The notes beneath the pieces were generated by a model. That model saw only the letters and a program-made list of their open reading frames with translations. It was not told the DNA's origin and did not search any database. A DNA stretch of 64,000 bases from Nannobrachium achirus (Eukaryota; Chordata; Actinopteri; Myctophiformes; Myctophidae): NCBI GenBank assembly GCA_963921795.1, contig OY997654.1:1860367-1924366 (forward strand), written 5' to 3'. The translations under genes and the position numbers were made by a program. Shown here one piece after another: positions 1 through 64,000 of the stretch (position 1 is the first letter of the stretch; the number at the start of each line of letters is the position of its first letter).

Positions 1-65
1 TCACACATACACACGCACACATACACACGCACACACGCACACACACATACACGCACACATGCGGC
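1..65. repeat. (CA)n microsatellite, imperfect
   Basis: Alternating CA with scattered CG and TA steps fills the start of the window and probably continues upstream of it. The following 240 bases up to the first B element look single-copy and hold no feature I can name. Confidence 0.9.
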
Positions 66-307
66 ACAAAGTGGATCTATTCTTTCACCGTGGTGAATAT
101 TGTATGGTTTACATTGATTTCACCCTTGGCTGACATCTCTACATCTCTACTGTATCTTCACGTCTTCAGACATAAAGGAACTACAGTAGGGCTGGCCAAA
201 GATCAAGTTCACATAGTGCGTAGTAAATATTCTATAGAACTTTGGTCCCGCAGGTTATAAAGGTCATGGACATTGCTTGCTTGGTAGATCCACACTATAA
301 AGGATCA

Positions 308-544
308 TATCGTCACTGTCGGGCAGAAACCTCGTATCTCCAAGTTTCAAAATGCGTACGTTCTCTCCCAAAGTAAAGCCCTGCTTCATCATACAAGGCC
401 GTCGCACAAAAGTAGTGAAAACAGCAGATCTACAAGCACACAACGCCGCTTGTAGATCGCCTGTTTCCACTAGTTTAAAACACTTTTAAAATGATAAATA
501 CAAAACGAACGGTTTTGGACATACAAGGTTTCCACCCGACGATA
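308..544 (+). mobile_element. MITE family B, copy 1
   Basis: The left end TATCGTCACTGTCGGGCAGA and the inverted right end (GGTTTCCACCCGACGATA) match the other B copies, so this is a short element with inverted repeats of about 35 bp. The right end lacks three bases of the usual CCCGACAACGACGATA. The internal hairpin near 418-475 is collapsed: the GC-rich centre is mostly deleted. The flanks are compatible with a TA target duplication, as in Tc1/mariner-like MITEs, but the superfamily is not proven. Confidence 0.75.
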
Positions 545-660
545 TGATGTGAACGATAATACCTACCGTCAATGCCTTGTACAGTAGGACCTTTTATAAG
601 TCCCCGTCTCTTGGCATTTATACCTCGGCGATATTAATATTTTCAGAAATGAATCATATA

Positions 661-1228
661 TTAACCCATTCAGGCCTAGGATTATTGAATGCTTTAACTA
701 TTGAAAAATAGCAGATATACAAGCTCACAGCGCGGCACCGAGTGCCGCGCTGCGAGCTTGTAGATCTGCTATTTTTGAAAAAGTCGTGAAAATGTGTGCA
801 AATCTTTGAATATATGTATTTTTAAAGCGAACGTTTGTAACTCAAATTTTGCTTCTGGGTCGTCCCTGGAACTAGATATTTTGAGATGGGGGTCCGTGGC
901 CAAATACATATCATTCTGGGGGTCCTTGAAATGAAAATGTTTGAGAACCACTGACATAGTAGTCTCTCAAGAACAGACTAACTGAGCTCCAGTTATAAGT
1001 GAAAAGGAGCCTTTCTTTGACGATGGCTGGCCAGATTGCTGATATAGAAACATTAAAAGACACTTATAAGAATAGAATAGAATAGAAACTTAAAAGAATT
1101 CAAAAGACACTTATAGAATCGGGTCCAAATAAAAAATGTCAGGATTTATCAAAAATAGCAGATCTACAATGTAGTTAAAGCATAAAATAATACTACACAA
1201 TACTGTGTACCCGTTCTGAATAGCTTAA
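661..1228 (+). mobile_element. MITE family A (piggyBac-like), copy 1
   Basis: TTAA is followed by CCCATTCAGGCCTAGG, and the far end reads CCGTTCTGAATAGC then TTAA (1225-1228). TTAA duplication with CC-starting ends fits piggyBac-like non-autonomous elements. A 75-bp hairpin at about 703-778 carries the AGCAGATATACAAGC arm, a GCGCGGCACCGAGTGCCGCGC centre and the return arm. The second hairpin expected near 1145-1170 has lost its centre and return arm. No transposase coding is present. Confidence 0.8.
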
Positions 1229-2490
1229 CATCCCTGCAAATCAAATGCAAACACCGTCGTGGTACCCCGGCTGAATCCCATCTGTCCTACCTTGGGAGCA
1301 TCTGCCATGGCTTGCAGGGCCGTCCACCTCAGGACGACACAGGGACTTGGGGACATCTGTCCCAACAGATAGAGAACCGGGATAGGGCCATCCATTCTGT
1401 TAACGCTCCACTGAACTCTGTGTTATGTTCACCATAACCCAGCAAGGCCCAGCCATGCTTTTTGGCAACATTTTTTAAATCATTAAAAAAAAAAATTATA
1501 ATTAGTTTTCCTGTTCTTTTTTCACATTAACATCACCATTGAATCCTATTGTTTAGTAATGCAATGCCATTGGCCACGATATTTGCATATAAATACCCCC
1601 CCCCCCCCCCCACAGAGGCTGACATTCACACCTCCCAGAGAAGTTGAAATTCCAGGGCCTGGACGAACAACATCTCACTTTTTCACTGAAGCTATTCCTC
1701 ACAAAAACATAAGTAAAATGCCTGTGATATTTGTTTTGGCGATCATTAGACTGTCTAGAACATGTGCATATGTTATTATTGTGAAAAAAAAATATCCCCA
1801 AAATGCAAATTAGAGCATGATTTATTATTTATGGCTATAAAACCTTACAAAAACATTATTAATTTTTAAACATTACTTATTCCTCTGATTAGGACTCCTA
1901 CAACACCATCTGATTTTTTTTAAAACATTTTTGGCAAGTAGAAATTAATTCGGGTCTTGCAGGGATAATTTGCTTTTGCTTTCTGCAGCATCCCGGAATA
2001 TTGCCTGCTCCGCAGCGGTTACAGACAAAGACGGTCGGTTGTAAATGTGTCCCTTTTCGGCCATTTTCCGAGCAGATAATTTGATAAAGCCCCGGCCGTA
2101 ATGGCTATGCTGCATCCTGATAAATGTGGGTAATATGACAAGCGGAGAGAGGATTTCCCTAACAATTTCTGAAGAGGGGGTTTGTGGCTATTAGGATGAT
2201 TTGATATTTTTTTGGAGAGCGGACATTTGATCCGGCGGGGAATGTACTTTGTTGTCATTCACTGTAAAATATGTTGTGTATTGTTTCTGTTTTCCCCTTC
2301 AGCGCGCACCAGGAGCTTGCGGCTCACCCATGTACAGTATTCTCCATTTCATTTGAAAGGCTTTTTGTGTTAATATTATCGTGGATTGACTGATTGAATT
2401 TGTAGATAAAGTATTTTATTCTGAATTGCTTCTCAAGCCAAGGCTATAAACCCTCGCTTACCATGGGGAAATAGCCTACATAGGCTACTG
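1229..2490. other. Single-copy non-coding stretch with poly-C tract; candidate conserved non-coding DNA
   Basis: No gene or recognised repeat was found. A 16-base C run lies at 1596-1611 and A/T runs near 1483 and 1780. About 1965-2300 is balanced in composition, has no second copy in this window and reads like vertebrate conserved non-coding DNA, but conservation cannot be judged here. Confidence 0.4.
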
Positions 2491-2750
2491 TATCGTCGTT
2501 GTCAGGCAGAAACCTTGTATCTCCAAGTTTCAAATTTGTATGTTTTTTTTTTTTTTGCAAAGTAAAGCCCTGCTTCATCATACAAGGCCGTTGCACAAAG
2601 GTAGTGAAAACAGCCAATCTACAATCACACAACGCCTCGCGTTGTTGTGTGCTTGTAGATCGGCTGTTTTCACTAGTTTAAAATTTTTAAATGATAAATG
2701 CAAAACAAACGGTTTTGGACATACAAGGTTTTCACCCGACAACGACGATA
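2491..2750 (+). mobile_element. MITE family B, copy 2
   Basis: Complete element from TATCGTCGTTGTCAGGCAGA to the inverted ACAACGACGATA end. The interior holds a poly-T expansion (about 2542-2557) and a hairpin at about 2607-2680. The left arm is damaged (CCAATCTACAATC) while the right arm, GCTTGTAGATCGGCTG, is intact. Confidence 0.8.
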
Positions 2751-3480
2751 TGAAGGCTACAGACAAAGCATTACAATAACGTAGCTTATATTGTTTCACA
2801 GAAAAGTAGTTGATTTTCAAGCTTGAGCACTAGCTGTCTGCAGGACACGTAAAGCCCTCTTACGTATTCTTGAAAACAAAATCGGAATAAACTTTCTCGC
2901 GGAATTGACCATGCAGTGACCCAAAAGTGCACTCATCCATCCTTCTCTTGCCTTGCTTTCTTTCAATCTTCTGGGGGCCAAATGTGTCAGCGATTCCTCA
3001 CATGGTAAAAGATGCTATCTGTTCCTTGCCAGTCTATGAGTGACTTGCTGCTTAATCCTCATGAATACATGACTTTGTGTGCATGAATAAATGAAAAAAG
3101 CTTTTCACTGGGTAATTGAGGAGCTGCGCCACTAACAAACAAGGACGCAAATTTTGTAAATTAGATTTTTCATCATCCTTTTTTTTTCTCATCTAGTAGA
3201 CCCATGGTGATCAAATTAAATCATTTACTGAAATCACAATCACAAGTGTGCACTCTTACAACTAGGAATTTTGTAATGAACTCGTTCATTTGTATTGATA
3301 ATGAGCACCTTATTGATTCTGCTTATTGAGCCGGGCTTTTATCGAGCCCTCTATTGAGCATTTTCTAATATTTGGTGGAAAGATATGTGACAACAAATTC
3401 AGAACATAACTGGTATCTTTTTGTATTGGCCAGTTGTTGCGACTGTGAGTTTGTTGCTGACCACAATCTATGAAGATGAC
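2751..3480. other. Single-copy AT-rich non-coding stretch
   Basis: No coding signal and no repeat shared with the rest of the window. The last 190 bases carry ATTGAGC/GCTCAAT-like motifs that recur inverted around 3780-3850. The foldback at 3481-3650 may therefore be the middle of a larger, about 600-bp inverted element. Confidence 0.4.
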
Positions 3481-3650
3481 AATTAGCCAGTAGCTATGCC
3501 CCTCCCAAAAAGCTTTTGTCCAATGCTAGCTTAGAATAACTTCCTGCTTGCCAAGGTTTGCCTTGGCAACAGCCTTGGCAAGCTGCCGGTTGCTAAGCTA
3601 GCATTGGACGAAAGCTTTTAGGGGAGGGGCATAGCTACTGGTTAATTGAC
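3481..3650. repeat. Imperfect 165-bp inverted repeat (foldback)
   Basis: The left arm 3481-3534 (AATTAGCCAGTAGCTATGCC onward) pairs with the right arm 3593-3650 (ending GGGCATAGCTACTGGTTAATT), with only a few mismatches over about 50 bp. A smaller palindrome around CCAAGGTTTGCCTTGG lies in the loop. It lacks the AGCAGATCTACAAGC module and has no second copy here. Confidence 0.75.
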
Positions 3651-4512
3651 AAAAGTAACACATATCATTAAAACAATCGTTAGTGTGCAATAAGTGTTAA
3701 ATGGCTTTATACTGTAATGTCCTGTAATCATTTCTTGATGGCCTCTTGTCTTTATGGTTTAAACATGGCATCATGGGCCGCTATGCTCAATAACAAGCTT
3801 GATAAGCCCAAAGCTTATTGATACCGGGTACTCAATAAATCTGTTATCGGGTTATCGAGCTACCCTTGTTTAGGGCTCCATCCCTATTCACAACACCCTC
3901 CTGAATTGTTCCACTCTGCACCAAGATGGGCGGCTTTGATTGTTTTGCTTACAGGGGTTTTGAAATATATCAATCATGTGTGTTACTGTACTGAGGTTGA
4001 TACAGTATATAGTTTTCATTTCTAAGACTAGAACACGCAAAGAGCTGATAGGGTTAACAGTCTTTTTATGTTAATAATTAAAAACATATTCAAATGTTTT
4101 ATTCACACTTTGCAGATTAGAACAATTAAATTATCTCTTTCACTTACTTTCCTTCTGAAGTTTCTGACATCTAAAAAAGACAGGCAAAGTGTCCTGGCAT
4201 AACTAACATTTGGCTCATAGGCAGACCTGATTTAAAAAATGATTTAATGTAAGTCAACTGAATTGTAGATGGTGGTAACTGGGACACTTGGGAGAGGCAG
4301 AGATTTACATTGCAAAACAGACGTACAGTGCAGCTGAAATACTTTCTCCCTCTTGGTAATCTACGCTCCAAACTTACAAAAAAAATGTTCCAGTGAGCAC
4401 ATAAATGTTTGGAGTAGCTTGTCCAGTGCAATGCAGAACCTTTTAGTAAGCTCCCCCTTTTTCTCAGGGGCCTGGCTTTCTACCTAGAAATCTTTAAAAA
4501 CACCAGTGGGAT
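3651..4512. other. Non-coding stretch; right half of a possible inverted element, then single-copy DNA
   Basis: The segment 3780-3890 ends in TTTAGGGCTCCATCCCTA, whose tip resembles the TAGGGATG tip of hAT elements Y and Z in this window. No matching left end was found, so no element is called. The rest has no coding or repeat signal. Confidence 0.35.
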
Positions 4513-4520
4513 GTTGAATA

Positions 4521-5714
4521 ACCAGCGGCGTCAGTTTACAAAAAGCTAAGGTATGGCAACATGACTGGTGTCTTGCACGCGCGCCTTAGCAACAGGCATG
4601 ATACATTTATTTTAACCCTATAAGTGCCTATCCCGAACAAGTTCGGCTTTATTTCAATCCAATACAATATTTTATTTGCTATTTTACTTACCCCGAGCTG
4701 CTTGGAGCAACGTGGGTGGTCCTTGCTCGTCCAGCGCTAGCCAACGAGAGACGCTAGATGGTCCGATGATTTATTCCATTGAAAATGGTTTAAAATAAAG
4801 TTTAGAGCCCCCCAAAAAAACCTCAATCTATACTATCGGCGGCGCGACGTATTCCAGGGTGCCTATCCCGAAATAGTCCGGGATATTTAATAAAATGAAT
4901 TATTTAATCGGAGGCCTCAACGAAGCCCCGGTCTAAACGTCCATCCATGGTCCGGGCCAACACTCGGCCATACACGGGCCGTAGTCGCGCTAACGGCCGC
5001 ATCGCGCCGCCCACTCCAATAATAAATCACATCTTTAGACAGGATTTTCTCCGGATTGTGTTCCCAGACCCAAAGAGAAAGTTTTTTGCGACTGAAATAG
5101 CTTTAGATCGGGCTTCTAAATGGGTTAGCATTTTGGCTACGTGTCAGCTAGCTTCCTCCTCTAGTCACCCATAGTATTGGCTGGAGTGAAATCCCAAAGC
5201 ACTTGGGACAGTGTCGACGGAAGCTAGAGCGAAGGTCTATAGAGAAATTTCTGGCACTCCAGCGCCCCTTGTGGCCGGCGGCACTGTATGAGTTAAGAAG
5301 TCAATTTAATTTTTTTCCCTGTTTCTACGATTTCTTGGGATGGATATGGCAGCCAGCACTTGAATGTTGTTCAAGTGCAGGTAAACTTGGCATGTTAATA
5401 AACGTGCCACAATTAACAATAATGCATTGCACCTGTGCAGCTGACCTGCGGAACCTGGGAATATACCCCTTTGTCAAGCTGGGAGAATACGTGTGAATAA
5501 TTGTGGAGAATATAATTATAATACCTTGTTAAAGTGACCATGTTGTTAAATTTTGCATTTGTAGTTATTTTACTGCAATTTAACAACATAATAACCAGCA
5601 CAGATAGACAAAGAGACATTCATGGATTTATATTTAAAAGTAACTTTTATTTCCCCCCCCTGGATCCAGGGTATGGCAGCGGCATACCCCTGCCATACCC
5701 AATTGACGCCCCTG
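4521..5714 (+). mobile_element. hAT-like family D, copy 1, split by a TTAA element
   Basis: The left end ACCAGCGGCGTCAGTTT and right end CAATTGACGCCCCTG match six other D copies. The 8-mer GTTGAATA occurs at 4513-4520 and directly after the right end (5715-5722), supporting an 8-bp target duplication. The D body is interrupted at its TTTATTTTAAGAAGT site by a 677-bp TTAA element. The intact D copies show the uninterrupted sequence. Confidence 0.85.
4616..5292. mobile_element. piggyBac-like TTAA element inserted in D1
   Basis: It is flanked by TTAA at 4612-4615 and 5293-5296. The ends CCCTATAAGTGCC and GGCACTGTATGAG are inverted repeats matching at about 10 of 13 positions. GTGCCTATCCCGAA occurs at about 4624 and again near 4860 as a subterminal direct repeat. 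Other D copies give the empty site. The only frame inside (75 codons) has no recognised domain, so this is non-autonomous or badly decayed. Confidence 0.8.
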
Positions 5715-6378
5715 GTTGAATAAGGCCACCATCTAAGCTGTTCATGAGACAGCTTAATCCCTAGAAGGCAATAATAAGGGTTGAATGTATGACGGTTTCT
5801 GTTCTTGAACTCAGAATGTCTCTGTTAAATGCTAAATTAACCCTAAAACCTCCTGATCAATTTCAAAAAAGGATTCTCCAGCTGGGGGAAAAAAGGAGAT
5901 AAACATTGTAGCAACTAATTAAAACCTTGTTAAGCGGGTAGTTGCTGTAAAGAGCAGTTTGCCTTCACCAGAGGGACTGACAGAACAATTGCCTCCTTTA
6001 AATACTCCAACAGCAGTGATACGTGATACGCTCTATCTTGGGAGACTGCGCGCTATCTTGGCACATATTTTGGGCATCATTTTCGGTAACAGCGAAAATA
6101 CACTACTAATATGATACTTTGCCTCGCACGATCTGATCGCTAACAAATGCCTGGGGAATGTTCCAATCAAACGCAGATAGGACATTTATAGCTTTTAGCC
6201 CCCATCATGTACTGTACCCTCCATAGTTTCCCTGGTGTTCAATATCCCACCGAAGGAAGCCTTGAGAAAGTGCATTGATTTCAGTGGGTCCTCTTCCTAA
6301 GCCCTGTCCCTCACACCTATTCCTTGACCCACTTATTTTCTCATCTTTCCCTGTTTTCTCAGGAGGGTTGTGTGCCTG
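5715..6378. other. Single-copy non-coding stretch
   Basis: No repeat shared with the window and no coding signal. A short direct repeat (TACGTGATACG; GCGCTATCTTGG) lies near 6018-6060. Confidence 0.4.
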
Positions 6379-6898
6379 CAGGGGTGTCGCACCAAATTCT
6401 GGGCCCCGGGTACAAGGATTCACTGTGGGGCCCCTGTGCTTTAACTATTGAAAAATAGCAGATATACAAGCTCACAGCGCGGCACCGAGTGCCGCGCTGC
6501 GAGCTTGTAGATCTGCTATTTTTGAAAAATCACGAACATCTTTGAATATTTCAAATCCTTCTAAGGTTTTTTGAAAAATCTATGTTTCGATGTCAGTGGA
6601 GCTCAAACCTTTTCATGTGAAGGACCCCCAAAATGATATGTATTTGGCCACGGACCCCGATCTCAAAATATTTAGTTCCAGGGACCCCCAGAAGCAAAAT
6701 TTGAGTTAGAAATGTTCGCTTAAAAATATATATATATTCAAAGATTTTCACACATTTTCACAACTTTTCAAAAATAGCAGATCTACAAGCTCGCAGCGCG
6801 GCACTCGGTGCCGCGCTGTGAGCTTGTAGATCTGCTATTTTTCAATAGTTAAAGCATAAAATATTGCGTCATAATGTGTTCAGGCCTAAATGGGTTAA
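6379..6898. mobile_element. Composite element with an I-type hAT end on the left and an A-type TTAA end on the right
   Basis: The left end CAGGGGTGTCGCACCAAATT is the inverted right terminus of family I. The right end reads CAGGCCTAAATGGG followed by TTAA (6895-6898), the family A terminus. The interior is the shared A/I core: hairpins at about 6454-6530 and 6771-6850 separated by AGGACCCCCAAAATGATATG. Either one element deleted into another or the termini were exchanged. No target duplication was found. Confidence 0.7.
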
Positions 6899-6916
6899 CT
6901 CTGAGAGTGTGTTGAA

Positions 6917-7797
6917 CAGGGACGTGCAGAGAATGTTAGAGAGGCAGGGGCTGACATTTCTAAAGGGGCCTTTTGGTGGAAATACCGAAAATAGCCGACC
7001 TCCAAGTTCACAACGCGTCGCGGTGACCTTGGAGGTCGGCTATTTTCGGTGCGTGATACCACACTGAACTAAGCACCAGTAAGACTCCCTAATCGGGAGA
7101 TAAGCGACCGCCAGCGTGATTTGAGAGCAAAATGTGCAGGAGCAGTGTCCAAAAAATGTGTTTGAAAAAATCGTCCTGATGGTGGCGCTGTATGAGACAG
7201 ATCCATGTTTGAAGACATGAGTGTACACCAAGCGTGTACCGATTTGTGTGATTTTAGGTCAAAATTTGTAGGCGCAGTGTCCAAAAATGTGTTTTGCAAA
7301 AATCTGCCTCATGGTGGCGCTAGAAGAGGGTCATGTGAGAATTGATGGATGGGTGGAGGTTGTGGTTTGGCAGGAGTGTGTGTGCAAAATGTGGCATGGA
7401 TCGGGGCAACGGTTGCGGAGATATGAGCAGGACAAAAGACGTGTGACAGACTGACTGACAGACTGACGGACGGCTGGTCGAGGTTTTGATAGTAACTGCG
7501 ACCTGACGGTCGCAATAATCAAGTCACTATTGGAGATGCAGCGTAACATCATGTATTTCTACACAGAGAGGGCAATTCTTTCAACAAGAGATGCTGCATT
7601 CAAGTTCAGGAGAGTTTGGACAAGGCAATTCTCTTGAATGCTGCCTTCAGGTATGGCATGGAAAGAGGGCATTTGTATTTCTTTCACCATATACAGTAGT
7701 AAAAACTACATTCATGGTCTGGAGAGAGGGCACTTTTTACAGACTGATAAAAGGGCAAGGGCTCAAGCCCCTTGATGTCTATGTGTGCACGTGCCTG
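6917..7797 (+). mobile_element. hAT-like family N, copy 1, split by Helitron-like G1
   Basis: The left end CAGGGACGTGCAGAGA and right end TGTGCACGTGCCTG match copy N2 (56693-57097) in inverted order. A hairpin at about 6988-7050 has arms ACCGAAAATAGCCGACCTCC and the inverse. Comparison with N2 shows that 7076-7515 is an insertion. No clear 8-bp duplication survives around this copy. Confidence 0.7.
7076..7515 (-). mobile_element. Helitron/Helentron-like family G, copy 1
   Basis: On the minus strand it starts TTGCGACCGTCAGGTCGCAG (a palindrome) and ends with a small hairpin (CTCCCGATTAGGGAG) followed by TCTTACTGG. The middle has tandem units of about 125 bp, each with ATGGTGGCGCT and an AAATGTGTTT motif. 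N2 gives the empty site, which shows no target duplication. A 3' hairpin plus CTRR, no TSD and a tandem-repeat core fit a Helitron/Helentron relative. The 5' end is not the textbook TC. Confidence 0.55.
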
Positions 7798-7830
7798 GTG
7801 GACCAAGGATTTTACTTATATTTTATTTTA

Positions 7831-8066
<236 letters not shown>

Positions 8067-9684
8067 GAGTTAGGTGACACCGGCTCAGTCAGCCAACATG
8101 ATAAATCACCAGGCCAAATTGACATAACATTATATGCCACAGGAGAGACCATCCTTGCAGGAGTTGTAGATGCACACTATATAAGCCATGATAGTTATTG
8201 ACAAAGCACTGAGTTTGAACTAAACCGAGGGCCCGCCGTGACATTGTCCACACTGATCCAGTGTTGCTATAAAAACACTGACTGACATTATATTACTTCA
8301 TCTATAAATCTTTCCATCTTGATGCTGTCAGTGCAGAATGAGAGCCGTATTAAAGAGAATGCAAGCATAATAGAATTAAACCTCAGAGATTCCTCTCTCT
8401 AAACACGCGTGCGTGCGTGTGTGCACGCGCACACGCACGCACGCACACACACACAGTCTGGTCATGTGCTTGTGGTCGAGTGAATTTCCCTGAGACAAAA
8501 CCAAAAGCCATTCCCTTAATTGATACCTGCTCAACCAAAGAGGATAAGGCCGGGGGAAGGCAACTAGACATTTAAGAGTTTAAGCCAAGTTCCTCTGGAA
8601 AAACTGCATAATACTTCTTAATAGGGTTTAAAGGAGGAGGCTCGGGGCAGGTCTGTGAAGTTCCTCCTCTCCGGATTACCATTTCTTAAGCAGCTTCCTC
8701 ACAAACTTCCGAAAGGAACGTTGTACAAGCCACGAAAGACAGAACAAATTGACTTTACCAATTTGGTTATTTTACCAATTTATTCCCTTTCATATTATTT
8801 TCGTGGGATTTACAGAATTCACTCTCCTATCTCCTTCCTTGTGCATTTTGTTATAGTCATTACCCTGACTTATACTGTGTTGTGTGACGGTGTCACATGC
8901 TGGAAATGGCTGATCAACAAGCTCACAACACGCCACGTTTGCGAAGCGTTGTGAGCTTGTAAATCGGCTACTTTTGGCGTACGACAGCGCAACCTACAGT
9001 ACATACACTGGAGTATAAATAACAAAATACTGGATGAGTTTCTTCAGTGCATGAATGACATTGACCGGTTTTTGCCAACTTGGACAGACATTTATTTTGC
9101 GCTGACACATTCTACAATGGCATGCCACACCACAGACATAGTTCATATACCAAAATATGAAAGGGCTGCCATCAGAATATTGCAGAGACAATGTTCTAAA
9201 CTTGATTTATTCTTATTAATGGTGTGGGAATAGAACAATATACACAAAACCCAGTGCTCATGCAAAGGACAATATTTCCTTTTTCTAAAAAACTCCAATA
9301 TTGAGAGACAAAGCATGCAGTCTAGCCCACATTTGTGTCGGGTAAAGGCAAGAGTTCTTTGCAAAGAATGCGAGTGAGTGATCTCTCCATGGACTTCACA
9401 GGCAAATATTAGAGAGGCGTCCCAGTTTATTGTTTCATGTCAAAGACAGAGAGTAAAGCGAATGTAGCAAAGAGGATTGTTCAGTATGAGATGAGTACCT
9501 AGTCCATATTTAATGTGAAGAAAATCAACTATTAAGTAGCAAACAAGTCGGAATAAAGCAACATTCAATTATAATATGCATGGGTTACTGTACATTGTCT
9601 ACAGCCTAGTAATATATTTATGGTGACACTTCCAAAACCACATGGCGCACACGCACGCACGCACGCACACACGCACGCACGCAC
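8067..9684. other. Non-coding stretch with two alternating CA/CG tracts
   Basis: Apart from a module hairpin (8903-8977), it holds purine-pyrimidine alternating tracts at 8403-8455 (ACACGCGTGCGTGCGTGT...) and 9649-9684 (GCAC repeats), both able in principle to adopt Z-DNA. The remainder is single-copy with no exon-like frame. Confidence 0.45.
8903..8977. repeat. Module hairpin outside any recognised element
   Basis: The left arm ATGGCTGATCAACAAGCTCACAACACG and right arm CGTTGTGAGCTTGTAAATCGGCTA belong to the palindromic module, with a CCACGTTTGCGAAG centre. No flanking element termini could be assigned, so it may be a free copy or part of a family with a single copy here. Confidence 0.65.
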
Positions 9685-10213
9685 CAGTGGCGTCAGTTCA
9701 GCAAAAGCTAGGGTATGGCAAAGATGGGAGTCCTCATGGAAAAGAGGCATTACATTTTGTATAACACAGTTCTATTGTGAAAATAGCAGATCTACAGCGC
9801 GAGGCGTTGTGAGCATGTAGATCTGCTATTTTCACAATGTCTGAAAAAAACGAGTTTTGTCAGTTTTTTACACAGGTTTCTACGGTTGTTTAAGTGCAGC
9901 TAAACTTGGCATATTAATAAACGTGCCTCATGAATTGCACCTGTGCAGCTGACCTACAGAACCTGGGAATATCCCATTTTGTCAAGATGGGGAGAATAAA
10001 AGTGTGGAGAATACAATTATTATACTTGTTAAAGTGACCATTTTGTAAAATTTTGCATTTGTAGTTATTTTATTGTAATTTAACAACATAATAACCATCA
10101 CAGATACACAAAGAGACATTCATGGATTTATATTTAAAAGTAACTTTTATTTCCCCCCCTGGACCCAGGGTATGGCAGCTGCATACCCCTGCCATACCCA
10201 ATTGACGCCCCTG
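9685..10213 (+). mobile_element. hAT-like family D, copy 2, carrying a C-type hairpin
   Basis: Ends CAGTGGCGTCAGTTCAG and CAATTGACGCCCCTG. It is inserted in a GCAC/CA tract, so the 8-bp duplication cannot be judged. The left third differs from other D copies and matches family C instead: CATTACATTTTGTATAACAC, TTCTATTGTGAAAATAGC and a hairpin with GAGCATGTAGATCTGC (about 9776-9836). D7 has the same arrangement. Confidence 0.8.
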
Positions 10214-10511
10214 ATACACACACACACTCACCCACCCACCACTTAGTACTAGGTCAGTGGTTCTCAACCTTTTTGGCTGGCGACCCCCCAAAAAGACTTG
10301 GCCATGGCTTGCGACCCCCCTCCTTCACGACTCACCAATCTAACAACACATACACGCACTGAACGACCGCTTTTGTGTGTGCACGCACTGAACAAACACG
10401 TGTCTACAGTACAGACATACTGACTGAGACTGCTATACTAAATACAATAGTGCATCCGAGAGGCATATTGGCCCTGCAATTCTCAGAAGTTAAGATTTCG
10501 TGTGTCAGAAC

Positions 10512-10979
10512 CAGCGGCGTAGCCACGGGTGGACCTGACTAGGCCTATAGGCCCACCCATTTCGTTTTTGTGCCCACCCAAAAATAACTAAAACTTTCGC
10601 GGAGCGGTGCAGCGATGCACACTGCGGCGCTGCAGCAATGCGCGATGTGCGCTGCGGCGTTGTGCGCTGCGGCGTTGTGCGCTGCGGCGTTGTGCGCTGC
10701 GGCGTTGCGCGCTGCGGCGTTGCGCGCTGCGGCGATGCGCGGCTATCTAGGAAGCAAAGAAAGACACCACAGTTTGATTTGATCATAGTTTAGTCAATTA
10801 TGAAGCGATTTTTAAAATTAAAATGTCTCCATATTGCTTGGGAAGTCCACTTCCATGACATATGACTGTATTATGTCCCTGTAAATATTTAAATGTTCAC
10901 TATTTTAAAATAAACCGATGTACAAGTTCACATCTGTGCCCACCCACATTGTGCCAGGCCTATCCTGGCTACGCCACTG
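10512..10979. mobile_element. hAT-like element with exact 8-bp TSD, nested in W
   Basis: The ends CAGCGGCGTAGCCACGGG and GCTACGCCACTG are inverted repeats. GTCAGAAC stands immediately left (10504-10511) and right (10980-10987), an exact 8-bp duplication typical of hAT. The interior includes a GC-rich 15-bp minisatellite. Confidence 0.88.
10611..10742. repeat. 15-bp GC-rich minisatellite
   Basis: About eight tandem copies of a unit like GCTGCGGCGTTGTGC, with TGC/CGC variation at the join. The period is a multiple of three, so the minus strand reads as repeated Thr-Pro-Gln-Arg-Thr. This is a repeat artefact rather than a gene. Confidence 0.9.
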
Positions 10980-11472
10980 GTCAGAACCTCCCAAACACAC
11001 ACACGTGCACGCGCACACATGCACGCACACACACAAACAAACACACACACGCACACACACGCACAATCTCTCTCTTCCTGCGAAAAATGTTACCTACTGT
11101 ATTATATGACTGTGCTTTTACTGAAATATTAACACATTTTATAAAAAACTTTTATTTTATTATTTAGAATGTCATTTCTTTGAGCACATTCAGAAAAGCA
11201 TCTGGCGACCCCTCCGAATGATTCGGCGACCGTTGAGAACAACTGGCCTCCAAGGTCTTTGAACAGCTGGATAATTGTGAGTTTTCCTGATCTCGCTGTC
11301 ACAGCAACAGGATTTGCATCAAAATGTTTCAAGAACACATGCAGTTTAAATTGCCTCAGGGTTCATCAGTGAGACTGGAGCAGTGGAGGGAGAAGGTGAC
11401 AGTGTTTAACCCCTCACTGGACCGATCGTGGAGGAGAATCAACTTTATACTGTAGTTTGCTTCACTTTCGAT

Positions 11473-12090
11473 TAGGGATGGGACGATTTGAAAATGTCAC
11501 GATGATTGTGACAAAAGAAATCGCGATTTACCATATTATCGCGATAATCAAAATCCATTATTCTGGGGCGGAACATTTGCCCCAAAATAGCAGATCGGCT
11601 ATTTTTGGGCAAAGACATTTGATAGAGAGTGAAAAAAAAGACTCTATCAAGTACGAGGTCTTGGAGCAAAAAGGGCGTAAGTGACATTCTCAAATATTTC
11701 ACAGGACAGCTTTCCATTGATTGTAATACTTTACGGTAATTAAAAACATTAAAAAAGTATTTTTAAATATATTCATTGAAGCCTAATCTGTATTAAAGTA
11801 TAGATTGCTTAAACATATAGCTTTCAATTAAATAATTACAATCAATGGAAAGCTGTCCTGTAAAATATTTGAGAATGTCACTTACACCCTTTTTGCTCCA
11901 AGCCCTCAATATTATTATATTATTATTATAGAGGGTTTAAGTTGTAGAGGATATGCAGCTCGGCAAATAAAAGGTGAATTGATCCCAGTGCATGACGGAG
12001 GACGATATCACGATAAATTAAATCTCCACAATACGATTATCGTGTTTTTCATCACGATAAACGATAATATCGCTTATAGTCTCATCCCTA
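11473..12090. mobile_element. hAT-like element Z with exact 8-bp TSD
   Basis: Starts TAGGGATGGGACGAT and ends ATAGTCTCATCCCTA, flanked by CTTTCGAT at 11465-11472 and 12091-12098 (exact). Inside are a minimal module hairpin (about 11572-11620: TTTGCCCCAAAATAGCAG and its inverse almost without a centre) and a second inverted repeat with arms of about 80 bp (about 11651-11735 and 11833-11910, including ACAGCTTTCCATTGATTG). ATCG/CGAT-rich subterminal repeats lie near both ends. Confidence 0.88.
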
Positions 12091-12098
12091 CTTTCGAT

Positions 12099-12431
12099 AC
12101 TAACAGCATAAATACATAGTACAGTACATATCATATCATAGCATCTGCAGTCAAAAACTGGGGCAAAAGCAGAATGGCTTAACAGAGACAGACTGAATGA
12201 TTAATATAACATAGGCTACATACATTTTTCAAACCATATGTGAAGACCAATTTGCGTGGTGATGAAAAGCAATGAATATATTATTTTCTAAAAGTTATTG
12301 ATTGTGCGCAACGTTGTAATTGTCAATTAATCAAGTTTTCGGTATTACAATACAGTAATGAGAAAAGGATGTACAGTATATGACTAGAATAACGCAGGCC
12401 TCTAAACAAGTATGCGTGGGCCGTGGCATTA
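12099..12431. other. Single-copy AT-rich non-coding stretch
   Basis: No repeat, coding or RNA signal seen between elements Z and E1. Confidence 0.4.
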
Positions 12432-12439
12432 GTGGATAG

Positions 12440-13144
12440 CAGTGGTGTAGTAACTAAGTACATTCACTTAAGTACTGTACTTGAGTAAAATTTTGAGGTA
12501 TCTCAGAGGCTAATATTCTACTTTTACTCCACTACAATTATTTGAAAAATGTAGTTACTAGTTACTTTGCAGAAATTATAATATTATTATAAAACATACA
12601 TTAACCACTTTAGCCCTATTTGGCTATTTTATATGTAGGCTATTTGAACATTTGAGCTTGTAGATGTGCTATTTTCAAGCAATTTGTACTTCTACTTTTG
12701 GTACTTTAAAGGGGAAGACCACCCATTTTCAATATTGAACTATGTCATTAATATACCTTAGAGGAGTTGTGTGGAAATAGAAAAAAAAGTTCCCCCCCTT
12801 CTGTGTTGCCTAGAACTGGAGGATTGATTTTGGGGTTTGTATTGTAAAGTACAACTTGATGACATCACACTTTGTACTTTAAAATACAAACCCCAAAATC
12901 AATCCTCCAGTTCTAGGCAACACAGAAGGGGGGGAACTTTTTTTCTATTTCCACACAACTCCTCTAAGTTATATTAATGACATAGTTCAATATTGAAAAT
13001 GGGTGGTCTTCCCCTTTAAGTATATTTTGATACTGATACTTTTGTACTTTTACTACTGCTTTTGAACACTTTAACTTGTAACAGAGTATTTCCATGTTGC
13101 ATTATTGATACTTTTAAAACATTTGAGTACTTTTTCCACCACTC
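12440..13144 (+). mobile_element. hAT-like family E, copy 1, with a nested foldback
   Basis: Starts CAGTGGTGTAGTAACTAAG and ends ACTTTTTCCACCACTC, flanked by GTGGATAG at 12432-12439 and 13145-13152 (exact 8 bp). The AAGTACTTAAGTA-type subterminal sequence recurs in E2, E3 and E4. Only one arm of the hairpin module remains (GAGCTTGTAGATGTGCTATTTT, about 12652-12675). The foldback K1 is inserted in the right half. Confidence 0.88.
12710..13015. mobile_element. TTAA foldback family K, copy 1
   Basis: Flanked by TTAA at 12706-12709 and 13016-13019. The ends AGGGGAAGACCACCC and GGGTGGTCTTCCCCT open two arms of about 145 bp that pair almost perfectly around a short centre (CTTGATGACATCACAC). A purine-starting end next to TTAA resembles Kolobok-type MITEs; piggyBac-type is the alternative. 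A transcript across it would fold into a long near-perfect duplex. Confidence 0.85.
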
Positions 13145-13152
13145 GTGGATAG

Positions 13153-14097
13153 TGTGGCAACCTGCTAGCCGACATCATTATCTGGTTAACCAGTAAGGCG
13201 CCCTAAGGCCGAGAAGCGGCCCCTGCCTAAAGGGCGAGGGTGCGCCGAACATTCAATCAGTGCGTCCAACCGACAACGACAATATGGGCATAAAAGGGAC
13301 ACAGACAGACAGTCGGGTACAATTGGTACTCTGACAATGGGTACAGTGGGTATATTGCATAACCGGGTGGACCGGCATGTATCCAACATCGTTCCAGACT
13401 TTGTTCTCGGTGTGCACTCTCGCTATCAGCTGCACCTTCCGAATTCTGGAAATCCAAAACATCCACCTCTATATATCCCATTATTTAACCAAACAACATT
13501 GTCAACAAAATGCGAATATGTATTTTGGAAGAGTTATGCAAATTAACCAAGCTATTTGGATCTTTATTTTATTCTATGTATTCGATCTTTGTGGCTAATT
13601 GGCTAACCATCGAGCATAAAGCATCTATCCCTGTGGGGTAAATTGTGCATTTGGGCATGTTAACGGTCACTCGAAAAGAAAGTATCCAATAGCATTCACG
13701 AGTCTCTTGAAAGCCCACCTGCTGTTTCTTGCCCCCCGAAATTCTGCTGAGCTGGAAGATGTGTCTGCAGCAGCAAATTATTAAATGGTATTTCTCAATC
13801 CCGTGGGCTGTCAGCAGGCCCCGCAACAAATAGAGTTTCCCCAATATAATGATTACTGGAGGGAAAGCAAGAAAAGGAGTGATGTGAGCTAAATGGGGGA
13901 CCATACCGCAAACAAGGGGGCTAAACCGCCTGACAAATATTGCGTCGGTGAGTTATCCCCCGCTAATGTCAACCGAGCACCAATTTGACTGATAATCAAG
14001 GCCCGTTCTAACACAAACGTTACCCAGCGGAAAGGAATCATTTGTATGGGGAGACAGTAAGAGTTCAATAGACTTTCTGTCATCGACTCTAACGGCT
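13153..14097. other. Single-copy non-coding stretch; candidate conserved DNA
   Basis: No repeats shared within the window. About 13700-14090 is even in composition with no microsatellite, a profile I associate with conserved non-coding blocks. The reading frames here are short and lack splice-flanked structure. Confidence 0.35.
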
Positions 14098-14674
14098 GAT
14101 AACCCATTTAGGCCCTAGGATTATTGAATGCTTTAACCAGTGGAAAAATAGCAGATATACAAGCTCGCAGCGCGGCACCGAGTGCCGCGCTGCGAGCTTG
14201 TAGATCTGCTATTTTTGAAAAAGTCGTGAAAATGTGTGCAAATCTTTGAATATATGTGTTTTCAAAGCGAACGTTTGTAACTCAAATTTTGCTTCTGTGG
14301 GGGTCCCTGGAACTAAATGTTTTGAGATGGGGGGTCCGTGGCCAAATACATATAATTTTGGGGGTCCTTCACATGAAAAAGTTTGAGAACCAGTAGTCTC
14401 TCAAGTGAAAAGGACCTTTTCTTTGACGATGGCCGGCCAGATTGCTGACATAGAAACATAGGTTTTTCCAAAAACCTTAGAAGGATTCAAAAGACACTTC
14501 GGTTCAATCGGTTCAAAATTCTAACGTTCACGATTTTTCAAAAATAGCAGATCTACAAGCTCGCAGCGCGGCATCGGTGCCGCGCTGTGAGCTTGTATAT
14601 CTGCTATTTTTCAACAGTTAAAGCATGAAATAATGATACACAATAATTTGTGTACCCGTTCTGAATGGGATAAA
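14098..14674 (+). mobile_element. MITE family A, copy 2, with ATAA flanks
   Basis: Typical A structure: CCCATTTAGGC left end, hairpins at about 14143-14220 and 14537-14617, right end CCGTTCTGAATGGG. The 4-mer at both ends is ATAA rather than TTAA (GATAACCC...GGGATAA), a direct repeat that fits insertion at a non-canonical target. Confidence 0.82.
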
Positions 14675-15158
14675 ATGCACGAGGCAGCAGGGCGAGAGGG
14701 AGCCATTTGCCGAGTTGACAGATTCCATCATGGATGACTTTAGCGTACCTGAGTGCTTGCTGCTCTTTCGCTGCCTTTCCGCGTGCCCTCTGCGAGTGAG
14801 AGGAGGTGATGAATCAGTGCTTTATGGGCCTTCAAGATGCCAGAGAGGCCAATCTGTGCGAAGGGCTGTTAAAATCCAACATAACTTGACCAGGCCCTTT
14901 TAACAAGCTCTAAGGCGTAGTACACCCACGGAACAGACTGCACATTTGTATCTTTCTCTAACGGACTTGAGCCTGATAAGCTGCCTGCTGAATAACAAAC
15001 TTGGTTGCAGATGCAGCTTGAGCTTACAGTGTGGAGCAGATATTTCTCTCAATGATTGAGTTCATGCTCCGCCCTGGCTCTTTGCCATTGGTGCTTCCAC
15101 GTGGTGGATGAACAATCGCCTATGATCCCAGGTTCAATTACGGAGGGCTCAACCAATG
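14675..15158. other. Single-copy non-coding stretch; candidate conserved DNA
   Basis: No repeat or gene recognised. A 62-codon plus-strand frame begins at 14715, but no homology or splice context supports an exon. Confidence 0.35.
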
Positions 15159-15166
15159 TTCAGCTG

Positions 15167-15750
15167 TAGGGCTGGGAAATATGGACAATAGTTTGTACCC
15201 ATTATACCTCAAAATCGCTATTGTGACGATAATATTGCATTGTGATAATATATATTTTCTTTTACATTCTTCAAATGTTTCAAAAGAGACGATGCGATGT
15301 GTTGTGAGCTTCTGCTATTTTTCTTATTTTAGAAAGTTATTAAAACCAGGAAAGGACAACACTCATGCCGATAATAATCATATCCCAAATATCAGATATT
15401 ATCTACACCAGTGGTTCTCAACCTTTTCAGGCCGCGACACCCAAAATAATCATATTTTCACCGGGGACCCAAAAGTTGAGACATTACATTTTGTATAGCA
15501 CGGTTCTATTGTGAAAATAGCAGATCTACATGCTCACAATGCCTTGCGTTTGCGAGGCGTTGTGAGCATGTAGATCAGCTATTTTCACAATTTCTGTCTC
15601 TAATATTTTACACTTTGGCCAATGTTTAATTTAATGTTTAATGTTTCACATTAAGCTAATCATCTGGGAACCCCCCAAAAATAATATGGAGACCCCCCTG
15701 GGGGTCCCGACCCACAGGTTGAGAACCACTGATCTACACTATCAGCCCTA
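15167..15750. mobile_element. hAT-like element X containing C1
   Basis: Starts TAGGGCTGGGAAATATG and ends ATCAGCCCTA. Flanking 8-mers TTCAGCTG (15159-15166) and TTCAGCTA (15751-15758) match at seven of eight positions. Element C1 is inserted in its right part with its own exact duplication, so X is the older of the two. Confidence 0.82.
15409..15731 (+). mobile_element. hAT-like family C, copy 1, exact 8-bp TSD
   Basis: CAGTGGTTCTCAACCTTTTC at the left and GGTTGAGAACCACTG at the right, flanked by ATCTACAC at 15401-15408 and 15732-15739. The central hairpin (about 15505-15594) has stem TTGTGAAAATAGCAGATC, then ACATGCTCACAATGCC, a CTTGCGTTTGCGAG centre and the return strand. The stem extends outward to TTGTG on both sides. 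Confidence 0.9.
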
Positions 15751-15758
15751 TTCAGCTA

Positions 15759-16177
15759 TAGTTGGCTGTTTGCTTTATTATAGTGTCCTTGTCCTGAATA
15801 CTACTTTTTAATATAAAGCCAAGTAAAACAAATAACAAATAAAACAATTTTATAATAAGAAGATAAATAAATAAAGAAGACATAATCAAATTACACATCT
15901 TTATCCCTGGTTTCTATTACACGGACTAGGACAGGATCAACATAATGTGCCACCTTATTGTTTTTCTATTATCTGCAGCTGATGAGCTGATCCCTTTGAT
16001 GCTGCGTCCCTTTCATCATTAAAATCCCCCAAAGCGCCGCAGGCAAACATAAAAATGCACGCACACATCAAAAAGTTGGGAATATTAAAAATAAGGACAC
16101 AATAAGAGTTCAACAAGGAATGTGTCTAACACACAGAACCAAGCATTATACATCTAGCAAGTTGCTAAGCTAACACA
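15759..16177. other. Single-copy AT-rich non-coding stretch
   Basis: A/T-rich with AAATAA repeats around 15830-15880. No recognised element. Confidence 0.4.
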
Positions 16178-16450
16178 ACGTCGTTGTCGGGTGGAAACCT
16201 TGACCAAAAAAAAAAAAAAAAAAAAACGTTTGTTTTGTATTTATCATTTTAAAAATGATATTTAAACCAGTGAAAACAGACGATCTACAAGCACACAACG
16301 CCTCGCGGTGCGAGGCGTTGTGTGCTTGTAGATCGGCTGTTTTCACTACTTTTGTGCGACGGCCTTGTGTGATGAAGCAGGGCTTCGCGAAAAAAAAATT
16401 ACAAATTTGAAACTTAGGAGATACAAGGTTTCTGCCCGACAGTGACGATA
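16178..16450 (-). mobile_element. MITE family B, copy 3
   Basis: Inverted orientation: starts CGTCGTTGTCGGGTGGAAAC and ends CTGCCCGACAGTGACGATA. A 23-base A run (about 16204-16226) interrupts the left part. The hairpin at about 16272-16350 is complete, with arms GAAAACAGACGATCTACAAG and the inverse and a CGCCTCGCGGTGCGAGGCG centre. Confidence 0.82.
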
Positions 16451-17537
16451 AAAAAGCATTATAATTATTATTCCGTTTTTGTTTAGGAATTTGTGAATAT
16501 AATGCGTAACCCTGTACTATCTGGCAGCAGTAGAATTGTATCAAACGCTAGCAGGTGTTTTGGCAAAGTTTCATTGACTGTGACATACGACAAAAACAAC
16601 ATACCGGTATTCACAATTCACAACAATTGAATGGACGATAACATTCGAGGAAGCATAAGGCTTTAGGTGTTGCAAAATGCAACACAAAAAGTTTCATTTT
16701 CCTCTACCGTGAAACACTAGAAATCTAGGTATTTCACATGAGTAGTTTCAAAGGTATGATTGATTGCAATATTTCCTGTAGGATCTACAAAAACAATATG
16801 AGCGATGTCTGTGATTGATTGCAGTTCAGATTGCAAGGTTCATCCCCAAGAAACAAAACCAGACAATGCACTCCCAACTTTCATGAAAAGCCCTATCTGT
16901 TTAGCATCAGTGCTCTAGACATCATCATCATTTGCAGGCACGTTCACATGAAGGCTATTTTGGAAAGGATTTTTGGAACATTACTTTTTTACTCACCAGA
17001 GTTAAAACATGAGAGTAAAACCTTCAACATTAACTCAGCGGGTGCCCACACGTCAAACTCTTTGATGTCGCTGGAGGCCCACGCCGCGTTTGCCGCATTT
17101 ACTGTATTTACAGTAACAACTTTAAATCTCACCGTGAGGTCGGGGCTACACCGGGATGGCCCATTCACCGCGGGTTGCTTCGAATGGACGCTGAGAGCAT
17201 CGCGCGGCCATTTTTCTCCATATACTCCAATGCATTTCCCCATCTTTAACGCCCTTTATCTCTGATGTTTTTTTTATGGCTAAAACTGTGGCAGACTGTG
17301 GCAAAATGACCAACTTCTATGATCAACACTGGCCCATACAGTATGTTACACAACAACATCCTGTCTGCGGTCATGTGACCAAGTGACGTCATGACGCATG
17401 CATTGACGCAGCAGGGCCGTGTGCAATACAATGGTGGCTGGTCTGGGCATCCAGAGGGGATAACTCTGGCTCCATCTAGGGGCAGCCAATGTGTTAACAA
17501 GGGGAGGCCGAAACAATTTAGGCACCAAGCACTACGT
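16451..17537. other. Single-copy non-coding stretch
   Basis: It contains the 148-codon frame at 16819-17265, whose translation shows no domain, signal peptide or membrane pattern. Overlapping frames on the other strand are equally long, so I read it as chance. No repeats recognised. Confidence 0.4.
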
Positions 17538-18125
17538 AAGGGATAAATACTGGCTCCGCGGGGGTTGTCCATATATATCCCGACGGACTGATAACTCCCC
17601 GAGGCGCTAGCCGAGGGGAGTTATTTCACATTTTCACGTTATATATGGACAACCCCCAAGGAGCCAGTATTTATCCCGTTTATTACCAGGCTACTAAATA
17701 AAATTAATAATTTGACTCAAAACTAAAAAACAAAACAAAGTATTTCCTTGTTTACTTACAGATGGCTGGAAGAGTGCCACAAGTGTTGCGCTGGGCGTCC
17801 TCCCAGCGCAACACGGTCGCCTTGGAAAACAAGGAAGTTTTCTGATACTACGTTGTCTATTTCTCGCTTAAAATATTTTTAAAAACATTCTTGAGATCAA
17901 CGTTTAGTTCTAAATGTCGCTGTGTGCTTGTTTACATGGCTGACATGTTGGATACAGCACTAAATGCATGCAGTGCAGCTTGACTGCAGCAGGTGCTCTG
18001 AGTCTTTGATTAGGCAGCGGTCTGTTATAGAGCGGAACGGTCTGTTATCCACAAATAACAGACCGCTGATTTCAGCAACTGACCAATCAGAATCAAGCAT
18101 TCAAAAAGCCGGGTAATTAAAGCTA
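17538..18125. repeat. Cluster of inverted repeats, probable MITE
   Basis: GGGATAAATACTGGCTCC at 17540 pairs with GGAGCCAGTATTTATCCC ending 17678, with a second palindrome AACTCCCC...GGGGAGTT inside. Further right lie GTTGCGCTGG...CCAGCGCAAC (17786-17813) and paired GCGGTCTGTTAT/ATAACAGACCGC. The order resembles a decayed foldback transposon, but only one copy is present and its outer ends are uncertain. Confidence 0.5.
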
Positions 18126-18360
18126 ATAATACAGTACAGACAGGTAGTCAGAATGCAAACGGCCACACCGCTACTCCAATTATGTCTCACGTTCTAATTT
18201 TAGGCTGTAGCTAATGAACCACGGACACGTTTTGGATGTCTTGCATGTACAGGTGCAAGGAAGTAAATCAGACTTTGCACAAAGTTGTAATGCAAAGCAT
18301 GCAGAGTTATCAGTCAGTGGGGAAATAAAAGTCAGATAGGCTGATACAGCTGATAGTTAA

Positions 18361-18888
18361 TTGCGACCAAAGGTCGCAGTATACCATGAGAAATGTCGTA
18401 GCTTGTCTCCGTCTGTGTCAGTCAGTCAGTACACATTTTTACAGGCCATGGTCTATGGGTTTGTCGCTCTGACATCATGCTCTGATGTCACTGTTCATGG
18501 GAACCACTCTTAACAGAATGGGTTTGCCGCTCTGACGTCACGCTCATGGCTTGATGTCCCTTTTATGCCCATATATGTTATGCCCATAAATTGTATAGTC
18601 GACAATGTGATGTCCGAAAATGCCCATATATGGGCACTCCCAGATCACACTTGCAAATGAATTACTTCCTTGTCCGTTTTATGCACATATATGGAGATCC
18701 TTGTCCCGATGTCATCAATATCAAGTGCATATCTGGGAATGCCCATATTTGGTAATGCCCATATATGGGCATGTTCTGACATCACAAAATTGTTGACTAT
18801 CATGCAGGAATCTCCATAATGGGTAACTGGTCCGATATACATATATCACTGGCCCGAGGTCGCATGTCGCCCTGATGCGTCTTACAAG
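18361..18888 (+). mobile_element. Helitron/Helentron-like family G, copy 3
   Basis: Starts with the palindrome TTGCGACCAAAGGTCGCAG followed by TATACCATGAG and ends GCGTCTTACAAG before T. The interior is rich in ATGCCCATATATGG units in both orientations. It keeps the uninterrupted sequence (ATGTCATCAATATCAAGTGC) at the site where G4 carries element O. Confidence 0.55.
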
Positions 18889-19663
<775 letters not shown>

Positions 19664-20117
19664 TTCACCAGTGGCCTGGCAATCATAGGGAATAACACAG
19701 GTCCATGATTGCACGCTGCCCTTGAACAAATCTATTCCCAGTTGAGCTCAAAACAGCCCGAGGCCCTGTACACTGAACTCTGTATTTTTCCTGTATACAT
19801 TCTGCTATAGTTGGGCCACGAACCACGAGCAAACAGAGGAGGACTATTGGTGTTTATAGCATTGAGTTACAGGACGACAACCATAACAATATGCTCAGTA
19901 TACAGTTACAGATTGAAAACCGTAGTGGTTCAATAAACCAGCTACTCTAGCAGCACGCTACACCACACTACACGAAATCTGGGGAACCGTTGTAGATTTT
20001 GAAAATATTTATTTGTAATTGCTTTAAAATTAAATTAACTACTATTCATTTGTCCCTTGTAATATAGTGTTCAAAACCATGGGTCTTCACCACATCTTTA
20101 AAGAGGTATTTTCAAGG
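19664..20117. other. Single-copy non-coding stretch
   Basis: No coding or repeat signal found between the GT tract and foldback K2. Confidence 0.4.
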
Positions 20118-20121
20118 TTAA

Positions 20122-20643
20122 AGGGATATTCCACTTTCAACAGGGAGCAGTGGTAGGGCCTCTCTCCACATACACACCCATTGTAACTTCAAACTCCATT
20201 TTAACCATGATAGATTCCATTGTTTTTTCTGGTGACTCATACTACCCTCCTAATATGTGAGCAGGCCGTGTTTTTTCGATAACTTTTTTCATTTATTTTT
20301 AATAATTATTTGTGAAAATGGAATAAATGAAATACAAAAAAAAATTATTAAAAATAAATGAAACATGTTATCGAAAAAGCACAGCCTGCTCACATATTAG
20401 GAGGGTAGTATGAGTCAACAGAAAAAATAATGGGTGTTTTTAATGAATCTATCATGGTTAAAATTAAGTTTGAAGTTACAATGGGTGTGTGTGGGGAGAG
20501 GCCCTGGGCCTGGAGGGCCTAGTAACATTTACATCAAATATCTAAATATTCAATCAAGCTAATTAAAAACTGTTCAGGGTATTCATAAAAGCCTGATTAG
20601 ATGATAACATTACCAAAAGTTTTTTTGAAAGTGAAATATCCCT
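20122..20643. mobile_element. TTAA foldback family K, copy 2
   Basis: Flanked by TTAA at 20118-20121 and 20644-20647. The ends AGGGATATTCCACTTTCA and TGAAAGTGAAATATCCCT are inverted. Inner arms of about 165 bp pair (GCCTCTCTCCACATACACACC with GTGTGTGGGGAGAGGC), separated by AT-rich sequence. About 90 bp near the right end (20521-20610) is unpaired. Confidence 0.82.
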
Positions 20644-20647
20644 TTAA

Positions 20648-21895
20648 GTCCTGTTTTCATTCACATATGAGCCTCTTTGGTGTTTTTTTTTTTTTTTTTC
20701 TTGAAGTGCTTTAGATCTTTGTCTTGTTAAATGTCACTGACAGGTTTGACGTGAAACCTTAAGTTAGCTGTATCTGGCCTGTCATCGTAAAAGCTTATAT
20801 TTCCTTCTCTGAGTTGAGGGGAAAGGAGGAAAAGTCTTACAGGAGACAAGGGTCTTTAACAAATATACAAATATGTAATGCCATTGTGGCTTATAAATAA
20901 TAAAAATAAAAATTAATCTGGCTCTTCATTTAAAGGTGTAGGCTATTCAGTGATAATGAAAGTGGCCGGGGGTCATCTTGTCCCTTAATGGCCTTACAGC
21001 GTGGAAATGTTTAATTTTTTTATAGATTTTTTTACACCATTATAATGTTCTCATTTTGATCATTAGACCCAATCACTGAATATCGGTAGGCCTACGTCTC
21101 CAGCCTTAGGATATGTATGATACTGATTTACCACGAGACTGTGACATTTTACGAGTTCAGTAGTTTACAATCTAGGCATTTAGCAGACGTTCTTAATTCA
21201 GAGCGACTGTGGTTCTCAAAACCTTTATTTTGACCATCATAACTAAACATCATAACATAACTACGCCCATACTCTACCCTGATTGGTCGAGGACTGGCTG
21301 GCCACCTCTGAAAACCAAATCTAGCTATGCTCGTAACACGGGCCATGGTGAAAGTCCTTATATGGTCAGCACACATTCTAGTGAGGAGAATGAATGGAAA
21401 ATGTACCAATTATATTGTTATTTGAATGAAATACAATCACTGAATATACCTTTAATGTGGCCTTTATGACGACATCATTGTATTCATTCACTCTATATCT
21501 CCAGTGTACTTCATTGCCCTGCAGTTCAAACTTACCGCATGCCTTTCGGCCAAAGATCTATGAGCGATTTAGCATTATTGAGATTATGCTTACCGAGGAA
21601 TCCATGTGCCCATGCAGAGTCAAAGTTCCCAGAATAATCCATCTAATGATGAATTGCCTCCAGTATTGCGGGGATGAACTTTTTTGGTTAGTGGATGGAC
21701 TTTTAAAGTGATGCATTGGCTACATTGGCTACTACATGCTGTGACCGCGTACGTTGCATGGATATTGATTGATGTAGCTGAGCACCGCGATCGCTGTCTT
21801 ACATGGCAGCAGACCAGCCTGGTAGAAATCCCGCGGATTTCTCTGTCTCAGGCTGGTTTAACTCATCAGCAGAATAGGATTCTCATGGGAGAGCA
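20648..21895. other. Single-copy non-coding stretch
   Basis: A T run lies at about 20682-20699. Several frames of 80-107 codons (21209-22007) overlap each other on both strands and lack any recognisable protein signature. No repeat family was matched. Confidence 0.4.
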
Positions 21896-22163
21896 TAGTC
21901 GTCGTTGTCAGGCGGAAACCTGGTATCTCCAAGTTTCAAAGGTGTATGTTCTTTCGCAAAGTAAAAGCCCTGCTTCATCGCACAAGGCCGTCGTCGCACA
22001 AAAGTAGTGAAAACAGCAGATCTACAAGCACACAACGCCTCGCACCGCGAGGCGTTGTGTGCTCGTAGATCGGCTGTTTTCACTAGTTTAAATCATTTTT
22101 AAAATGATAAATGCAAAATGGACGGTTTTGGACATACGAGGTTTTCAGCCGACAACGACGATA
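21896..22163 (+). mobile_element. MITE family B, copy 4
   Basis: Full-length copy from TAGTCGTCGTTGTCAGGCGG to CCGACAACGACGATA. The hairpin at about 22005-22085 is intact: GAAAACAGCAGATCTACAAG, then CACACAACGCCTCGCACC, then the return strand with GATCGGCTGTTTTCACTAG. Confidence 0.85.
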
Positions 22164-22186
22164 GGAGCATAGGAACTGGGGATGGT

Positions 22187-22220
22187 GGTGTGTGCGTGCG
22201 TGTGCACGAGCGCACGTGTA

Positions 22221-22294
<74 letters not shown>
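22187..22294. repeat. (GT)n microsatellite
   Basis: About 85 bp of pure GT preceded by an imperfect GTGC/GCAC portion, directly to the right of element B4. Confidence 0.95.
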
Positions 22295-22295
<1 letters not shown>

Positions 22296-22548
22296 TGGAT
22301 GGGGCAGGGGAGGTACAGTACATCAAGGGCGGGTTTGTGGAGACAGGTGACCCGTGACCTTTGCCACCCACTGTCTGACCTTGGAACAAGATTTCTGTCT
22401 CGGAGCCAGGGCTTAAGCCTTCCTTATTGGATCAATATGATGATGTATAGGTGGCTGGTGTAGGAAGCTGGGGGATAAGAAGACACCAAGAGACCTGGGG
22501 ACCTTGGGCAGCTCTTTTAAGATACTTTCTCTTTTCATGGTATTTTAT

Positions 22549-23776
22549 TTGCGACCGAAGGTCGCAGTTTACCATGAGAAATGTTGCAGCTTGTCTGCGT
22601 GTAGACGTGAAGCCCTTAAGCCGTGTGTGTACACATGTTTTACAATCTATGGGATGGTTCCCTTGACACATCACTGTGACATCACAGGTGATATCACAGG
22701 TGACATCACCTATGTAAAAGTCCATATGTGGGTATTCACCAGAATCCCTTTTATGCCCATATATGAAGATCCCTGATGTCATCGATATCACTGGCCAGAT
22801 GGCCAAGACATGCACCATATCTGTGTGGCTGTTACAGATAGGGATCTCCATGTATGGGCATAAACTATATTGTATGTTGTGATGTCATGGGAACCACTCT
22901 AACAGAATCCCTTTTATGCCCATATATGGAGATCCCTGATGTCATCAATATTAACACGTTGCAAGCCGCGGCAGAACCCTCTGAACAGAGGTAGCGCCGA
23001 AGAAATAAGCCATTTATTTACAAACATGTTTTAAAAAAACAAAGCCCACATGATAACAACACGTACTGGAGTGCTCGACACAGCGTACATATTCATCCTG
23101 CAGAGGTCGGCGATCTTACTTTGGCGAGGCGGAGGGGAGATCAATTCCATTCGTTTACGTGCGGCGAAGCAGGGAAAGGAGCGATAGAGAAGCGGCGCCC
23201 GAACGTGATTGAAACCGCGATCCACGAACAGAGACAAAGACCAGCCATCTTGTTTGAGCTTCTTGCTGAGTTTCAACACTGGGGAGAGGATGAGGCTCCT
23301 CCTGGCCAGCCATCCATCCAGAATGTGAGTCAACGGCGTGGCCTGCTGGATATTAGGAGTATCACACCCAGCACCAGAAAATGACTGTCAGAGCATATTA
23401 ACCCTTTCAGATCGCTCCAAAAAGACACAGAGAAGAATTTCCGATGATTTTTTTTTTTTTATTATAATTTATATCAAAAGTCCGGGAATAGACGGCGTGG
23501 CTGATGGGACCCAGTAGGAAGTCCGAGGGAGTACGGCCAGGCTTAGAAGGTGTTAAGCCCATATCTAACAGGACTTCATATGGGAATGGCCATATATGGA
23601 GGAAGACAGCCCATATCTGTGCGGCTGGTTCAGATAGCGATCTGTATGGGTATAAAAGGGTACTATATACAGTACATAGATCTCCATATATGGGTAACTG
23701 ATATACATCACTGGCCAGATGGCAAAGAATTGCCCTTTAGGGCGAGGTCGCATGTCGCCCTGAGGCGTCTTACTAG
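22549..23776 (+). mobile_element. Helitron/Helentron-like family G, copy 4, split by element O
   Basis: Starts TTGCGACCGAAGGTCGCAG and ends CGCCCTGAGGCG, a short stem-loop, followed by TCTTACTAG and then T. A hairpin plus CTAG about 10 bases downstream is the classic Helitron 3' end. The interior has ATGCCCATATATGG units as in G3 and G5. Element O (22955-23552) sits in the middle. Confidence 0.6.
22955..23552. mobile_element. TTAA-type element O (piggyBac-like), nested in G4
   Basis: TTAA at 22951-22954 and 23553-23556. The ends CACGTTGCAAGCC and GGCTTAGAAGGTG are inverted repeats. G5 preserves the empty site, reading CCAATATTAAGCCCATAT with a single TTAA. It holds an 87-codon plus frame and a 100-codon minus frame. 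Neither shows the acidic triad context or Cys-rich tail of a piggyBac transposase, so the element is probably non-autonomous. Confidence 0.82.
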
Positions 23777-25168
23777 TTAAGATATAGCCTACTGTAGTGT
23801 AAGTAAAACTCAGGCAGTACTTCTTTACCAAACACCCACATTTACAACACAACAATCCTGATCACATGTGAAATGTTGAAGGTTTCCTGTCATTTCCATG
23901 CTACTTCTTGAACGCAGCCCTCACTCTACAATTATAATTAGGATCTCTCATTCCGAACCTCTAGGAAAAACACCTGGTTGTTGGGAAACTTTCCAAATGA
24001 ATTTGCCATCAGCAAATTAATTATTTGAGAAAATATCAATACACTTGAAATGGCCATGTTCATTACGATTGTATTTCTAAGCACAAAGCTTTGGATTATT
24101 TCTTTCTCAGAGCAGAGACATTCTTTTGCCATGTGTATGTGTGCCGTGCACTTCCGTGCACTTGTCACACACTAGTAATTGGGTAGCGCGCGTGCCACTG
24201 GCGTGGCTAAGGCGTCATCCAGGTGGTGGTTTGGAATTTCTCACCTTTGGAAGGAGCGAGAGTAAGCAGATGGCAGGCCTTTAGGGTCCGTAGCACATTG
24301 TTGACACTGAATTACAGTCCAGAGGGGAATGGGATGGCTGATAACCTCCATCCCTTGGTTCCATCTGCTGAATCCTAAGCAAGGACAGTACATGCAGACA
24401 AGAAAAGCCAAACCACTGGGCTTGCAAGATCCCAAGTTGTACAAAAGGGGATGGGGTGAGGTTAATTGTTTGAGAATACATCTGTAATACTGTAAGTGTA
24501 GCTGTTTAATTTCCCTTTTGTGTGTGTGTATGACATCACAAAAGGATATTTTTTGTTGTTGTTTTGCATAAGAAATGACGTACCTGTTGGTGTGGGCTGT
24601 TGTGTGACAGTGCTAAACGTAGCTAATCATGGTTAAAGCATGGCATTAACACACCTACAGTTTTATTTGCCATACCTATTCAAATGCACAGTATTGTACT
24701 GTGCTCTTAAATTGAAGTAATCACTGAATGAAACAATTGGACTAAGATGTCTGTGTTATTTCCCTATCAAAATTAGTATTTTCATTAAAGCTACCTATTG
24801 GGTTGGCGATAGGGCCTTTCTGTGTGGAGTTTGCATGTTCTCCCCGTGTCTCCTATAGGGTTGATACCCTCACAAGAACATGCAGTAATCCTGGTCTCAA
24901 TAATGCCTCCCCCTGGCCAGCCGGGGCGCTTGATGGAGGGGAAAGGAACTGGTTGTAATAACGTGTTCCTTCCACACGCTACGTCCATCCCGGGGAAATC
25001 CTCCCTGTCAGGTGAAAAGAAACAACTTGGACTACTCATGCATTGAAGGAAGCATGAGGTCAGTCCGTTGTCTCCCCAGGCGCGGCAGAGGGAGAACAGA
25101 GCCCAGGATTACATAGGCAATTGGCACTGGGTGAAAATGGGTTGTAAAATCGTGGGATAAAAATGATA
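23777..25168. other. Single-copy non-coding stretch
   Basis: No recognised element and no convincing exon. Composition changes to GC-richer DNA after 24880. Confidence 0.4.
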
Positions 25169-25379
25169 TATATCCACCTCTTTCCGCGGGAGTTTGCTGG
25201 AGGCGACTGGAGATTATTTGGACCACACTTCCGGCTTAACAGCAGACATACAAGCTCACGTCACGTCGCAGATGCAGCCTGTTGTGAGCTTGTAAATCAC
25301 ACTCGGCTAGGGCGCCGGAAGCTCGGTACAGCATCTGCGCAATGCATTATGGGGCGTTGGAAACTCGTGGATATATTTA
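25169..25379. mobile_element. Short inverted-repeat element family S, copy 1
   Basis: Matches 56429-56622: TATCCACCTCTTTCCGCGGG at the left, AACTCGTGGATA at the right, with CTTCCGGC/GCCGGAAG paired inside. The centre contains a diverged module hairpin (CAGACATACAAGCTCACGTC and TTGTGAGCTTGTAAATCAC). Superfamily unknown. Confidence 0.65.
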
Positions 25380-26068
25380 AAAAAAAAAAGCTACCTATTG
25401 ATCTATCTACAGTATATGCAACAGACGGAATGAGATGCTGATTCAGAATGCATCATAGTACATATCAGCTTGAACACAAACCAAGAGTCAGGTGATGTTT
25501 TAGGGTTTTCATTCAAATCAAAGCTCTACTATATGGCGCCCATGGCGATCTACAGAGAAAAGACTTAGCAAGAAAGAACGAGTTAAGGCATTGTCAGAAG
25601 ACACATGCCAAGACCGCCTTTTGTCCTGCTCAAACACAGCGGCTCGTCATGTTCTCTATGTTCACGTTCACATCTTCACAATAGGCTTTCATCACAATGG
25701 GACGATCAAAATCCTATTGTGGCAGATCGAGGCAATATATACTCTCAAATGGAATCAAATAGAAAAGGAATGATGCCGTATCTAATTGCAGTCCCCACAC
25801 TTTTCTCTCAAACCGGGTATAATCTAGTTGCATTCATGCCCAAGCTAATCACAACAGAAAGCTACAACGGAATTACAGTCAACAACAATTCGGGGCTGTT
25901 GTACACAATAGGCACCGGCAGCAGCCTCCCAAAGCCGTCGATATAAACTCCATAGATATGTTTCTGTGAGAGAACGTCCTTCTTGCCAAATGCATTGTTC
26001 AGTATTTGTGGGCTACAAAGAGTGGGCCACAGAGACTCGCATCCTCCATCTGTACTGAAACTGCAACA
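25380..26068. other. Single-copy non-coding stretch
   Basis: An A run follows S1 (about 25379-25389). A 113-codon frame at 25605-25946 shows no domain. No repeats found. Confidence 0.4.
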
Positions 26069-26077
26069 ACAGTCGCA

Positions 26078-26578
26078 CAGGGGCGTCAATTGGGTATGGC
26101 ATGGGTATGCAGCTCGTTCCAGGGGGGAAATAAAAGTTACTTTTAAATATGAATCCACGAATGTCTCTTTGTCTACTGTGCTGGTTATTATGTTGTTAAA
26201 TTACAGTAAAATAACTACAAATGCAAAATGTCACAACATGATCACTTTAACAAGGTATTATAATTATATTCTCCACACTTGTATTCTCCCCAGCTTGACA
26301 TAATGGTATATTCCCAGGTTCCGCAGGTCAGCTGCACAGGTGCAATGCATTATTGTTAATTGTGTCACTTTTACTAACATGCCAAGTTTAGCTGCACTTG
26401 AACAACCGTTCCAGGCTGCCATATCCAGCCCAAGAAACCGTAGAAACAGGGGAAAAAAATAAAATGTACTTCTTAAAATAAATGTATCATGCCTGTTGCT
26501 AAGGTATGGCAACATGACTGGTGTCTTGACACCAGTCATGTTGCCATACCTTAGCTTTTTTCTGAACTGACGCCACTG
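26078..26578 (-). mobile_element. hAT-like family D, copy 3
   Basis: Inverted copy: CAGGGGCGTCAATTGGGTAT at the left, GAACTGACGCCACTG at the right. ACAGTCGCA directly abuts both ends (26069-26077 and 26579-26587), which includes the expected 8-bp duplication. The D-specific palindrome GACTGGTGTCTTGACACCAGTC lies near the right end. Confidence 0.88.
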
Positions 26579-26587
26579 ACAGTCGCA

Positions 26588-26942
26588 GCCACCAGCCAGC
26601 TTGCTTTCTGTGAAACACACTGCCTCCACGATATTGTTTAGCCTATTTGTACGTGACAGGAGATCCCCTCTCCCTTCCATGCTTCAGTGGCTACCAAAAA
26701 AAAAAAAAAAAGACAGAAAAGCAGCTGTTTCTACTTATGTAATGGCTGCAAGATGACTGTTCATATCCTGGCTCGTTGAAGCTGTCACAAATCATTAATC
26801 CTAGGGCTGTCTGTGGGGCCACTCTGTCAGGTTGCTGTTGGACATCTGCAGCATAAAGAAAAGGGCCACACGATTCGATGGGCACTTCACAACCTAACCT
26901 TGTTGGATGACTTGATAAAGAATCTGACATCTAACATGTGTG
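26588..26942. other. Single-copy non-coding stretch with an A run
   Basis: A 16-base A-rich run at about 26696-26711. Otherwise no feature. Confidence 0.4.
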
Positions 26943-26946
26943 TTAA

Positions 26947-27271
26947 AGGAGTAGTTCTCCCCCCAAATGACTTTTTTTTGCTATTGATTACTCATGCCAT
27001 GGAGACTTGAGTTCAATAATAAAAAAATAAAAAAAATGGTATTGGTCGTATTCCTATAAGACAATAATTTGATTTCAATAAATGTACCCATTGATTCCGG
27101 ATGGGGACCCAAATGCATTTGGGTCCCCATCCGGAATCAATGGGGATACATTTACTATAATCAAAATGTTGTCTTGGGTATGCGACAAATACATTTCTTT
27201 TTTAACTCAAGTCTCCATGGTGTGAGTAATCAATTGAAAAAAAAAAAGTCATTTGGGGGAAGAAATACTCC
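26947..27271. mobile_element. TTAA foldback family K, copy 3
   Basis: TTAA at 26943-26946 and about 27272-27275. Ends AGGAGTAGTTCTCCCCCC and GGGGGAAGAAATACTCC. The arms pair through ATTGATTACTCA/TGAGTAATCAAT and GAGACTTGAGTT/AACTCAAGTCTC. The centre is a perfect palindrome around GGGACCCAAATGCATTTGGG. Confidence 0.82.
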
Positions 27272-27320
27272 TTAAGTCTAATAATAAACATTCACTTCAC
27301 TGTATTTGTTGTTGAGACAC

Positions 27321-27844
27321 CAGTGGTGTCAGTTCAGAAAAAGCTAAGGTATGGCAACATGACTTCGCGCACATGCAAGACACCAGTCATGTTGCCATAC
27401 CTTAGCAACAAGGCATGATACATTTATTTTAAGAAGTACATTTTATTTTTTCCCCGTTTCTACGGTTTCTTGGGCTGGATATGGGAGCCTGGAACGGTTG
27501 TTCAAGTGCAGCTAAACTTGGCATGTTAGTAAACGTGCCACAATTAACAATAATGCATTGCACCTGTGCAGCTGACCTGCGGAACCTGGGAATATAGGCT
27601 ACCATTTTGTCAAGATGGGGAGAATAAAAGTGTGGAGAATATAATTATAATACATTGCTAAAGTGACCATTTTGTTACATTTTGCATTTGTAGTTATTTT
27701 ACTGTAATTTAACAACATAATAACCAGAACAGATAGACAAAGAGACATTCATGGATTTATATTTAAAAGTAACTTTCCATTTTCCCCCCTGGACCCAGGG
27801 TATGGCAGCTGCATACCCCTGCCATACCCAATTGACGCCACCTG
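27321..27844 (+). mobile_element. hAT-like family D, copy 4, exact TSD
   Basis: CAGTGGTGTCAGTTCAG to CAATTGACGCCACCTG, flanked by TGAGACAC at 27313-27320 and 27845-27852. A full-length reference copy for the family, with the ACACCAGTCATGTTGCCATA palindrome near the left end. Confidence 0.92.
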
Positions 27845-27852
27845 TGAGACAC

Positions 27853-28353
27853 TAATACATGTAAATGTTAGGCTCCACTCCGCAGTGCAAAGCATGCATT
27901 CACAAAAAGATTCCAGCATACTGTACACATTGTGTGGAATCTGATTCCATACCAATCTCTCTATGATGAGGTGTTACTGTATTACACTGTATAGTGGGGT
28001 GTTTGCTTGTTCAAAATGTGTATACAAATGTCTATATACAACCCATTTGTAGCCCAAGCATCTAGTGTAGGTCTTGTGCAAAGCTGCATCGTGTTATGGT
28101 GAATGTATATCTAGTAACACACTGTAGCGGGGAGCACAGTGGGTGTAGTGGGTACCTCTGAGCCAAGAGCACATCAAGGGGCTTAGCTGCAGCATTAGTG
28201 ATGTCTTAAGTAACTTTTCAGTGCAGCAAGATGTTGGATAGAGACACTATGGGAGAGACAATGTGCCCTCTACTGGCTGCTAAAAGGAAGGAATTCAGGA
28301 GGAAAATGTTGAGAGCTCTGTTCCTTTGTTGCAAATGTCTTTATAAAGACATG
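27853..28353. other. Single-copy non-coding stretch
   Basis: No coding or repeat signal. Confidence 0.4.
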
Positions 28354-28920
28354 TTAAACCCATTTAGGGCCTAGGATTATTGACTGCTTTAACTGTTGAA
28401 AAATAGCAGATATAAGCTCACAGCGCGGCACCGAGTGCCGCGCTGCGAGCTTGTAGATCTGCTATTTTTGAGAAAGTCGTGCAAATCTTTGAATAGGCCT
28501 ATATGTTTTTTCAAAGCGAACGTTTGTAACTGAAATTTTGCTTCTGGGGGGGTCCCCGGAACGAAATATTTTGAGATGGGGGTCCGTGGCCAAATACATA
28601 TCATTTTGGGGGTCCCTCACATGAAAAGGTTTGAGAACCACTGACATTCTCTCAAGAACAGACTAAATGAGCTCCAGTTAAGTGAAAAGGACCTTTTCTT
28701 TGACGATTGCTAGCCAGATTGCTGACATAGAAACATAGGTTAGAAGGATTCAAAAGACACTTATATAACCGGGACAAAATTCTAATTTTCACGATTTTTC
28801 AAAAATAGCAGATCTACAAGCTCGCAGCGCTTGTGAGCTTGTATATCTGCTATTTTTCAATAGTTAAAGCATAAAATAATGATACACAATATATAGTTTA
28901 CCCGTTTTGAATGGGTTTAA
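28354..28920 (+). mobile_element. MITE family A, copy 3
   Basis: TTAA then ACCCATTTAGGGCCTAGG; right end CCCGTTTTGAATGGG then TTTAA. The left hairpin (about 28395-28475) lacks the ACAAGC joint in its first arm. The right hairpin (about 28795-28860) is shortened to GCAGCGCTTGTGAGC at the centre. Confidence 0.82.
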
Positions 28921-29365
28921 GCAATGAATTCATATACATTTTTGGCATGTCTTGCGTATAGGAATATTCACACATGTAAAACACATTTCTGTATGTCTTG
29001 CATAATCTGGTTAATTACCGCAGTGAATCACATTGGACACCAGCCTTGACAGGAGGTATATAAGGGCACATCATTGAAGCTTTGGAGATAGTGGTAGTTT
29101 TATACATATTTTAATGGATCTATTTATGGCCGATGATATCATTCTGCAAATTAGAATAAATAAATAATACAAGCATCGAACCGTTTAAGTGAGATGTACA
29201 GTTTGGCTCAGTGCATAATTGCTTTTTTAAAGACTATAGCCTTGGAAGTAATTAGAGCTTGGAGTAAAAACACTAAACATTGAGATAATCAGTCTGCCAT
29301 TACTACCTCTGGTGTATTTGTTATTGGCTTGACCCACTTAGCGCACACGCATGCACGCCACGCCA

Positions 29366-29405
<40 letters not shown>

Positions 29406-29457
29406 CTCTGAGGTACATTCGCACACCTTCTTGCATTGGGACTTGGGGCCCAACATG
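28921..29457. other. Single-copy stretch with (CACG)n tract
   Basis: The alternating CGCA/CACG tract at 29342-29406 is about 65 bp and Z-DNA-prone. The rest is AT-rich without recognisable features. Confidence 0.5.
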
Positions 29458-29461
29458 TTAA

Positions 29462-29970
29462 AGTTATACCATGTAACTTTTTTTATAAAACAAATCTTAA
29501 AATTGTCCTAAATCGCTAAAGTTTTAGAACACCCACTCGGTTATTTTTAGCTTCTAAAGCCTTCTCTTTATATGTTTTCTATGATCCTGGCCGGTTTTCG
29601 AGGAAAGATAGCGTCATCTGCATCATCTGTATAGGTTGTGTATACGTTGGCCAATCACATCGCGGTTTATACACATATGATACACTATCGGCCAATCACA
29701 GCTTATCTGCCGTGTCTTCAGGAAGTAGCCTCGCTCAGCTACAGTGTTTACCATGGTGAAGGATTCTTAACCTCTTAATCCCCAAATCCTGTCCAGAAAA
29801 TTACGTTCTACCATGCGTTCTACCCCTCCACGGATTTGTATCGGTCGCGGTGGTTTGCGGCGCCGCTCCGGTGGTCCGCGGCGGTGGTCCGCGACGACTC
29901 CGGGCGAAAAGCGGACGAAAAAAGCAATACCGCTACTGACCACTAGTTTAGCAACTTACACAGTATAGCT
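29462..29970 (+). mobile_element. TTAA-type family P, copy 1
   Basis: TTAA at 29458-29461 and 29971-29974. The ends AGTTATACCATGTAAC and CTTACACAGTATAGCT are inverted repeats. The body shares long blocks with P2 (TTATAAAAC, AAATTGTCCTAA, TTTTAGAACACCCACTC, GGCCAATCACA) and ends in a GC-rich GGTCCGCGGCG segment. Purine-starting ends next to TTAA suggest a Kolobok-like MITE. Confidence 0.82.
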
Positions 29971-30189
29971 TTAATAGGAAGGTTAGAGCAAAGGTCATTG
30001 TATGACTCCCAGTCCCAGGTTATTAGCCACATTAAAATGGATTGCATCCTACCGGTACGTGGCTAAAGCCCTCATATCTCGCGGCTACACATATAAATAC
30101 ATTTGAACAAATTTCTTCTCTCTACTCTGTTCATTGCTTGACCTTTCATGCTGGACATTGACAATCCTGAGATCTAGTATATAGTAGAC

Positions 30190-30747
30190 CAGGGGTTTAT
30201 AAAGTGGGTGACGGGGCACCCTGGGGTGCCGTGACGGTAGTCCAGGGGTGCCGCGAGATCATTTGATAATATTTGGAATTTATTTAGTATCATTTTAAAC
30301 GTGAAGTACAAAGTTATTTTCAGTCAGTTTTAACCAAAATGGCAATTATCTCAACGTTTTCCTCACAACATAATCACTAAAATATCGTCAGGGCAGAAAC
30401 CTCGTATCTCCAAGTTTCGAATGTGTATGTCTTTTGGTAAAGCAAAGCCCTGCTTCATCATACAAGACTATCTCACAAAACTAGTGAAAACAGCCGATCT
30501 ACAAGCACACAACGCCTCGCGATGCGAGGCGTCGTGTGCTTGTAGATCTGCTGTTTTCACTAGTTTAGTACATTTTATAGATAAATACAAAACAAACGGT
30601 TTTGGACTTACAAGGTTCCCACCCGACAACGACCATATGCTATAAATATACGGTGCTGGGAGTGAAAATTATAATGTAGGGGTGCCTCAGATTAAAAAAA
30701 AATATATTTATGGGGTGCCCTGAGACAAAAAAGTTTGGGAACCCCTG
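30190..30747 (+). mobile_element. hAT-like family F, copy 1, exact TSD
   Basis: CAGGGGTTTATAAAGTGGGT to TTTGGGAACCCCTG, flanked by TAGTAGAC at 30182-30189 and 30748-30755. The GACGGGGCACCCTGGGGTGC subterminal block is shared with F2 and F3. Element B5 occupies the middle at the same position as in the other F copies. Confidence 0.9.
30383..30637 (+). mobile_element. Element B inside F1 (B5)
   Basis: B sequence from TATCGTCAGGGCAGAAAC to CCCGACAACGACCATA, with a hairpin at about 30483-30560 (GAAAACAGCCGATCTACAAG and its return). All three F copies share the same junctions, so B was carried along when F amplified. Confidence 0.85.
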
Positions 30748-30755
30748 TAGTAGAC

Positions 30756-31071
30756 AACTAATCACGATTGATCAAATTACAGTGTATTATATATTATAAT
30801 TATTATTATTTATTATATACAGTGTATTTTTGTTAAATTCGCCAGCATCTTAGTTAAGCTCATCTCATTAATGAGACCGAGTTGAGGGGGCTGACATCCA
30901 TAAACATTATAAAATAAATAAAAAAATAATGCTGAATCTCACTGGCTTTGGAAACCAAAGCTGTTACGGACAAAAGTGGCAATTATATTTCAAAAACATA
31001 TGGTCGTTCAAACAGACTCAAAATTGTTGCATGACCATCAGCACTGGTTCATTTGGCATTGTCAGGCACAT
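30756..31071. other. AT-rich single-copy stretch
   Basis: ATTATTATT-rich around 30795-30830. No element recognised. Confidence 0.4.
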
Positions 31072-31601
31072 TTAACCCATTTCGAACGTGTATCATTATT
31101 TTGTGCTTTAACTATTGAAAAATAGCAGATATACAAGCTCGTAGCTTGTAGACCTGCTATTTTTGAAAAATCGTGAAAATTTGAATTTTGACCCGATTCT
31201 CTAAGTGTCTTTTGAATCCTTCTAAGATTTTTTGAAAAACCTATGTTTCTATGTGTCAGCAATCTGGCCAGCCATCGTCAAAGAAAAGGTCCTTTTCACT
31301 TAAATGGAGCTCAGTTAGTCTGAGAGACTACCACGTCAGTGGTTCTCAAACCTTTTCATGTGAAGGACCCCCGTTCAACATATTTAGTTAGGGGGACCAC
31401 CCAGAAGCAACATTTTTGTTACAAACGTTCGCTTTGAAAATACGTAATATTCAAAGATGTGCACACATTTTTACGACTTTTTCAAAAATAGCAGATCTAC
31501 AAGCTTGCAGCGCGGCGCTCGGTGCCGCGCTGAGAGCTTGTACATCTGCTATTTTTCACTGGTTAAAGCATTCAATAATTCTAGGCCTAAATGGGTTTTA
31601 A
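31072..31601 (-). mobile_element. MITE family A, copy 4
   Basis: TTAA then CCCATTTCGAACGTG; right end TAGGCCTAAATGGGTT with TTAA at 31598-31601. The left hairpin (about 31115-31165) has lost the GC-rich centre, leaving CAAGCTCGTAGCTTG. The right hairpin (about 31485-31560) is intact. Confidence 0.82.
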
Positions 31602-31810
31602 TTGAATGCTTGCTTTCACGTGCTAATGCTTTGGTAGCTTCATGGGAAGAAAAAAAAAACAATACTTTGCTCTGTGTAAGCAGTCATGCAGTGTTATTTC
31701 TAGCTAATTTGAATGTATTTATTTCAACTTCAATAATTGATGCAGAATCCATGGATCATTCTTTTCACGAGGAGAGAAGACAGCATCCTTTTTAATGTTG
31801 TTATTTCCCA

Positions 31811-32417
31811 TTAACCCATTTAGGCCTAGAATTATTGAATGCTTTAACCAGTGAAAAATAGCAGATATACAAGCTCACAGCGCAGCACCGAGTGCCGCGC
31901 TGCGAGCTTGTAGATCTGCTTGTAGATCTTGTGTTTTAAATCGTGAAAATGTGTGCAAATTTTTCAATATATATTTTTCAAAGCAAACTTTTGTAACTCA
32001 AATTTTGGTTCTGGGTGGTCCCTGGAACTAAATATTTTGAGATGGGGGTCCGTGGCCAAACAAATCATTTTGGGGGTCCTTGACATGAAAAGGTTTGAGA
32101 ACCACTGACATACTAGTCTCTCAAGAACAGACTAACTGAGCTCCAGTTAAGTGAAAAGGAGCTTTTCTTTGACGATGGCTGGCCAGATTGCTGACATAGA
32201 AACATAGGTTTTTCCAAAAATCTTAGAAGGATTCAAAAGACACTTATAGAATCGGGTCAAAATTCAAATTTCCACGATTTTTAAAAAAATAGCAGATCTA
32301 CAAGCTTGCAGCGCGGCACTCAGTGCCGCGCTGTGAGCTTGTAAATCTGCTATTTTTCAATAGTTAAAGCATAAAATAATGATACGCCATAATGTGAACC
32401 CGTTCTGAATGGATTAA
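31811..32417 (+). mobile_element. MITE family A, copy 5 (near full length)
   Basis: TTAA then CCCATTTAGGCCTAG; right end CGTTCTGAATGG then ATTAA (TTAA 32414-32417). Both hairpins are present (about 31855-31925 and 32285-32365), with a small duplication of GCTTGTAGATCT after the first. The interior includes GACGATGGCTGGCCAGATTG. Confidence 0.85.
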
Positions 32418-33069
32418 AACCTGAGAAAACATCAAAGGCAGGATGAATTAATTAACAGTATGGAGTGAGTCTGTGTACAAGCCGTCTGCATTCTGCAAAT
32501 TACAATATGCTGTGAATAAGAGACTTATCAGGGCCGTGCAGACATGACTACACTCCTCAAAAGAAGTTGGGTTGACACAAGGAAGAGGAAATGCATGTCT
32601 TCCCCAAGACAGAATTATCCACTTTTTCAGTTTACAGTTTTACGGGTTGGAGAATTAATAATCCCTTTTATTCTTCTGCCAGTACAGTTTACAAGCCTTT
32701 GTTCTATATTCTGTGAAGTGGGGAGTCAATGAGGAATATGAGGAGGAGAGGTTTTTTCTGTGTAGAATATCAGTGATTTGTCTAGTATAGCATTTGATTT
32801 ATTGATAATACTTTATCGCTGGAACACTAAAGGACACACTAAAGGGCATTCAAGGTCTTCTTAATGGCTACCCTTACGTTGCCTGTCTTGCCATCTGTTT
32901 TTTTTTTTGAGTGGTGGTCTCCGCCACTCATGTAATTCGCTTTCACAATGTTACTGGCTGGCTGGCCGTGTATGTCTGTCGCCTGCCATACCTCTCCTGA
33001 CCACACACACAGACCACAAACACACACACACGTTAAAGGAGGGGCGCTATTGAGCAGGCAGACTCAACA
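32418..33069. other. Single-copy non-coding stretch
   Basis: No coding or shared repeat signal. Short CA tracts near 33003-33031 lead into the main microsatellite. Confidence 0.4.
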
Positions 33070-33084
33070 CTCTCTCTCTCTCTG

Positions 33085-33175
<91 letters not shown>
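33070..33175. repeat. (CT)n-(CA)n compound microsatellite
   Basis: About 22 bp of CT followed by about 84 bp of pure CA. Confidence 0.96.
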
Positions 33176-33176
<1 letters not shown>

Positions 33177-33215
33177 TAGGTGATGTAGGCCTAATAATCT
33201 GTTACAACAAGTAGA

Positions 33216-33440
33216 AGTTTTCATATCAAAATAAAAATAAACAAATAATTGAAAATAGCGGATCTACAAGCTCACAATGCGTCCACCCGTCCATCATTAG
33301 CAGGTCAAAATAATAATAAACAAATAATAGTTGGAAAAAAGCAGATTTAAGCTCACAATGGGTCCGTCCGTCCGTCCGTCCGTCCGTCCGTCCGTCCGTC
33401 CGTCCGTCCGTCCGTCCGTTCGTCCGTCTGTCTCCCGCCA
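33216..33440. repeat. Duplicated half-hairpin arms and (CCGT)n tract
   Basis: AAATAAACAAATAATTGAAA followed by TAGCGGATCTACAAGC occurs near 33232, and a diverged second copy (AATAATAAACAAATAATAGT, AAGCAGATTTAAGCTCACAA) near 33311, both truncated after the left arm. The second runs into about 68 bp of CCGT repeats (33362-33430). Confidence 0.7.
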
Positions 33441-33540
33441 CTGTTGAGCATGAGCAACGTTGCAATCCATGTATTTGACTCTTTTTATTTGACTATTTTT
33501 ATTTGACCACCACTCAGTTCACAAGGTGTGATTTTTTTTT

Positions 33541-34150
33541 AAAGGAGTGATACAGACCAAAATAGGACCCCCCCCCCCCCCCCCCCCCCCAAATGAAAAT
33601 GTTTCCACAGACCTTCTTACCTGGTTAGGTTGATATGCCTCATTTCTGCCCCTGTTCTGAGATTTGTAGATTAGTCCCCCCTGCTAAAACAGGCTTATCG
33701 TCACTATCCAAAAGCGCCCGTTTCGGCTGCTTCAAAAATATTTTTTCTTTTTTATGAATGGTCAGACAGGCTTCCTAGACATCCTAGCCTGTGAAGGGTT
33801 AAAAGCATGTTTACTGGGATGCGGAAACCGGAGTACAGGGCTGGCTTGAGCTCTCGCGAGATTCCCGTGAGACTTCCGTTGTAGCTTCGGAGCTGAGGCA
33901 GGAAGTTTCCGCATCCCAGTAAACATGTTTTTAACCCTTCACAGGCTACAACAGCGTGTCTGTCTAGGAAGCCTGTCTGGACGATTCATAAAAAAATATA
34001 TATATTTTTGAAGCAGCCGAAACGGGCGCTTTTGGATAGTGACGATAAGCCTGTTTTAGCTTTGGAGACTAATCTCTCAGAACAGGGGCAGAAATGAGGC
34101 ATATCAACCTAACCAGGTATAAGAAGGTCTGTGGAAAAATTCTCATTCGG
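33541..34150. mobile_element. Large foldback, probably family K, right terminus not found
   Basis: The left side reads TTAA then AGGAGTGATACAG, followed by a 23-base C run (33568-33590). Two arms of about 240 bp pair (GACCTTCTTACCTGGTTAGG with CCTAACCAGGTATAAGAAGG; ACCCTTCACAGGCT with AGCCTGTGAAGGGT) around a short centre near 33830-33905. The outermost left 50 bases have no partner on the right, so the right terminus was lost or replaced. Confidence 0.72.
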
Positions 34151-35094
34151 ACAAGCATTCATTTCAGACAAGCTGAAATGAAAGAAAAGATGCTCCATTT
34201 TCAGGGTAGAGTCGTACCCATCTGTCTGATGTGATCCATTTATGCCCATGTAGGCAGATCCATGATTTAATTTCATCTTAAAGCACTGAACACTGTTGAG
34301 ATTGTTCTGCTTTCAACAATGCAGAGTAGCATCATTTAAAGGTCTCCCCGCAGTTTCCTCCTTGTTTCATGTTTGTTTTATAATTCGGTTCATTGTTTTC
34401 TTAATGTGAGGTGCGTCCGACTGTATTTTCCTAATGGGTTATGAATAGAAAGGTTCCGGGGTCACACACTAGTAAATTAGCAAATTAGTTTTTTTCTGCT
34501 TGCCAAAGAGACAGATGGCAAATACCCAACCTTCCTCAAGCCAGAGCGGCGTGTTGACTCCACAGGAGCCCCGGTAAATAAATAACTGTGGATGTGCAGG
34601 GTGGGGGAGGAGAGATAATGAAACAATAGCCACAAATCTAGCTGAGGGAAACCCTAACGGAATGACGGCCAACATAAAGGCCTGACCTCAAGACTAAACA
34701 CCGCTTCCCTGCGACTTCTCTAATAGCCTGTCGAGATAAGTGTTTCCCCAAACATACGGTCACGACCCGCTTTGGGACACAGACCCATAGTTGTGCCTCG
34801 TGAGTAAATATCATGGTTTTTTGTACAACCTTTCCTACACAAATCTTTTCCCTTTTTCTTTAGTTTTTACAAAAACAAACTCAAAATGTTTGCACACAGG
34901 TACAAAAAATGCTCACAAATTTCCAAAACGAATTCAAAGTGAAAATAGCACATCTAAGCGCGTCACGACAAAACTCACATTACGTGGTGGTGAGCCTGTA
35001 GATTGCTCATTTTCACTAACTTTTAAAAAAAGGGGTTAAGTGGTTCTCGAGTGGGTCTCGAGCTGAAAAGATTTGGGAACCCCCTGGTCTAAAT
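34151..35094. other. Single-copy stretch ending in a partial hAT
   Basis: 34300-34740 is even-composition single-copy DNA, possibly conserved. The last 60 bases (GTGGTTCTCGAGTGGG to GGGAACCCCCTGG) look like one end of a hAT whose partner end I could not find. Confidence 0.35.
34935..35020. repeat. Diverged module hairpin
   Basis: The arms AGTGAAAATAGCACATCTAAGC and GAGCCTGTAGATTGCTCATTTTCACT correspond to the module, with a heavily mutated centre. It sits inside the possible partial hAT described for this stretch. Confidence 0.6.
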
Positions 35095-35509
35095 CAGTGG
35101 TTCTCAACCTTTTCAGGCCACGACCCCTAAAATAATCACATTTTAACTGGGGACCCCCAACCCTGACGAGCACTAAGACTTGAGGCATTACATTTTGTAT
35201 AACATGGTTCTATTGTGAAAATAGCATGCTCACAACGCCTCGCAACGCGAGGCGTTGTGAGCATGTAGATCGGCTATTTTCACAATTTCTGCCTCTAATA
35301 TTTGACAATTTGGCCAATGTTTAATTTGTCAGTTTAGTGGTATTAAAAAGTCCTTAAATTGACACTTTAGAAATGTGCAGAAACCCTCTATACACTTTAA
35401 CATTATGTTGGTTTGTTTACTGTTGAGTGAGAAAACAATGTTGCACATTAAGCTAATCATCTGGGGACCCCCCAAAATAATTTGGGGACCCCCCTGGGGG
35501 TCCCGACCC
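35095..35509 (+). mobile_element. hAT-like family C, copy 2, right end missing
   Basis: Begins CAGTGGTTCTCAACCTTTTC and keeps the C body (CATTACATTTTGTATAACAT, TTCTATTGTGAAAATAGC) and a hairpin at about 35215-35285. An extra segment of about 100 bp (35340-35440) is absent from C1. The sequence stops at GGGGGTCCCGACCCA, where C1 would continue into GGTTGAGAACCACTG. Confidence 0.75.
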
Positions 35510-36704
35510 ATCTGAAAACGAAAGCTATTTGATGCAACGCGTTCCGTGCTCGTGTAAACATATGATCCAGCGGATCTTCCTCGCAGGCGCTCGGAGATGA
35601 CATCTTGACAAATACATAGAGAAGCAGACAAAAGCTGAACCACCCCAAAGTGGTGGGGTGGGAGGGAGGTTCTTTGGGGAGAGAAAAAATAATTTAATTT
35701 TCTATTGAGAGGTGACACACTTTGCAGCCAATTCAATATCAGACCTATGTTTTGTCACATCGTTTGGCCCTCCTTGCTTGACACTTCTGGGTTGGATAGC
35801 TGCCTATTACAGCTCACCATTGCCATGTCTCACATGAATTCACATGAAGACATTCTCACACTCAGAAAGACATTTTCGCTCCATTATTCCCATCGTGGGC
35901 AGACAGACGGCTATAGGTGAGAGAGAGAGAGAGAAAGAGGGGGGGAGCAGAATATGGTCTGATGGCATCACTGTAATTACATGTACGTCGCAAATTGTCC
36001 CTCATTGATCGCGTATAAGTGTGGGCGAATGTCACATTTTTGAATGGCAGCCTAACTGACGTTATTTTCGTGGGACGGCGAGGGGAAAAAGGTTCTCAAC
36101 AAGCGTTCATCTTATCCGACGATCTGGTTTGACTTTTAGGAACCCCTCTGCGAGGAAACATTTGATTGCAGGGGGAGGGGGAGGGTGCGGGGGGAGGGGA
36201 GCAAGGGCATCACAACATGGCAAGATAAGCCCCGCGCGGAAGCTGACTTTGAAAAGCACTTCTTCAGTCACAAGGTATAACCCTTTGTACTTAGATTTTT
36301 CCTACTGATTTCAGCTCCCGACCCGGGCTGTGTGTTACAGACGACAGGCGCGCGGGGCGGGGGTATGAGGGCTGAATGTCATAAATCAACATTAACCATC
36401 AGCTCGGAGCTATTGACTGATGATTCACCGCGGCTGCATCTCCTCAAGACTCTGAAATGAAAATGCAGCGGCAGCGCCGGGGAGAGAGCGCCCCGCGCTT
36501 GATTGGCACCTTGTCGAGTCTGGCGGGGGAGCTTTTTGATTGCACTCACTGTCAATATTAGTTAATTGTTTTCTTTCCATACATGGCACCCTCTGTTTCT
36601 TCAACATCACAGCGAAATCCCGAGTGTTCATTCAATCCACAATGGACCTGTAAGGGTCAGTTTTTACATGCCCAAGAGTTAAATTAACTCTCCACGTTTT
36701 ACTG
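35510..36704. other. Single-copy stretch, GC-rich in part; candidate conserved non-coding DNA
   Basis: A GA-rich patch lies at 35919-35947 and a G-rich block at 36171-36200. The segment 36240-36660 has balanced composition, alternating AT- and GC-rich blocks and no repeats, a profile often seen in regulatory vertebrate sequence. No exon could be argued. Confidence 0.35.
36171..36200 (+). promoter_or_regulatory. Potential G-quadruplex sequence
   Basis: Five runs of three to six G separated by one to three bases (GGGGGAGGGGGAGGGTGC then GGGGGGAGGGG). This meets the G3+N1-7 rule on the plus strand. Function is unknown. Confidence 0.7.
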
Positions 36705-37370
36705 TGCACTGTCAGGCAGAAAGCTTGTACTGTATCTCCAAGTTTCAAATGTGTAGGTTTCTTTCGTAAAGTAAAGCGCTGCTTCTACCTCGCACAAAAC
36801 TAGTGAATATAGCAGATCTACAAGCACACACCGCTTTGTGCTGCGAGGCGGTGTGTGCTTTGTAGATAGGCTATTTTCACCATTTTAGATCATTTTTAAA
36901 ATGATAAATAGGGATGGGTATCGTTCACCTTTGAATCGATACGATACCTTTTTCGATACCTGGGAATCGATACGATACCATTTTCGATACCATTTTCGAT
37001 ACTTTTTATTTAAGTTTAACAGAGGTGATGATGATGATCACACAGTGTGGCGGAGCGGAGAGTATAGACGTTGGATCATAATAATAAACATTATAGGCTA
37101 TTGTCGGCTATTTTCCACAGTAACGAGTGTAGCCTACTAAAGCGGTCATTAAACTCTCAGTAGCTCAACTGTTACAGATGCGACCGGCTAGGGGTGCGTT
37201 CCAGAGTATCGAAACGAGGTATCGTTCGTTTTTACATGAACCGATACCCGATAGTATGGATGTCATGCAATCGATACTATTAAAAGTATCGCAGACGATA
37301 CCCATCCCTAATGATAAATACAAAGCGAACGGTTTGGGACATACAAGGTTTCCACCAGACAACAGCGATA
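36705..37370 (+). mobile_element. MITE family B, copy 6, interrupted by hAT Y
   Basis: Left part 36705-36908 with a hairpin at about 36805-36890 (AGCAGATCTACAAGC and GGCTATTTTCAC arms), right part 37311-37370 ending CCACCAGACAACAGCGATA. The 402-bp hAT Y splits it at ATGATAAA. The left tip is eroded. Confidence 0.85.
36909..37310. mobile_element. hAT-like element Y, exact 8-bp TSD, nested in B6
   Basis: TAGGGATGGGTATCG at the left, CGATACCCATCCCTA at the right, flanked by ATGATAAA at 36901-36908 and 37311-37318. Multiple CGATACC subterminal repeats. Other B copies supply the empty site (AAAATGATAAATAC), so both ends are certain. Confidence 0.93.
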
Positions 37371-37672
37371 ATGCAATGCACATTCTTGTTGACAACGTGA
37401 GAAGAAAAAAGAAAAGAAAAAAAGGTCTCTAAATGAGGACTGCCCACCCTGTAATCATGATGTCAGGTTTGTTTTTATTTATAACCCATAATGGTCAGAC
37501 AGATTAACTACATACGTATGGCTGTAAATCCGCTGTTCAGCCTCGGCTGCGTCAGAGAGCCTAGTATGCCTTGAAGCTTTAATTGGTCCCTTTCAATTAT
37601 CACACTAAGTGTATTACTAGAATACATACAGTATACTGTGCCGCAGTTCTGTCCTGACAAGGGCGACCCAGG
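37371..37672. other. Single-copy non-coding stretch
   Basis: A/G-rich GAAAAAAGAAAAG near 37401-37428. No gene or repeat recognised. Confidence 0.4.
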
Positions 37673-38190
37673 CAGGGACATGCTGGGCCCCTGATTCAGC
37701 CCAGGAAAAAGAGTTGTAGAGGCCCTCATTGCGCGCTATAGAGAGAGCGCTGCTGCTACTCAAAGATTTGCCGTTTCAGATCATGACAAGTGACAAGCCA
37801 GTGGGCCAGTTACATGAGTTATATTCCGTCGTTGTTGGGTGGAAACCTTGTATGTCCAAAACTGTTTGTTTTGTATTTATCATTTAAAAAAATGATTTAA
37901 ACTAGTGAAAACAGCCGATCTACAAGCACACAACGCCTCGCGGTGCGAGGCGTTGTGTGCTTGTAGATCTGCTGTTTTCACTACTTTTGTGCGACGGCCT
38001 TGTATGATGAAGCAGGGCTTTGCTTTGCGAGAAATTTTTGAAACTTGGAGATGCAAGGTTTCTGCCCGACAGTGACGATTTACTTTTTTGGCCGCCCAGC
38101 CCCCAAAATGGAATGAAGGCCATCATTTTATTTGAATTGTTTTCCTAATGGCCGGCCTGGACTGGCCGGGAATGAACCGTTCAAGGCCGT
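37673..38190 (-). mobile_element. hAT-like family J, copy 1, truncated on the right
   Basis: CAGGGACATGCTGGGCCCCT at the left, then the J body (GCGCGCTATAGAGAGAGCGC, GACAAGCCAGTGGGCC), element B7, and GGCCGCCCAGCCCCCAAAAT. The outer part of the opposite end seen in J2 and J3 (CCAATGGCCAGCACGTCCCTG in this orientation) is missing. Confidence 0.78.
37824..38080 (-). mobile_element. Element B inside J1 (B7)
   Basis: From CCGTCGTTGTTGGGTGGAAA to GCCCGACAGTGACGAT. The hairpin at about 37905-37985 is intact with a CGCCTCGCGGTGCGAGGCG centre. B lies at the same place in J2 and J3. Confidence 0.85.
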
Positions 38191-38620
38191 TCAACTGGTG
38201 TGTATGGATGGACAGACAGTGAAGTTGATTTCAGACTAGTGTTGATTTAGCACATTTTCAATTTAGTTTAGTCATATTCTATCCACATTTTGTCATCTGA
38301 AATGTTTGTTTTTTTAGTTGACTAAATATAAGATTTTTGTCGACTAAATCTACAGTTGATTTCGTCGACGAGAATCTATTTTGGCAGGCCTTGATGGTGT
38401 CGTAATGGCTGATTTTACACTTGGTTGCATTCTGAAAATATAGCCGATCTACAAGCTCACAATGTGACGTGTTAGATCTGCTATTGCAACACCCGAGCGC
38501 AACCAAGTATAAAATGACTTGTCTTTTAGTTCTACTGGATCTCGTCTCCACTAGTCCCTCCCTGATATTTTGGTCTAGTTTTCAATTTTATCAATATGGT
38601 TTAATCTTCATAGCTTAGGG

Positions 38621-39013
38621 CAGTGTTTCTCAACCTTTTTTTCTGCATGGGCACACTTTTCATGTCACAAGAATCCATGGGCACACCAACATAATACGGG
38701 GGTGTAAATATCGTCACTGTCGGGAAGAAACCTTGTATCTCCAAGTTTCAAATTTGTATGTTTCTTCGCAAAGTAAAGCCCTGCTTCATCATACACGGCT
38801 GTCGCACAACAGTAGTGAAAACAGCAGATCTACGAGCACACAACGCCTCGCACCGCGAGGCGTTGTGTGCTTGTAGATCGGCTGTTTTGACTAGTTTAAA
38901 TCATTTTTAAAATGATAAATACAATACTGGCTTTCAAGCAGTTTCAAGGGGCACACTTGACCCTTCTCAGGGGCACACCAAAGGTCCCCAGGCACAGTGG
39001 TTGAGAAACACTG
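38621..39013 (+). mobile_element. hAT-like element L, exact 8-bp TSD, nested in Q
   Basis: CAGTGTTTCTCAACCTTTTT to GGTTGAGAAACACTG, flanked by GCTTAGGG at 38613-38620 and 39014-39021. GGGCACAC motifs flank the inner B8 on both sides. Confidence 0.92.
38709..38927 (+). mobile_element. Element B inside L (B8), right end missing
   Basis: Begins TATCGTCACTGTCGGGAAGA, contains a complete hairpin (about 38815-38890) and stops in AAAATGATAAATACAATA, so the right inverted repeat is lost. Confidence 0.8.
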
Positions 39014-39030
39014 GCTTAGGGTTCATCTTT

Positions 39031-39271
39031 GAGCGGTGGTAAACCGCTCCATAGAGTGGCTGTGCGTGTCTGTAGCCTTTTTCCTCAGCGATTTTGCCAT
39101 AGCAAAATGTGTGTACGTAGCATCATGTTTGTCTAGTGATGTCATAATAGTCGTATGTCTGTAGCCTTTTTCCTCAGCGTTTTGCCATAGCAAAACGTGT
39201 GTGTAGCATAGCGTGTACATCCTAGACTCAAATCCTAGTCTGAAGACGTTATGCAAGCACGACCACCGCTC
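39031..39271. repeat. Tandem duplication within an inverted pair, inside Q
   Basis: GTCTGTAGCCTTTTTCCTCA followed by GCGATTTTGCCATAGCAAAA is repeated about 90 bp downstream (about 39070 and 39160). The pair is enclosed by GAGCGGTGGT (39031-39040) and its inverse ACCACCGCTC (39262-39271). It may be a small insertion in Q. Confidence 0.65.
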
Positions 39272-39553
39272 ACTTCACATTGGGTGTGATTTTTATTTTT
39301 TATTTTAGTTTTCGTCAGTGAAAAAAGGTAGTCGACAAAATCAACACTTGTCATGGCAGCTGTAACTGCTTCACAAACTGTTCAGGGCAGACACAGCAGC
39401 CATTTGCTGTGCCCCAAGGTCATCAGAGGAGACAAGCTTTAATTGAAAATGAAATTGTCTACTTCAGAGGTTGGAAATAATTAGCAATATCAGAGTAGAA
39501 TTAAGGAGGGAAAAATCAGAGACGATGAAAATATAAAAAGGACATAACCCTTG

Positions 39554-39557
<4 letters not shown>

Positions 39558-39600
<43 letters not shown>

Positions 39601-39923
39601 GGCTGGGATGCAATTAACATTTTTAATCTAATTAATTACGGGCTCTGTGATTAATTAATCGCAATTAATCGCACATCGATATTTGACCTGAGTTTTTTTA
39701 ATCTAAATTTCGCATCCACTGGGCCAAGCAAAGTGCTCTGATCGGCTACTTCTCCCTTTGCGTTTGTTGTCTCTTCTTGGTTGGTGCATCGCTATGATCA
39801 GTATGCCCGAAACTGAAGGTTCTGTGGTGCAAAAACTAAGTGCGATTAAAATGCGTTAATTTTTTTAATCGCGTTAATTTTCTGTAATTAATTAATCGCA
39901 ATTAATCAGTTAAAGTCCCAGCC

Positions 39924-40004
<81 letters not shown>

Positions 40005-40013
40005 TTATATATT
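39558..40013. repeat. (AT)n microsatellite split by hAT AA
   Basis: AT tract at 39558-39597, then the 329-bp hAT, then AT again at 39927-40013. The two halves were one tract before the insertion. Confidence 0.88.
39598..39926. mobile_element. hAT-like element AA inside an AT tract
   Basis: TAGGGCTGGGATGCAATTAA at the left, TCCCAGCCTTA at the right (one mismatch). Flanks are ATATATAT on both sides, consistent with an 8-bp duplication although uninformative in this tract. ATTAATCGCAATTAATC repeats lie near both ends. Confidence 0.82.
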
Positions 40014-40513
40014 ACAGTTAGTTTGAGAAACCAGTTAGATTGGGAAAGGAGCGCTTGTTTTTGTTCACCTGGATGTGGAAGAAGTTCACCTGGATGTGGA
40101 AGAAGCCCATACATTAGTCCCATGCTGGTGAATGCTAACCTGGTGAATGCTACTATGCCTAAACCTAACCCTAACCTCAGTAAAACTATGCCTAAACCTA
40201 ACCCTAATCATAACCTCAGTAAAACTATGCCTAAACCTAACCCTAATCCTAACCCTAACGTCAGTAAAACTATGCCTAAACCTAACACTAATCCTAAACC
40301 TAACCCTAACCTCAGTAAAAATATGCCTAAACCTAACCCTAATCCTAAACCTAACCCTAACCTCAGTAAAACTATGCCTAAACCTAACCCTAATCCTAAC
40401 CCTAACCTCAGTCAAATTATTCCTAGTTCCCCGAAGGAGGCACCGCCTGCTCCACCTTGTGCACAAAAACAAGCGCTCCTGTTCTCAATCTAACTGAATC
40501 TCAAACTAACTGT
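40014..40513. mobile_element. Inverted-repeat element T enclosing a telomere-like minisatellite
   Basis: Left ACAGTTAGTTTGAGA with CAGTTAGATTGGGAAAGGAG and CGCTTGTTTTTGTTC; right is the inverse (ACAAAAACAAGCGCTCCTGT, CTCAAACTAACTGT), giving terminal repeats of about 60 bp. The core (about 40150-40410) has about six units of 30-60 bp, built of CCTAACCCTAATCCTAAACC-like hexamers and separated by CTCAGTAAAACTATGCCTAA. Frames on both strands stay open only because of the periodicity. Confidence 0.75.
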
Positions 40514-40961
40514 GACATAATAATATTCCTTTGGCAACTCCATTCTCTGGACTTGACTCTGGCTGTCATAATGTGGAATTGTGCTATACACGTGTATAGG
40601 GAGGCTGCTACCCAGTTTTGTCCATGTAACCACTTGAATGCTAGCGTTATTGTTTTGAGCATGTGAATCAAATCAAGATAATATATCGGTTTCAGCCAAT
40701 GTTTTATTTTAGAATAATTATGTTTAAATGTGAGGTTGAAAGGGCCTTTTGTGATGTTGAAGGCTGCAGATTAAATCAGTGTTTTCTGGAGAAGCTTGCA
40801 AGGGTCAACAAGATGGAACATTTTTAAATAAAAATACTACATTCAAGCTGTTTAAGTTGGGCATTGAGCCAACATTTCAATAATGGTGCATCCGTAGCTT
40901 TGTAATAGAGTGGCATTGCTTTATATAATTCAGGGGGAAAAAAGGAGGGGCTGAGCAATAA
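40514..40961. other. Single-copy non-coding stretch
   Basis: No feature recognised between elements T and D5. Confidence 0.4.
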
Positions 40962-40969
40962 GCATAGAC

Positions 40970-41497
40970 CAGGGGCGTCAATTGAGTATGGCAGGGGTAT
41001 GCAGCTGCCATACCCTGGGTCCAGGGGGGGAAATAAAAGTTACTTATAAATATAAATCCATTAATGTCTTTGTCTATCTGTTCGGGTTATTATGTCGTTA
41101 AATTACAGTAAAATAACTACAAATGCAACATTTTTACAAAATCGTCACTTTAACAAGGTATTATAATTAGGTCTATATTCTCCACACTTGTATTCTCCCC
41201 ATCTTGACAAAATGGTATATTCCCAGGTTCCGCAGGTCAGCTGCACAGGTGCAATGCATTATTGTTAATTGTGGCACGTTTACTAACATGCCAAGTTTAG
41301 CTGCACTTGAACAACCGTTCCAGGCTGCCATATCCAGCCCAAGAAACCGTAGAAATGGGCGGGAAAACTAAAATATACTTCTTAAAATAAATGTATCATG
41401 CCCGTTGCTGAGGTATGGCAACATGACTGGTGTCTTGCACGCGCGCGAACACCAGTCATGTTGCCATACCTTAGCTTTTTCCGAACTGACACCACTG
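40970..41497 (-). mobile_element. hAT-like family D, copy 5, exact TSD
   Basis: CAGGGGCGTCAATTGAGTAT to GAACTGACACCACTG, flanked by GCATAGAC at 40962-40969 and 41498-41505. Full length, with the ACATGACTGGTGTCTTGC palindrome near the right end. Confidence 0.92.
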
Positions 41498-41525
41498 GCA
41501 TAGACCCCTGCGTGACCTTAGCAAC

Positions 41526-42252
41526 CAGTGGTGGAAAAAGTACTCAAAGGTTTTACTTAAAGTTATACCATGTAACTTTTCTTATAAAACTAATCTTAAA
41601 ATTGTCCTAACTGTTAAATCGCTAAAGTTTTAGAACACCCACTCCGTTATTTTCAGCTTCTGAAGCCTTCTCTTTATATGTTTTCTATGAGCCGTGAGGG
41701 GGGGAGAATTTCGCGGCAAAATTGCGTCATCATACACTACCGGCCAATCACAGAGAGGGTTATACACTGCCGGCCAATCACAGCGCATCTTGAAGTGGGG
41801 TCGCTATCACAATACGGCGGCCATATTTGTAGGCGCCCGTGTAGCTTGCCTCAACATAACAACAGCATTTACTCGGTGAAGGAGTCCGTTTCTCCGGAAT
41901 GCCTGAACGCACAGGAACCAGGGACCCCTCTAAAGATAGATCTCGGCGAGGTGGAGGCAGACGCGGGGGTGGTCCGCGGCGAAAAACGGCCGAAAGACGC
42001 GGACGCGACCGCGGTTTGCTATAGAGCTACTGACCTCTAGGTGAGCAACTTACACAGTATAGCTTTAAGTAAAAGTAGCAATACTGCAATGTACTGTAGA
42101 AGCACTCTGTTACTAGTAAAAGTCTGGAATTCAGAATGCACTTAATAAAAGTATGAAAGTATTGGCATCAAAAAGTATTTAAGTACCAAAAGTAAGTACA
42201 AAATGTTTGAAAATAGCAGATCTACAAGCTCACAACGCATCGCAACCAAATA
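41526..42252. mobile_element. hAT-like family E, copy 2, truncated, containing P2
   Basis: CAGTGGTGGAAAAAGTACTC at the left, continuing after P2 as AAGTAAAAGTAGCAATACTG. The module is cut after the left arm (GAAAATAGCAGATCTACAAG at about 42209), where G5-type sequence begins. The right end is absent. Confidence 0.75.
41561..42064 (+). mobile_element. TTAA-type family P, copy 2, nested in E2
   Basis: TTAA at 41557-41560 and 42065-42068. Ends AGTTATACCATGTAACTTTT and ACTTACACAGTATAGCT. The insertion used the TTAA within the E sequence TTTTACTTAAGTAAAAG, so the empty site can be read by joining the flanks. The right third is GC-rich (GGCGAGGTGGAGGCAGACGC). Confidence 0.88.
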
Positions 42253-43024
42253 TGAAGATGACTGACATCTGAAATCATAGATGTCTGATGTCATAGACCA
42301 CATGAGACTGACAAAATATGACCATATATGGAATGGGCATTCCCAAATATGGGCTTAATATTGGTGACATCAGAGATCTCCATATATGGGCATTAAAGGA
42401 CAGGTATAGAGAAACGAAGCCATGTCGTCATTTGTGCGTAATGTCGCCCTCTGGGGGGTTCATGCTGGTATTGTTTTGTATTCAGATTGCCATAGGGGAT
42501 TCTGCGAACGCCGCATATAAGGTCTGTGTTAAAAATATAAACACACCATGTGCGCGTTTCTGTCAGCGGGGGGGTTCTGCATAGTTTATGATATTCATTC
42601 ATATCTGATATAGCCTGTTGTAACTCGTTTCTAGCGTTTATTGTGTTACTCTTTGGGTAAATCTGTACATTTCCACCTTAGTCGATGCTTCATATCCATT
42701 TGGGTCAATCCGAGAGCATGGTGTGTTTATATTTTTAACACAGACCTTGTATGCGCCGTTCGCAGAATCCCCTATGGCGATTTGAATGCAAGACAATACC
42801 AGCATGAACCCCGTAGAGGGCGACATTTCACGCCATTTCACGGAAGTGACATCACACTTCGCTACTGAATTGATGACTTCAGGGATCTCCAATTCTGTCT
42901 TGGCCATGTATGAAGTGTGACATGAGGCGTGACGGACGCACGCACGGACAGACGCACGGACGGACAGACAGACAGACAGACATGAGCTGCAGGTTTTCAT
43001 TGTAAATGCGACCTACGGTCGCAA
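42253..43024 (-). mobile_element. Helitron/Helentron-like family G, copy 5, 3' end missing
   Basis: On the minus strand it starts TTGCGACCGTAGGTCGCATT, followed by a GACGGACAGAC-type tetranucleotide-rich patch and CATATATGGGCAT motifs. It preserves the TTAA empty site of element O (CCAATATTAAGCCC, near 42350). Inverted repeat V lies inside. The plus-strand left border has no CTRR end. Confidence 0.55.
42393..42850. repeat. Foldback V nested in G5
   Basis: Arms of about 115 bp at about 42440-42553 and 42716-42830 pair: GTTCATGCTGGTATTGTTTT with AATACCAGCATGAACCCC, ATATAAACACACCATG with CATGGTGTGTTTATAT. The left begins TTAA then AGGACAGG as in family K, but no matching right TTAA was found. 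Confidence 0.72.
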
Positions 43025-43084
43025 TGACCAACTGAACCAGGGCTGCGTACAAAATACATCCTCGGTTGCCCACTAACAGTGAGC

Positions 43085-43483
43085 CGAGGGTTTTCAAAGT
43101 GGGTGACGGGGCACCCTGGGGTGCCGTGACGGCAGTCCAGGGGTGCCGCGAGATCATTTGGTGATATTTGGAATTTATTTGGACACTTGAAAAAATATTT
43201 TGTATCATTTTAAACTTGAAGTACAAAGTTATTTTCACTCAGTTCTAACCAAAATGGCTGTTATCTCAACGTTTTCCTCGCAACATAATCACTAAAATAT
43301 CGTCACTGTCGGGCAGAAACCTCTTATCTCCAAGTTTCAAATGTGTACGTCTTTTGGTAAAGCAAAGCCCTGCTTCATCATACAAGACTGTCGCACAAAA
43401 CTATATTATAATGTAGGGGTGCCTCGGATTAAAAAAATAATATTTATGGGGTGCCGTGAGACAAAAAAGTTTGGGAACCCCTG
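43085..43483 (+). mobile_element. hAT-like family F, copy 2, with a partial B (B9)
   Basis: CGAGGGTTTTCAAAGTGGGT to TTTGGGAACCCCTG. The B part (about 43298-43402) runs from TATCGTCACTGTCGGGCAGA to CTGTCGCACAAAACTA and then jumps to F sequence. The hairpin and right half of B were therefore deleted. No target duplication seen. Confidence 0.82.
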
Positions 43484-43815
43484 GCCTAGGGGACACATGG
43501 CAAAGATATTACACAGTAGACGCATGGATCCCATCCCAAACCATCTCCTCTCTCCTAGTAGCCTTGTGCACTCACCCGTAAAACAAACCCTGTCACACCG
43601 TCATAATGGAAAGAAAGACCCCCAAAAAAAGTCACCTTTTCTGTCCCCAATATTTCCACACCAGTTAATAACAGGGAAATGAAATGAACGAATTGTATCG
43701 CTGTGTTGCTGTCTTTGCTCGTTGTGAATCAGAAATTATCATAGAGATGGGTATTGGTGCTTTCATACTGTATGCTGAGTCACACAGAGTGACATGCTCT
43801 ATCGCACATTATTCA

Positions 43816-43851
<36 letters not shown>

Positions 43852-43864
43852 CACAATAAGTCAG
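43484..43864. other. Single-copy stretch with (CACG)n tract
   Basis: An ACGC repeat of about 42 bp lies at 43814-43855, near D6. No gene recognised. Confidence 0.45.
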
Positions 43865-43872
43865 TGTGTTGG

Positions 43873-44348
43873 CAGTGGCGTCAGTTCCGAAAAAGCTAAG
43901 GAATGGAAACATGACCAGTCATGACCAGTCAGGTTGCCGTACCTTAGCAACAGGCATGATACATTTATTTTAAGAAGTAAATTCTATTCCCCCCCCCGTT
44001 TCTACGGTTTGTTCAAGTGCAGCTAAACTTGGCATGTTAGTAAACGTGCCACAATTAACAACAATTCATTGCACCTGTGCAGCTGACCTGCGGAACCTGG
44101 GAATACACCATTCTGTCAAGATGGGGAGAATACAAGTGTGGAGAATATAATTATAATACCTTGTTAAAGTGACCATTTTGTAAACTTTTGCATTTGTAGT
44201 TATTCTACTGTAATTTAACAACATAATAACCAGCAGAAATATACAAAGAGACATTCATGGATTTATATGTAAAAGCAATTTTTATTTTCCCCCTGGACCC
44301 AGGGTATGGCAACTGCATACCCCTGCCATACCCCAATTGACACCCCTG
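43873..44348 (+). mobile_element. hAT-like family D, copy 6, exact TSD
   Basis: CAGTGGCGTCAGTTCCG to CAATTGACACCCCTG, flanked by TGTGTTGG at 43865-43872 and 44349-44356. The internal palindrome near the left end is shortened to ATGACCAGTCATGACCAGTC. Confidence 0.92.
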
Positions 44349-44516
44349 TGTGTTGGAGGAATCAGCTTTAGTAATGTCACCATAGTGACGGTGAAAAGCT
44401 AGAAAGACAATTTCACCCCGCAATTTCTACAAACACAACCGCAATGGTAAATGACCTCCAGTAGCATTCTAAAAATACACAGGTTACTGGCCATCAGTAG
44501 CATTGTACAAACACCC

Positions 44517-45007
44517 CAGGGACGTGCTGGCCATTGGGAAAAACGGGACAACTCCCGAACGGCCGGTTCATTCCCGAGCCGGTCCAGGCCTTCGTTCCAT
44601 TTTGGGGGCTGGGCGGCCAACAAAGTAAATCGTCACTGTCGGGCAGAAACCTCATATCTCCCAAGTTTCAAATTTGTACATTGTTTCGCAAAGCAAAGCC
44701 CTGCTTCATCATACAAGGCCATCGCACAAAAGTAGTGAAAACAGCAGATCTACAAGTGCTTGTAGATCGGCTGTTTTCACTAGTTTAAATCATTTTTAAA
44801 ATGGTTTTGTACATACAAGGTTTCCACCCGACAATGACAAAATATAACTCATGTAATTGGCCCACTGGCTTGTCACTTGTCATGATCTGAAATGACAAAT
44901 CTTTGAGTAGCAGCAGCGCTATAGAGAGAGATCTCTCTCTATAGCGCGCAATGAGGGCCTCTACAACTCTTTTTCCCGGGCTGAATCAGGGGCCCAGCAT
45001 GTCCCTG
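44517..45007 (+). mobile_element. hAT-like family J, copy 2
   Basis: CAGGGACGTGCTGGCCATTG to GGGGCCCAGCATGTCCCTG. Flanks AAACACCC (44509-44516) and AAACACAC (45008-45015) match at seven of eight positions. It contains B10 and the AGAGAGAGATCTCTCTCT palindrome. Confidence 0.87.
44627..44841 (+). mobile_element. Element B inside J2 (B10)
   Basis: ATCGTCACTGTCGGGCAGAA to CCACCCGACAATGACA. The hairpin (about 44737-44785) has lost its centre, leaving GATCTACAAGTGCTTGTAGATC. Confidence 0.82.
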
Positions 45008-45211
45008 AAACACACCATTGTGTCACTGACCTCCAGACTCCTTTTGTTGTAAATTCCTGTCTCTCCATGCCCTCCCCAGGCTCTGCCATGTCATCTCAAT
45101 GCTACATAACCCACATTGTATGCCAGGCAGAGAAATGTGGTAAACTCCCAGCCGGTGGAAAAATCACTACATTTCTTTACTTAAGTAAAAGTATCAATAC
45201 TGCAATATGGA

Positions 45212-45416
45212 TATCGTCGTTGTCGGGTGGAAATCTCGTATCTCCAAAAAACACTACGCCTCGCTCTGCGAGGCGTTGTGTGCTTGTAGATCTGTTGTTT
45301 TCGCTAGTCTGGTGCGACAGTCTTGTATGATGAAGCAGGGCTTTACTATATGAAAAAACATAGACATTTGAAACTTGGAGATAGGCCTACAAGGTTTCTG
45401 CCCCACAGTGACGATA
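45212..45416 (-). mobile_element. Element B inside E3 (B11)
   Basis: TATCGTCGTTGTCGGGTGGA to CCCCACAGTGACGATA. One hairpin arm is lost: the sequence passes from TCCAAAAAACACTACGCCTC directly to the centre and return arm. Flanked by E sequence on both sides. Confidence 0.82.
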
Positions 45417-45759
45417 TGCTCTGTTGCAAGTGAAAGTCCGGAATTCAAAATGTACTTGAGTAAAAGTACAAAAGTATTGACATCAAAAATGTACTTAAAG
45501 TACCAAAAGTAGAAAGTACTCAATATGCGGAATGTCCCATTTCAAGTTTTCAAATGTATACACATATTTTGAAAATAGCAGATCTAAAAGGTCACAATAT
45601 GTCGCATTGCGACACATTGTGAGCTTGTAGATCTGCTATTTTTTTTCAAATGGATGAAATGTATATAGGGCTGAAGTTGTTAATGTAGGTTTTGTAATAA
45701 TGACACAAATCTACAAAGTAACTAGTAACTAAAGTTTTCAAATACATTTGGTGGAGTAA

Positions 45760-45998
45760 AGCTGGTTGCACACTCACTGCTGTGTTTTTTCTTTGCGAAA
45801 TGCGTTTTTCAGGACAAGAAGAAAGAGAGAGAGATAGAGAGCAAGGGACCCAGTGGTCCGAAAATGAATACGAAACGGTTGGCAGTGTGCAAACGTGATT
45901 GACATAGCGTGAGGTTGATTTCTTTATTTACGTGCTCTGAAATTCGCTCCTATATTCGGGCCAAAAAAATACAGCAGTGTGCAACGACCTTGAAAGTA
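45760..45998. mobile_element. Small inverted-repeat insertion R in E3
   Basis: GCTGGTTGCACACTCACTGC near the left and ACAGCAGTGTGCAACGACC at the right are inverted. The E sequence GGAGTAAA...GTAC resumes on either side. A short AAA or TAAA duplication is possible. Superfamily unclear. Confidence 0.6.
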
Positions 45999-46162
45999 CA
46001 ATATTTGGATGTAGCGGAGTAGAAGTAAAAGTATTGGAAATTGGAAATGCTCAAGTAGAGTACAAATAACTCAAAAGTGTACTTAAGTACGGTACTTAAG
46101 TAAATGTACTTGTCACTTTACACCACTGCAAGGCTCCTCGCCGTGATGTGGGTGTTTGTGAG

Positions 46163-46579
46163 CAGGGGCGTCACAAGGGGGGGAAAAGTGGGACTGAGTT
46201 TCTAGGGCCCAAGGTGGAGGGGCCTTAATTATTGTATACTTTAGCCATTAAAAAATAGCAGATATACAAGTAGATCTGGTATTTAAGCGAACATTTGTAA
46301 CTTAAATATTTTGAGATGGGGGTCCGTGGCCAAATACTTATCATTTTGGGCATCCTTTATATGAAAAAGTTTGAGCACCACTGACATAGAAACATATTTT
46401 TTTTTCAAAAAACCTTTGAAGGATTTGAAATATTCAAAGACTTCAAAGCACATAATAATGTGAAATAATGCGTTCCCAGTCTAAATGGGTTAAACCCCCT
46501 CGCCCTTTGAAGAACGTTCATGGGGGGCCCTGCAGTGAATCCCTGTACCCAGGGCCCAGGATTTGGCGTGACGCCCCTG
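46163..46579 (+). mobile_element. hAT-like family I, copy 1
   Basis: CAGGGGCGTCACAAGG to GGCGTGACGCCCCTG. Flanks TTTGTGAG and TGTGTGAG match at seven of eight. The interior is decayed A-type core, with only a stub of a hairpin (about 46253-46275). It also keeps CTAAATGGGTTAA, an A-type terminus, inside the I ends. Confidence 0.82.
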
Positions 46580-46824
46580 TGTGTGAGGTTAGGGGGAGGA
46601 GAACGGAAACGGTGACATAAAGAGGATGTTACCCCGGGACAAATGCTGACGAGCTTCCCATGGGCCGAGCCAGGACGACAAATCAAAGGCGCGGGTGTTA
46701 ATATCTGATAGTTAGCGCTGGGGGCTGAGCGGCATAAAAGACATTGAGGTCAATGGGTTGCCGGCAGTCTCCAGAGATAAAGGAGTTGCATCATGGTTAT
46801 TTCCACTGGCTCCTCCCCTGTGGC

Positions 46825-47860
46825 CAGGGGCGGAAAGTAACTGAGTACATTTACTTAAGTACTGTACTTGAGTAACATTTTGAGGTATTTGAGTATTTCC
46901 AATTTCTTTTACTTCTACTCCACTACATCTCGGATCCAAATATAGTACTTTTACTCCACAACATTTATTTGAAACCTTTAGTTACTAGTTACTTTGCAGA
47001 TATAAATTATAATATTAGACCTACCTACAACTACCTACTTACACTTTTTGAAAATAGACGATCTACAAGCTCACAGAGCGTCGCATCGCGATGCGTTGTG
47101 AGCTTGTAGATCTGCTGTTTTCAAACATTTGTATTTTTACCTTTGGTTGCGACCGTCAGGTCGCAGTTCCTATCAAAACCTCCACCAGCTGTCCGTCATT
47201 CACACGTCACACTTTTGCCCTGCTCATATCTCCGCAACCGTTGCCCCGATCCATGCAAACTTTTGCACACACACTCCTTGCCTGCCAAACCACCACCCAT
47301 CAATTCTCACATGGCCCTCTTCTAGCGCCACCATGAGGCCGATTCTTGCAAAACACATTTTTGGACACTGCTCCTACAAATTTTGCCCTAAAATCACGCA
47401 AATCGGTACACACTTGCTCTACACTCATGTCATCAACATGGATCTGTCCCATTTAGCGCCACCTTCAGGCCCATTTCTTAAAACACATTTTTGGACACTG
47501 CTCCCACAGATTTTGCCCTAAAATCCCGCAAATCGCTACACAGTATGTCTACACTCATCTCATCAACATGGATCTGTCCCATATAGCGCCACCGTCAGGC
47601 CAATTATTTCAAATACATTTTTAGACACTGCTCCTACACATTTTGCCCTAAAATCACGCTGCGACCTGCCGGTCGCTTATCTCCCGACTAGGGAGTCTTA
47701 CTGGTAATTTAAGTACATTTTGATGCCAATACTTTCTTTCGTACTTTTAATCACGTACATTTTGAATTCTGGTACTTTTACTTGTGTAACAGAGTGTTTC
47801 TATATTGCAGTATTGATACTTTCACTTGAGTACAAAATGCGAGTACTTTTTTCACCACCG
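46825..47860. mobile_element. hAT-like family E, copy 4, with Helitron-like G2
   Basis: CAGGGGCGGAAAGTAACTGA to TTTTTTCACCACCG. Flanks CCTGTGGC (46817-46824) and CCTGTGGG (47861-47868) match at seven of eight. A hairpin at about 47046-47125 (TTTGAAAATAGACGATCTAC and return; centre GTCGCATCGCGATGCG). G2 is inserted just to its right. Confidence 0.87.
47147..47704 (+). mobile_element. Helitron/Helentron-like family G, copy 2
   Basis: Starts TTGCGACCGTCAGGTCGCAG and ends GCGACCTGCCGGTCGC, then CTCCCGACTAGGGAG and TCTTACTGG. The middle has three tandem units of about 125 bp (AAAACACATTTTTGGACACT, TAGCGCCACC). The E copies show the uninterrupted TTTTGGTAC site, so no target bases were duplicated. 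Confidence 0.6.
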
Positions 47861-48055
47861 CCTGTGGGATACTAACTCTGGCCACCGGAGCTAGCCCTCC
47901 CTTCATCATCGTGGTCGGAAACACAATCGCGGCCGCGCAGCAGTGGAATGTGCTGTGCGGCAGTTGAACGCCTCATGACAAAAAGTACACCACCAAATAT
48001 GCACAGCAAGGTGCACGCAATACCCTGCGCCATGGCTATTGTAGAACTGAGCACA

Positions 48056-48633
48056 TTAACCCATTTAGGGTCTAGAATTATTGAATGCTTTAACCAGTGA
48101 AAAATAGCAGATACAAGCTCACAGCGCGGCACCGAGTGCCGCGCTGCGAGCTTGTAAATCTGCTATTTTTGGAAAAAGTTGTGAAAATGTGTGCAAATCT
48201 TTGAACATAATGTTCGTTTGCAACTCCAATTTTGCTTCTGGGTGGTCCCTGGAACTAAATATGTTGAGATGGGGGTCCGTGGCCAAATAAATATAATTTT
48301 GTAGGTCCTTCCAATGAAAAGGTTTGAGAACCACTGACATAGTAGTCTCTCAAAAACAGACTATCTGAGCTCCAGTTGAGTGAAAAGGACCTTTTCTTTG
48401 ACGATGGCTAGCCAGATTACTGACATAGAAAATAGTTTTTTTCCCAAAAATCTTAGAAGGATTCAAAAGACACTTATAGAATCGGGTCAAAATTCTAATT
48501 TTCACGATTTTTCTAAAATAGCAGATCTACAAGCTAAGTGCCGCGCTTGCGAGATTGTATATCTGCTATTTTTCAATAGTTAAAGCATAAAATAATAATA
48601 CACTATAATGTGTACCCGTTCTGAACGGGATAA
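48056..48633 (+). mobile_element. MITE family A, copy 6
   Basis: TTAA then CCCATTTAGGGTCTAG; right end CGTTCTGAACGGG then ATAA. Left hairpin (about 48095-48180) near complete; right hairpin (about 48515-48580) asymmetric, with part of the left-arm centre missing. Confidence 0.82.
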
Positions 48634-49002
48634 AGGTAGGAAAAAAAGGTAAAGTCTCTCTTATATTCGATTAGCATAATACTGTATGCCATGTGGTTAA
48701 GTCTCACCTCAGGTGGTTTGGCTTTGTGAAAGTATAATTGACTCTGAATTATTTTAATTACTTAAAAAAAAAAAGTGTTAACAGTTTATATTATGCTTTC
48801 ACCATGGGGCCATCTTGGTTTGCAGATAAATGCCAGCGCCAATCAGCGCCTTGATACTGTTAATACATGCAAATGCATGCAACAATGATCAGTGCTTGTG
48901 TCGGAGCGTCACTGTATTTGACAACAAATAGATTTTCCGCATTCAAGCGTGGGGCCGCGGCCCCTAGAGAGGCATCGCAACGTGCTTGTAGATCGGCTCT
49001 TT
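48634..49002. other. Single-copy stretch ending in an orphan module arm
   Basis: An A run at about 48764-48774. The last 30 bases before J3 (CGCAACGTGCTTGTAGATCGGCT) are a right arm of the hairpin module without its partner. Confidence 0.5.
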
Positions 49003-49500
49003 CAGGGACGTGCTGGCCATTGGGAAAAGTGGGACAACTCCCGAACTGCCGGTTCATTCCCGGCCGGTCCATGCCGGCCATTAGGACAAAAATAAAAATG
49101 AAATGTCGACCTTCGTTCCATTTTGGGGGCTGGGCGGCCAACAAAGTAAATCGTCACTGTCGGGCAGAAACCTTGTATCTCCAAGTTTCAAATTTGTGGA
49201 TTTTTTCGCAAAGCAAAGCCCTGCTTCATCATACAAGGCCGTCGCACAAAAGTAGTGAAAACAGCAGATCTACAAGCACACAACGCCTCGCACCGCGAGA
49301 GTTTAAATCATTTTTAAAATGGTAAATACAAAACAAACATAACTCATGTAATTGGCCCACTGGCTTGTCACTTGTCATGATCTGAAATGGCAAATCTTTG
49401 AGTAGCAGCAGCGCTAGAGAGAGATCTCTCTCTATAGCGCGCAATGAGGGCCTCTCCAACTCTTTTTCCCGGGCTGAATCAGGGGCCCAGCATGTCCCTG
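49003..49500 (+). mobile_element. hAT-like family J, copy 3
   Basis: CAGGGACGTGCTGGCCATTG to GGGGCCCAGCATGTCCCTG. Flanks GGCTCTTT (48995-49002) and GGCACTTT (49501-49508) match at seven of eight. Contains B12. Confidence 0.87.
49149..49345 (+). mobile_element. Element B inside J3 (B12), partly deleted
   Basis: Starts ATCGTCACTGTCGGGCAGAA, keeps the left hairpin arm and centre (AACGCCTCGCACCGCGAG), then jumps to GTTTAAATCATTTTTAAAAT and ends near AAAACAAACATAACTC. The return arm and right terminus are lost. Confidence 0.8.
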
Positions 49501-49669
49501 GGCACTTTTATTTGTTGCTGCTTTTTTTTTTTAAGCCATTTCACAACCGGGGGTCCTTGGCATTGGAAAGGTTTGGAAACCCTTGGTCTGGTCTACAAGC
49601 GTTTTTGTGCTTCTGCTTTAGAAACTGGGGTCCTTTAAAAAAAAAGAAAAAAAAAAAACATAGTGACAC

Positions 49670-50084
49670 TAGGGCTGTCACGATTATGACATTTTACATT
49701 AATTGTCACTCAAATAATTGCGATTAGCGATTTAATTGTGGTTTTGTCGTTGACAACTACATTTCTGTTTGGCTTGTAAGGCTTTGAAGTTGCATATGGC
49801 AGATATGACACATAATCTATATACAAAGAAATTAAGGACATATTTGACAACTTTACACTTTAAAAAGAACATCGGTAGTGGAAATAGTCGATCTACAAGC
49901 TCACAACGTGTCGCATCGCAACGCGTTGTGAGCTTGTAGATCTGCTATTTCCACAATTTTTTAAATGTTTGAACATAAATAAACATTTTTCAACATGTAA
50001 ACGATTATGATGATTATCGCAAAATAATTGTGATCATGTCAAATAATTGCGATTAGACTATTATGTAATAATTGTGACCCCCCA
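49670..50084. mobile_element. hAT-like element BB with module hairpin
   Basis: TAGGGCTGTCACGATTATGA to ATTGTGACCCCCCA. Flanks AGTGACAC (49662-49669) and GGTGACAC (50085-50092) match at seven of eight. ATAATTGCGATTAG repeats lie at both ends. The hairpin (about 49873-49960) has stem GTGGAAATAGTCGATCTACA and centre TGTCGCATCGCAACG. Confidence 0.87.
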
Positions 50085-50123
50085 GGTGACACCAGCTAGG
50101 AGTCCATAGCCCTTAAAAAACAA

Positions 50124-50334
50124 CATCGTCATTGTCGGGTGAAAACCTTGTATGTCCAAAACCTTTCGTTTTGCATTTATCATTTTAAAAATGATTTAAA
50201 CTAGTGAAAACAGCCGATCTGCTGTTTTCACTACTTTTGAGCGACGGCCTTGTATGACGAATCAAGGCTTTACTTTGCGAAAGAACCTACACATTTGAAA
50301 CTTGGAGATACAAGGTTTCCACCCAACAACGATG
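50124..50334 (-). mobile_element. MITE family B, copy 13
   Basis: ATCGTCATTGTCGGGTGAAA to CCACCCAACAACGAT. The hairpin has collapsed to GAAAACAGCCGATCTGCTGT (about 50206-50232), with the ACAAGC arms and centre gone. Confidence 0.82.
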
Positions 50335-50578
50335 CTTTACTTGAGTCTCAGTCATGCGGTACGTGACATGCAGTCGCTAGGGAGAGAGCCTATCCTGACA
50401 GGGACCGCGCTCTAGCAGCACACCCACATCAAGTGCGTAGCGACAGAGACATTAACACCAGCCACTGAGTACCCATGTGACTTTGGTGAGAGAGTGTAGT
50501 GTAACTGAACGGTACATCAGAAATGCACATCACGCGGTACATCTGAACTTTCATCGTCTCTCGTTTGGGTAGGGGAAA

Positions 50579-50591
50579 GGGTGCGTGTGCG

Positions 50592-50639
<48 letters not shown>

Positions 50640-50863
50640 CGTGTTTGTGTACTGGGTGGGTGGGTGGGTGGGTGGGGGGGGTTGGGGTGCAGTCGACATC
50701 AAACTGGAACGGTAGGGAGTTTTTTTTTTTTTTCGTTGCTCAAAGCTGTGATTCACTGAATGTGCAAACCTTGTTTCGACTTCCATGTACTATGCCAGTG
50801 ATACGCTATATGACATAACCCCCCCCCCCCCACCCCCCCTCCCCCGCCTCCCCCCCCCCCAAC

Positions 50864-50932
<69 letters not shown>

Positions 50933-50955
50933 GCACACACGCGCACACGCACGCA
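50579..50955. repeat. (GT)n-G-run and C-run-(CA)n in inverted arrangement
   Basis: GT tract 50579-50650, then GGGTGGGTGGGTGGGTGGGT up to about 50687. About 130 bp of unique DNA follows, then a C-rich run (about 50820-50861) and a CA tract (50866-50950) with GCAC variants. The right side is a near reverse complement of the left, so the locus can form a large cruciform, and the GGGT part meets G-quadruplex criteria. Confidence 0.85.
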
Positions 50956-51360
50956 CACAGACAAGAACATGGCGAAGTGGATGAATTATACATGTTAAGC
51001 AAGAACGGTGTCTTTCTCTGAAAGCTTATACCCTTTCCATGATAACCCCTTTTTAGACATTCGGTGGACTTATATCACAGCGTATAAATAGGACAGGTTT
51101 TCATTATTCAGGGGAGGGTTTCGGTGAAAAATTAATAGTTGTTCCCCGGAGGAGGAGGGGACGACGGCCGACTAAAAAAAAGAAAAGAAAAAAAAGGAGA
51201 AACCTTTAAAGTGTACATGCACAGGGGGGATCCGGAGAGAGAGCCTGCCTGCCATATTAAAATTGTCACCACGCGACACAACACATTGATATGGGTAATA
51301 TGTTTGCCCAGCACTAATGCCTCCGACTAATACTTACTGAGTACACAGTCAGTTCTTTTG

Positions 51361-51366
<6 letters not shown>

Positions 51367-51406
<40 letters not shown>
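51367..51406. repeat. (GA)n microsatellite
   Basis: Forty bases of uninterrupted GA. Confidence 0.95.
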
Positions 51407-51409
<3 letters not shown>

Positions 51410-51784
51410 GGATTATGTGCGTACGGGTGCACTGCGCGCACCAAGACTTAAGAGTATGTATTTACAGTGCGTTGCTTGTCAGTACAAAACAGCAGGGCTC
51501 GAGTCATTTTCATTTGACACTGCGTTCCTTGAGACTGAATATTTCATGCTCAGACTTTGACACACTTTTAAGATAAGCTGCCAATACTAAAGATGGATGC
51601 GCGCACGCACCCGCACAGGTGGTAAAAAAAAAGAAAAAAAAGCCTTTAAAATAAAAAACCATACTGCAGGTCTTCCTCTCGGCTACTCTATGTCGTATAA
51701 GAAATTACAGTTCCCACCGAGGCCAGATCACTCATGCTCCGAAACAACTCAGCCGCCAGTGCTGAGTTGTTTTCAGCCTGCCAG

Positions 51785-52105
51785 TTATCCCGTTTAGGCC
51801 CAAGAATTATTGAATGCTTTTACTATTGAAAAATAGCAGATACAAGCAGATACAAGCTCACAGCGCGGCACCGAGTGCCGCGCCGCGAGCTTGTAGATCT
51901 GCTATTTTTAGAAAGATTGTGAAGATAGGTGCACATTTTTCAATATGTATTTTTCAAAGCAAGCTTTTGTAACTCAAATCTCTGCTTCTGGGGGGTCCCT
52001 GGAACAACATATTTTGAGATGGGGGGGGGGGGGGGGGGGTCCGTGGCCAAATACCTGTAATTTTGGGGGGTCCTTGAAATGAAAAGATTTGAGAGCCACT
52101 GATTT
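51785..52105 (+). mobile_element. MITE family A, left part (copy 7)
   Basis: Starts TTATCCCGTTTAGGCCC and carries the first hairpin (about 51835-51910) preceded by a duplicated AGCAGATACAAGC. A run of 19 G (52021-52039) sits exactly where other copies read GATGGGGGTCC. It stops at AGAGCCACTGATTTAG. A matching right remnant is at 52590-52679. Confidence 0.75.
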
Positions 52106-52260
52106 AGAGGAAGGATTTCAAGTTCAAGGTTGTACTTTGTTACGTCTTTTGTTACAGGTACATAAGAGTAAAACGTATTCTTTTTCGGTTTCCTTACAGA
52201 CAATGCAGTGATATATAAAATAAAGCAGAACATAAAACAACACATCTAAGATAAAATAAT

Positions 52261-52524
52261 AAATGGTAAATGGTGCATTTATATAGCGCTTTTATCCAAA
52301 GCGCTTTACAGAGATTGTGCATTACATTCACCCATTCACGCACACATTCATACACCGGTGGCGGAGGAAACCATGCAAGGCACCAACCTGCTCACCGGGA
52401 GCAATGTGGGGTTCAGTGTCTTGCCCAAGGACCCTTCGACATTAACTCAGGGGGAGCCCGGATTCAAACCGGGAACCCTTCGTGCTCTAATAACAGTTTC
52501 CCTACCCCTGAGCTATGCCGCCCC
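52261..52524 (-). mobile_element. tRNA-derived SINE
   Basis: On the minus strand it starts GGGGCGGCATAGCTCAGGGG, which contains an A-box-like TAGCTCAGGGGTAGG. A B-box-like GGTTTGAATCC lies about 40 bases on, giving an RNA polymerase III promoter pair. A non-tRNA body follows, then the tail AAGCGCTATATAAATGCACC and ATTT-type repeats. The tail is of the kind fish SINEs share with LINE partners. Target duplications were not clear. Confidence 0.8.
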
Positions 52525-52589
52525 GACTTAGGAAGAAAGAGAGTGCAAAAGGCAAAAGCATTTTGAAGTTGGGTCAAAGATCGGGTCAA

Positions 52590-52679
52590 AGATATTCAAT
52601 TGCACACATTTTCAAGATTTTTCAAAAATGTAATATTTTTCAATAGTTAAAGCATAAAATAATGGTTAAAATCTAGCGC
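52590..52679 (+). mobile_element. Right remnant of family A copy 7
   Basis: TTTTTCAAAAATGTAATATT then TTTCAATAGTTAAAGCATAA and AATAATGGTTAA match the right end of family A with the hairpin almost wholly deleted. The intervening 52106-52589 holds the SINE and about 150 bp of unassigned sequence. Confidence 0.6.
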
Positions 52680-52939
52680 GACTCGTGCGCATTCCCGGCA
52701 TTCGAGGGTTATCAGTTGAAAGATGGACTACACCAATGCCTTTGTATCCCCTCCCTATCTGCCCGAGCATGGAGGCAATAACAGTAATGTACGGCTAAGC
52801 AAAAACAGAGCTAATCATCAATGACTGCAAGATATATAGCATATGCAGTGGCACCTTGTTTATTACCCGCTTTTCTCCTCCTGCAGAATCCATCGGCCGC
52901 GCAGCAGACACTCTGTCAGATGGAGGGACTCCTTCAATG

Positions 52940-53557
52940 TTAATCCATTCAGAACGGGTACACTGTATTGTGTATCATTATTTTATGCTTTAACAATTGA
53001 AAAACAGCAGATATACAAGCTCACAGCGCGGCACCGAGTGCCGCGCTGCGAGCTTGTAGATCTGCTATTTTTGAAAACTTGTGGAAATTAGAATTTTTAC
53101 CCGATTCTATAAGTGTCTTTTGAATCCTTCTAAGGTTTTTAGAAAACCCTATGTTTTCTACGTCAGCGATCTGGCCAGCCATCGTCAAAGAAAAGGCCCT
53201 TTTCGCTTAACTGGAGCTCAGTTAGTCTGGTCTTGAGGGACTGCTATGTCAGTGGTTCTCAAACCTTTTCATGTGAAGGACCCCCAAAATGATATTTATT
53301 TGGCCACGGACCCCCATCACAAAATATCTAGTTCCAGGGACCACCCCCAGAAGCAAAATTTGAGTTACAAACGTTCGCTTTAAAAAATACATATTCAAAG
53401 ATTTGCACACATTTTTTTCACAACTTTTTCAAAAATAGCAGATCTACAAGCTTGCACTCGGTGCCGCGCTGTGAGCTTATATATCTGCTATTTTTTACAA
53501 TAGTTAAAGCATAAAATAACGATACTCCATAATGTGTACCCGTTCTGAATGGGTTAA
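52940..53557 (-). mobile_element. MITE family A, copy 8
   Basis: TTAA then TCCATTCAGAACGGG; right end CCGTTCTGAATGGG then TTAA (53554-53557). Hairpins at about 52995-53075 (intact) and 53435-53500 (left arm shortened: CAAGCTTGCACTCGGTGCCG). Both termini are the GAACGGG type, unlike most copies. Confidence 0.85.
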
Positions 53558-53824
53558 TTTGATTCATTCTTGTTTTCCATAATAATTGGGGGCAATGGGT
53601 CAGCGTGATGAATTTGCTTGTTACATGACCCGGGGAGTAGCGTTAGCGGAGCACTTGGCTGGCATACGGTTTCATCTCAGCATCTCCACTTGTGTGGAAG
53701 GAGGACTTCATTTATTATTTTCTCCAGCCCGCGGTTTGAAAAACATATCCGTTCGTTCCTGGGCCATACAGTTCAGTGTGCAACGGAGAGGGCTTGTTTA
53801 CCGTTTGCGTCACAGCAGCGAAGG

Positions 53825-54276
53825 CAGTGGTCTTCAACAGGGAGTCCGGGACCCCTAGGGGGTCCTCAGAGTTACTACAGGGGGTCCTCCAAATCTTTGT
53901 GTGATAGAAACCTTTTTTTCTTATTTTTTATATTAACCACTTGAACTCTAACATCCATATTCTGAGAACTTTAGCCAAAAATAGTAGATCTACAAGCCCA
54001 CAACGCCTCGCGCTGCGAGGCGTTGTGAGCTTGTAGATCGGCTATTTTCGGCAAAGAGGTTTGGTGTAGAGGGGATAAAGAGCAGACTAAGTACAAGTAA
54101 TGGCGGTTCAAGTGGTACATGTCTGAAAATACGAATTGACATGAATCCAAAATGCACTGATGATTGTGCTGTCAAACGATGAAACTATATGGAATCTATA
54201 AAAAGGTTGTGGGGGTCCCTGCTTCATCTCTCTCTCAACTATGGGGTCCTTGGCCTGAAAACATTGAAGACCCCTG
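53825..54276 (+). mobile_element. hAT-like element M with module hairpin
   Basis: CAGTGGTCTTCAACAGGGAG to ATTGAAGACCCCTG, with GGGGGTCC motifs inside both ends. Flanks AGCGAAGG and AGCTAATG share six of eight bases. The hairpin (about 53970-54055) has stem GCCAAAAATAGTAGATCTAC and centre CGCCTCGCGCTGCGAGGCG. Confidence 0.8.
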
Positions 54277-54890
54277 AGCTAATGCAAGAGCACTGCAGAA
54301 ATTAACTTCCTCGTTCTTTTGAATTAGCTTACTGTATGACAAAAAAATACTAGGCCTACTACGAATAAAAACACAATTGTCTGATTTGAAAGTTTTAAAA
54401 ATGTAATATGAAAGCAAGTTCTTATACATAACTATGGCAGTTCACAATTGTAAGACAACAGAAAGCTGGTCCAGCAAAGATCAGCTCTTTTCTTGTTTTC
54501 TTTTATAGAATGTTTCCGCCCTCCCTCCCCCGCGCTGCAATCTTTTTCTTTCTATTTCTTAGACATCCCATTATCTGTGGAAATATGGAAATGCACAGAC
54601 ATTCATCTATGTGCAATGAATTTTAAGCGAGATTCCAATTTCTCCTGCTCTTGTAAATATGCATTTATGTATTACTTCCCTGTCACTGACAATCCACATC
54701 CATATATCTACACTGTATGTTCATGAACGCATACACATGCATTTACCAGAAAACATAAACAAACATTTAACTTTACAGTAGGCTACACACGAACGCACAC
54801 AAACACAAAGCCTGATTTATACTTAGTTTATCAGATCTACAAGCTCACTATGTGACGTGAGCTTGTAGATTTATATACACAGGGGTGACA
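54277..54890. other. Single-copy stretch with one short module hairpin
   Basis: Mostly AT-rich single-copy DNA. At 54832-54878, ATCAGATCTACAAGCTCACT and GTGAGCTTGTAGAT form a small hairpin with a TATGTGAC centre outside any element I could define. Direct repeat ACACAGGGGTG precedes I2. Confidence 0.5.
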
Positions 54891-55292
54891 CAGGGGTGTC
54901 ACAATGGGGGGGGGGGGGGGGGGGGGGGGTTACTAGGGCCCAAGGTGGAGGGGGCCTTCTTAAGCTATTGAAAAATAGCAGATCTACAAGCTCACAGCGC
55001 GGCACTCAGTATCTGCTATTTTTTCGTGAAAGTCGTGAAAATGTGTGCAAATCTTTGAATATATGTATTTTTAAGCAAACATTTGTAACTCAAAAAACCT
55101 TAGCAGATTTGAAACATTCAAAGATTTGCACAATTTATCAAGATTTTTCAAAAATAGCAGATCTACAAGCTCGCAGCGTGGCACTCGGTGCCGCGCTGTG
55201 AGCTTGTATATCTGCTGTTTTTCAATAGTTAAAGCACAAAATAATCGAAGTGGATCCTTGTACCCAGGGCCCAGAATCTGGTGCTACACCCT
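54891..55292 (+). mobile_element. hAT-like family I, copy 2
   Basis: CAGGGGTGTCACAATGG with a 24-base G run (54906-54929), then ACTAGGGCCCAAGGTGG. The right end is decayed (CCAGAATCTGGTGCTACACC). The interior is the A-type core with hairpins at about 54968-55025 (truncated) and 55150-55225. No target duplication. Confidence 0.75.
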
Positions 55293-56428
55293 TACGAATG
55301 TTGTGGAGTGCTGTCAAAGAATTTAGACTATGTGTTTCCGTTTTGCGTTGGTCTCCCCCCCCCCCCCCCCCCCCACATCTCTGTGCCTCACCCTCGGTGT
55401 GTCATTATCGTGATGAGCGCTGATTGCAGATTGTTATGGTTGTTTGCACCTCTCATCTGTCTGGACCATGCTGGGGTATTTGGCCAGACCTGATTGTGTT
55501 GACACAATTTTTCTCTTGTCTCGTCCTGAGCTGGAGAGGCCCAGTAGCAGTCCACCCATGATGAAGGAGATGCAATCAGCCACTGGTCTGACTCCCTGTA
55601 GTCTCTCTACCTACCCTCTCCACACCCCCACCCGCCCCCACCACCACCACCCACCACGGACGCCAAACGAAATATAAAAATAAGAAGACAAGTGGCGTAG
55701 TTTGACATTTGCCCTTGTGCAGCAACATATCAACTCATATCACACAGTCCACGACCACGTTAGTGTACCAAATAAGACACCAGTACAAGTATGTGTCCAG
55801 TATGAGCATAGTACGTAAGCAAGTAGCTATTTTACTCAATAATTAAAACAACTTGTAAAATGATACACCGGTATCATTTTACAAGTTGTTTTAATTATTG
55901 AGTAAAATAGCTACTTTCATTATTGGTATCACAGTTGCAGAGCCTACAAGCAATTTGGCACAAGAGACATTTGTTTAAGAAGTGCCAATAAGACTAAACC
56001 ATTTGGTAATGGTAAAAATCTCTGCAATAATTTCCAAATGGCTACAAAACATTTTGTTTGATGCAGGACAATAATTATTTTATTTTTTATTTTATTTTAA
56101 GTAATGAACAATAAGGACATATCAGTGAATAATAATACTTAAAAAATATATATATTTTTTACATTTTAAACGCATTTTTCAAAGTTTTGCATCAACTCAA
56201 TTGTCGCCAGCTGGTCTCTGTGTGAAGGGGGAGAAACCGAGATTACAGTGAGCATTAGTTGGTTAATGCTTTAAAAAAAATCATAACTCTTGACAGGAAT
56301 GGGCTAGAGACTTACTTTTGTTTTCTTCTAAATGCTCAGAAATGCCAGGGGGGGGCAGTGCACCCCCCTGCCCTCCCATAAACTACGCCCATGGTGGGCG
56401 GAGAGAAAGATGCTGCTGTGGAACCGGC
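55293..56428. other. Single-copy stretch with poly-C and a perfect palindrome
   Basis: A 20-base C run at 55355-55374, the palindrome at 55821-55916 and A/T-rich DNA (56070-56170). No gene recognised. Confidence 0.45.
55821..55916. repeat. Perfect 46-bp-arm palindrome, 4-base centre
   Basis: The left arm begins AAGTAGCTATTTTACTCAAT and the right arm ends ATTGAGTAAAATAGCTACTT. All 46 positions pair around ACCG (55867-55870). It lacks the AGCAGATCTACAAGC module and matches no other site here. Confidence 0.95.
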
Positions 56429-56622
56429 TATCCACCTCTTTCCGCGGGAATTTACAGGAGAATGTTTTGCACCACACTTCCGGTTAACAGCAGACATACA
56501 AGCTCACGTCGCGTCACAGGATGCAGCCGTTGTGAGCTTGTAGATCACAACTCGGCTGCGGCGCCGGAAGCTCCGTCCAATTTCTGCGCAATGCACGATG
56601 GGATGTTGGAAACTTGTGGATA
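56429..56622. mobile_element. Short inverted-repeat element family S, copy 2
   Basis: TATCCACCTCTTTCCGCGGG to AACTTGTGGATA, colinear with S1, with the CTTCCGG/CCGGAAG pair and a diverged hairpin (ACAAGCTCACGTCGCGTCAC, GTTGTGAGCTTGTAGATCAC). Confidence 0.7.
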
Positions 56623-56692
56623 CATCTCACAATCACCTTCTCGGCTGATGTCAATCACGCTGTCGCGCGGAGAGGGCTGCCTTTCTGTGCAC

Positions 56693-57097
56693 CAGGCAAG
56701 TGCACACACAGACACCAAAGGGGGCTTGAGCCCCTGCCCTTTTATCTGTCTGTAAAAAAGTGCCCTCTCCAGATATGAATGCAGTTTTTACTATGGTGAA
56801 AGAAATGCAAATGCCCCTCTTTCCATGCCATACCTGAAGGTCTCTCCTGAACTTGAATGCAGCATCTTATGTTGAACAAATTACCCTCTGTGTGTAGAAA
56901 TCCATGCCGTTACGCCACATCTCCAGTATTGACTTGATAAATGCTTAGTTCAGTGTGGTGTCAAGCACCGAAAATATTGAAAATAGCAGACCTCCAAGCT
57001 CAGTGAGCTTGGAGGTCTGCTATTTTCAATATTTTCACCAAAAGGCCCTTTTAGAAATGTCAGCCCCTGCCTCTCTAACGCTCTCTGCACGTCCCTG
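56693..57097 (-). mobile_element. hAT-like family N, copy 2
   Basis: CAGGCAAGTGCACAC to CTCTCTGCACGTCCCTG. Flanks CTGTGCAC (56685-56692) and CTGCGCAC (57098-57105) match at seven of eight. The hairpin (about 56975-57035) has stem AATATTGAAAATAGCAGACC and a very short centre. It provides the empty site for the G insertion in N1. Confidence 0.87.
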
Positions 57098-57776
57098 CTG
57101 CGCACGCCTTTTCATGCTGAGCTGGTAGTAAAGTGTGGAGGTGGTGTTGCCAAACGCTGACAACAAAGGTGACCGGGGGACGGGGATGAATTTACATTCA
57201 ATTAAGGCCATACATTGTGGCCAGCGTTGTATATGTTTAGTTTTATAATGGTCACTTCAACCCGAAACATGCCTTTAATCAGAGCCAACAAAGACGAAGA
57301 AAGAAGCGCGCGGCGCGGGCCCGTTCGAGGGATTATTTCATCCCTTTGTGCTCTTTTGTCCCCTCTCCGCGCTTTGTTATTTGTTTTGGTGTTCTAATCT
57401 CAGCCGAGTCAATAATATTCTTTGTTGTCTGAAATTGTGTGTCGGGGCGAGGCTACGGGAACAGAAAAAAAACAGGGGGGCCGAGCTCCTCCTTTTGTTG
57501 AAAGCACCTGTCTGTGACTTTTCACTCTCTCTCTCTCTCTCTCTCGGACTCGTAGATAAAGTAATCATTAGATGTTGTTTTCTGCCCGCAATTACTTTCA
57601 GCTACAACGGGTCAAACACTGGGAAAAGCAAAGAAGGGGTCGGGGGAAAGACAAGGCCAGATGGATTGCAGGAGAGGAACTGTATGGGGTCCCACAAGTG
57701 CTGATAAATACGTGTGCGGCTCGGAGACTCAACCATTGTCAGAGGTGTCTCAGTAAATGCTTCAAATGTAATTAGT
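57098..57776. other. Single-copy stretch; candidate conserved non-coding DNA
   Basis: 57190-57460 contains ATTCAATTAAGG, GCCTTTAATCAGAGCC, AACAAAGACG and GCGCTTTGTTATTTG, motifs of the homeodomain and SOX/TCF kind, with no repeats. A short CT tract lies at 57524-57544. The 118-codon frame at 57348 spans that CT tract and is not credible. Confidence 0.35.
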
Positions 57777-58391
57777 CTAGCCCATTTAGAACGGGTACCC
57801 ATTATTGCGTATCGTTATTTCATGCTTTAACCATTGAAAAATAGCAGATCTACAAGCTCACAGCACGGCACCGAGTGCCGCGCTGCGAGCTTGTAGATCT
57901 GCTATTTTTGAAAAATCGTGAGAATTAGAATTTTGACCCCGATTCTATAAGTGTCTTTTGAATCCTTCTAATGTTTTTTTGAAAAACCCATGTTTCTATG
58001 TCAGCAATCTGGCCAGCCATCGTCAAAGAAAAGGTCCTTTTCACTTAAATGGAGCTCAGTTAGTCTGTGAGTCTACTGAGTGAGACTACTATGTCAGTGG
58101 GTCTCAAACCTTTTCATGTGAAGCACCCCCGAATTGATATTTATTTGGCCACGGACCCCCATCTCAAAATATTTTGTTCCAGGGACCACCCCCAGAAGCA
58201 AAATTTGAGTTACAAACGTTCGCTTTAAAAAAATATATATATTAAAAGATTTGCACACATTTTCACGACTTTTTCAAAAATAGCAGATCTACAAGCTCGC
58301 AGCGCGGCACTCGGTGCCGCGCTGTGAGCTTGTAGATCTGCTATTTTTCAATAGCTAAAGCATTCAATAATTCTAGGCCTAAATAGGCTAG
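57777..58391 (-). mobile_element. MITE family A, copy 9, with CTAG flanks
   Basis: CCCATTTAGAACGGGTACC at the left, TTCTAGGCCTAAATAGG at the right. The 4-mer at both borders is CTAG (57777-57780 and 58388-58391), not TTAA. Both hairpins are intact (about 57830-57912 and 58275-58355). Confidence 0.83.
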
Positions 58392-58624
58392 AGTATATAT
58401 GGACGACCCCCGCTCCCCCTCTTATCTGCAGTCACATTGTCTCCTTTAAAAGAAGGCCATTCATTACATCTGGCACTATTTGTTTTTGCTAAGTAAAAGA
58501 AGGAAAAAAAACGGGAGCAAGGGAGGAAGATACGAGGGGTTGGCCTTGCCGTTTCTATCGTCTCACTTTGGACCTCTCTGGCTGTTGGAGGATCATTCTT
58601 CTGAATTCGTGGTTCGACTGCACA

Positions 58625-59083
58625 TCAAAGGGGCGTCACAACGGGGGGGAAAGTGGGACTGAGTTACTAGGGCCCAAGAAGGTGGAGGGTCCTGGAATTA
58701 TTTTATACGTTTCATACGATATTTTATACGATAAGTCGTGAAAATGTGTGCAAAGTATTTTTGTAACACTTGTAACTCAAATTTTGCTTCTGGGGGAGGG
58801 GGTCCCTGGGGCAAAATATTTTGAGATGGGGGTCCGTGGCCAAATACATATCATTTTGGGGGTCCTTCACATGAAAAAGTTGACTTTGAGCACCACTGAC
58901 ATAGAAACTTCCAAGACTCGCGCAAATCTTCACGATTTTTCAAAAACAGCAGATCTACAAGCTCGCAGCGCGGCACTCGGTGCCGTGCTGTGAGCTTGTA
59001 TATCTGCTGTTTTTCAATAGTTAAAGCACAAAATGTGAGTGAATCCTTGTACCCAGCGCCCAGGATTTGGTGCGACACCCCTG
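58625..59083 (+). mobile_element. hAT-like family I, copy 3, exact TSD
   Basis: The left tip is mutated (TCAAAGGGGCGTCACAACG), the right end GTGCGACACCCCTG. ACTGCACA flanks both sides (58617-58624 and 59084-59091). The interior keeps AGGACCCC-type A core and one hairpin (about 58945-59020). Confidence 0.85.

Positions 59084-59087
<4 letters not shown>

Positions 59088-59154
<67 letters not shown>
59088..59154. repeat. (CA)n microsatellite
   Basis: Pure CA of about 66 bp directly after the I3 target duplication, which ends in CACA and may have seeded the tract. Confidence 0.95.
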
Positions 59155-59156
<2 letters not shown>

Positions 59157-60204
59157 ACAAGCCATTATGATAGATAATTCATCCGCTGCCGTGGAGTTTC
59201 TGTAGCAGCGTTGAGGTGATTTCCGTGTGACTGCTGCACATCATCATGCCATAACATCATTTTATCATGTTGAGTGTGTAGGGCTTGACAAGTTGTCCCC
59301 CCCCTCCCAGCTTTGGCCTCTTTTAGATCTTAACAACACAAGTCAGAATTCTACATGGCACCTTTGATCGCTGATCATTGCACAGCTCTGTATTCCAAAG
59401 AGCTCTTTTTTTTCTTTTTTTTTGCGACAAGGGAATATTTACTTCCTCACCCATTCCCTTGTCACCAGTGACAATGACAGCTCTTATTGCTTTCGTCAGG
59501 GATTATGCTGGAGGTTACCTTCCACCTGATAAAAGAAGTACAGAAAAACAAATGGCACCAAGTTTGGCATGCAGAGAAATTAACTAATACAATTCTCAGA
59601 CACTCTTGGGGCCATTTGCGTGGAATATTTTGTAGGTAAAAAAAAAAACATTCTACAGTGAACTTCTAGATTGGCTATTCTACCACTTTTTGTGGTCACA
59701 TGTTCAGATACTGGATTCTGATTGGCTTAAAACAGTGGTAAATCAGTCAACAACCTTGAGTTGGCTCATGGACCCCGCCCACTGTTGTGTTGCACTAAAT
59801 AAACTTGCAAGTTACAACTGTGTTTTCTTTCATTTATATGGTAGAAGTGGTAGAAAAGCAATTTACCATTCGAGGGTCGTGGGTTCTTGGCTGATTTACC
59901 ACTGTTTCAGGATTTACCCCTGAAACAGTGGTAAATCAGCCAACGGTAAATGGCTTACTTTTCACTATTTCTTTCTCTCCAAAATAATAAAAAATGGCTA
60001 ATAAGATATAGTCATAAGGCATATGACTAGGGCCCTAGATCTGTGAAGCTATAGATTTTGAGATCTTATTCGAGCTCTAGTAGACAAAATGTTTAATGTA
60101 ATTGTTACAGTATAATATCTTCATACCTTACTATGAATTGGTTATGTGTGAACCATTTTCTATTTTCTTTTTAATGTAGACTACCAAATTATTATTATCC
60201 GACC
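59155..60204. other. Single-copy stretch with one palindrome
   Basis: T runs near 59405-59423. CAGTGGTAAATCAG occurs at about 59732 and again in the palindrome at 59887-59943. No gene recognised. Confidence 0.4.
59887..59943. repeat. Perfect 25-bp-arm palindrome
   Basis: TTGGCTGATTTACCACTGTT at the left start and AACAGTGGTAAATCAGCCAA at the right end pair over 25 positions around ATTTACC. Confidence 0.9.
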
Positions 60205-60386
60205 AAAAATGTGTTTTGCTAAAATCGCCCTGATGGTGGCGCTAAATGGGAAAGATGGATCATTGTTGATGACATGAGTCTAGACATACTGTGTACCGCT
60301 TTGTGTGATTTTAGGGCACAATCTGTATAGGAGCAGTGTTCAAAAATGTGTTTCGCAAGAATCGGCCTCATGGTGGCGCTAGAAGA
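60205..60386 (-). mobile_element. Fragment of Helitron-like family G (tandem core)
   Basis: One and a half of the 125-bp units seen in G1 and G2 (AAATGTGTTTTGC, TGATGGTGGCGCT, GTGTGATTTTAGGGCA). Neither terminus is present. Confidence 0.7.
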
Positions 60387-60747
60387 ATTCACATATGTCT
60401 CACTGTAATTACTGTATGAACAGTAATGTGCTGTGCTTGTAAGTGGGATGTAAGCGATGTGTGCTTCCGTGAATGTCAAACCTGAGTTTCTCCAACAGTG
60501 ATTACTAGAGTTCTTTGATTAGAGAAATGGCTCTCGCTTTGCTGCACAACACCCAGCGGTTTTAATACCACTATTATTATTAATGACCATTCATTTCCTT
60601 ATTCAGATTGTGCGTTTTTGTGAGTAGGTGCAAGGCCACGCGAAGGGAGAGTCTTGGTAATTACAAACCCAATTATTTCATTTGTTTGACAGAATCGCCC
60701 GCGTTCTCACATAAGATATGGACAAACATACGTCTTATCTCTCATCC
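60387..60747. other. Single-copy non-coding stretch
   Basis: No repeat or coding signal between the G fragment and I4. Confidence 0.4.
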
Positions 60748-61192
60748 CAGGGGTGTCACACCAAAGTCTGGGCCCTGGGTACAAGGATTCACTCACATTT
60801 TGTGCTTTAACTATTGAATATTTCAAATCCTTCCATGGTTTTTTGAAAACCTATGTTTCTATGTCAGTGGTGCTCAACCTTTTTCATGTGAAGGACCCCC
60901 AAAATGATATGTATTTGGCCAACGGACCCCCCCCCCCCCCCCCCCCCCCCCCAGAAGCAAAATTTGAGTTACAAATGTTGGCTTAAAAAATACATATATT
61001 CAAAGATTTGCACACAGTTTCACGACTTTTCAAAAATAGAAGATGTACAAGCTCGCAGCGCGGCACTCGGTGCCGCACTGTGAGCTTGTATATCTGCTAT
61101 TTTTCAATAGCCAAAGTATAAAATAATTAAGGCCCCTCCACTTTGGGCCCTAGTAACTCAGTCCCACTCCCCCCTCCATTGTGACGCTCCTG
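60748..61192 (-). mobile_element. hAT-like family I, copy 4
   Basis: CAGGGGTGTCACACCAAAGT to CATTGTGACGCTCCTG. The A-type core has lost its first hairpin. The second is intact (about 61035-61112). A C run of about 26 bases (about 60927-60952) sits where other copies have a short C tract beside CAGAAGC. Confidence 0.8.
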
Positions 61193-61878
61193 CTCTTCCT
61201 ACAATACAGTATGTCTCTATCCCACACCATCTAACACTCCATCAAACAGTACAGAACAAGAAAGAAGTACAAGAAGAAGAGAATAATATCATAGAACTTG
61301 TGATGAGCACCCACCATTAGTAGTACTAGTGTGTTTCTATGACTCTTGATGGGAGCCAAGGTCACTTGTTCAAACATCTCAAACAGCCCAGTAATCTTCT
61401 TTGCTTTTTTTCCTGGCACTGTTAACCCTGTTGATCCTGAATTTAATTGAGAGGAAGGGGGCATGAGGTGATATGGCTTAGGCTGGTCATACTGTATTTA
61501 ATTAGTTTTTTCAAAAAAATACACTTTTTTTTTCCAACCTCAAAATAAATGTAAATCCCATGTTTGTCACATGCTGCCAGAGACGAGACACTGTACATGT
61601 AAATCATGCTATTAGGGGTAGCGTTTTAATTTTGATTTCAACAAGGAACACGATTGGACTTGGCGTGAGATATCGTATGAGATCCAATTAAAACTCACTA
61701 TAAAAATGAGTTTGCTGCTCTGGTATTCAAAGTTCCTTTGTAGGGTTGACAGGATATTGAAGAAAAGAACACTGAATTAAGCACATACTGTATGCATATC
61801 AAGATTAGATGCAACTTAAATAGGAGGCACAGCCTAACTATACTTATGCAACTGTATCATCTGTAATTTAATTACATA
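61193..61878. other. Single-copy non-coding stretch
   Basis: AT-rich, with no coding or shared repeat signal. The 77-codon minus frame (61231-61464) has no recognised domain. Confidence 0.4.
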
Positions 61879-61886
61879 CATTTTAC

Positions 61887-62429
61887 CAGTGGCGTCAATT
61901 CAGCAAAAGCTAGGGTATGGCAAAGATGGGAGTCCTCATGGAAAAGAGGCATTACATTTTGTATAACGCAGTTCTATTGTGAAAATAGCAGATCTACATG
62001 CTCACAACGCCTCGCACTGCGAGGCGTTGTGAGCATGTAGATCGGCTTTTACACAGGTTTCTATGGTTTCTTGGGCTGGATATGGCAGCCTGGAACGGTT
62101 GTTCAAGTGCAGCTAAACTTAGCATGTTAGTAAATGTGCCACAATTACCAATAATGCATTGCACCTGTGCAGCTGACCATGCGGAACCTGGGAATATACC
62201 ATTTTGTCAAGCTGGGAAGAATACAAGTCTGGAGAATATAATCATAATACCTTGTTAAAGTGACCATTTTGCATTTGTAGTTATTTTACTGTAATTCAAC
62301 AACATAATAACCAGCTCAGGTAGACAAAAAGACATTCATGGATTTATATTTAAAAGTAACTTTTATTTTCCCCCCTGTACACAGGGTATGGCAGCTGCAT
62401 ACCCCTGCCATACCCAATTGACACCCCTG
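61887..62429 (+). mobile_element. hAT-like family D, copy 7, exact TSD, carrying a C-type hairpin
   Basis: CAGTGGCGTCAATTCAGC to CAATTGACACCCCTG, flanked by CATTTTAC at 61879-61886 and 62430-62437. The left third is the C-like block with a hairpin (about 61975-62048; ACATGCTCACAACGCCTCGC arm), as in D2. The return arm is cut short (GATCGGCTTTTACACAGG). Confidence 0.92.
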
Positions 62430-62437
62430 CATTTTAC

Positions 62438-63068
62438 AGTTTTCTAAGCTACAGTAAATCCTTAAGTAGCCCGTGTCAATTGTTACTGTGTGTATGTCAG
62501 GGCCGGGGAATAATGTGCCATCCTGATGGTTGAGCAATGATTTTAATGTCCTAGATGCATGCAATTATCCCTTTAATTAGCAATAATGAGTTTGCGCATG
62601 CTAACATAATGAGTGGAATCATGACATGCGTGCAGGCCTTAATGTGTAGCTCATTAAGATGTAACTACCTCTGTCAATAATACAATCAGCTATCATGGTA
62701 AATATCCCTAACCATTGTAATGAAGGCAATCTCTAATAGTGTGGCAAGAAATCTGTCCGTCTGTCTGTCTGTCTTTCTGTGTTACATTTGCATTATTGAA
62801 TTTCAAGTTGATCATAGAAAACAGATGGAATGCCCACTGCCGTAAGAAGAAAAAAAAAGATGATACCGAGATGCAAATAACAAAGTCAACATTGCAGATA
62901 TTGCATTACGGAGAAAAGAAAGGGCACTACCTCTTGGGATTCAGTCATGCTATGCCTATGATCTTTTAAATCATATCAGCAACCTTTATTCCAAAGTCAA
63001 ACTTATTGTCGTGATAGTATCTTTGCCAGAGAGTTCCGCTATAACTTCCTATTGTAGCATCAGCATTA
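62438..63068. other. Single-copy stretch; candidate conserved non-coding DNA
   Basis: 62530-62720 has dense TTTAATTAGC, AATAATGAG, GCGCATGCTAAC and CTCATTAAG motifs without repeats, resembling homeodomain-rich enhancers. A short (CTGT)n patch is at 62756-62775. Confidence 0.35.
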
Positions 63069-63076
63069 ATGTAGAG

Positions 63077-63648
63077 CAGGGGTTTTCAAAGTGGGTGACG
63101 GGGCACCCTGGGGTGCCGCGACGGCAGTTCAGGGGTGGCCGCGAGATAATGCGATAATATTTGGAATTCATTTGGACACTTGAACAAATATTGAGTGTCA
63201 TTTTAAACTTGGAAGTACAAAGTTATTTTCAGTCAGTTCTAACCAATAAATGGCTATTATCTCAACATTTTCCTCGCAACATAATCACTCAAATATCGTC
63301 GCTGTCGGGCAGAAACCTCGTATCTCCAAGTTTCAAATGTGTACGTCTTTTGGTAAAGCAAAGCCCTGCTTCATCATACAAGACCGTCGCACAAAACTAG
63401 TGAAAACAGCCGATCTACAAGCACACAACGTGTGCTTGTAGATCTGCTGTTTTCAATAGGTTAGTACATTTTATAGATGATAAATACAAAACGAACGGTT
63501 TTGGACATACTTAAGGTTTCCACCCGACAACGGCGATATGCTATAAATATAAGGTGCTGGGAGTGAAAATTATAATGTAGGGGTGCCTCGGATTAAAACA
63601 ATATATATTTATGGGGTGCTCTGAGACAAACATGTTTGGGAACCCCTG
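63077..63648 (+). mobile_element. hAT-like family F, copy 3, exact TSD
   Basis: CAGGGGTTTTCAAAGTGGGT to TGTTTGGGAACCCCTG, flanked by ATGTAGAG at 63069-63076 and 63649-63656. Contains B14 at the family-specific position. Confidence 0.92.
63294..63538 (+). mobile_element. Element B inside F3 (B14)
   Basis: TATCGTCGCTGTCGGGCAGA to CACCCGACAACGGCGATA. The hairpin (about 63400-63460) lacks its GC-rich centre, leaving CAAGCACACAACGTGTGCTTG. Confidence 0.85.
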
Positions 63649-64000
63649 ATGTAGAGCACCACAACTTCCTACTGTAGCATCAGCATTAATGTAGAGCACC
63701 TTCATTCAGCATTGGAGGCACCAATGCTGGTAGCCGGGGACCCAGTCACCAAAATGGGAGGGGACATGTGATTTTCTGCCGTACTTTTTATTTCTGTTTT
63801 ATCTATTAGTTTGGTCAATAAGGTCCACAGAATGAGAGGCCTGCTCTGCTAGAAACATCGCGAAAAAAAGTTATGTCCATTTGTATATTCACTGTCCCAT
63901 TGACTCCTCTAGAAATATTTTAAAAAGAAAAAAGTCTGCTTTAATTAGCATGTGAGGGGTCAAACTATAGGGGTTCTTCATGATTCTGAATGCATGTCAA
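63649..64000. other. Single-copy stretch with a local duplication
   Basis: ACTGTAGCATCAGCATTAAT (about 63672) repeats the sequence left of F3 (about 63053, one mismatch), so a tandem duplication of about 40 bp predates F3. Nothing else recognised. Confidence 0.5.

Follow-up and report, generated by a model that had tools for sequence, protein, structure and literature searches.

A near-perfect palindrome, about 70–90 bp long when intact and built of arms of ~32–43 bp around a short loop, recurs in many MITE families of Nannobrachium achirus (Myctophidae), and is probably for the most part a passenger of these elements, relayed among them by nested insertion, trimming and co-amplification. It is apparently found in so many unrelated families because carrier elements keep jumping into one another. 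This reading rests on the palindrome itself, its copy number, the insertion types of the elements that carry it, recurrent composite junctions and sequence resembling one hAT-type family (D) beside the hairpin in families T and I and in element A; the recurring junctions and the D-like sequence together point to a palindrome that is mainly carried. The initial annotation had proposed a hitchhiking palindrome that spreads by entering other MITEs, and three insertion types and several traceable transfers agree with this, but the agent appears to be a whole MITE rather than a self-mobile palindrome.

The stretch of DNA analysed (64,000 nt; assembly GCA_963921795.1, OY997654.1, positions 1,860,367–1,924,366, forward strand; hereafter the window) held 88 matches to the arm AGCAGATCTACAAGC at up to 2 mismatches on both strands, against a mean of 0.09 and a maximum of 1 in 100 dinucleotide shuffles. 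Hairpin loci numbered 53 (up to 3 mismatches, 150-bp grouping) or 54 (80-bp grouping), bearing out an earlier estimate of about 50–55 stem copies. Genome-wide (1.66 Gb), the exact 15-mer arm occurred 230,123 times (114,999 + 115,124; reversed control, 0), and the 33 exact arms in the window, compared with ~9 predicted from the genome average, mark it as a dense region. An inverted-repeat scan of the window returned 37 strong palindromes, 30 of them the module (28 flagged automatically, plus 35225–35265 and 61991–62043), and none in three Markov controls. The centre was shortened in 31 of 72 unselected hairpins having both outer arms (about two in five; as many as 5 of the shortened ones may be chance matches). 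Symmetric trimming of the tip was considered and is not claimed: in a sample of 61 shortened hairpins, ~6 of which look like chance matches, pairing reached ≥0.95 in 8 (deletion null, 4.8%) and 1.0 in 4 (null, 2.4%), and with shares close to the null at lower cut-offs (≥0.8, 41% versus 42%; ≥0.9, 18% versus 16%). The window gave no Rfam 15 match at gathering score and nothing in a tRNA scan, viral_contigs contained no exact match to a 20-mer of the module, the 15-mer string appeared in none of the literature searched (0 papers), and no palindrome common to unrelated MITE families was found there, as judged by titles and abstract openings.

The module was present in a TTAA-type element (A), a TA-type element (B) and some ten hAT-type families, the majority of them with one or more copies between matching 8-bp flanks. 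The initial annotation's figure of at least a dozen transposon families is backed, in most families, by few copies from the window, since A and B account for 37 of the 54 window loci in a loose signature sort (used only for the A, B and unplaced counts; its 'm6' class was inflated by a generic arm string). Loose-linkage flank clustering merged unrelated families, and family counts were not taken from it. The same loose sort left 2 of 50 random-sample loci unplaced. Element A carries two hairpins in inverted orientation, one near each end, which corrects the earlier description; copies of A and B in the window include:

660–1228, element A, TTAA-type, a subterminal hairpin at each end (704–776, full; 1157, remnant), TTAACCCATT end
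14100–14680, element A, hairpins 14144–14216 and 14540–14611
31810–32420, element A, hairpins 31860–31920 and 32285–32357
52937–53560, element A, TTAA at both ends, hairpins 53000–53072 and 53437–53489, internal hAT-like end CAGTGGTTCTCAAACC from 53250 to the second hairpin
57778–58390, element A, hairpins 57837–57909 and 58276–58348
305–543, + strand, TA-type element B, central hairpin 423–462 with its centre deleted
2491–2752, + strand, TA-type element B, hairpin 2602–2675
37827–38101, − strand, TA-type element B, hairpin 37903–37983, CAGGGACGTGCTGG hAT junction

Several transfers can be traced through composites in which A or B lies inside a hAT host:

46163–46579, A body with hairpin remnant in hAT CAGGGGCGTCACAA, flanks TTTGTGAG/TGTGTGAG (1 mismatch), junction at 5 loci
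30190–30747, B in hAT CAGGGGTTTATAAA/CAGGGGTTCCCAAA, hairpin 30478–30566, 8-bp duplication TAGTAGAC
63077–63648, B in hAT CAGGGGTTTATAAA/CAGGGGTTCCCAAA, hairpin 63401–63455, duplication ATGTAGAG
38621–39013, B in hAT CAGTGTTTCTCAAC, hairpin 38813–38893, duplication GCTTAGGG
44517–45007, B in hAT CAGGGACGTGCTGG, hairpin 44733–44782 with its centre deleted, flanks AAACACCC/AAACACAC (1 mismatch)
49003–49500, B in hAT CAGGGACGTGCTGG, half hairpin at 49263, flanks GGCTCTTT/GGCACTTT (1 mismatch)

As expected of co-amplification, the same carrier/host junction recurred at several loci. Across the window and 48 of the 138 fetched loci (matches counted if at least 85% of the query was covered), B-in-hAT junctions were found in 4 (CAGGGACGTGCTGG), 5 (CAGGGGTTCCCAAA) and 5 (CAGTGTTTCTCAAC) copies, the junction of A with hAT CAGGGGCGTCAC in 5 (one at only 35/42) and that of a D block in family I at 2 loci; D in hAT TAGGGCATTCAC gave 1 junction copy in this search, with further copies found separately. 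Host target duplications flank the carrier-in-host composites, as exact 8-bp copies in the three window cases listed (TAGTAGAC, ATGTAGAG and GCTTAGGG) and at fetched loci L015 (CATAGCTG), L021 (GTCTAGGT) and L026 (TGTGTATC), and scan controls also match, at a lower rate: 12/60 and 16/54 control positions in the loose end/duplication scan, and 5/80 controls versus 7 of ~54 window hairpins at the strict cut-off. Host ends with no hairpin within 450 bp made up 3 of 17 matches (L024, L023 and window position 43483), a carrier-less count weakened by the position of L024 at the end of its stretch and by the B junction contained in the other two.

A second line of evidence comes from three hAT-type families with D-like sequence, D, T and I:

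15409–15731, hAT family D (CAGTGGTTCTCAAC), duplication ATCTACAC, hairpin 15508–15591
35095–35510, hAT family D, hairpin core 35225–35275
61887–62429, hAT family I, duplication CATTTTAC, D block with hairpin 61987–62047
9683–10213, hAT family I, same D block as 61887–62429, hairpin 9785–9827
26076–26581, − strand, hAT family I without the module, own perfect palindrome 26498–26555

The D half matched the right half of T at 88 of 108 columns (z = 29.8), the hAT end inside the A copy at 52937–53560, where this D-like end adjoins the hairpin, at 53 of 71 (z = 10.4), and family I at 22 of 22 (z = 8.6); the right half of D against the left half of T gave 24/31 (z = 2.5), under the shuffle maximum. 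From these alignments, T looks like a D element that inserted into another hAT and was truncated there, and two features stand against a relay in this case: the right half alone matches D well, and the inserted element no longer has a duplication of its own. Two copies of family I carry the module, four nearly full copies (26076, 27320, 40970 and 43870) have their own sequence instead, and fragments lie at 5293 and 4521, a pattern in which a D block has taken the place of the family's own palindrome. The module replaced sequence in I, an outcome that simple nesting would not give.

A different account of such a replacement treats the palindrome as an exchangeable MITE part, one that would promote transposition or protect its element and that moves between families through fold-back or template-switch repair at palindromes. 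Swapping of this kind would give unrelated MITEs one and the same hairpin by convergence, and the D block in place of family I's own palindrome would be one such swap; we regard this account as possible but unlikely. Descent of all host families from one ancestral element by ordinary divergence is highly improbable. The relatedness of D, T and the hAT end inside A is in its favour, but the hosts have three target-site types and different ends, and the D half showed no similarity to the E half (z = −0.4) and only a weak one to the F half (z = 3.5). The initial annotation had set a single ancestral element behind all copies against its own reading; the copies do not trace to one, because their ends and target sites differ. 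Its statement that the hosts share no ends agrees with these differing ends and target-site types, although the hosts are not all independent, given the D block in I and the A body nested in hAT CAGGGGCGTCAC.

Hairpin-less copies of T, C and F bear on whether the ~80-bp palindrome, or an excised single-strand hairpin, is itself mobile and inserts into other MITEs. One core with different flanks across many families is what such mobility would produce, as is a small, near-perfect palindrome like those of MADE1- or Angel-like self-mobile MITEs, and three T copies (L029, L031 and L034) and two F copies (L059 and L065, both joined at TTTGCC/GGC) read as exact joins of the flanks without the hairpin. 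The T joins first favoured an empty site, but an ATT repeat on both sides of the gap could have been used by a deletion, and the empty-site model was weakened by the D-like right half of T and by 20 more T loci (L119–L138; 19 span the join and 1 is split) with varied junction forms. At least 7 of these keep visible stem pieces, and L138, from the supposed pre-insertion subfamily, retains the whole left arm; some pairs, such as L121 and L122, share a junction form. The 20 fetched C copies and the remaining 18 of the 20 F copies were likewise variously deleted or hairpin-bearing. No clean empty site common to a whole subfamily was seen, and the aligned T, C and F copies had no target duplication at the base of the palindrome. 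The second exact join in F raises the odds of a self-mobile palindrome slightly, but such mobility is doubtful, a little more so than the exchange of parts.

Selection, an alternative raised in the initial annotation as capture of a beneficial module, offers another route, in which the palindrome is kept since it aids MITE transposition or escape from silencing, and a family gains an advantage from it however it was acquired. Consistent with this, the A and B arms stay paired as their sequences diverge, family I copies carry their own palindrome where others carry the module, A has a hairpin near each end, and the 350 bp around hairpins hold 33.5% of the repeated bases in a random sample versus 16.3% expected (an excess that is partly built in). 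However, many copies persist in degraded form, as the 31 shortened hairpins among 72 illustrate, and family I amplified without the module, and we consider a benefit of this kind an outside possibility, on a par with the exchange of parts. The consensus arms of A (29 hairpins) and B (10 hairpins) differ at 10 positions, 7 of them altered on both arms; in one family, one flank appears to have been copied onto the opposite side. Matched arms within families would follow from fold-back, arm-templated repair, and we infer that the matching stems from templated repair rather than selection. Against arm matching, one-arm changes dominated in single-copy comparisons (309 versus 88 concerted), while seven family consensuses gave 58 concerted versus 55 one-arm changes, a tally in which four consensuses rest on 1–4 hairpins and D/T/I and m6 are counted in both orientations.

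Further module-bearing copies in the window include:

45431–46127, hAT family C, AGTACTT-rich ends, nested insertion, hairpin 45572–45642
46836–47794, hAT family C, nested insertion, hairpin 47056–47116
49666–50070, hAT-like family E (AGGGCTGTCACGATTA), hairpin 49878–49954, target duplication not confirmed
53821–54260, hAT-like family F (CAGTGGTCTTCAAC), hairpin 53978–54048
56693–57097, hAT CAGGGACGTGCAGA, m6 version of the module, perfect palindrome 56970–57036, flanks CTGTGCAC/CTGCGCAC (weak match)
25241–25300, + strand, family H, asymmetric module version, second copy from 56489
38386–38540, family G (CTGATTTTACACTTGGTTGC ends), hairpin at 38442
8901–8978, module copy, host family not assigned

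Two copies, at 8903 and 54832, had been described as free. The latter (54830/54832) is probably a remnant of family G, given that its left flank matches the end of that family (38442) with a score of 24, where 300 shuffles reached no more than 18; the former (8903/8908) was not placed in a host family.

Under relay by nested insertion, a module-bearing MITE would insert by its own transposase into another MITE and lose its ends, partly or wholly, after which the composite would be multiplied, presumably by the transposase of its new host family; repeated rounds would relay the palindrome across TTAA, TA and hAT families. The older carriers (B, C, E, F, G and H) may have received it likewise. 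The relay step was not observed in B, C, E, F, G, H, m6, W and K, whose hairpins may have arrived by other routes. A palindrome with ~230,000 exact arms in a 1.66-Gb genome marks many MITE families and serves as a tracer of serial nesting across three insertion types, and it offers a natural test case for whether internal hairpins help hAT-type MITEs to amplify, a question that applies equally to Angel in Tol2. Unrelated repeat families in this genome could be lumped together if annotation goes by the internal sequence they have in common.

Among known systems, MADE1 of primates is a minimal palindromic MITE of ~80 bp with two arms of ~37 bp and TA target duplications of its own; the module resembles it in size and two-arm build, but no such duplication was found at the base of the module palindrome. 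Angel is reportedly classed as a separate transposon family (Izsvak, 1999), whereas the module is ~80 bp and common to families of three insertion types. Angel is described as a high-copy teleost repeat with long inverted repeats that can form a stem-loop (PMC3636048), and one copy as a palindromic element residing inside the hAT transposon Tol2 (PMC8151067); high copy number, stem-loop formation and presence inside a hAT are features that the module shares. Mitochondrial mobile GC clusters, or hairpin elements, are likewise short palindromes in many copies, with a secondary structure argued to be constrained, merging and shuffling, an AG target site and a mobility argued from populations (PMC4478555), but they are organellar, whereas the module is nuclear and MITE-carried. 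A SINE V domain carried on MER6 is presented as a domain hitchhiking on a DNA transposon burst (PMC6887750), and is, like the module, a foreign part spread by riding such a burst. MER6 involves one module and one carrier family, whereas the module here has many carriers, and it is the several traceable transfers of one palindrome between them that set it apart from hitchhiking of the MER6 type.

The palindrome that the initial annotation had placed inside at least a dozen unrelated transposon families is real: its arm (AGCAGATCTACAAGC) and the inverse had 88 matches at ≤2 mismatches in the window (shuffle expectation 0.09), forming 53 loci under one grouping rule and 54 under another, and it accounted for 30 of the 37 strong palindromes found there by a palindrome scan (0 in three Markov controls). 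By our own reading, the consensus-like arm would approximate GAAAATAGCMGATCTACAAGCTCACAACGCSTCGC, which a short loop separates from its inverse. Folding energies of 18 representative hairpins ranged from -28.7 to -73.3 kcal/mol, with the predicted fold mostly a single long stem with a 3-4-nt loop (internal loops in some). Three other perfect palindromes in the window are not related to this module: an AT-rich one with 46-bp arms and a 4-nt loop (55821-55916), and two with 27-bp (27087-27144) and 25-bp (59887-59943) arms.

Across the genome (G000; 1,658,514,493 bp in 564 contigs, the window being C17:1860367-1924366), the exact arm 15-mer had 114,999 forward and 115,124 reverse matches, and the reversed 15-mer, used as a control, had 0. 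Twenty 10-kb stretches at hand-chosen positions on 18 large contigs (184,574 called bases) held 50 loci at ≤2 mismatches, which extrapolates roughly to 450,000 module loci genome-wide; because this sample held 17 exact arms where the genome-wide count predicts ~26, the true number may, again roughly, be nearer 700,000. The window, with 33 exact arms, has ~3.7 times the genome-average density. Tandem repeats were also observed: ~six 25-bp units (CTTACAGCTTGTAGATCTGCTGTGA) including a hairpin half-arm at L006:598-737 (L numbers denote loci retrieved from elsewhere in the genome), a small satellite that the module may have seeded, and an array with many CCTAACCC/CCTAAACC at window 40158-40425, similar to an interstitial telomere-like repeat.

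Families bearing the palindrome, with ends or flanking matches.
A: TTAA-type, TTAACCCATT ends; a hairpin near each end, mutually inverted
B: TA-type, short, TCGTC...GACGA ends, TA on both flanks in several aligned copies; one central hairpin
D: hAT-type; 8-bp flanking match ATCTACAC, and AAATAAAC in L020
I: hAT-type; 8-bp flanking match CATTTTAC
T: hAT-type; 8-bp flanking match TTATGTAG in L011
F: hAT-type; 8-bp flanking match in L015, CTCTATAG and CTCAAAAG
m6: hAT-type; 8-bp flanking match ACCTCTGT in L012
C: hAT-type; 8-bp flanking match in L026 with one mismatch

Each hAT assignment leans on matching hAT ends too, because control positions also pass the loose scans for ends and duplications (12 of 60 in one, 16 of 54 in the other; at a strict cut-off, 7 of the ~54 window hairpins versus 5 of 80 control positions). 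Five further families (E, G, H, W and K) had distinct flanks, mostly in at least two copies, but for none of them was a duplication confirmed. One C copy contains two inverted 77-bp arms that pair with 3 mismatches (window 12782-12944), and hAT terminal sequence CAGTGGTTCTCAAACC, its partner end not seen, lies inside A at 53250 and in A copies 28600, 31337, 32064 and 48315.

Some carriers (MITEs bearing the module) were nested in other elements. B lay within three different hATs, and every carrier/host junction was recurrent when searched in the window and 48 of the 138 retrieved loci (L001-L028 and L079-L098; 28 chosen for holding an arm), with 4 copies of the B junction for CAGGGACGTGCTGG, 5 for CAGGGGTTCCCAAA and 5 for CAGTGTTTCTCAAC, and five matches, one weak, for the A body within hAT CAGGGGCGTCAC. 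Four composite hosts were also hAT-type with 8-bp flanking matches. Recurrent junctions, together with exact 8-bp duplications around several composites, argue that carrier and host were amplified as whole units.

The right half of T, where a D-type end GAGAACCCCTG is retained, matched the D half at 88 of 108 columns (z 29.8); its left half matched D weakly (24 of 31, z 2.5, under the shuffle maximum), and TAGTCGA hAT sequence starts on that side. We read T as a probable left-truncated D nested in another hAT, now in many copies. In family I, two copies had the module, adjoined by 22 of 22 D bases, whereas four others, nearly full but lacking the module (26076, 27320, 40970 and 43870), had ~100 bp of I's own sequence there instead, with a perfect palindrome of I's own (27-bp arms) at the module's place in 26076; copies 5293 and 4521 are fragments. 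The module in I is a replacement of resident sequence, which template switching, or nesting and loss, would explain. Within A lies a hAT end that resembles D (53 of 71 columns, z 10.4, limited to the outer ~67 bp) and is oriented toward one A hairpin. Together, the composites and the T, I and A observations suggest a relay chain from a D-like hAT to A to hAT CAGGGGCGTCAC.

As a test of whether the palindrome itself is mobile, the genome was searched for copies reading straight across host flanks joined with the hairpin left out. Three T copies (L029, L031 and L034) had exact joins, but deletion between ATT repeats would yield these too. Among 20 T loci retrieved in a second round that used a supposed pre-insertion subfamily (19 spanning the join, 1 split), junction forms varied (some pairs alike), at least 7 kept stem fragments and L138, a member of that subfamily, has a complete left arm. 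The 20 C loci retrieved showed deletions with short direct repeats (for example, TATTT in L102 and L112); the 20 F loci comprised varied deletions, copies still with the hairpin, and two (L059 and L065) that shared an identical exact join. No target duplication was seen at the palindrome in the joined-flank loci of T, C and F. Varied junctions, stem fragments and direct repeats therefore point to hairpin-less copies being mostly deletion products. Self-mobility of the palindrome seems unlikely to us, with most room left for the oldest events and family F.

The two consensus arms agree at 32 of 34 positions within A (29 hairpins) and 33 of 34 within B (10 hairpins), and 7 of the 10 positions differing between these consensuses are altered in both arms. 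Concerted and other changes numbered 58 and 55 across all seven family consensuses (four resting on small numbers, with D/T/I and m6 entered in both orientations), and 88 and 309 over single copies. In m6, AAAATATT and its inverse flank the stem of window copy 56985, and ATCG and CGAT that of L012:7391, as would result had the two copies duplicated different flanks. Fold-back repair would account for matched arms and fits the arm pairing; selection for pairing may account for them instead. Among unselected hairpins in which both outer arms were present, 31 of 72 were shortened (up to 5 of the 31 perhaps chance matches). Separately, an F copy in the L007:1501 region has a right half like a diverged, inverted left half, as if by fold-back copying at the hairpin.

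From these sequence comparisons, we consider it the best reading, and a reasonably probable one, that the palindrome is a passenger handed from family to family by nested MITEs. The exact arm 15-mer was absent from the 5.39 million papers covered by a text-string search. Module hitchhiking is known from the V domain, described in PMC6887750 as riding on the DNA transposon MER6, and mobile palindromes with constrained structure from mitochondria (PMC4478555). The closest precedent found is the Angel palindrome of teleosts, which also lies within a hAT, Tol2 (PMC3636048; PMC8151067), and so resembles the module in being a palindrome inside a hAT. The present case is unusual in that one palindrome occurs in carriers belonging to three insertion types and several of its transfers can be traced.
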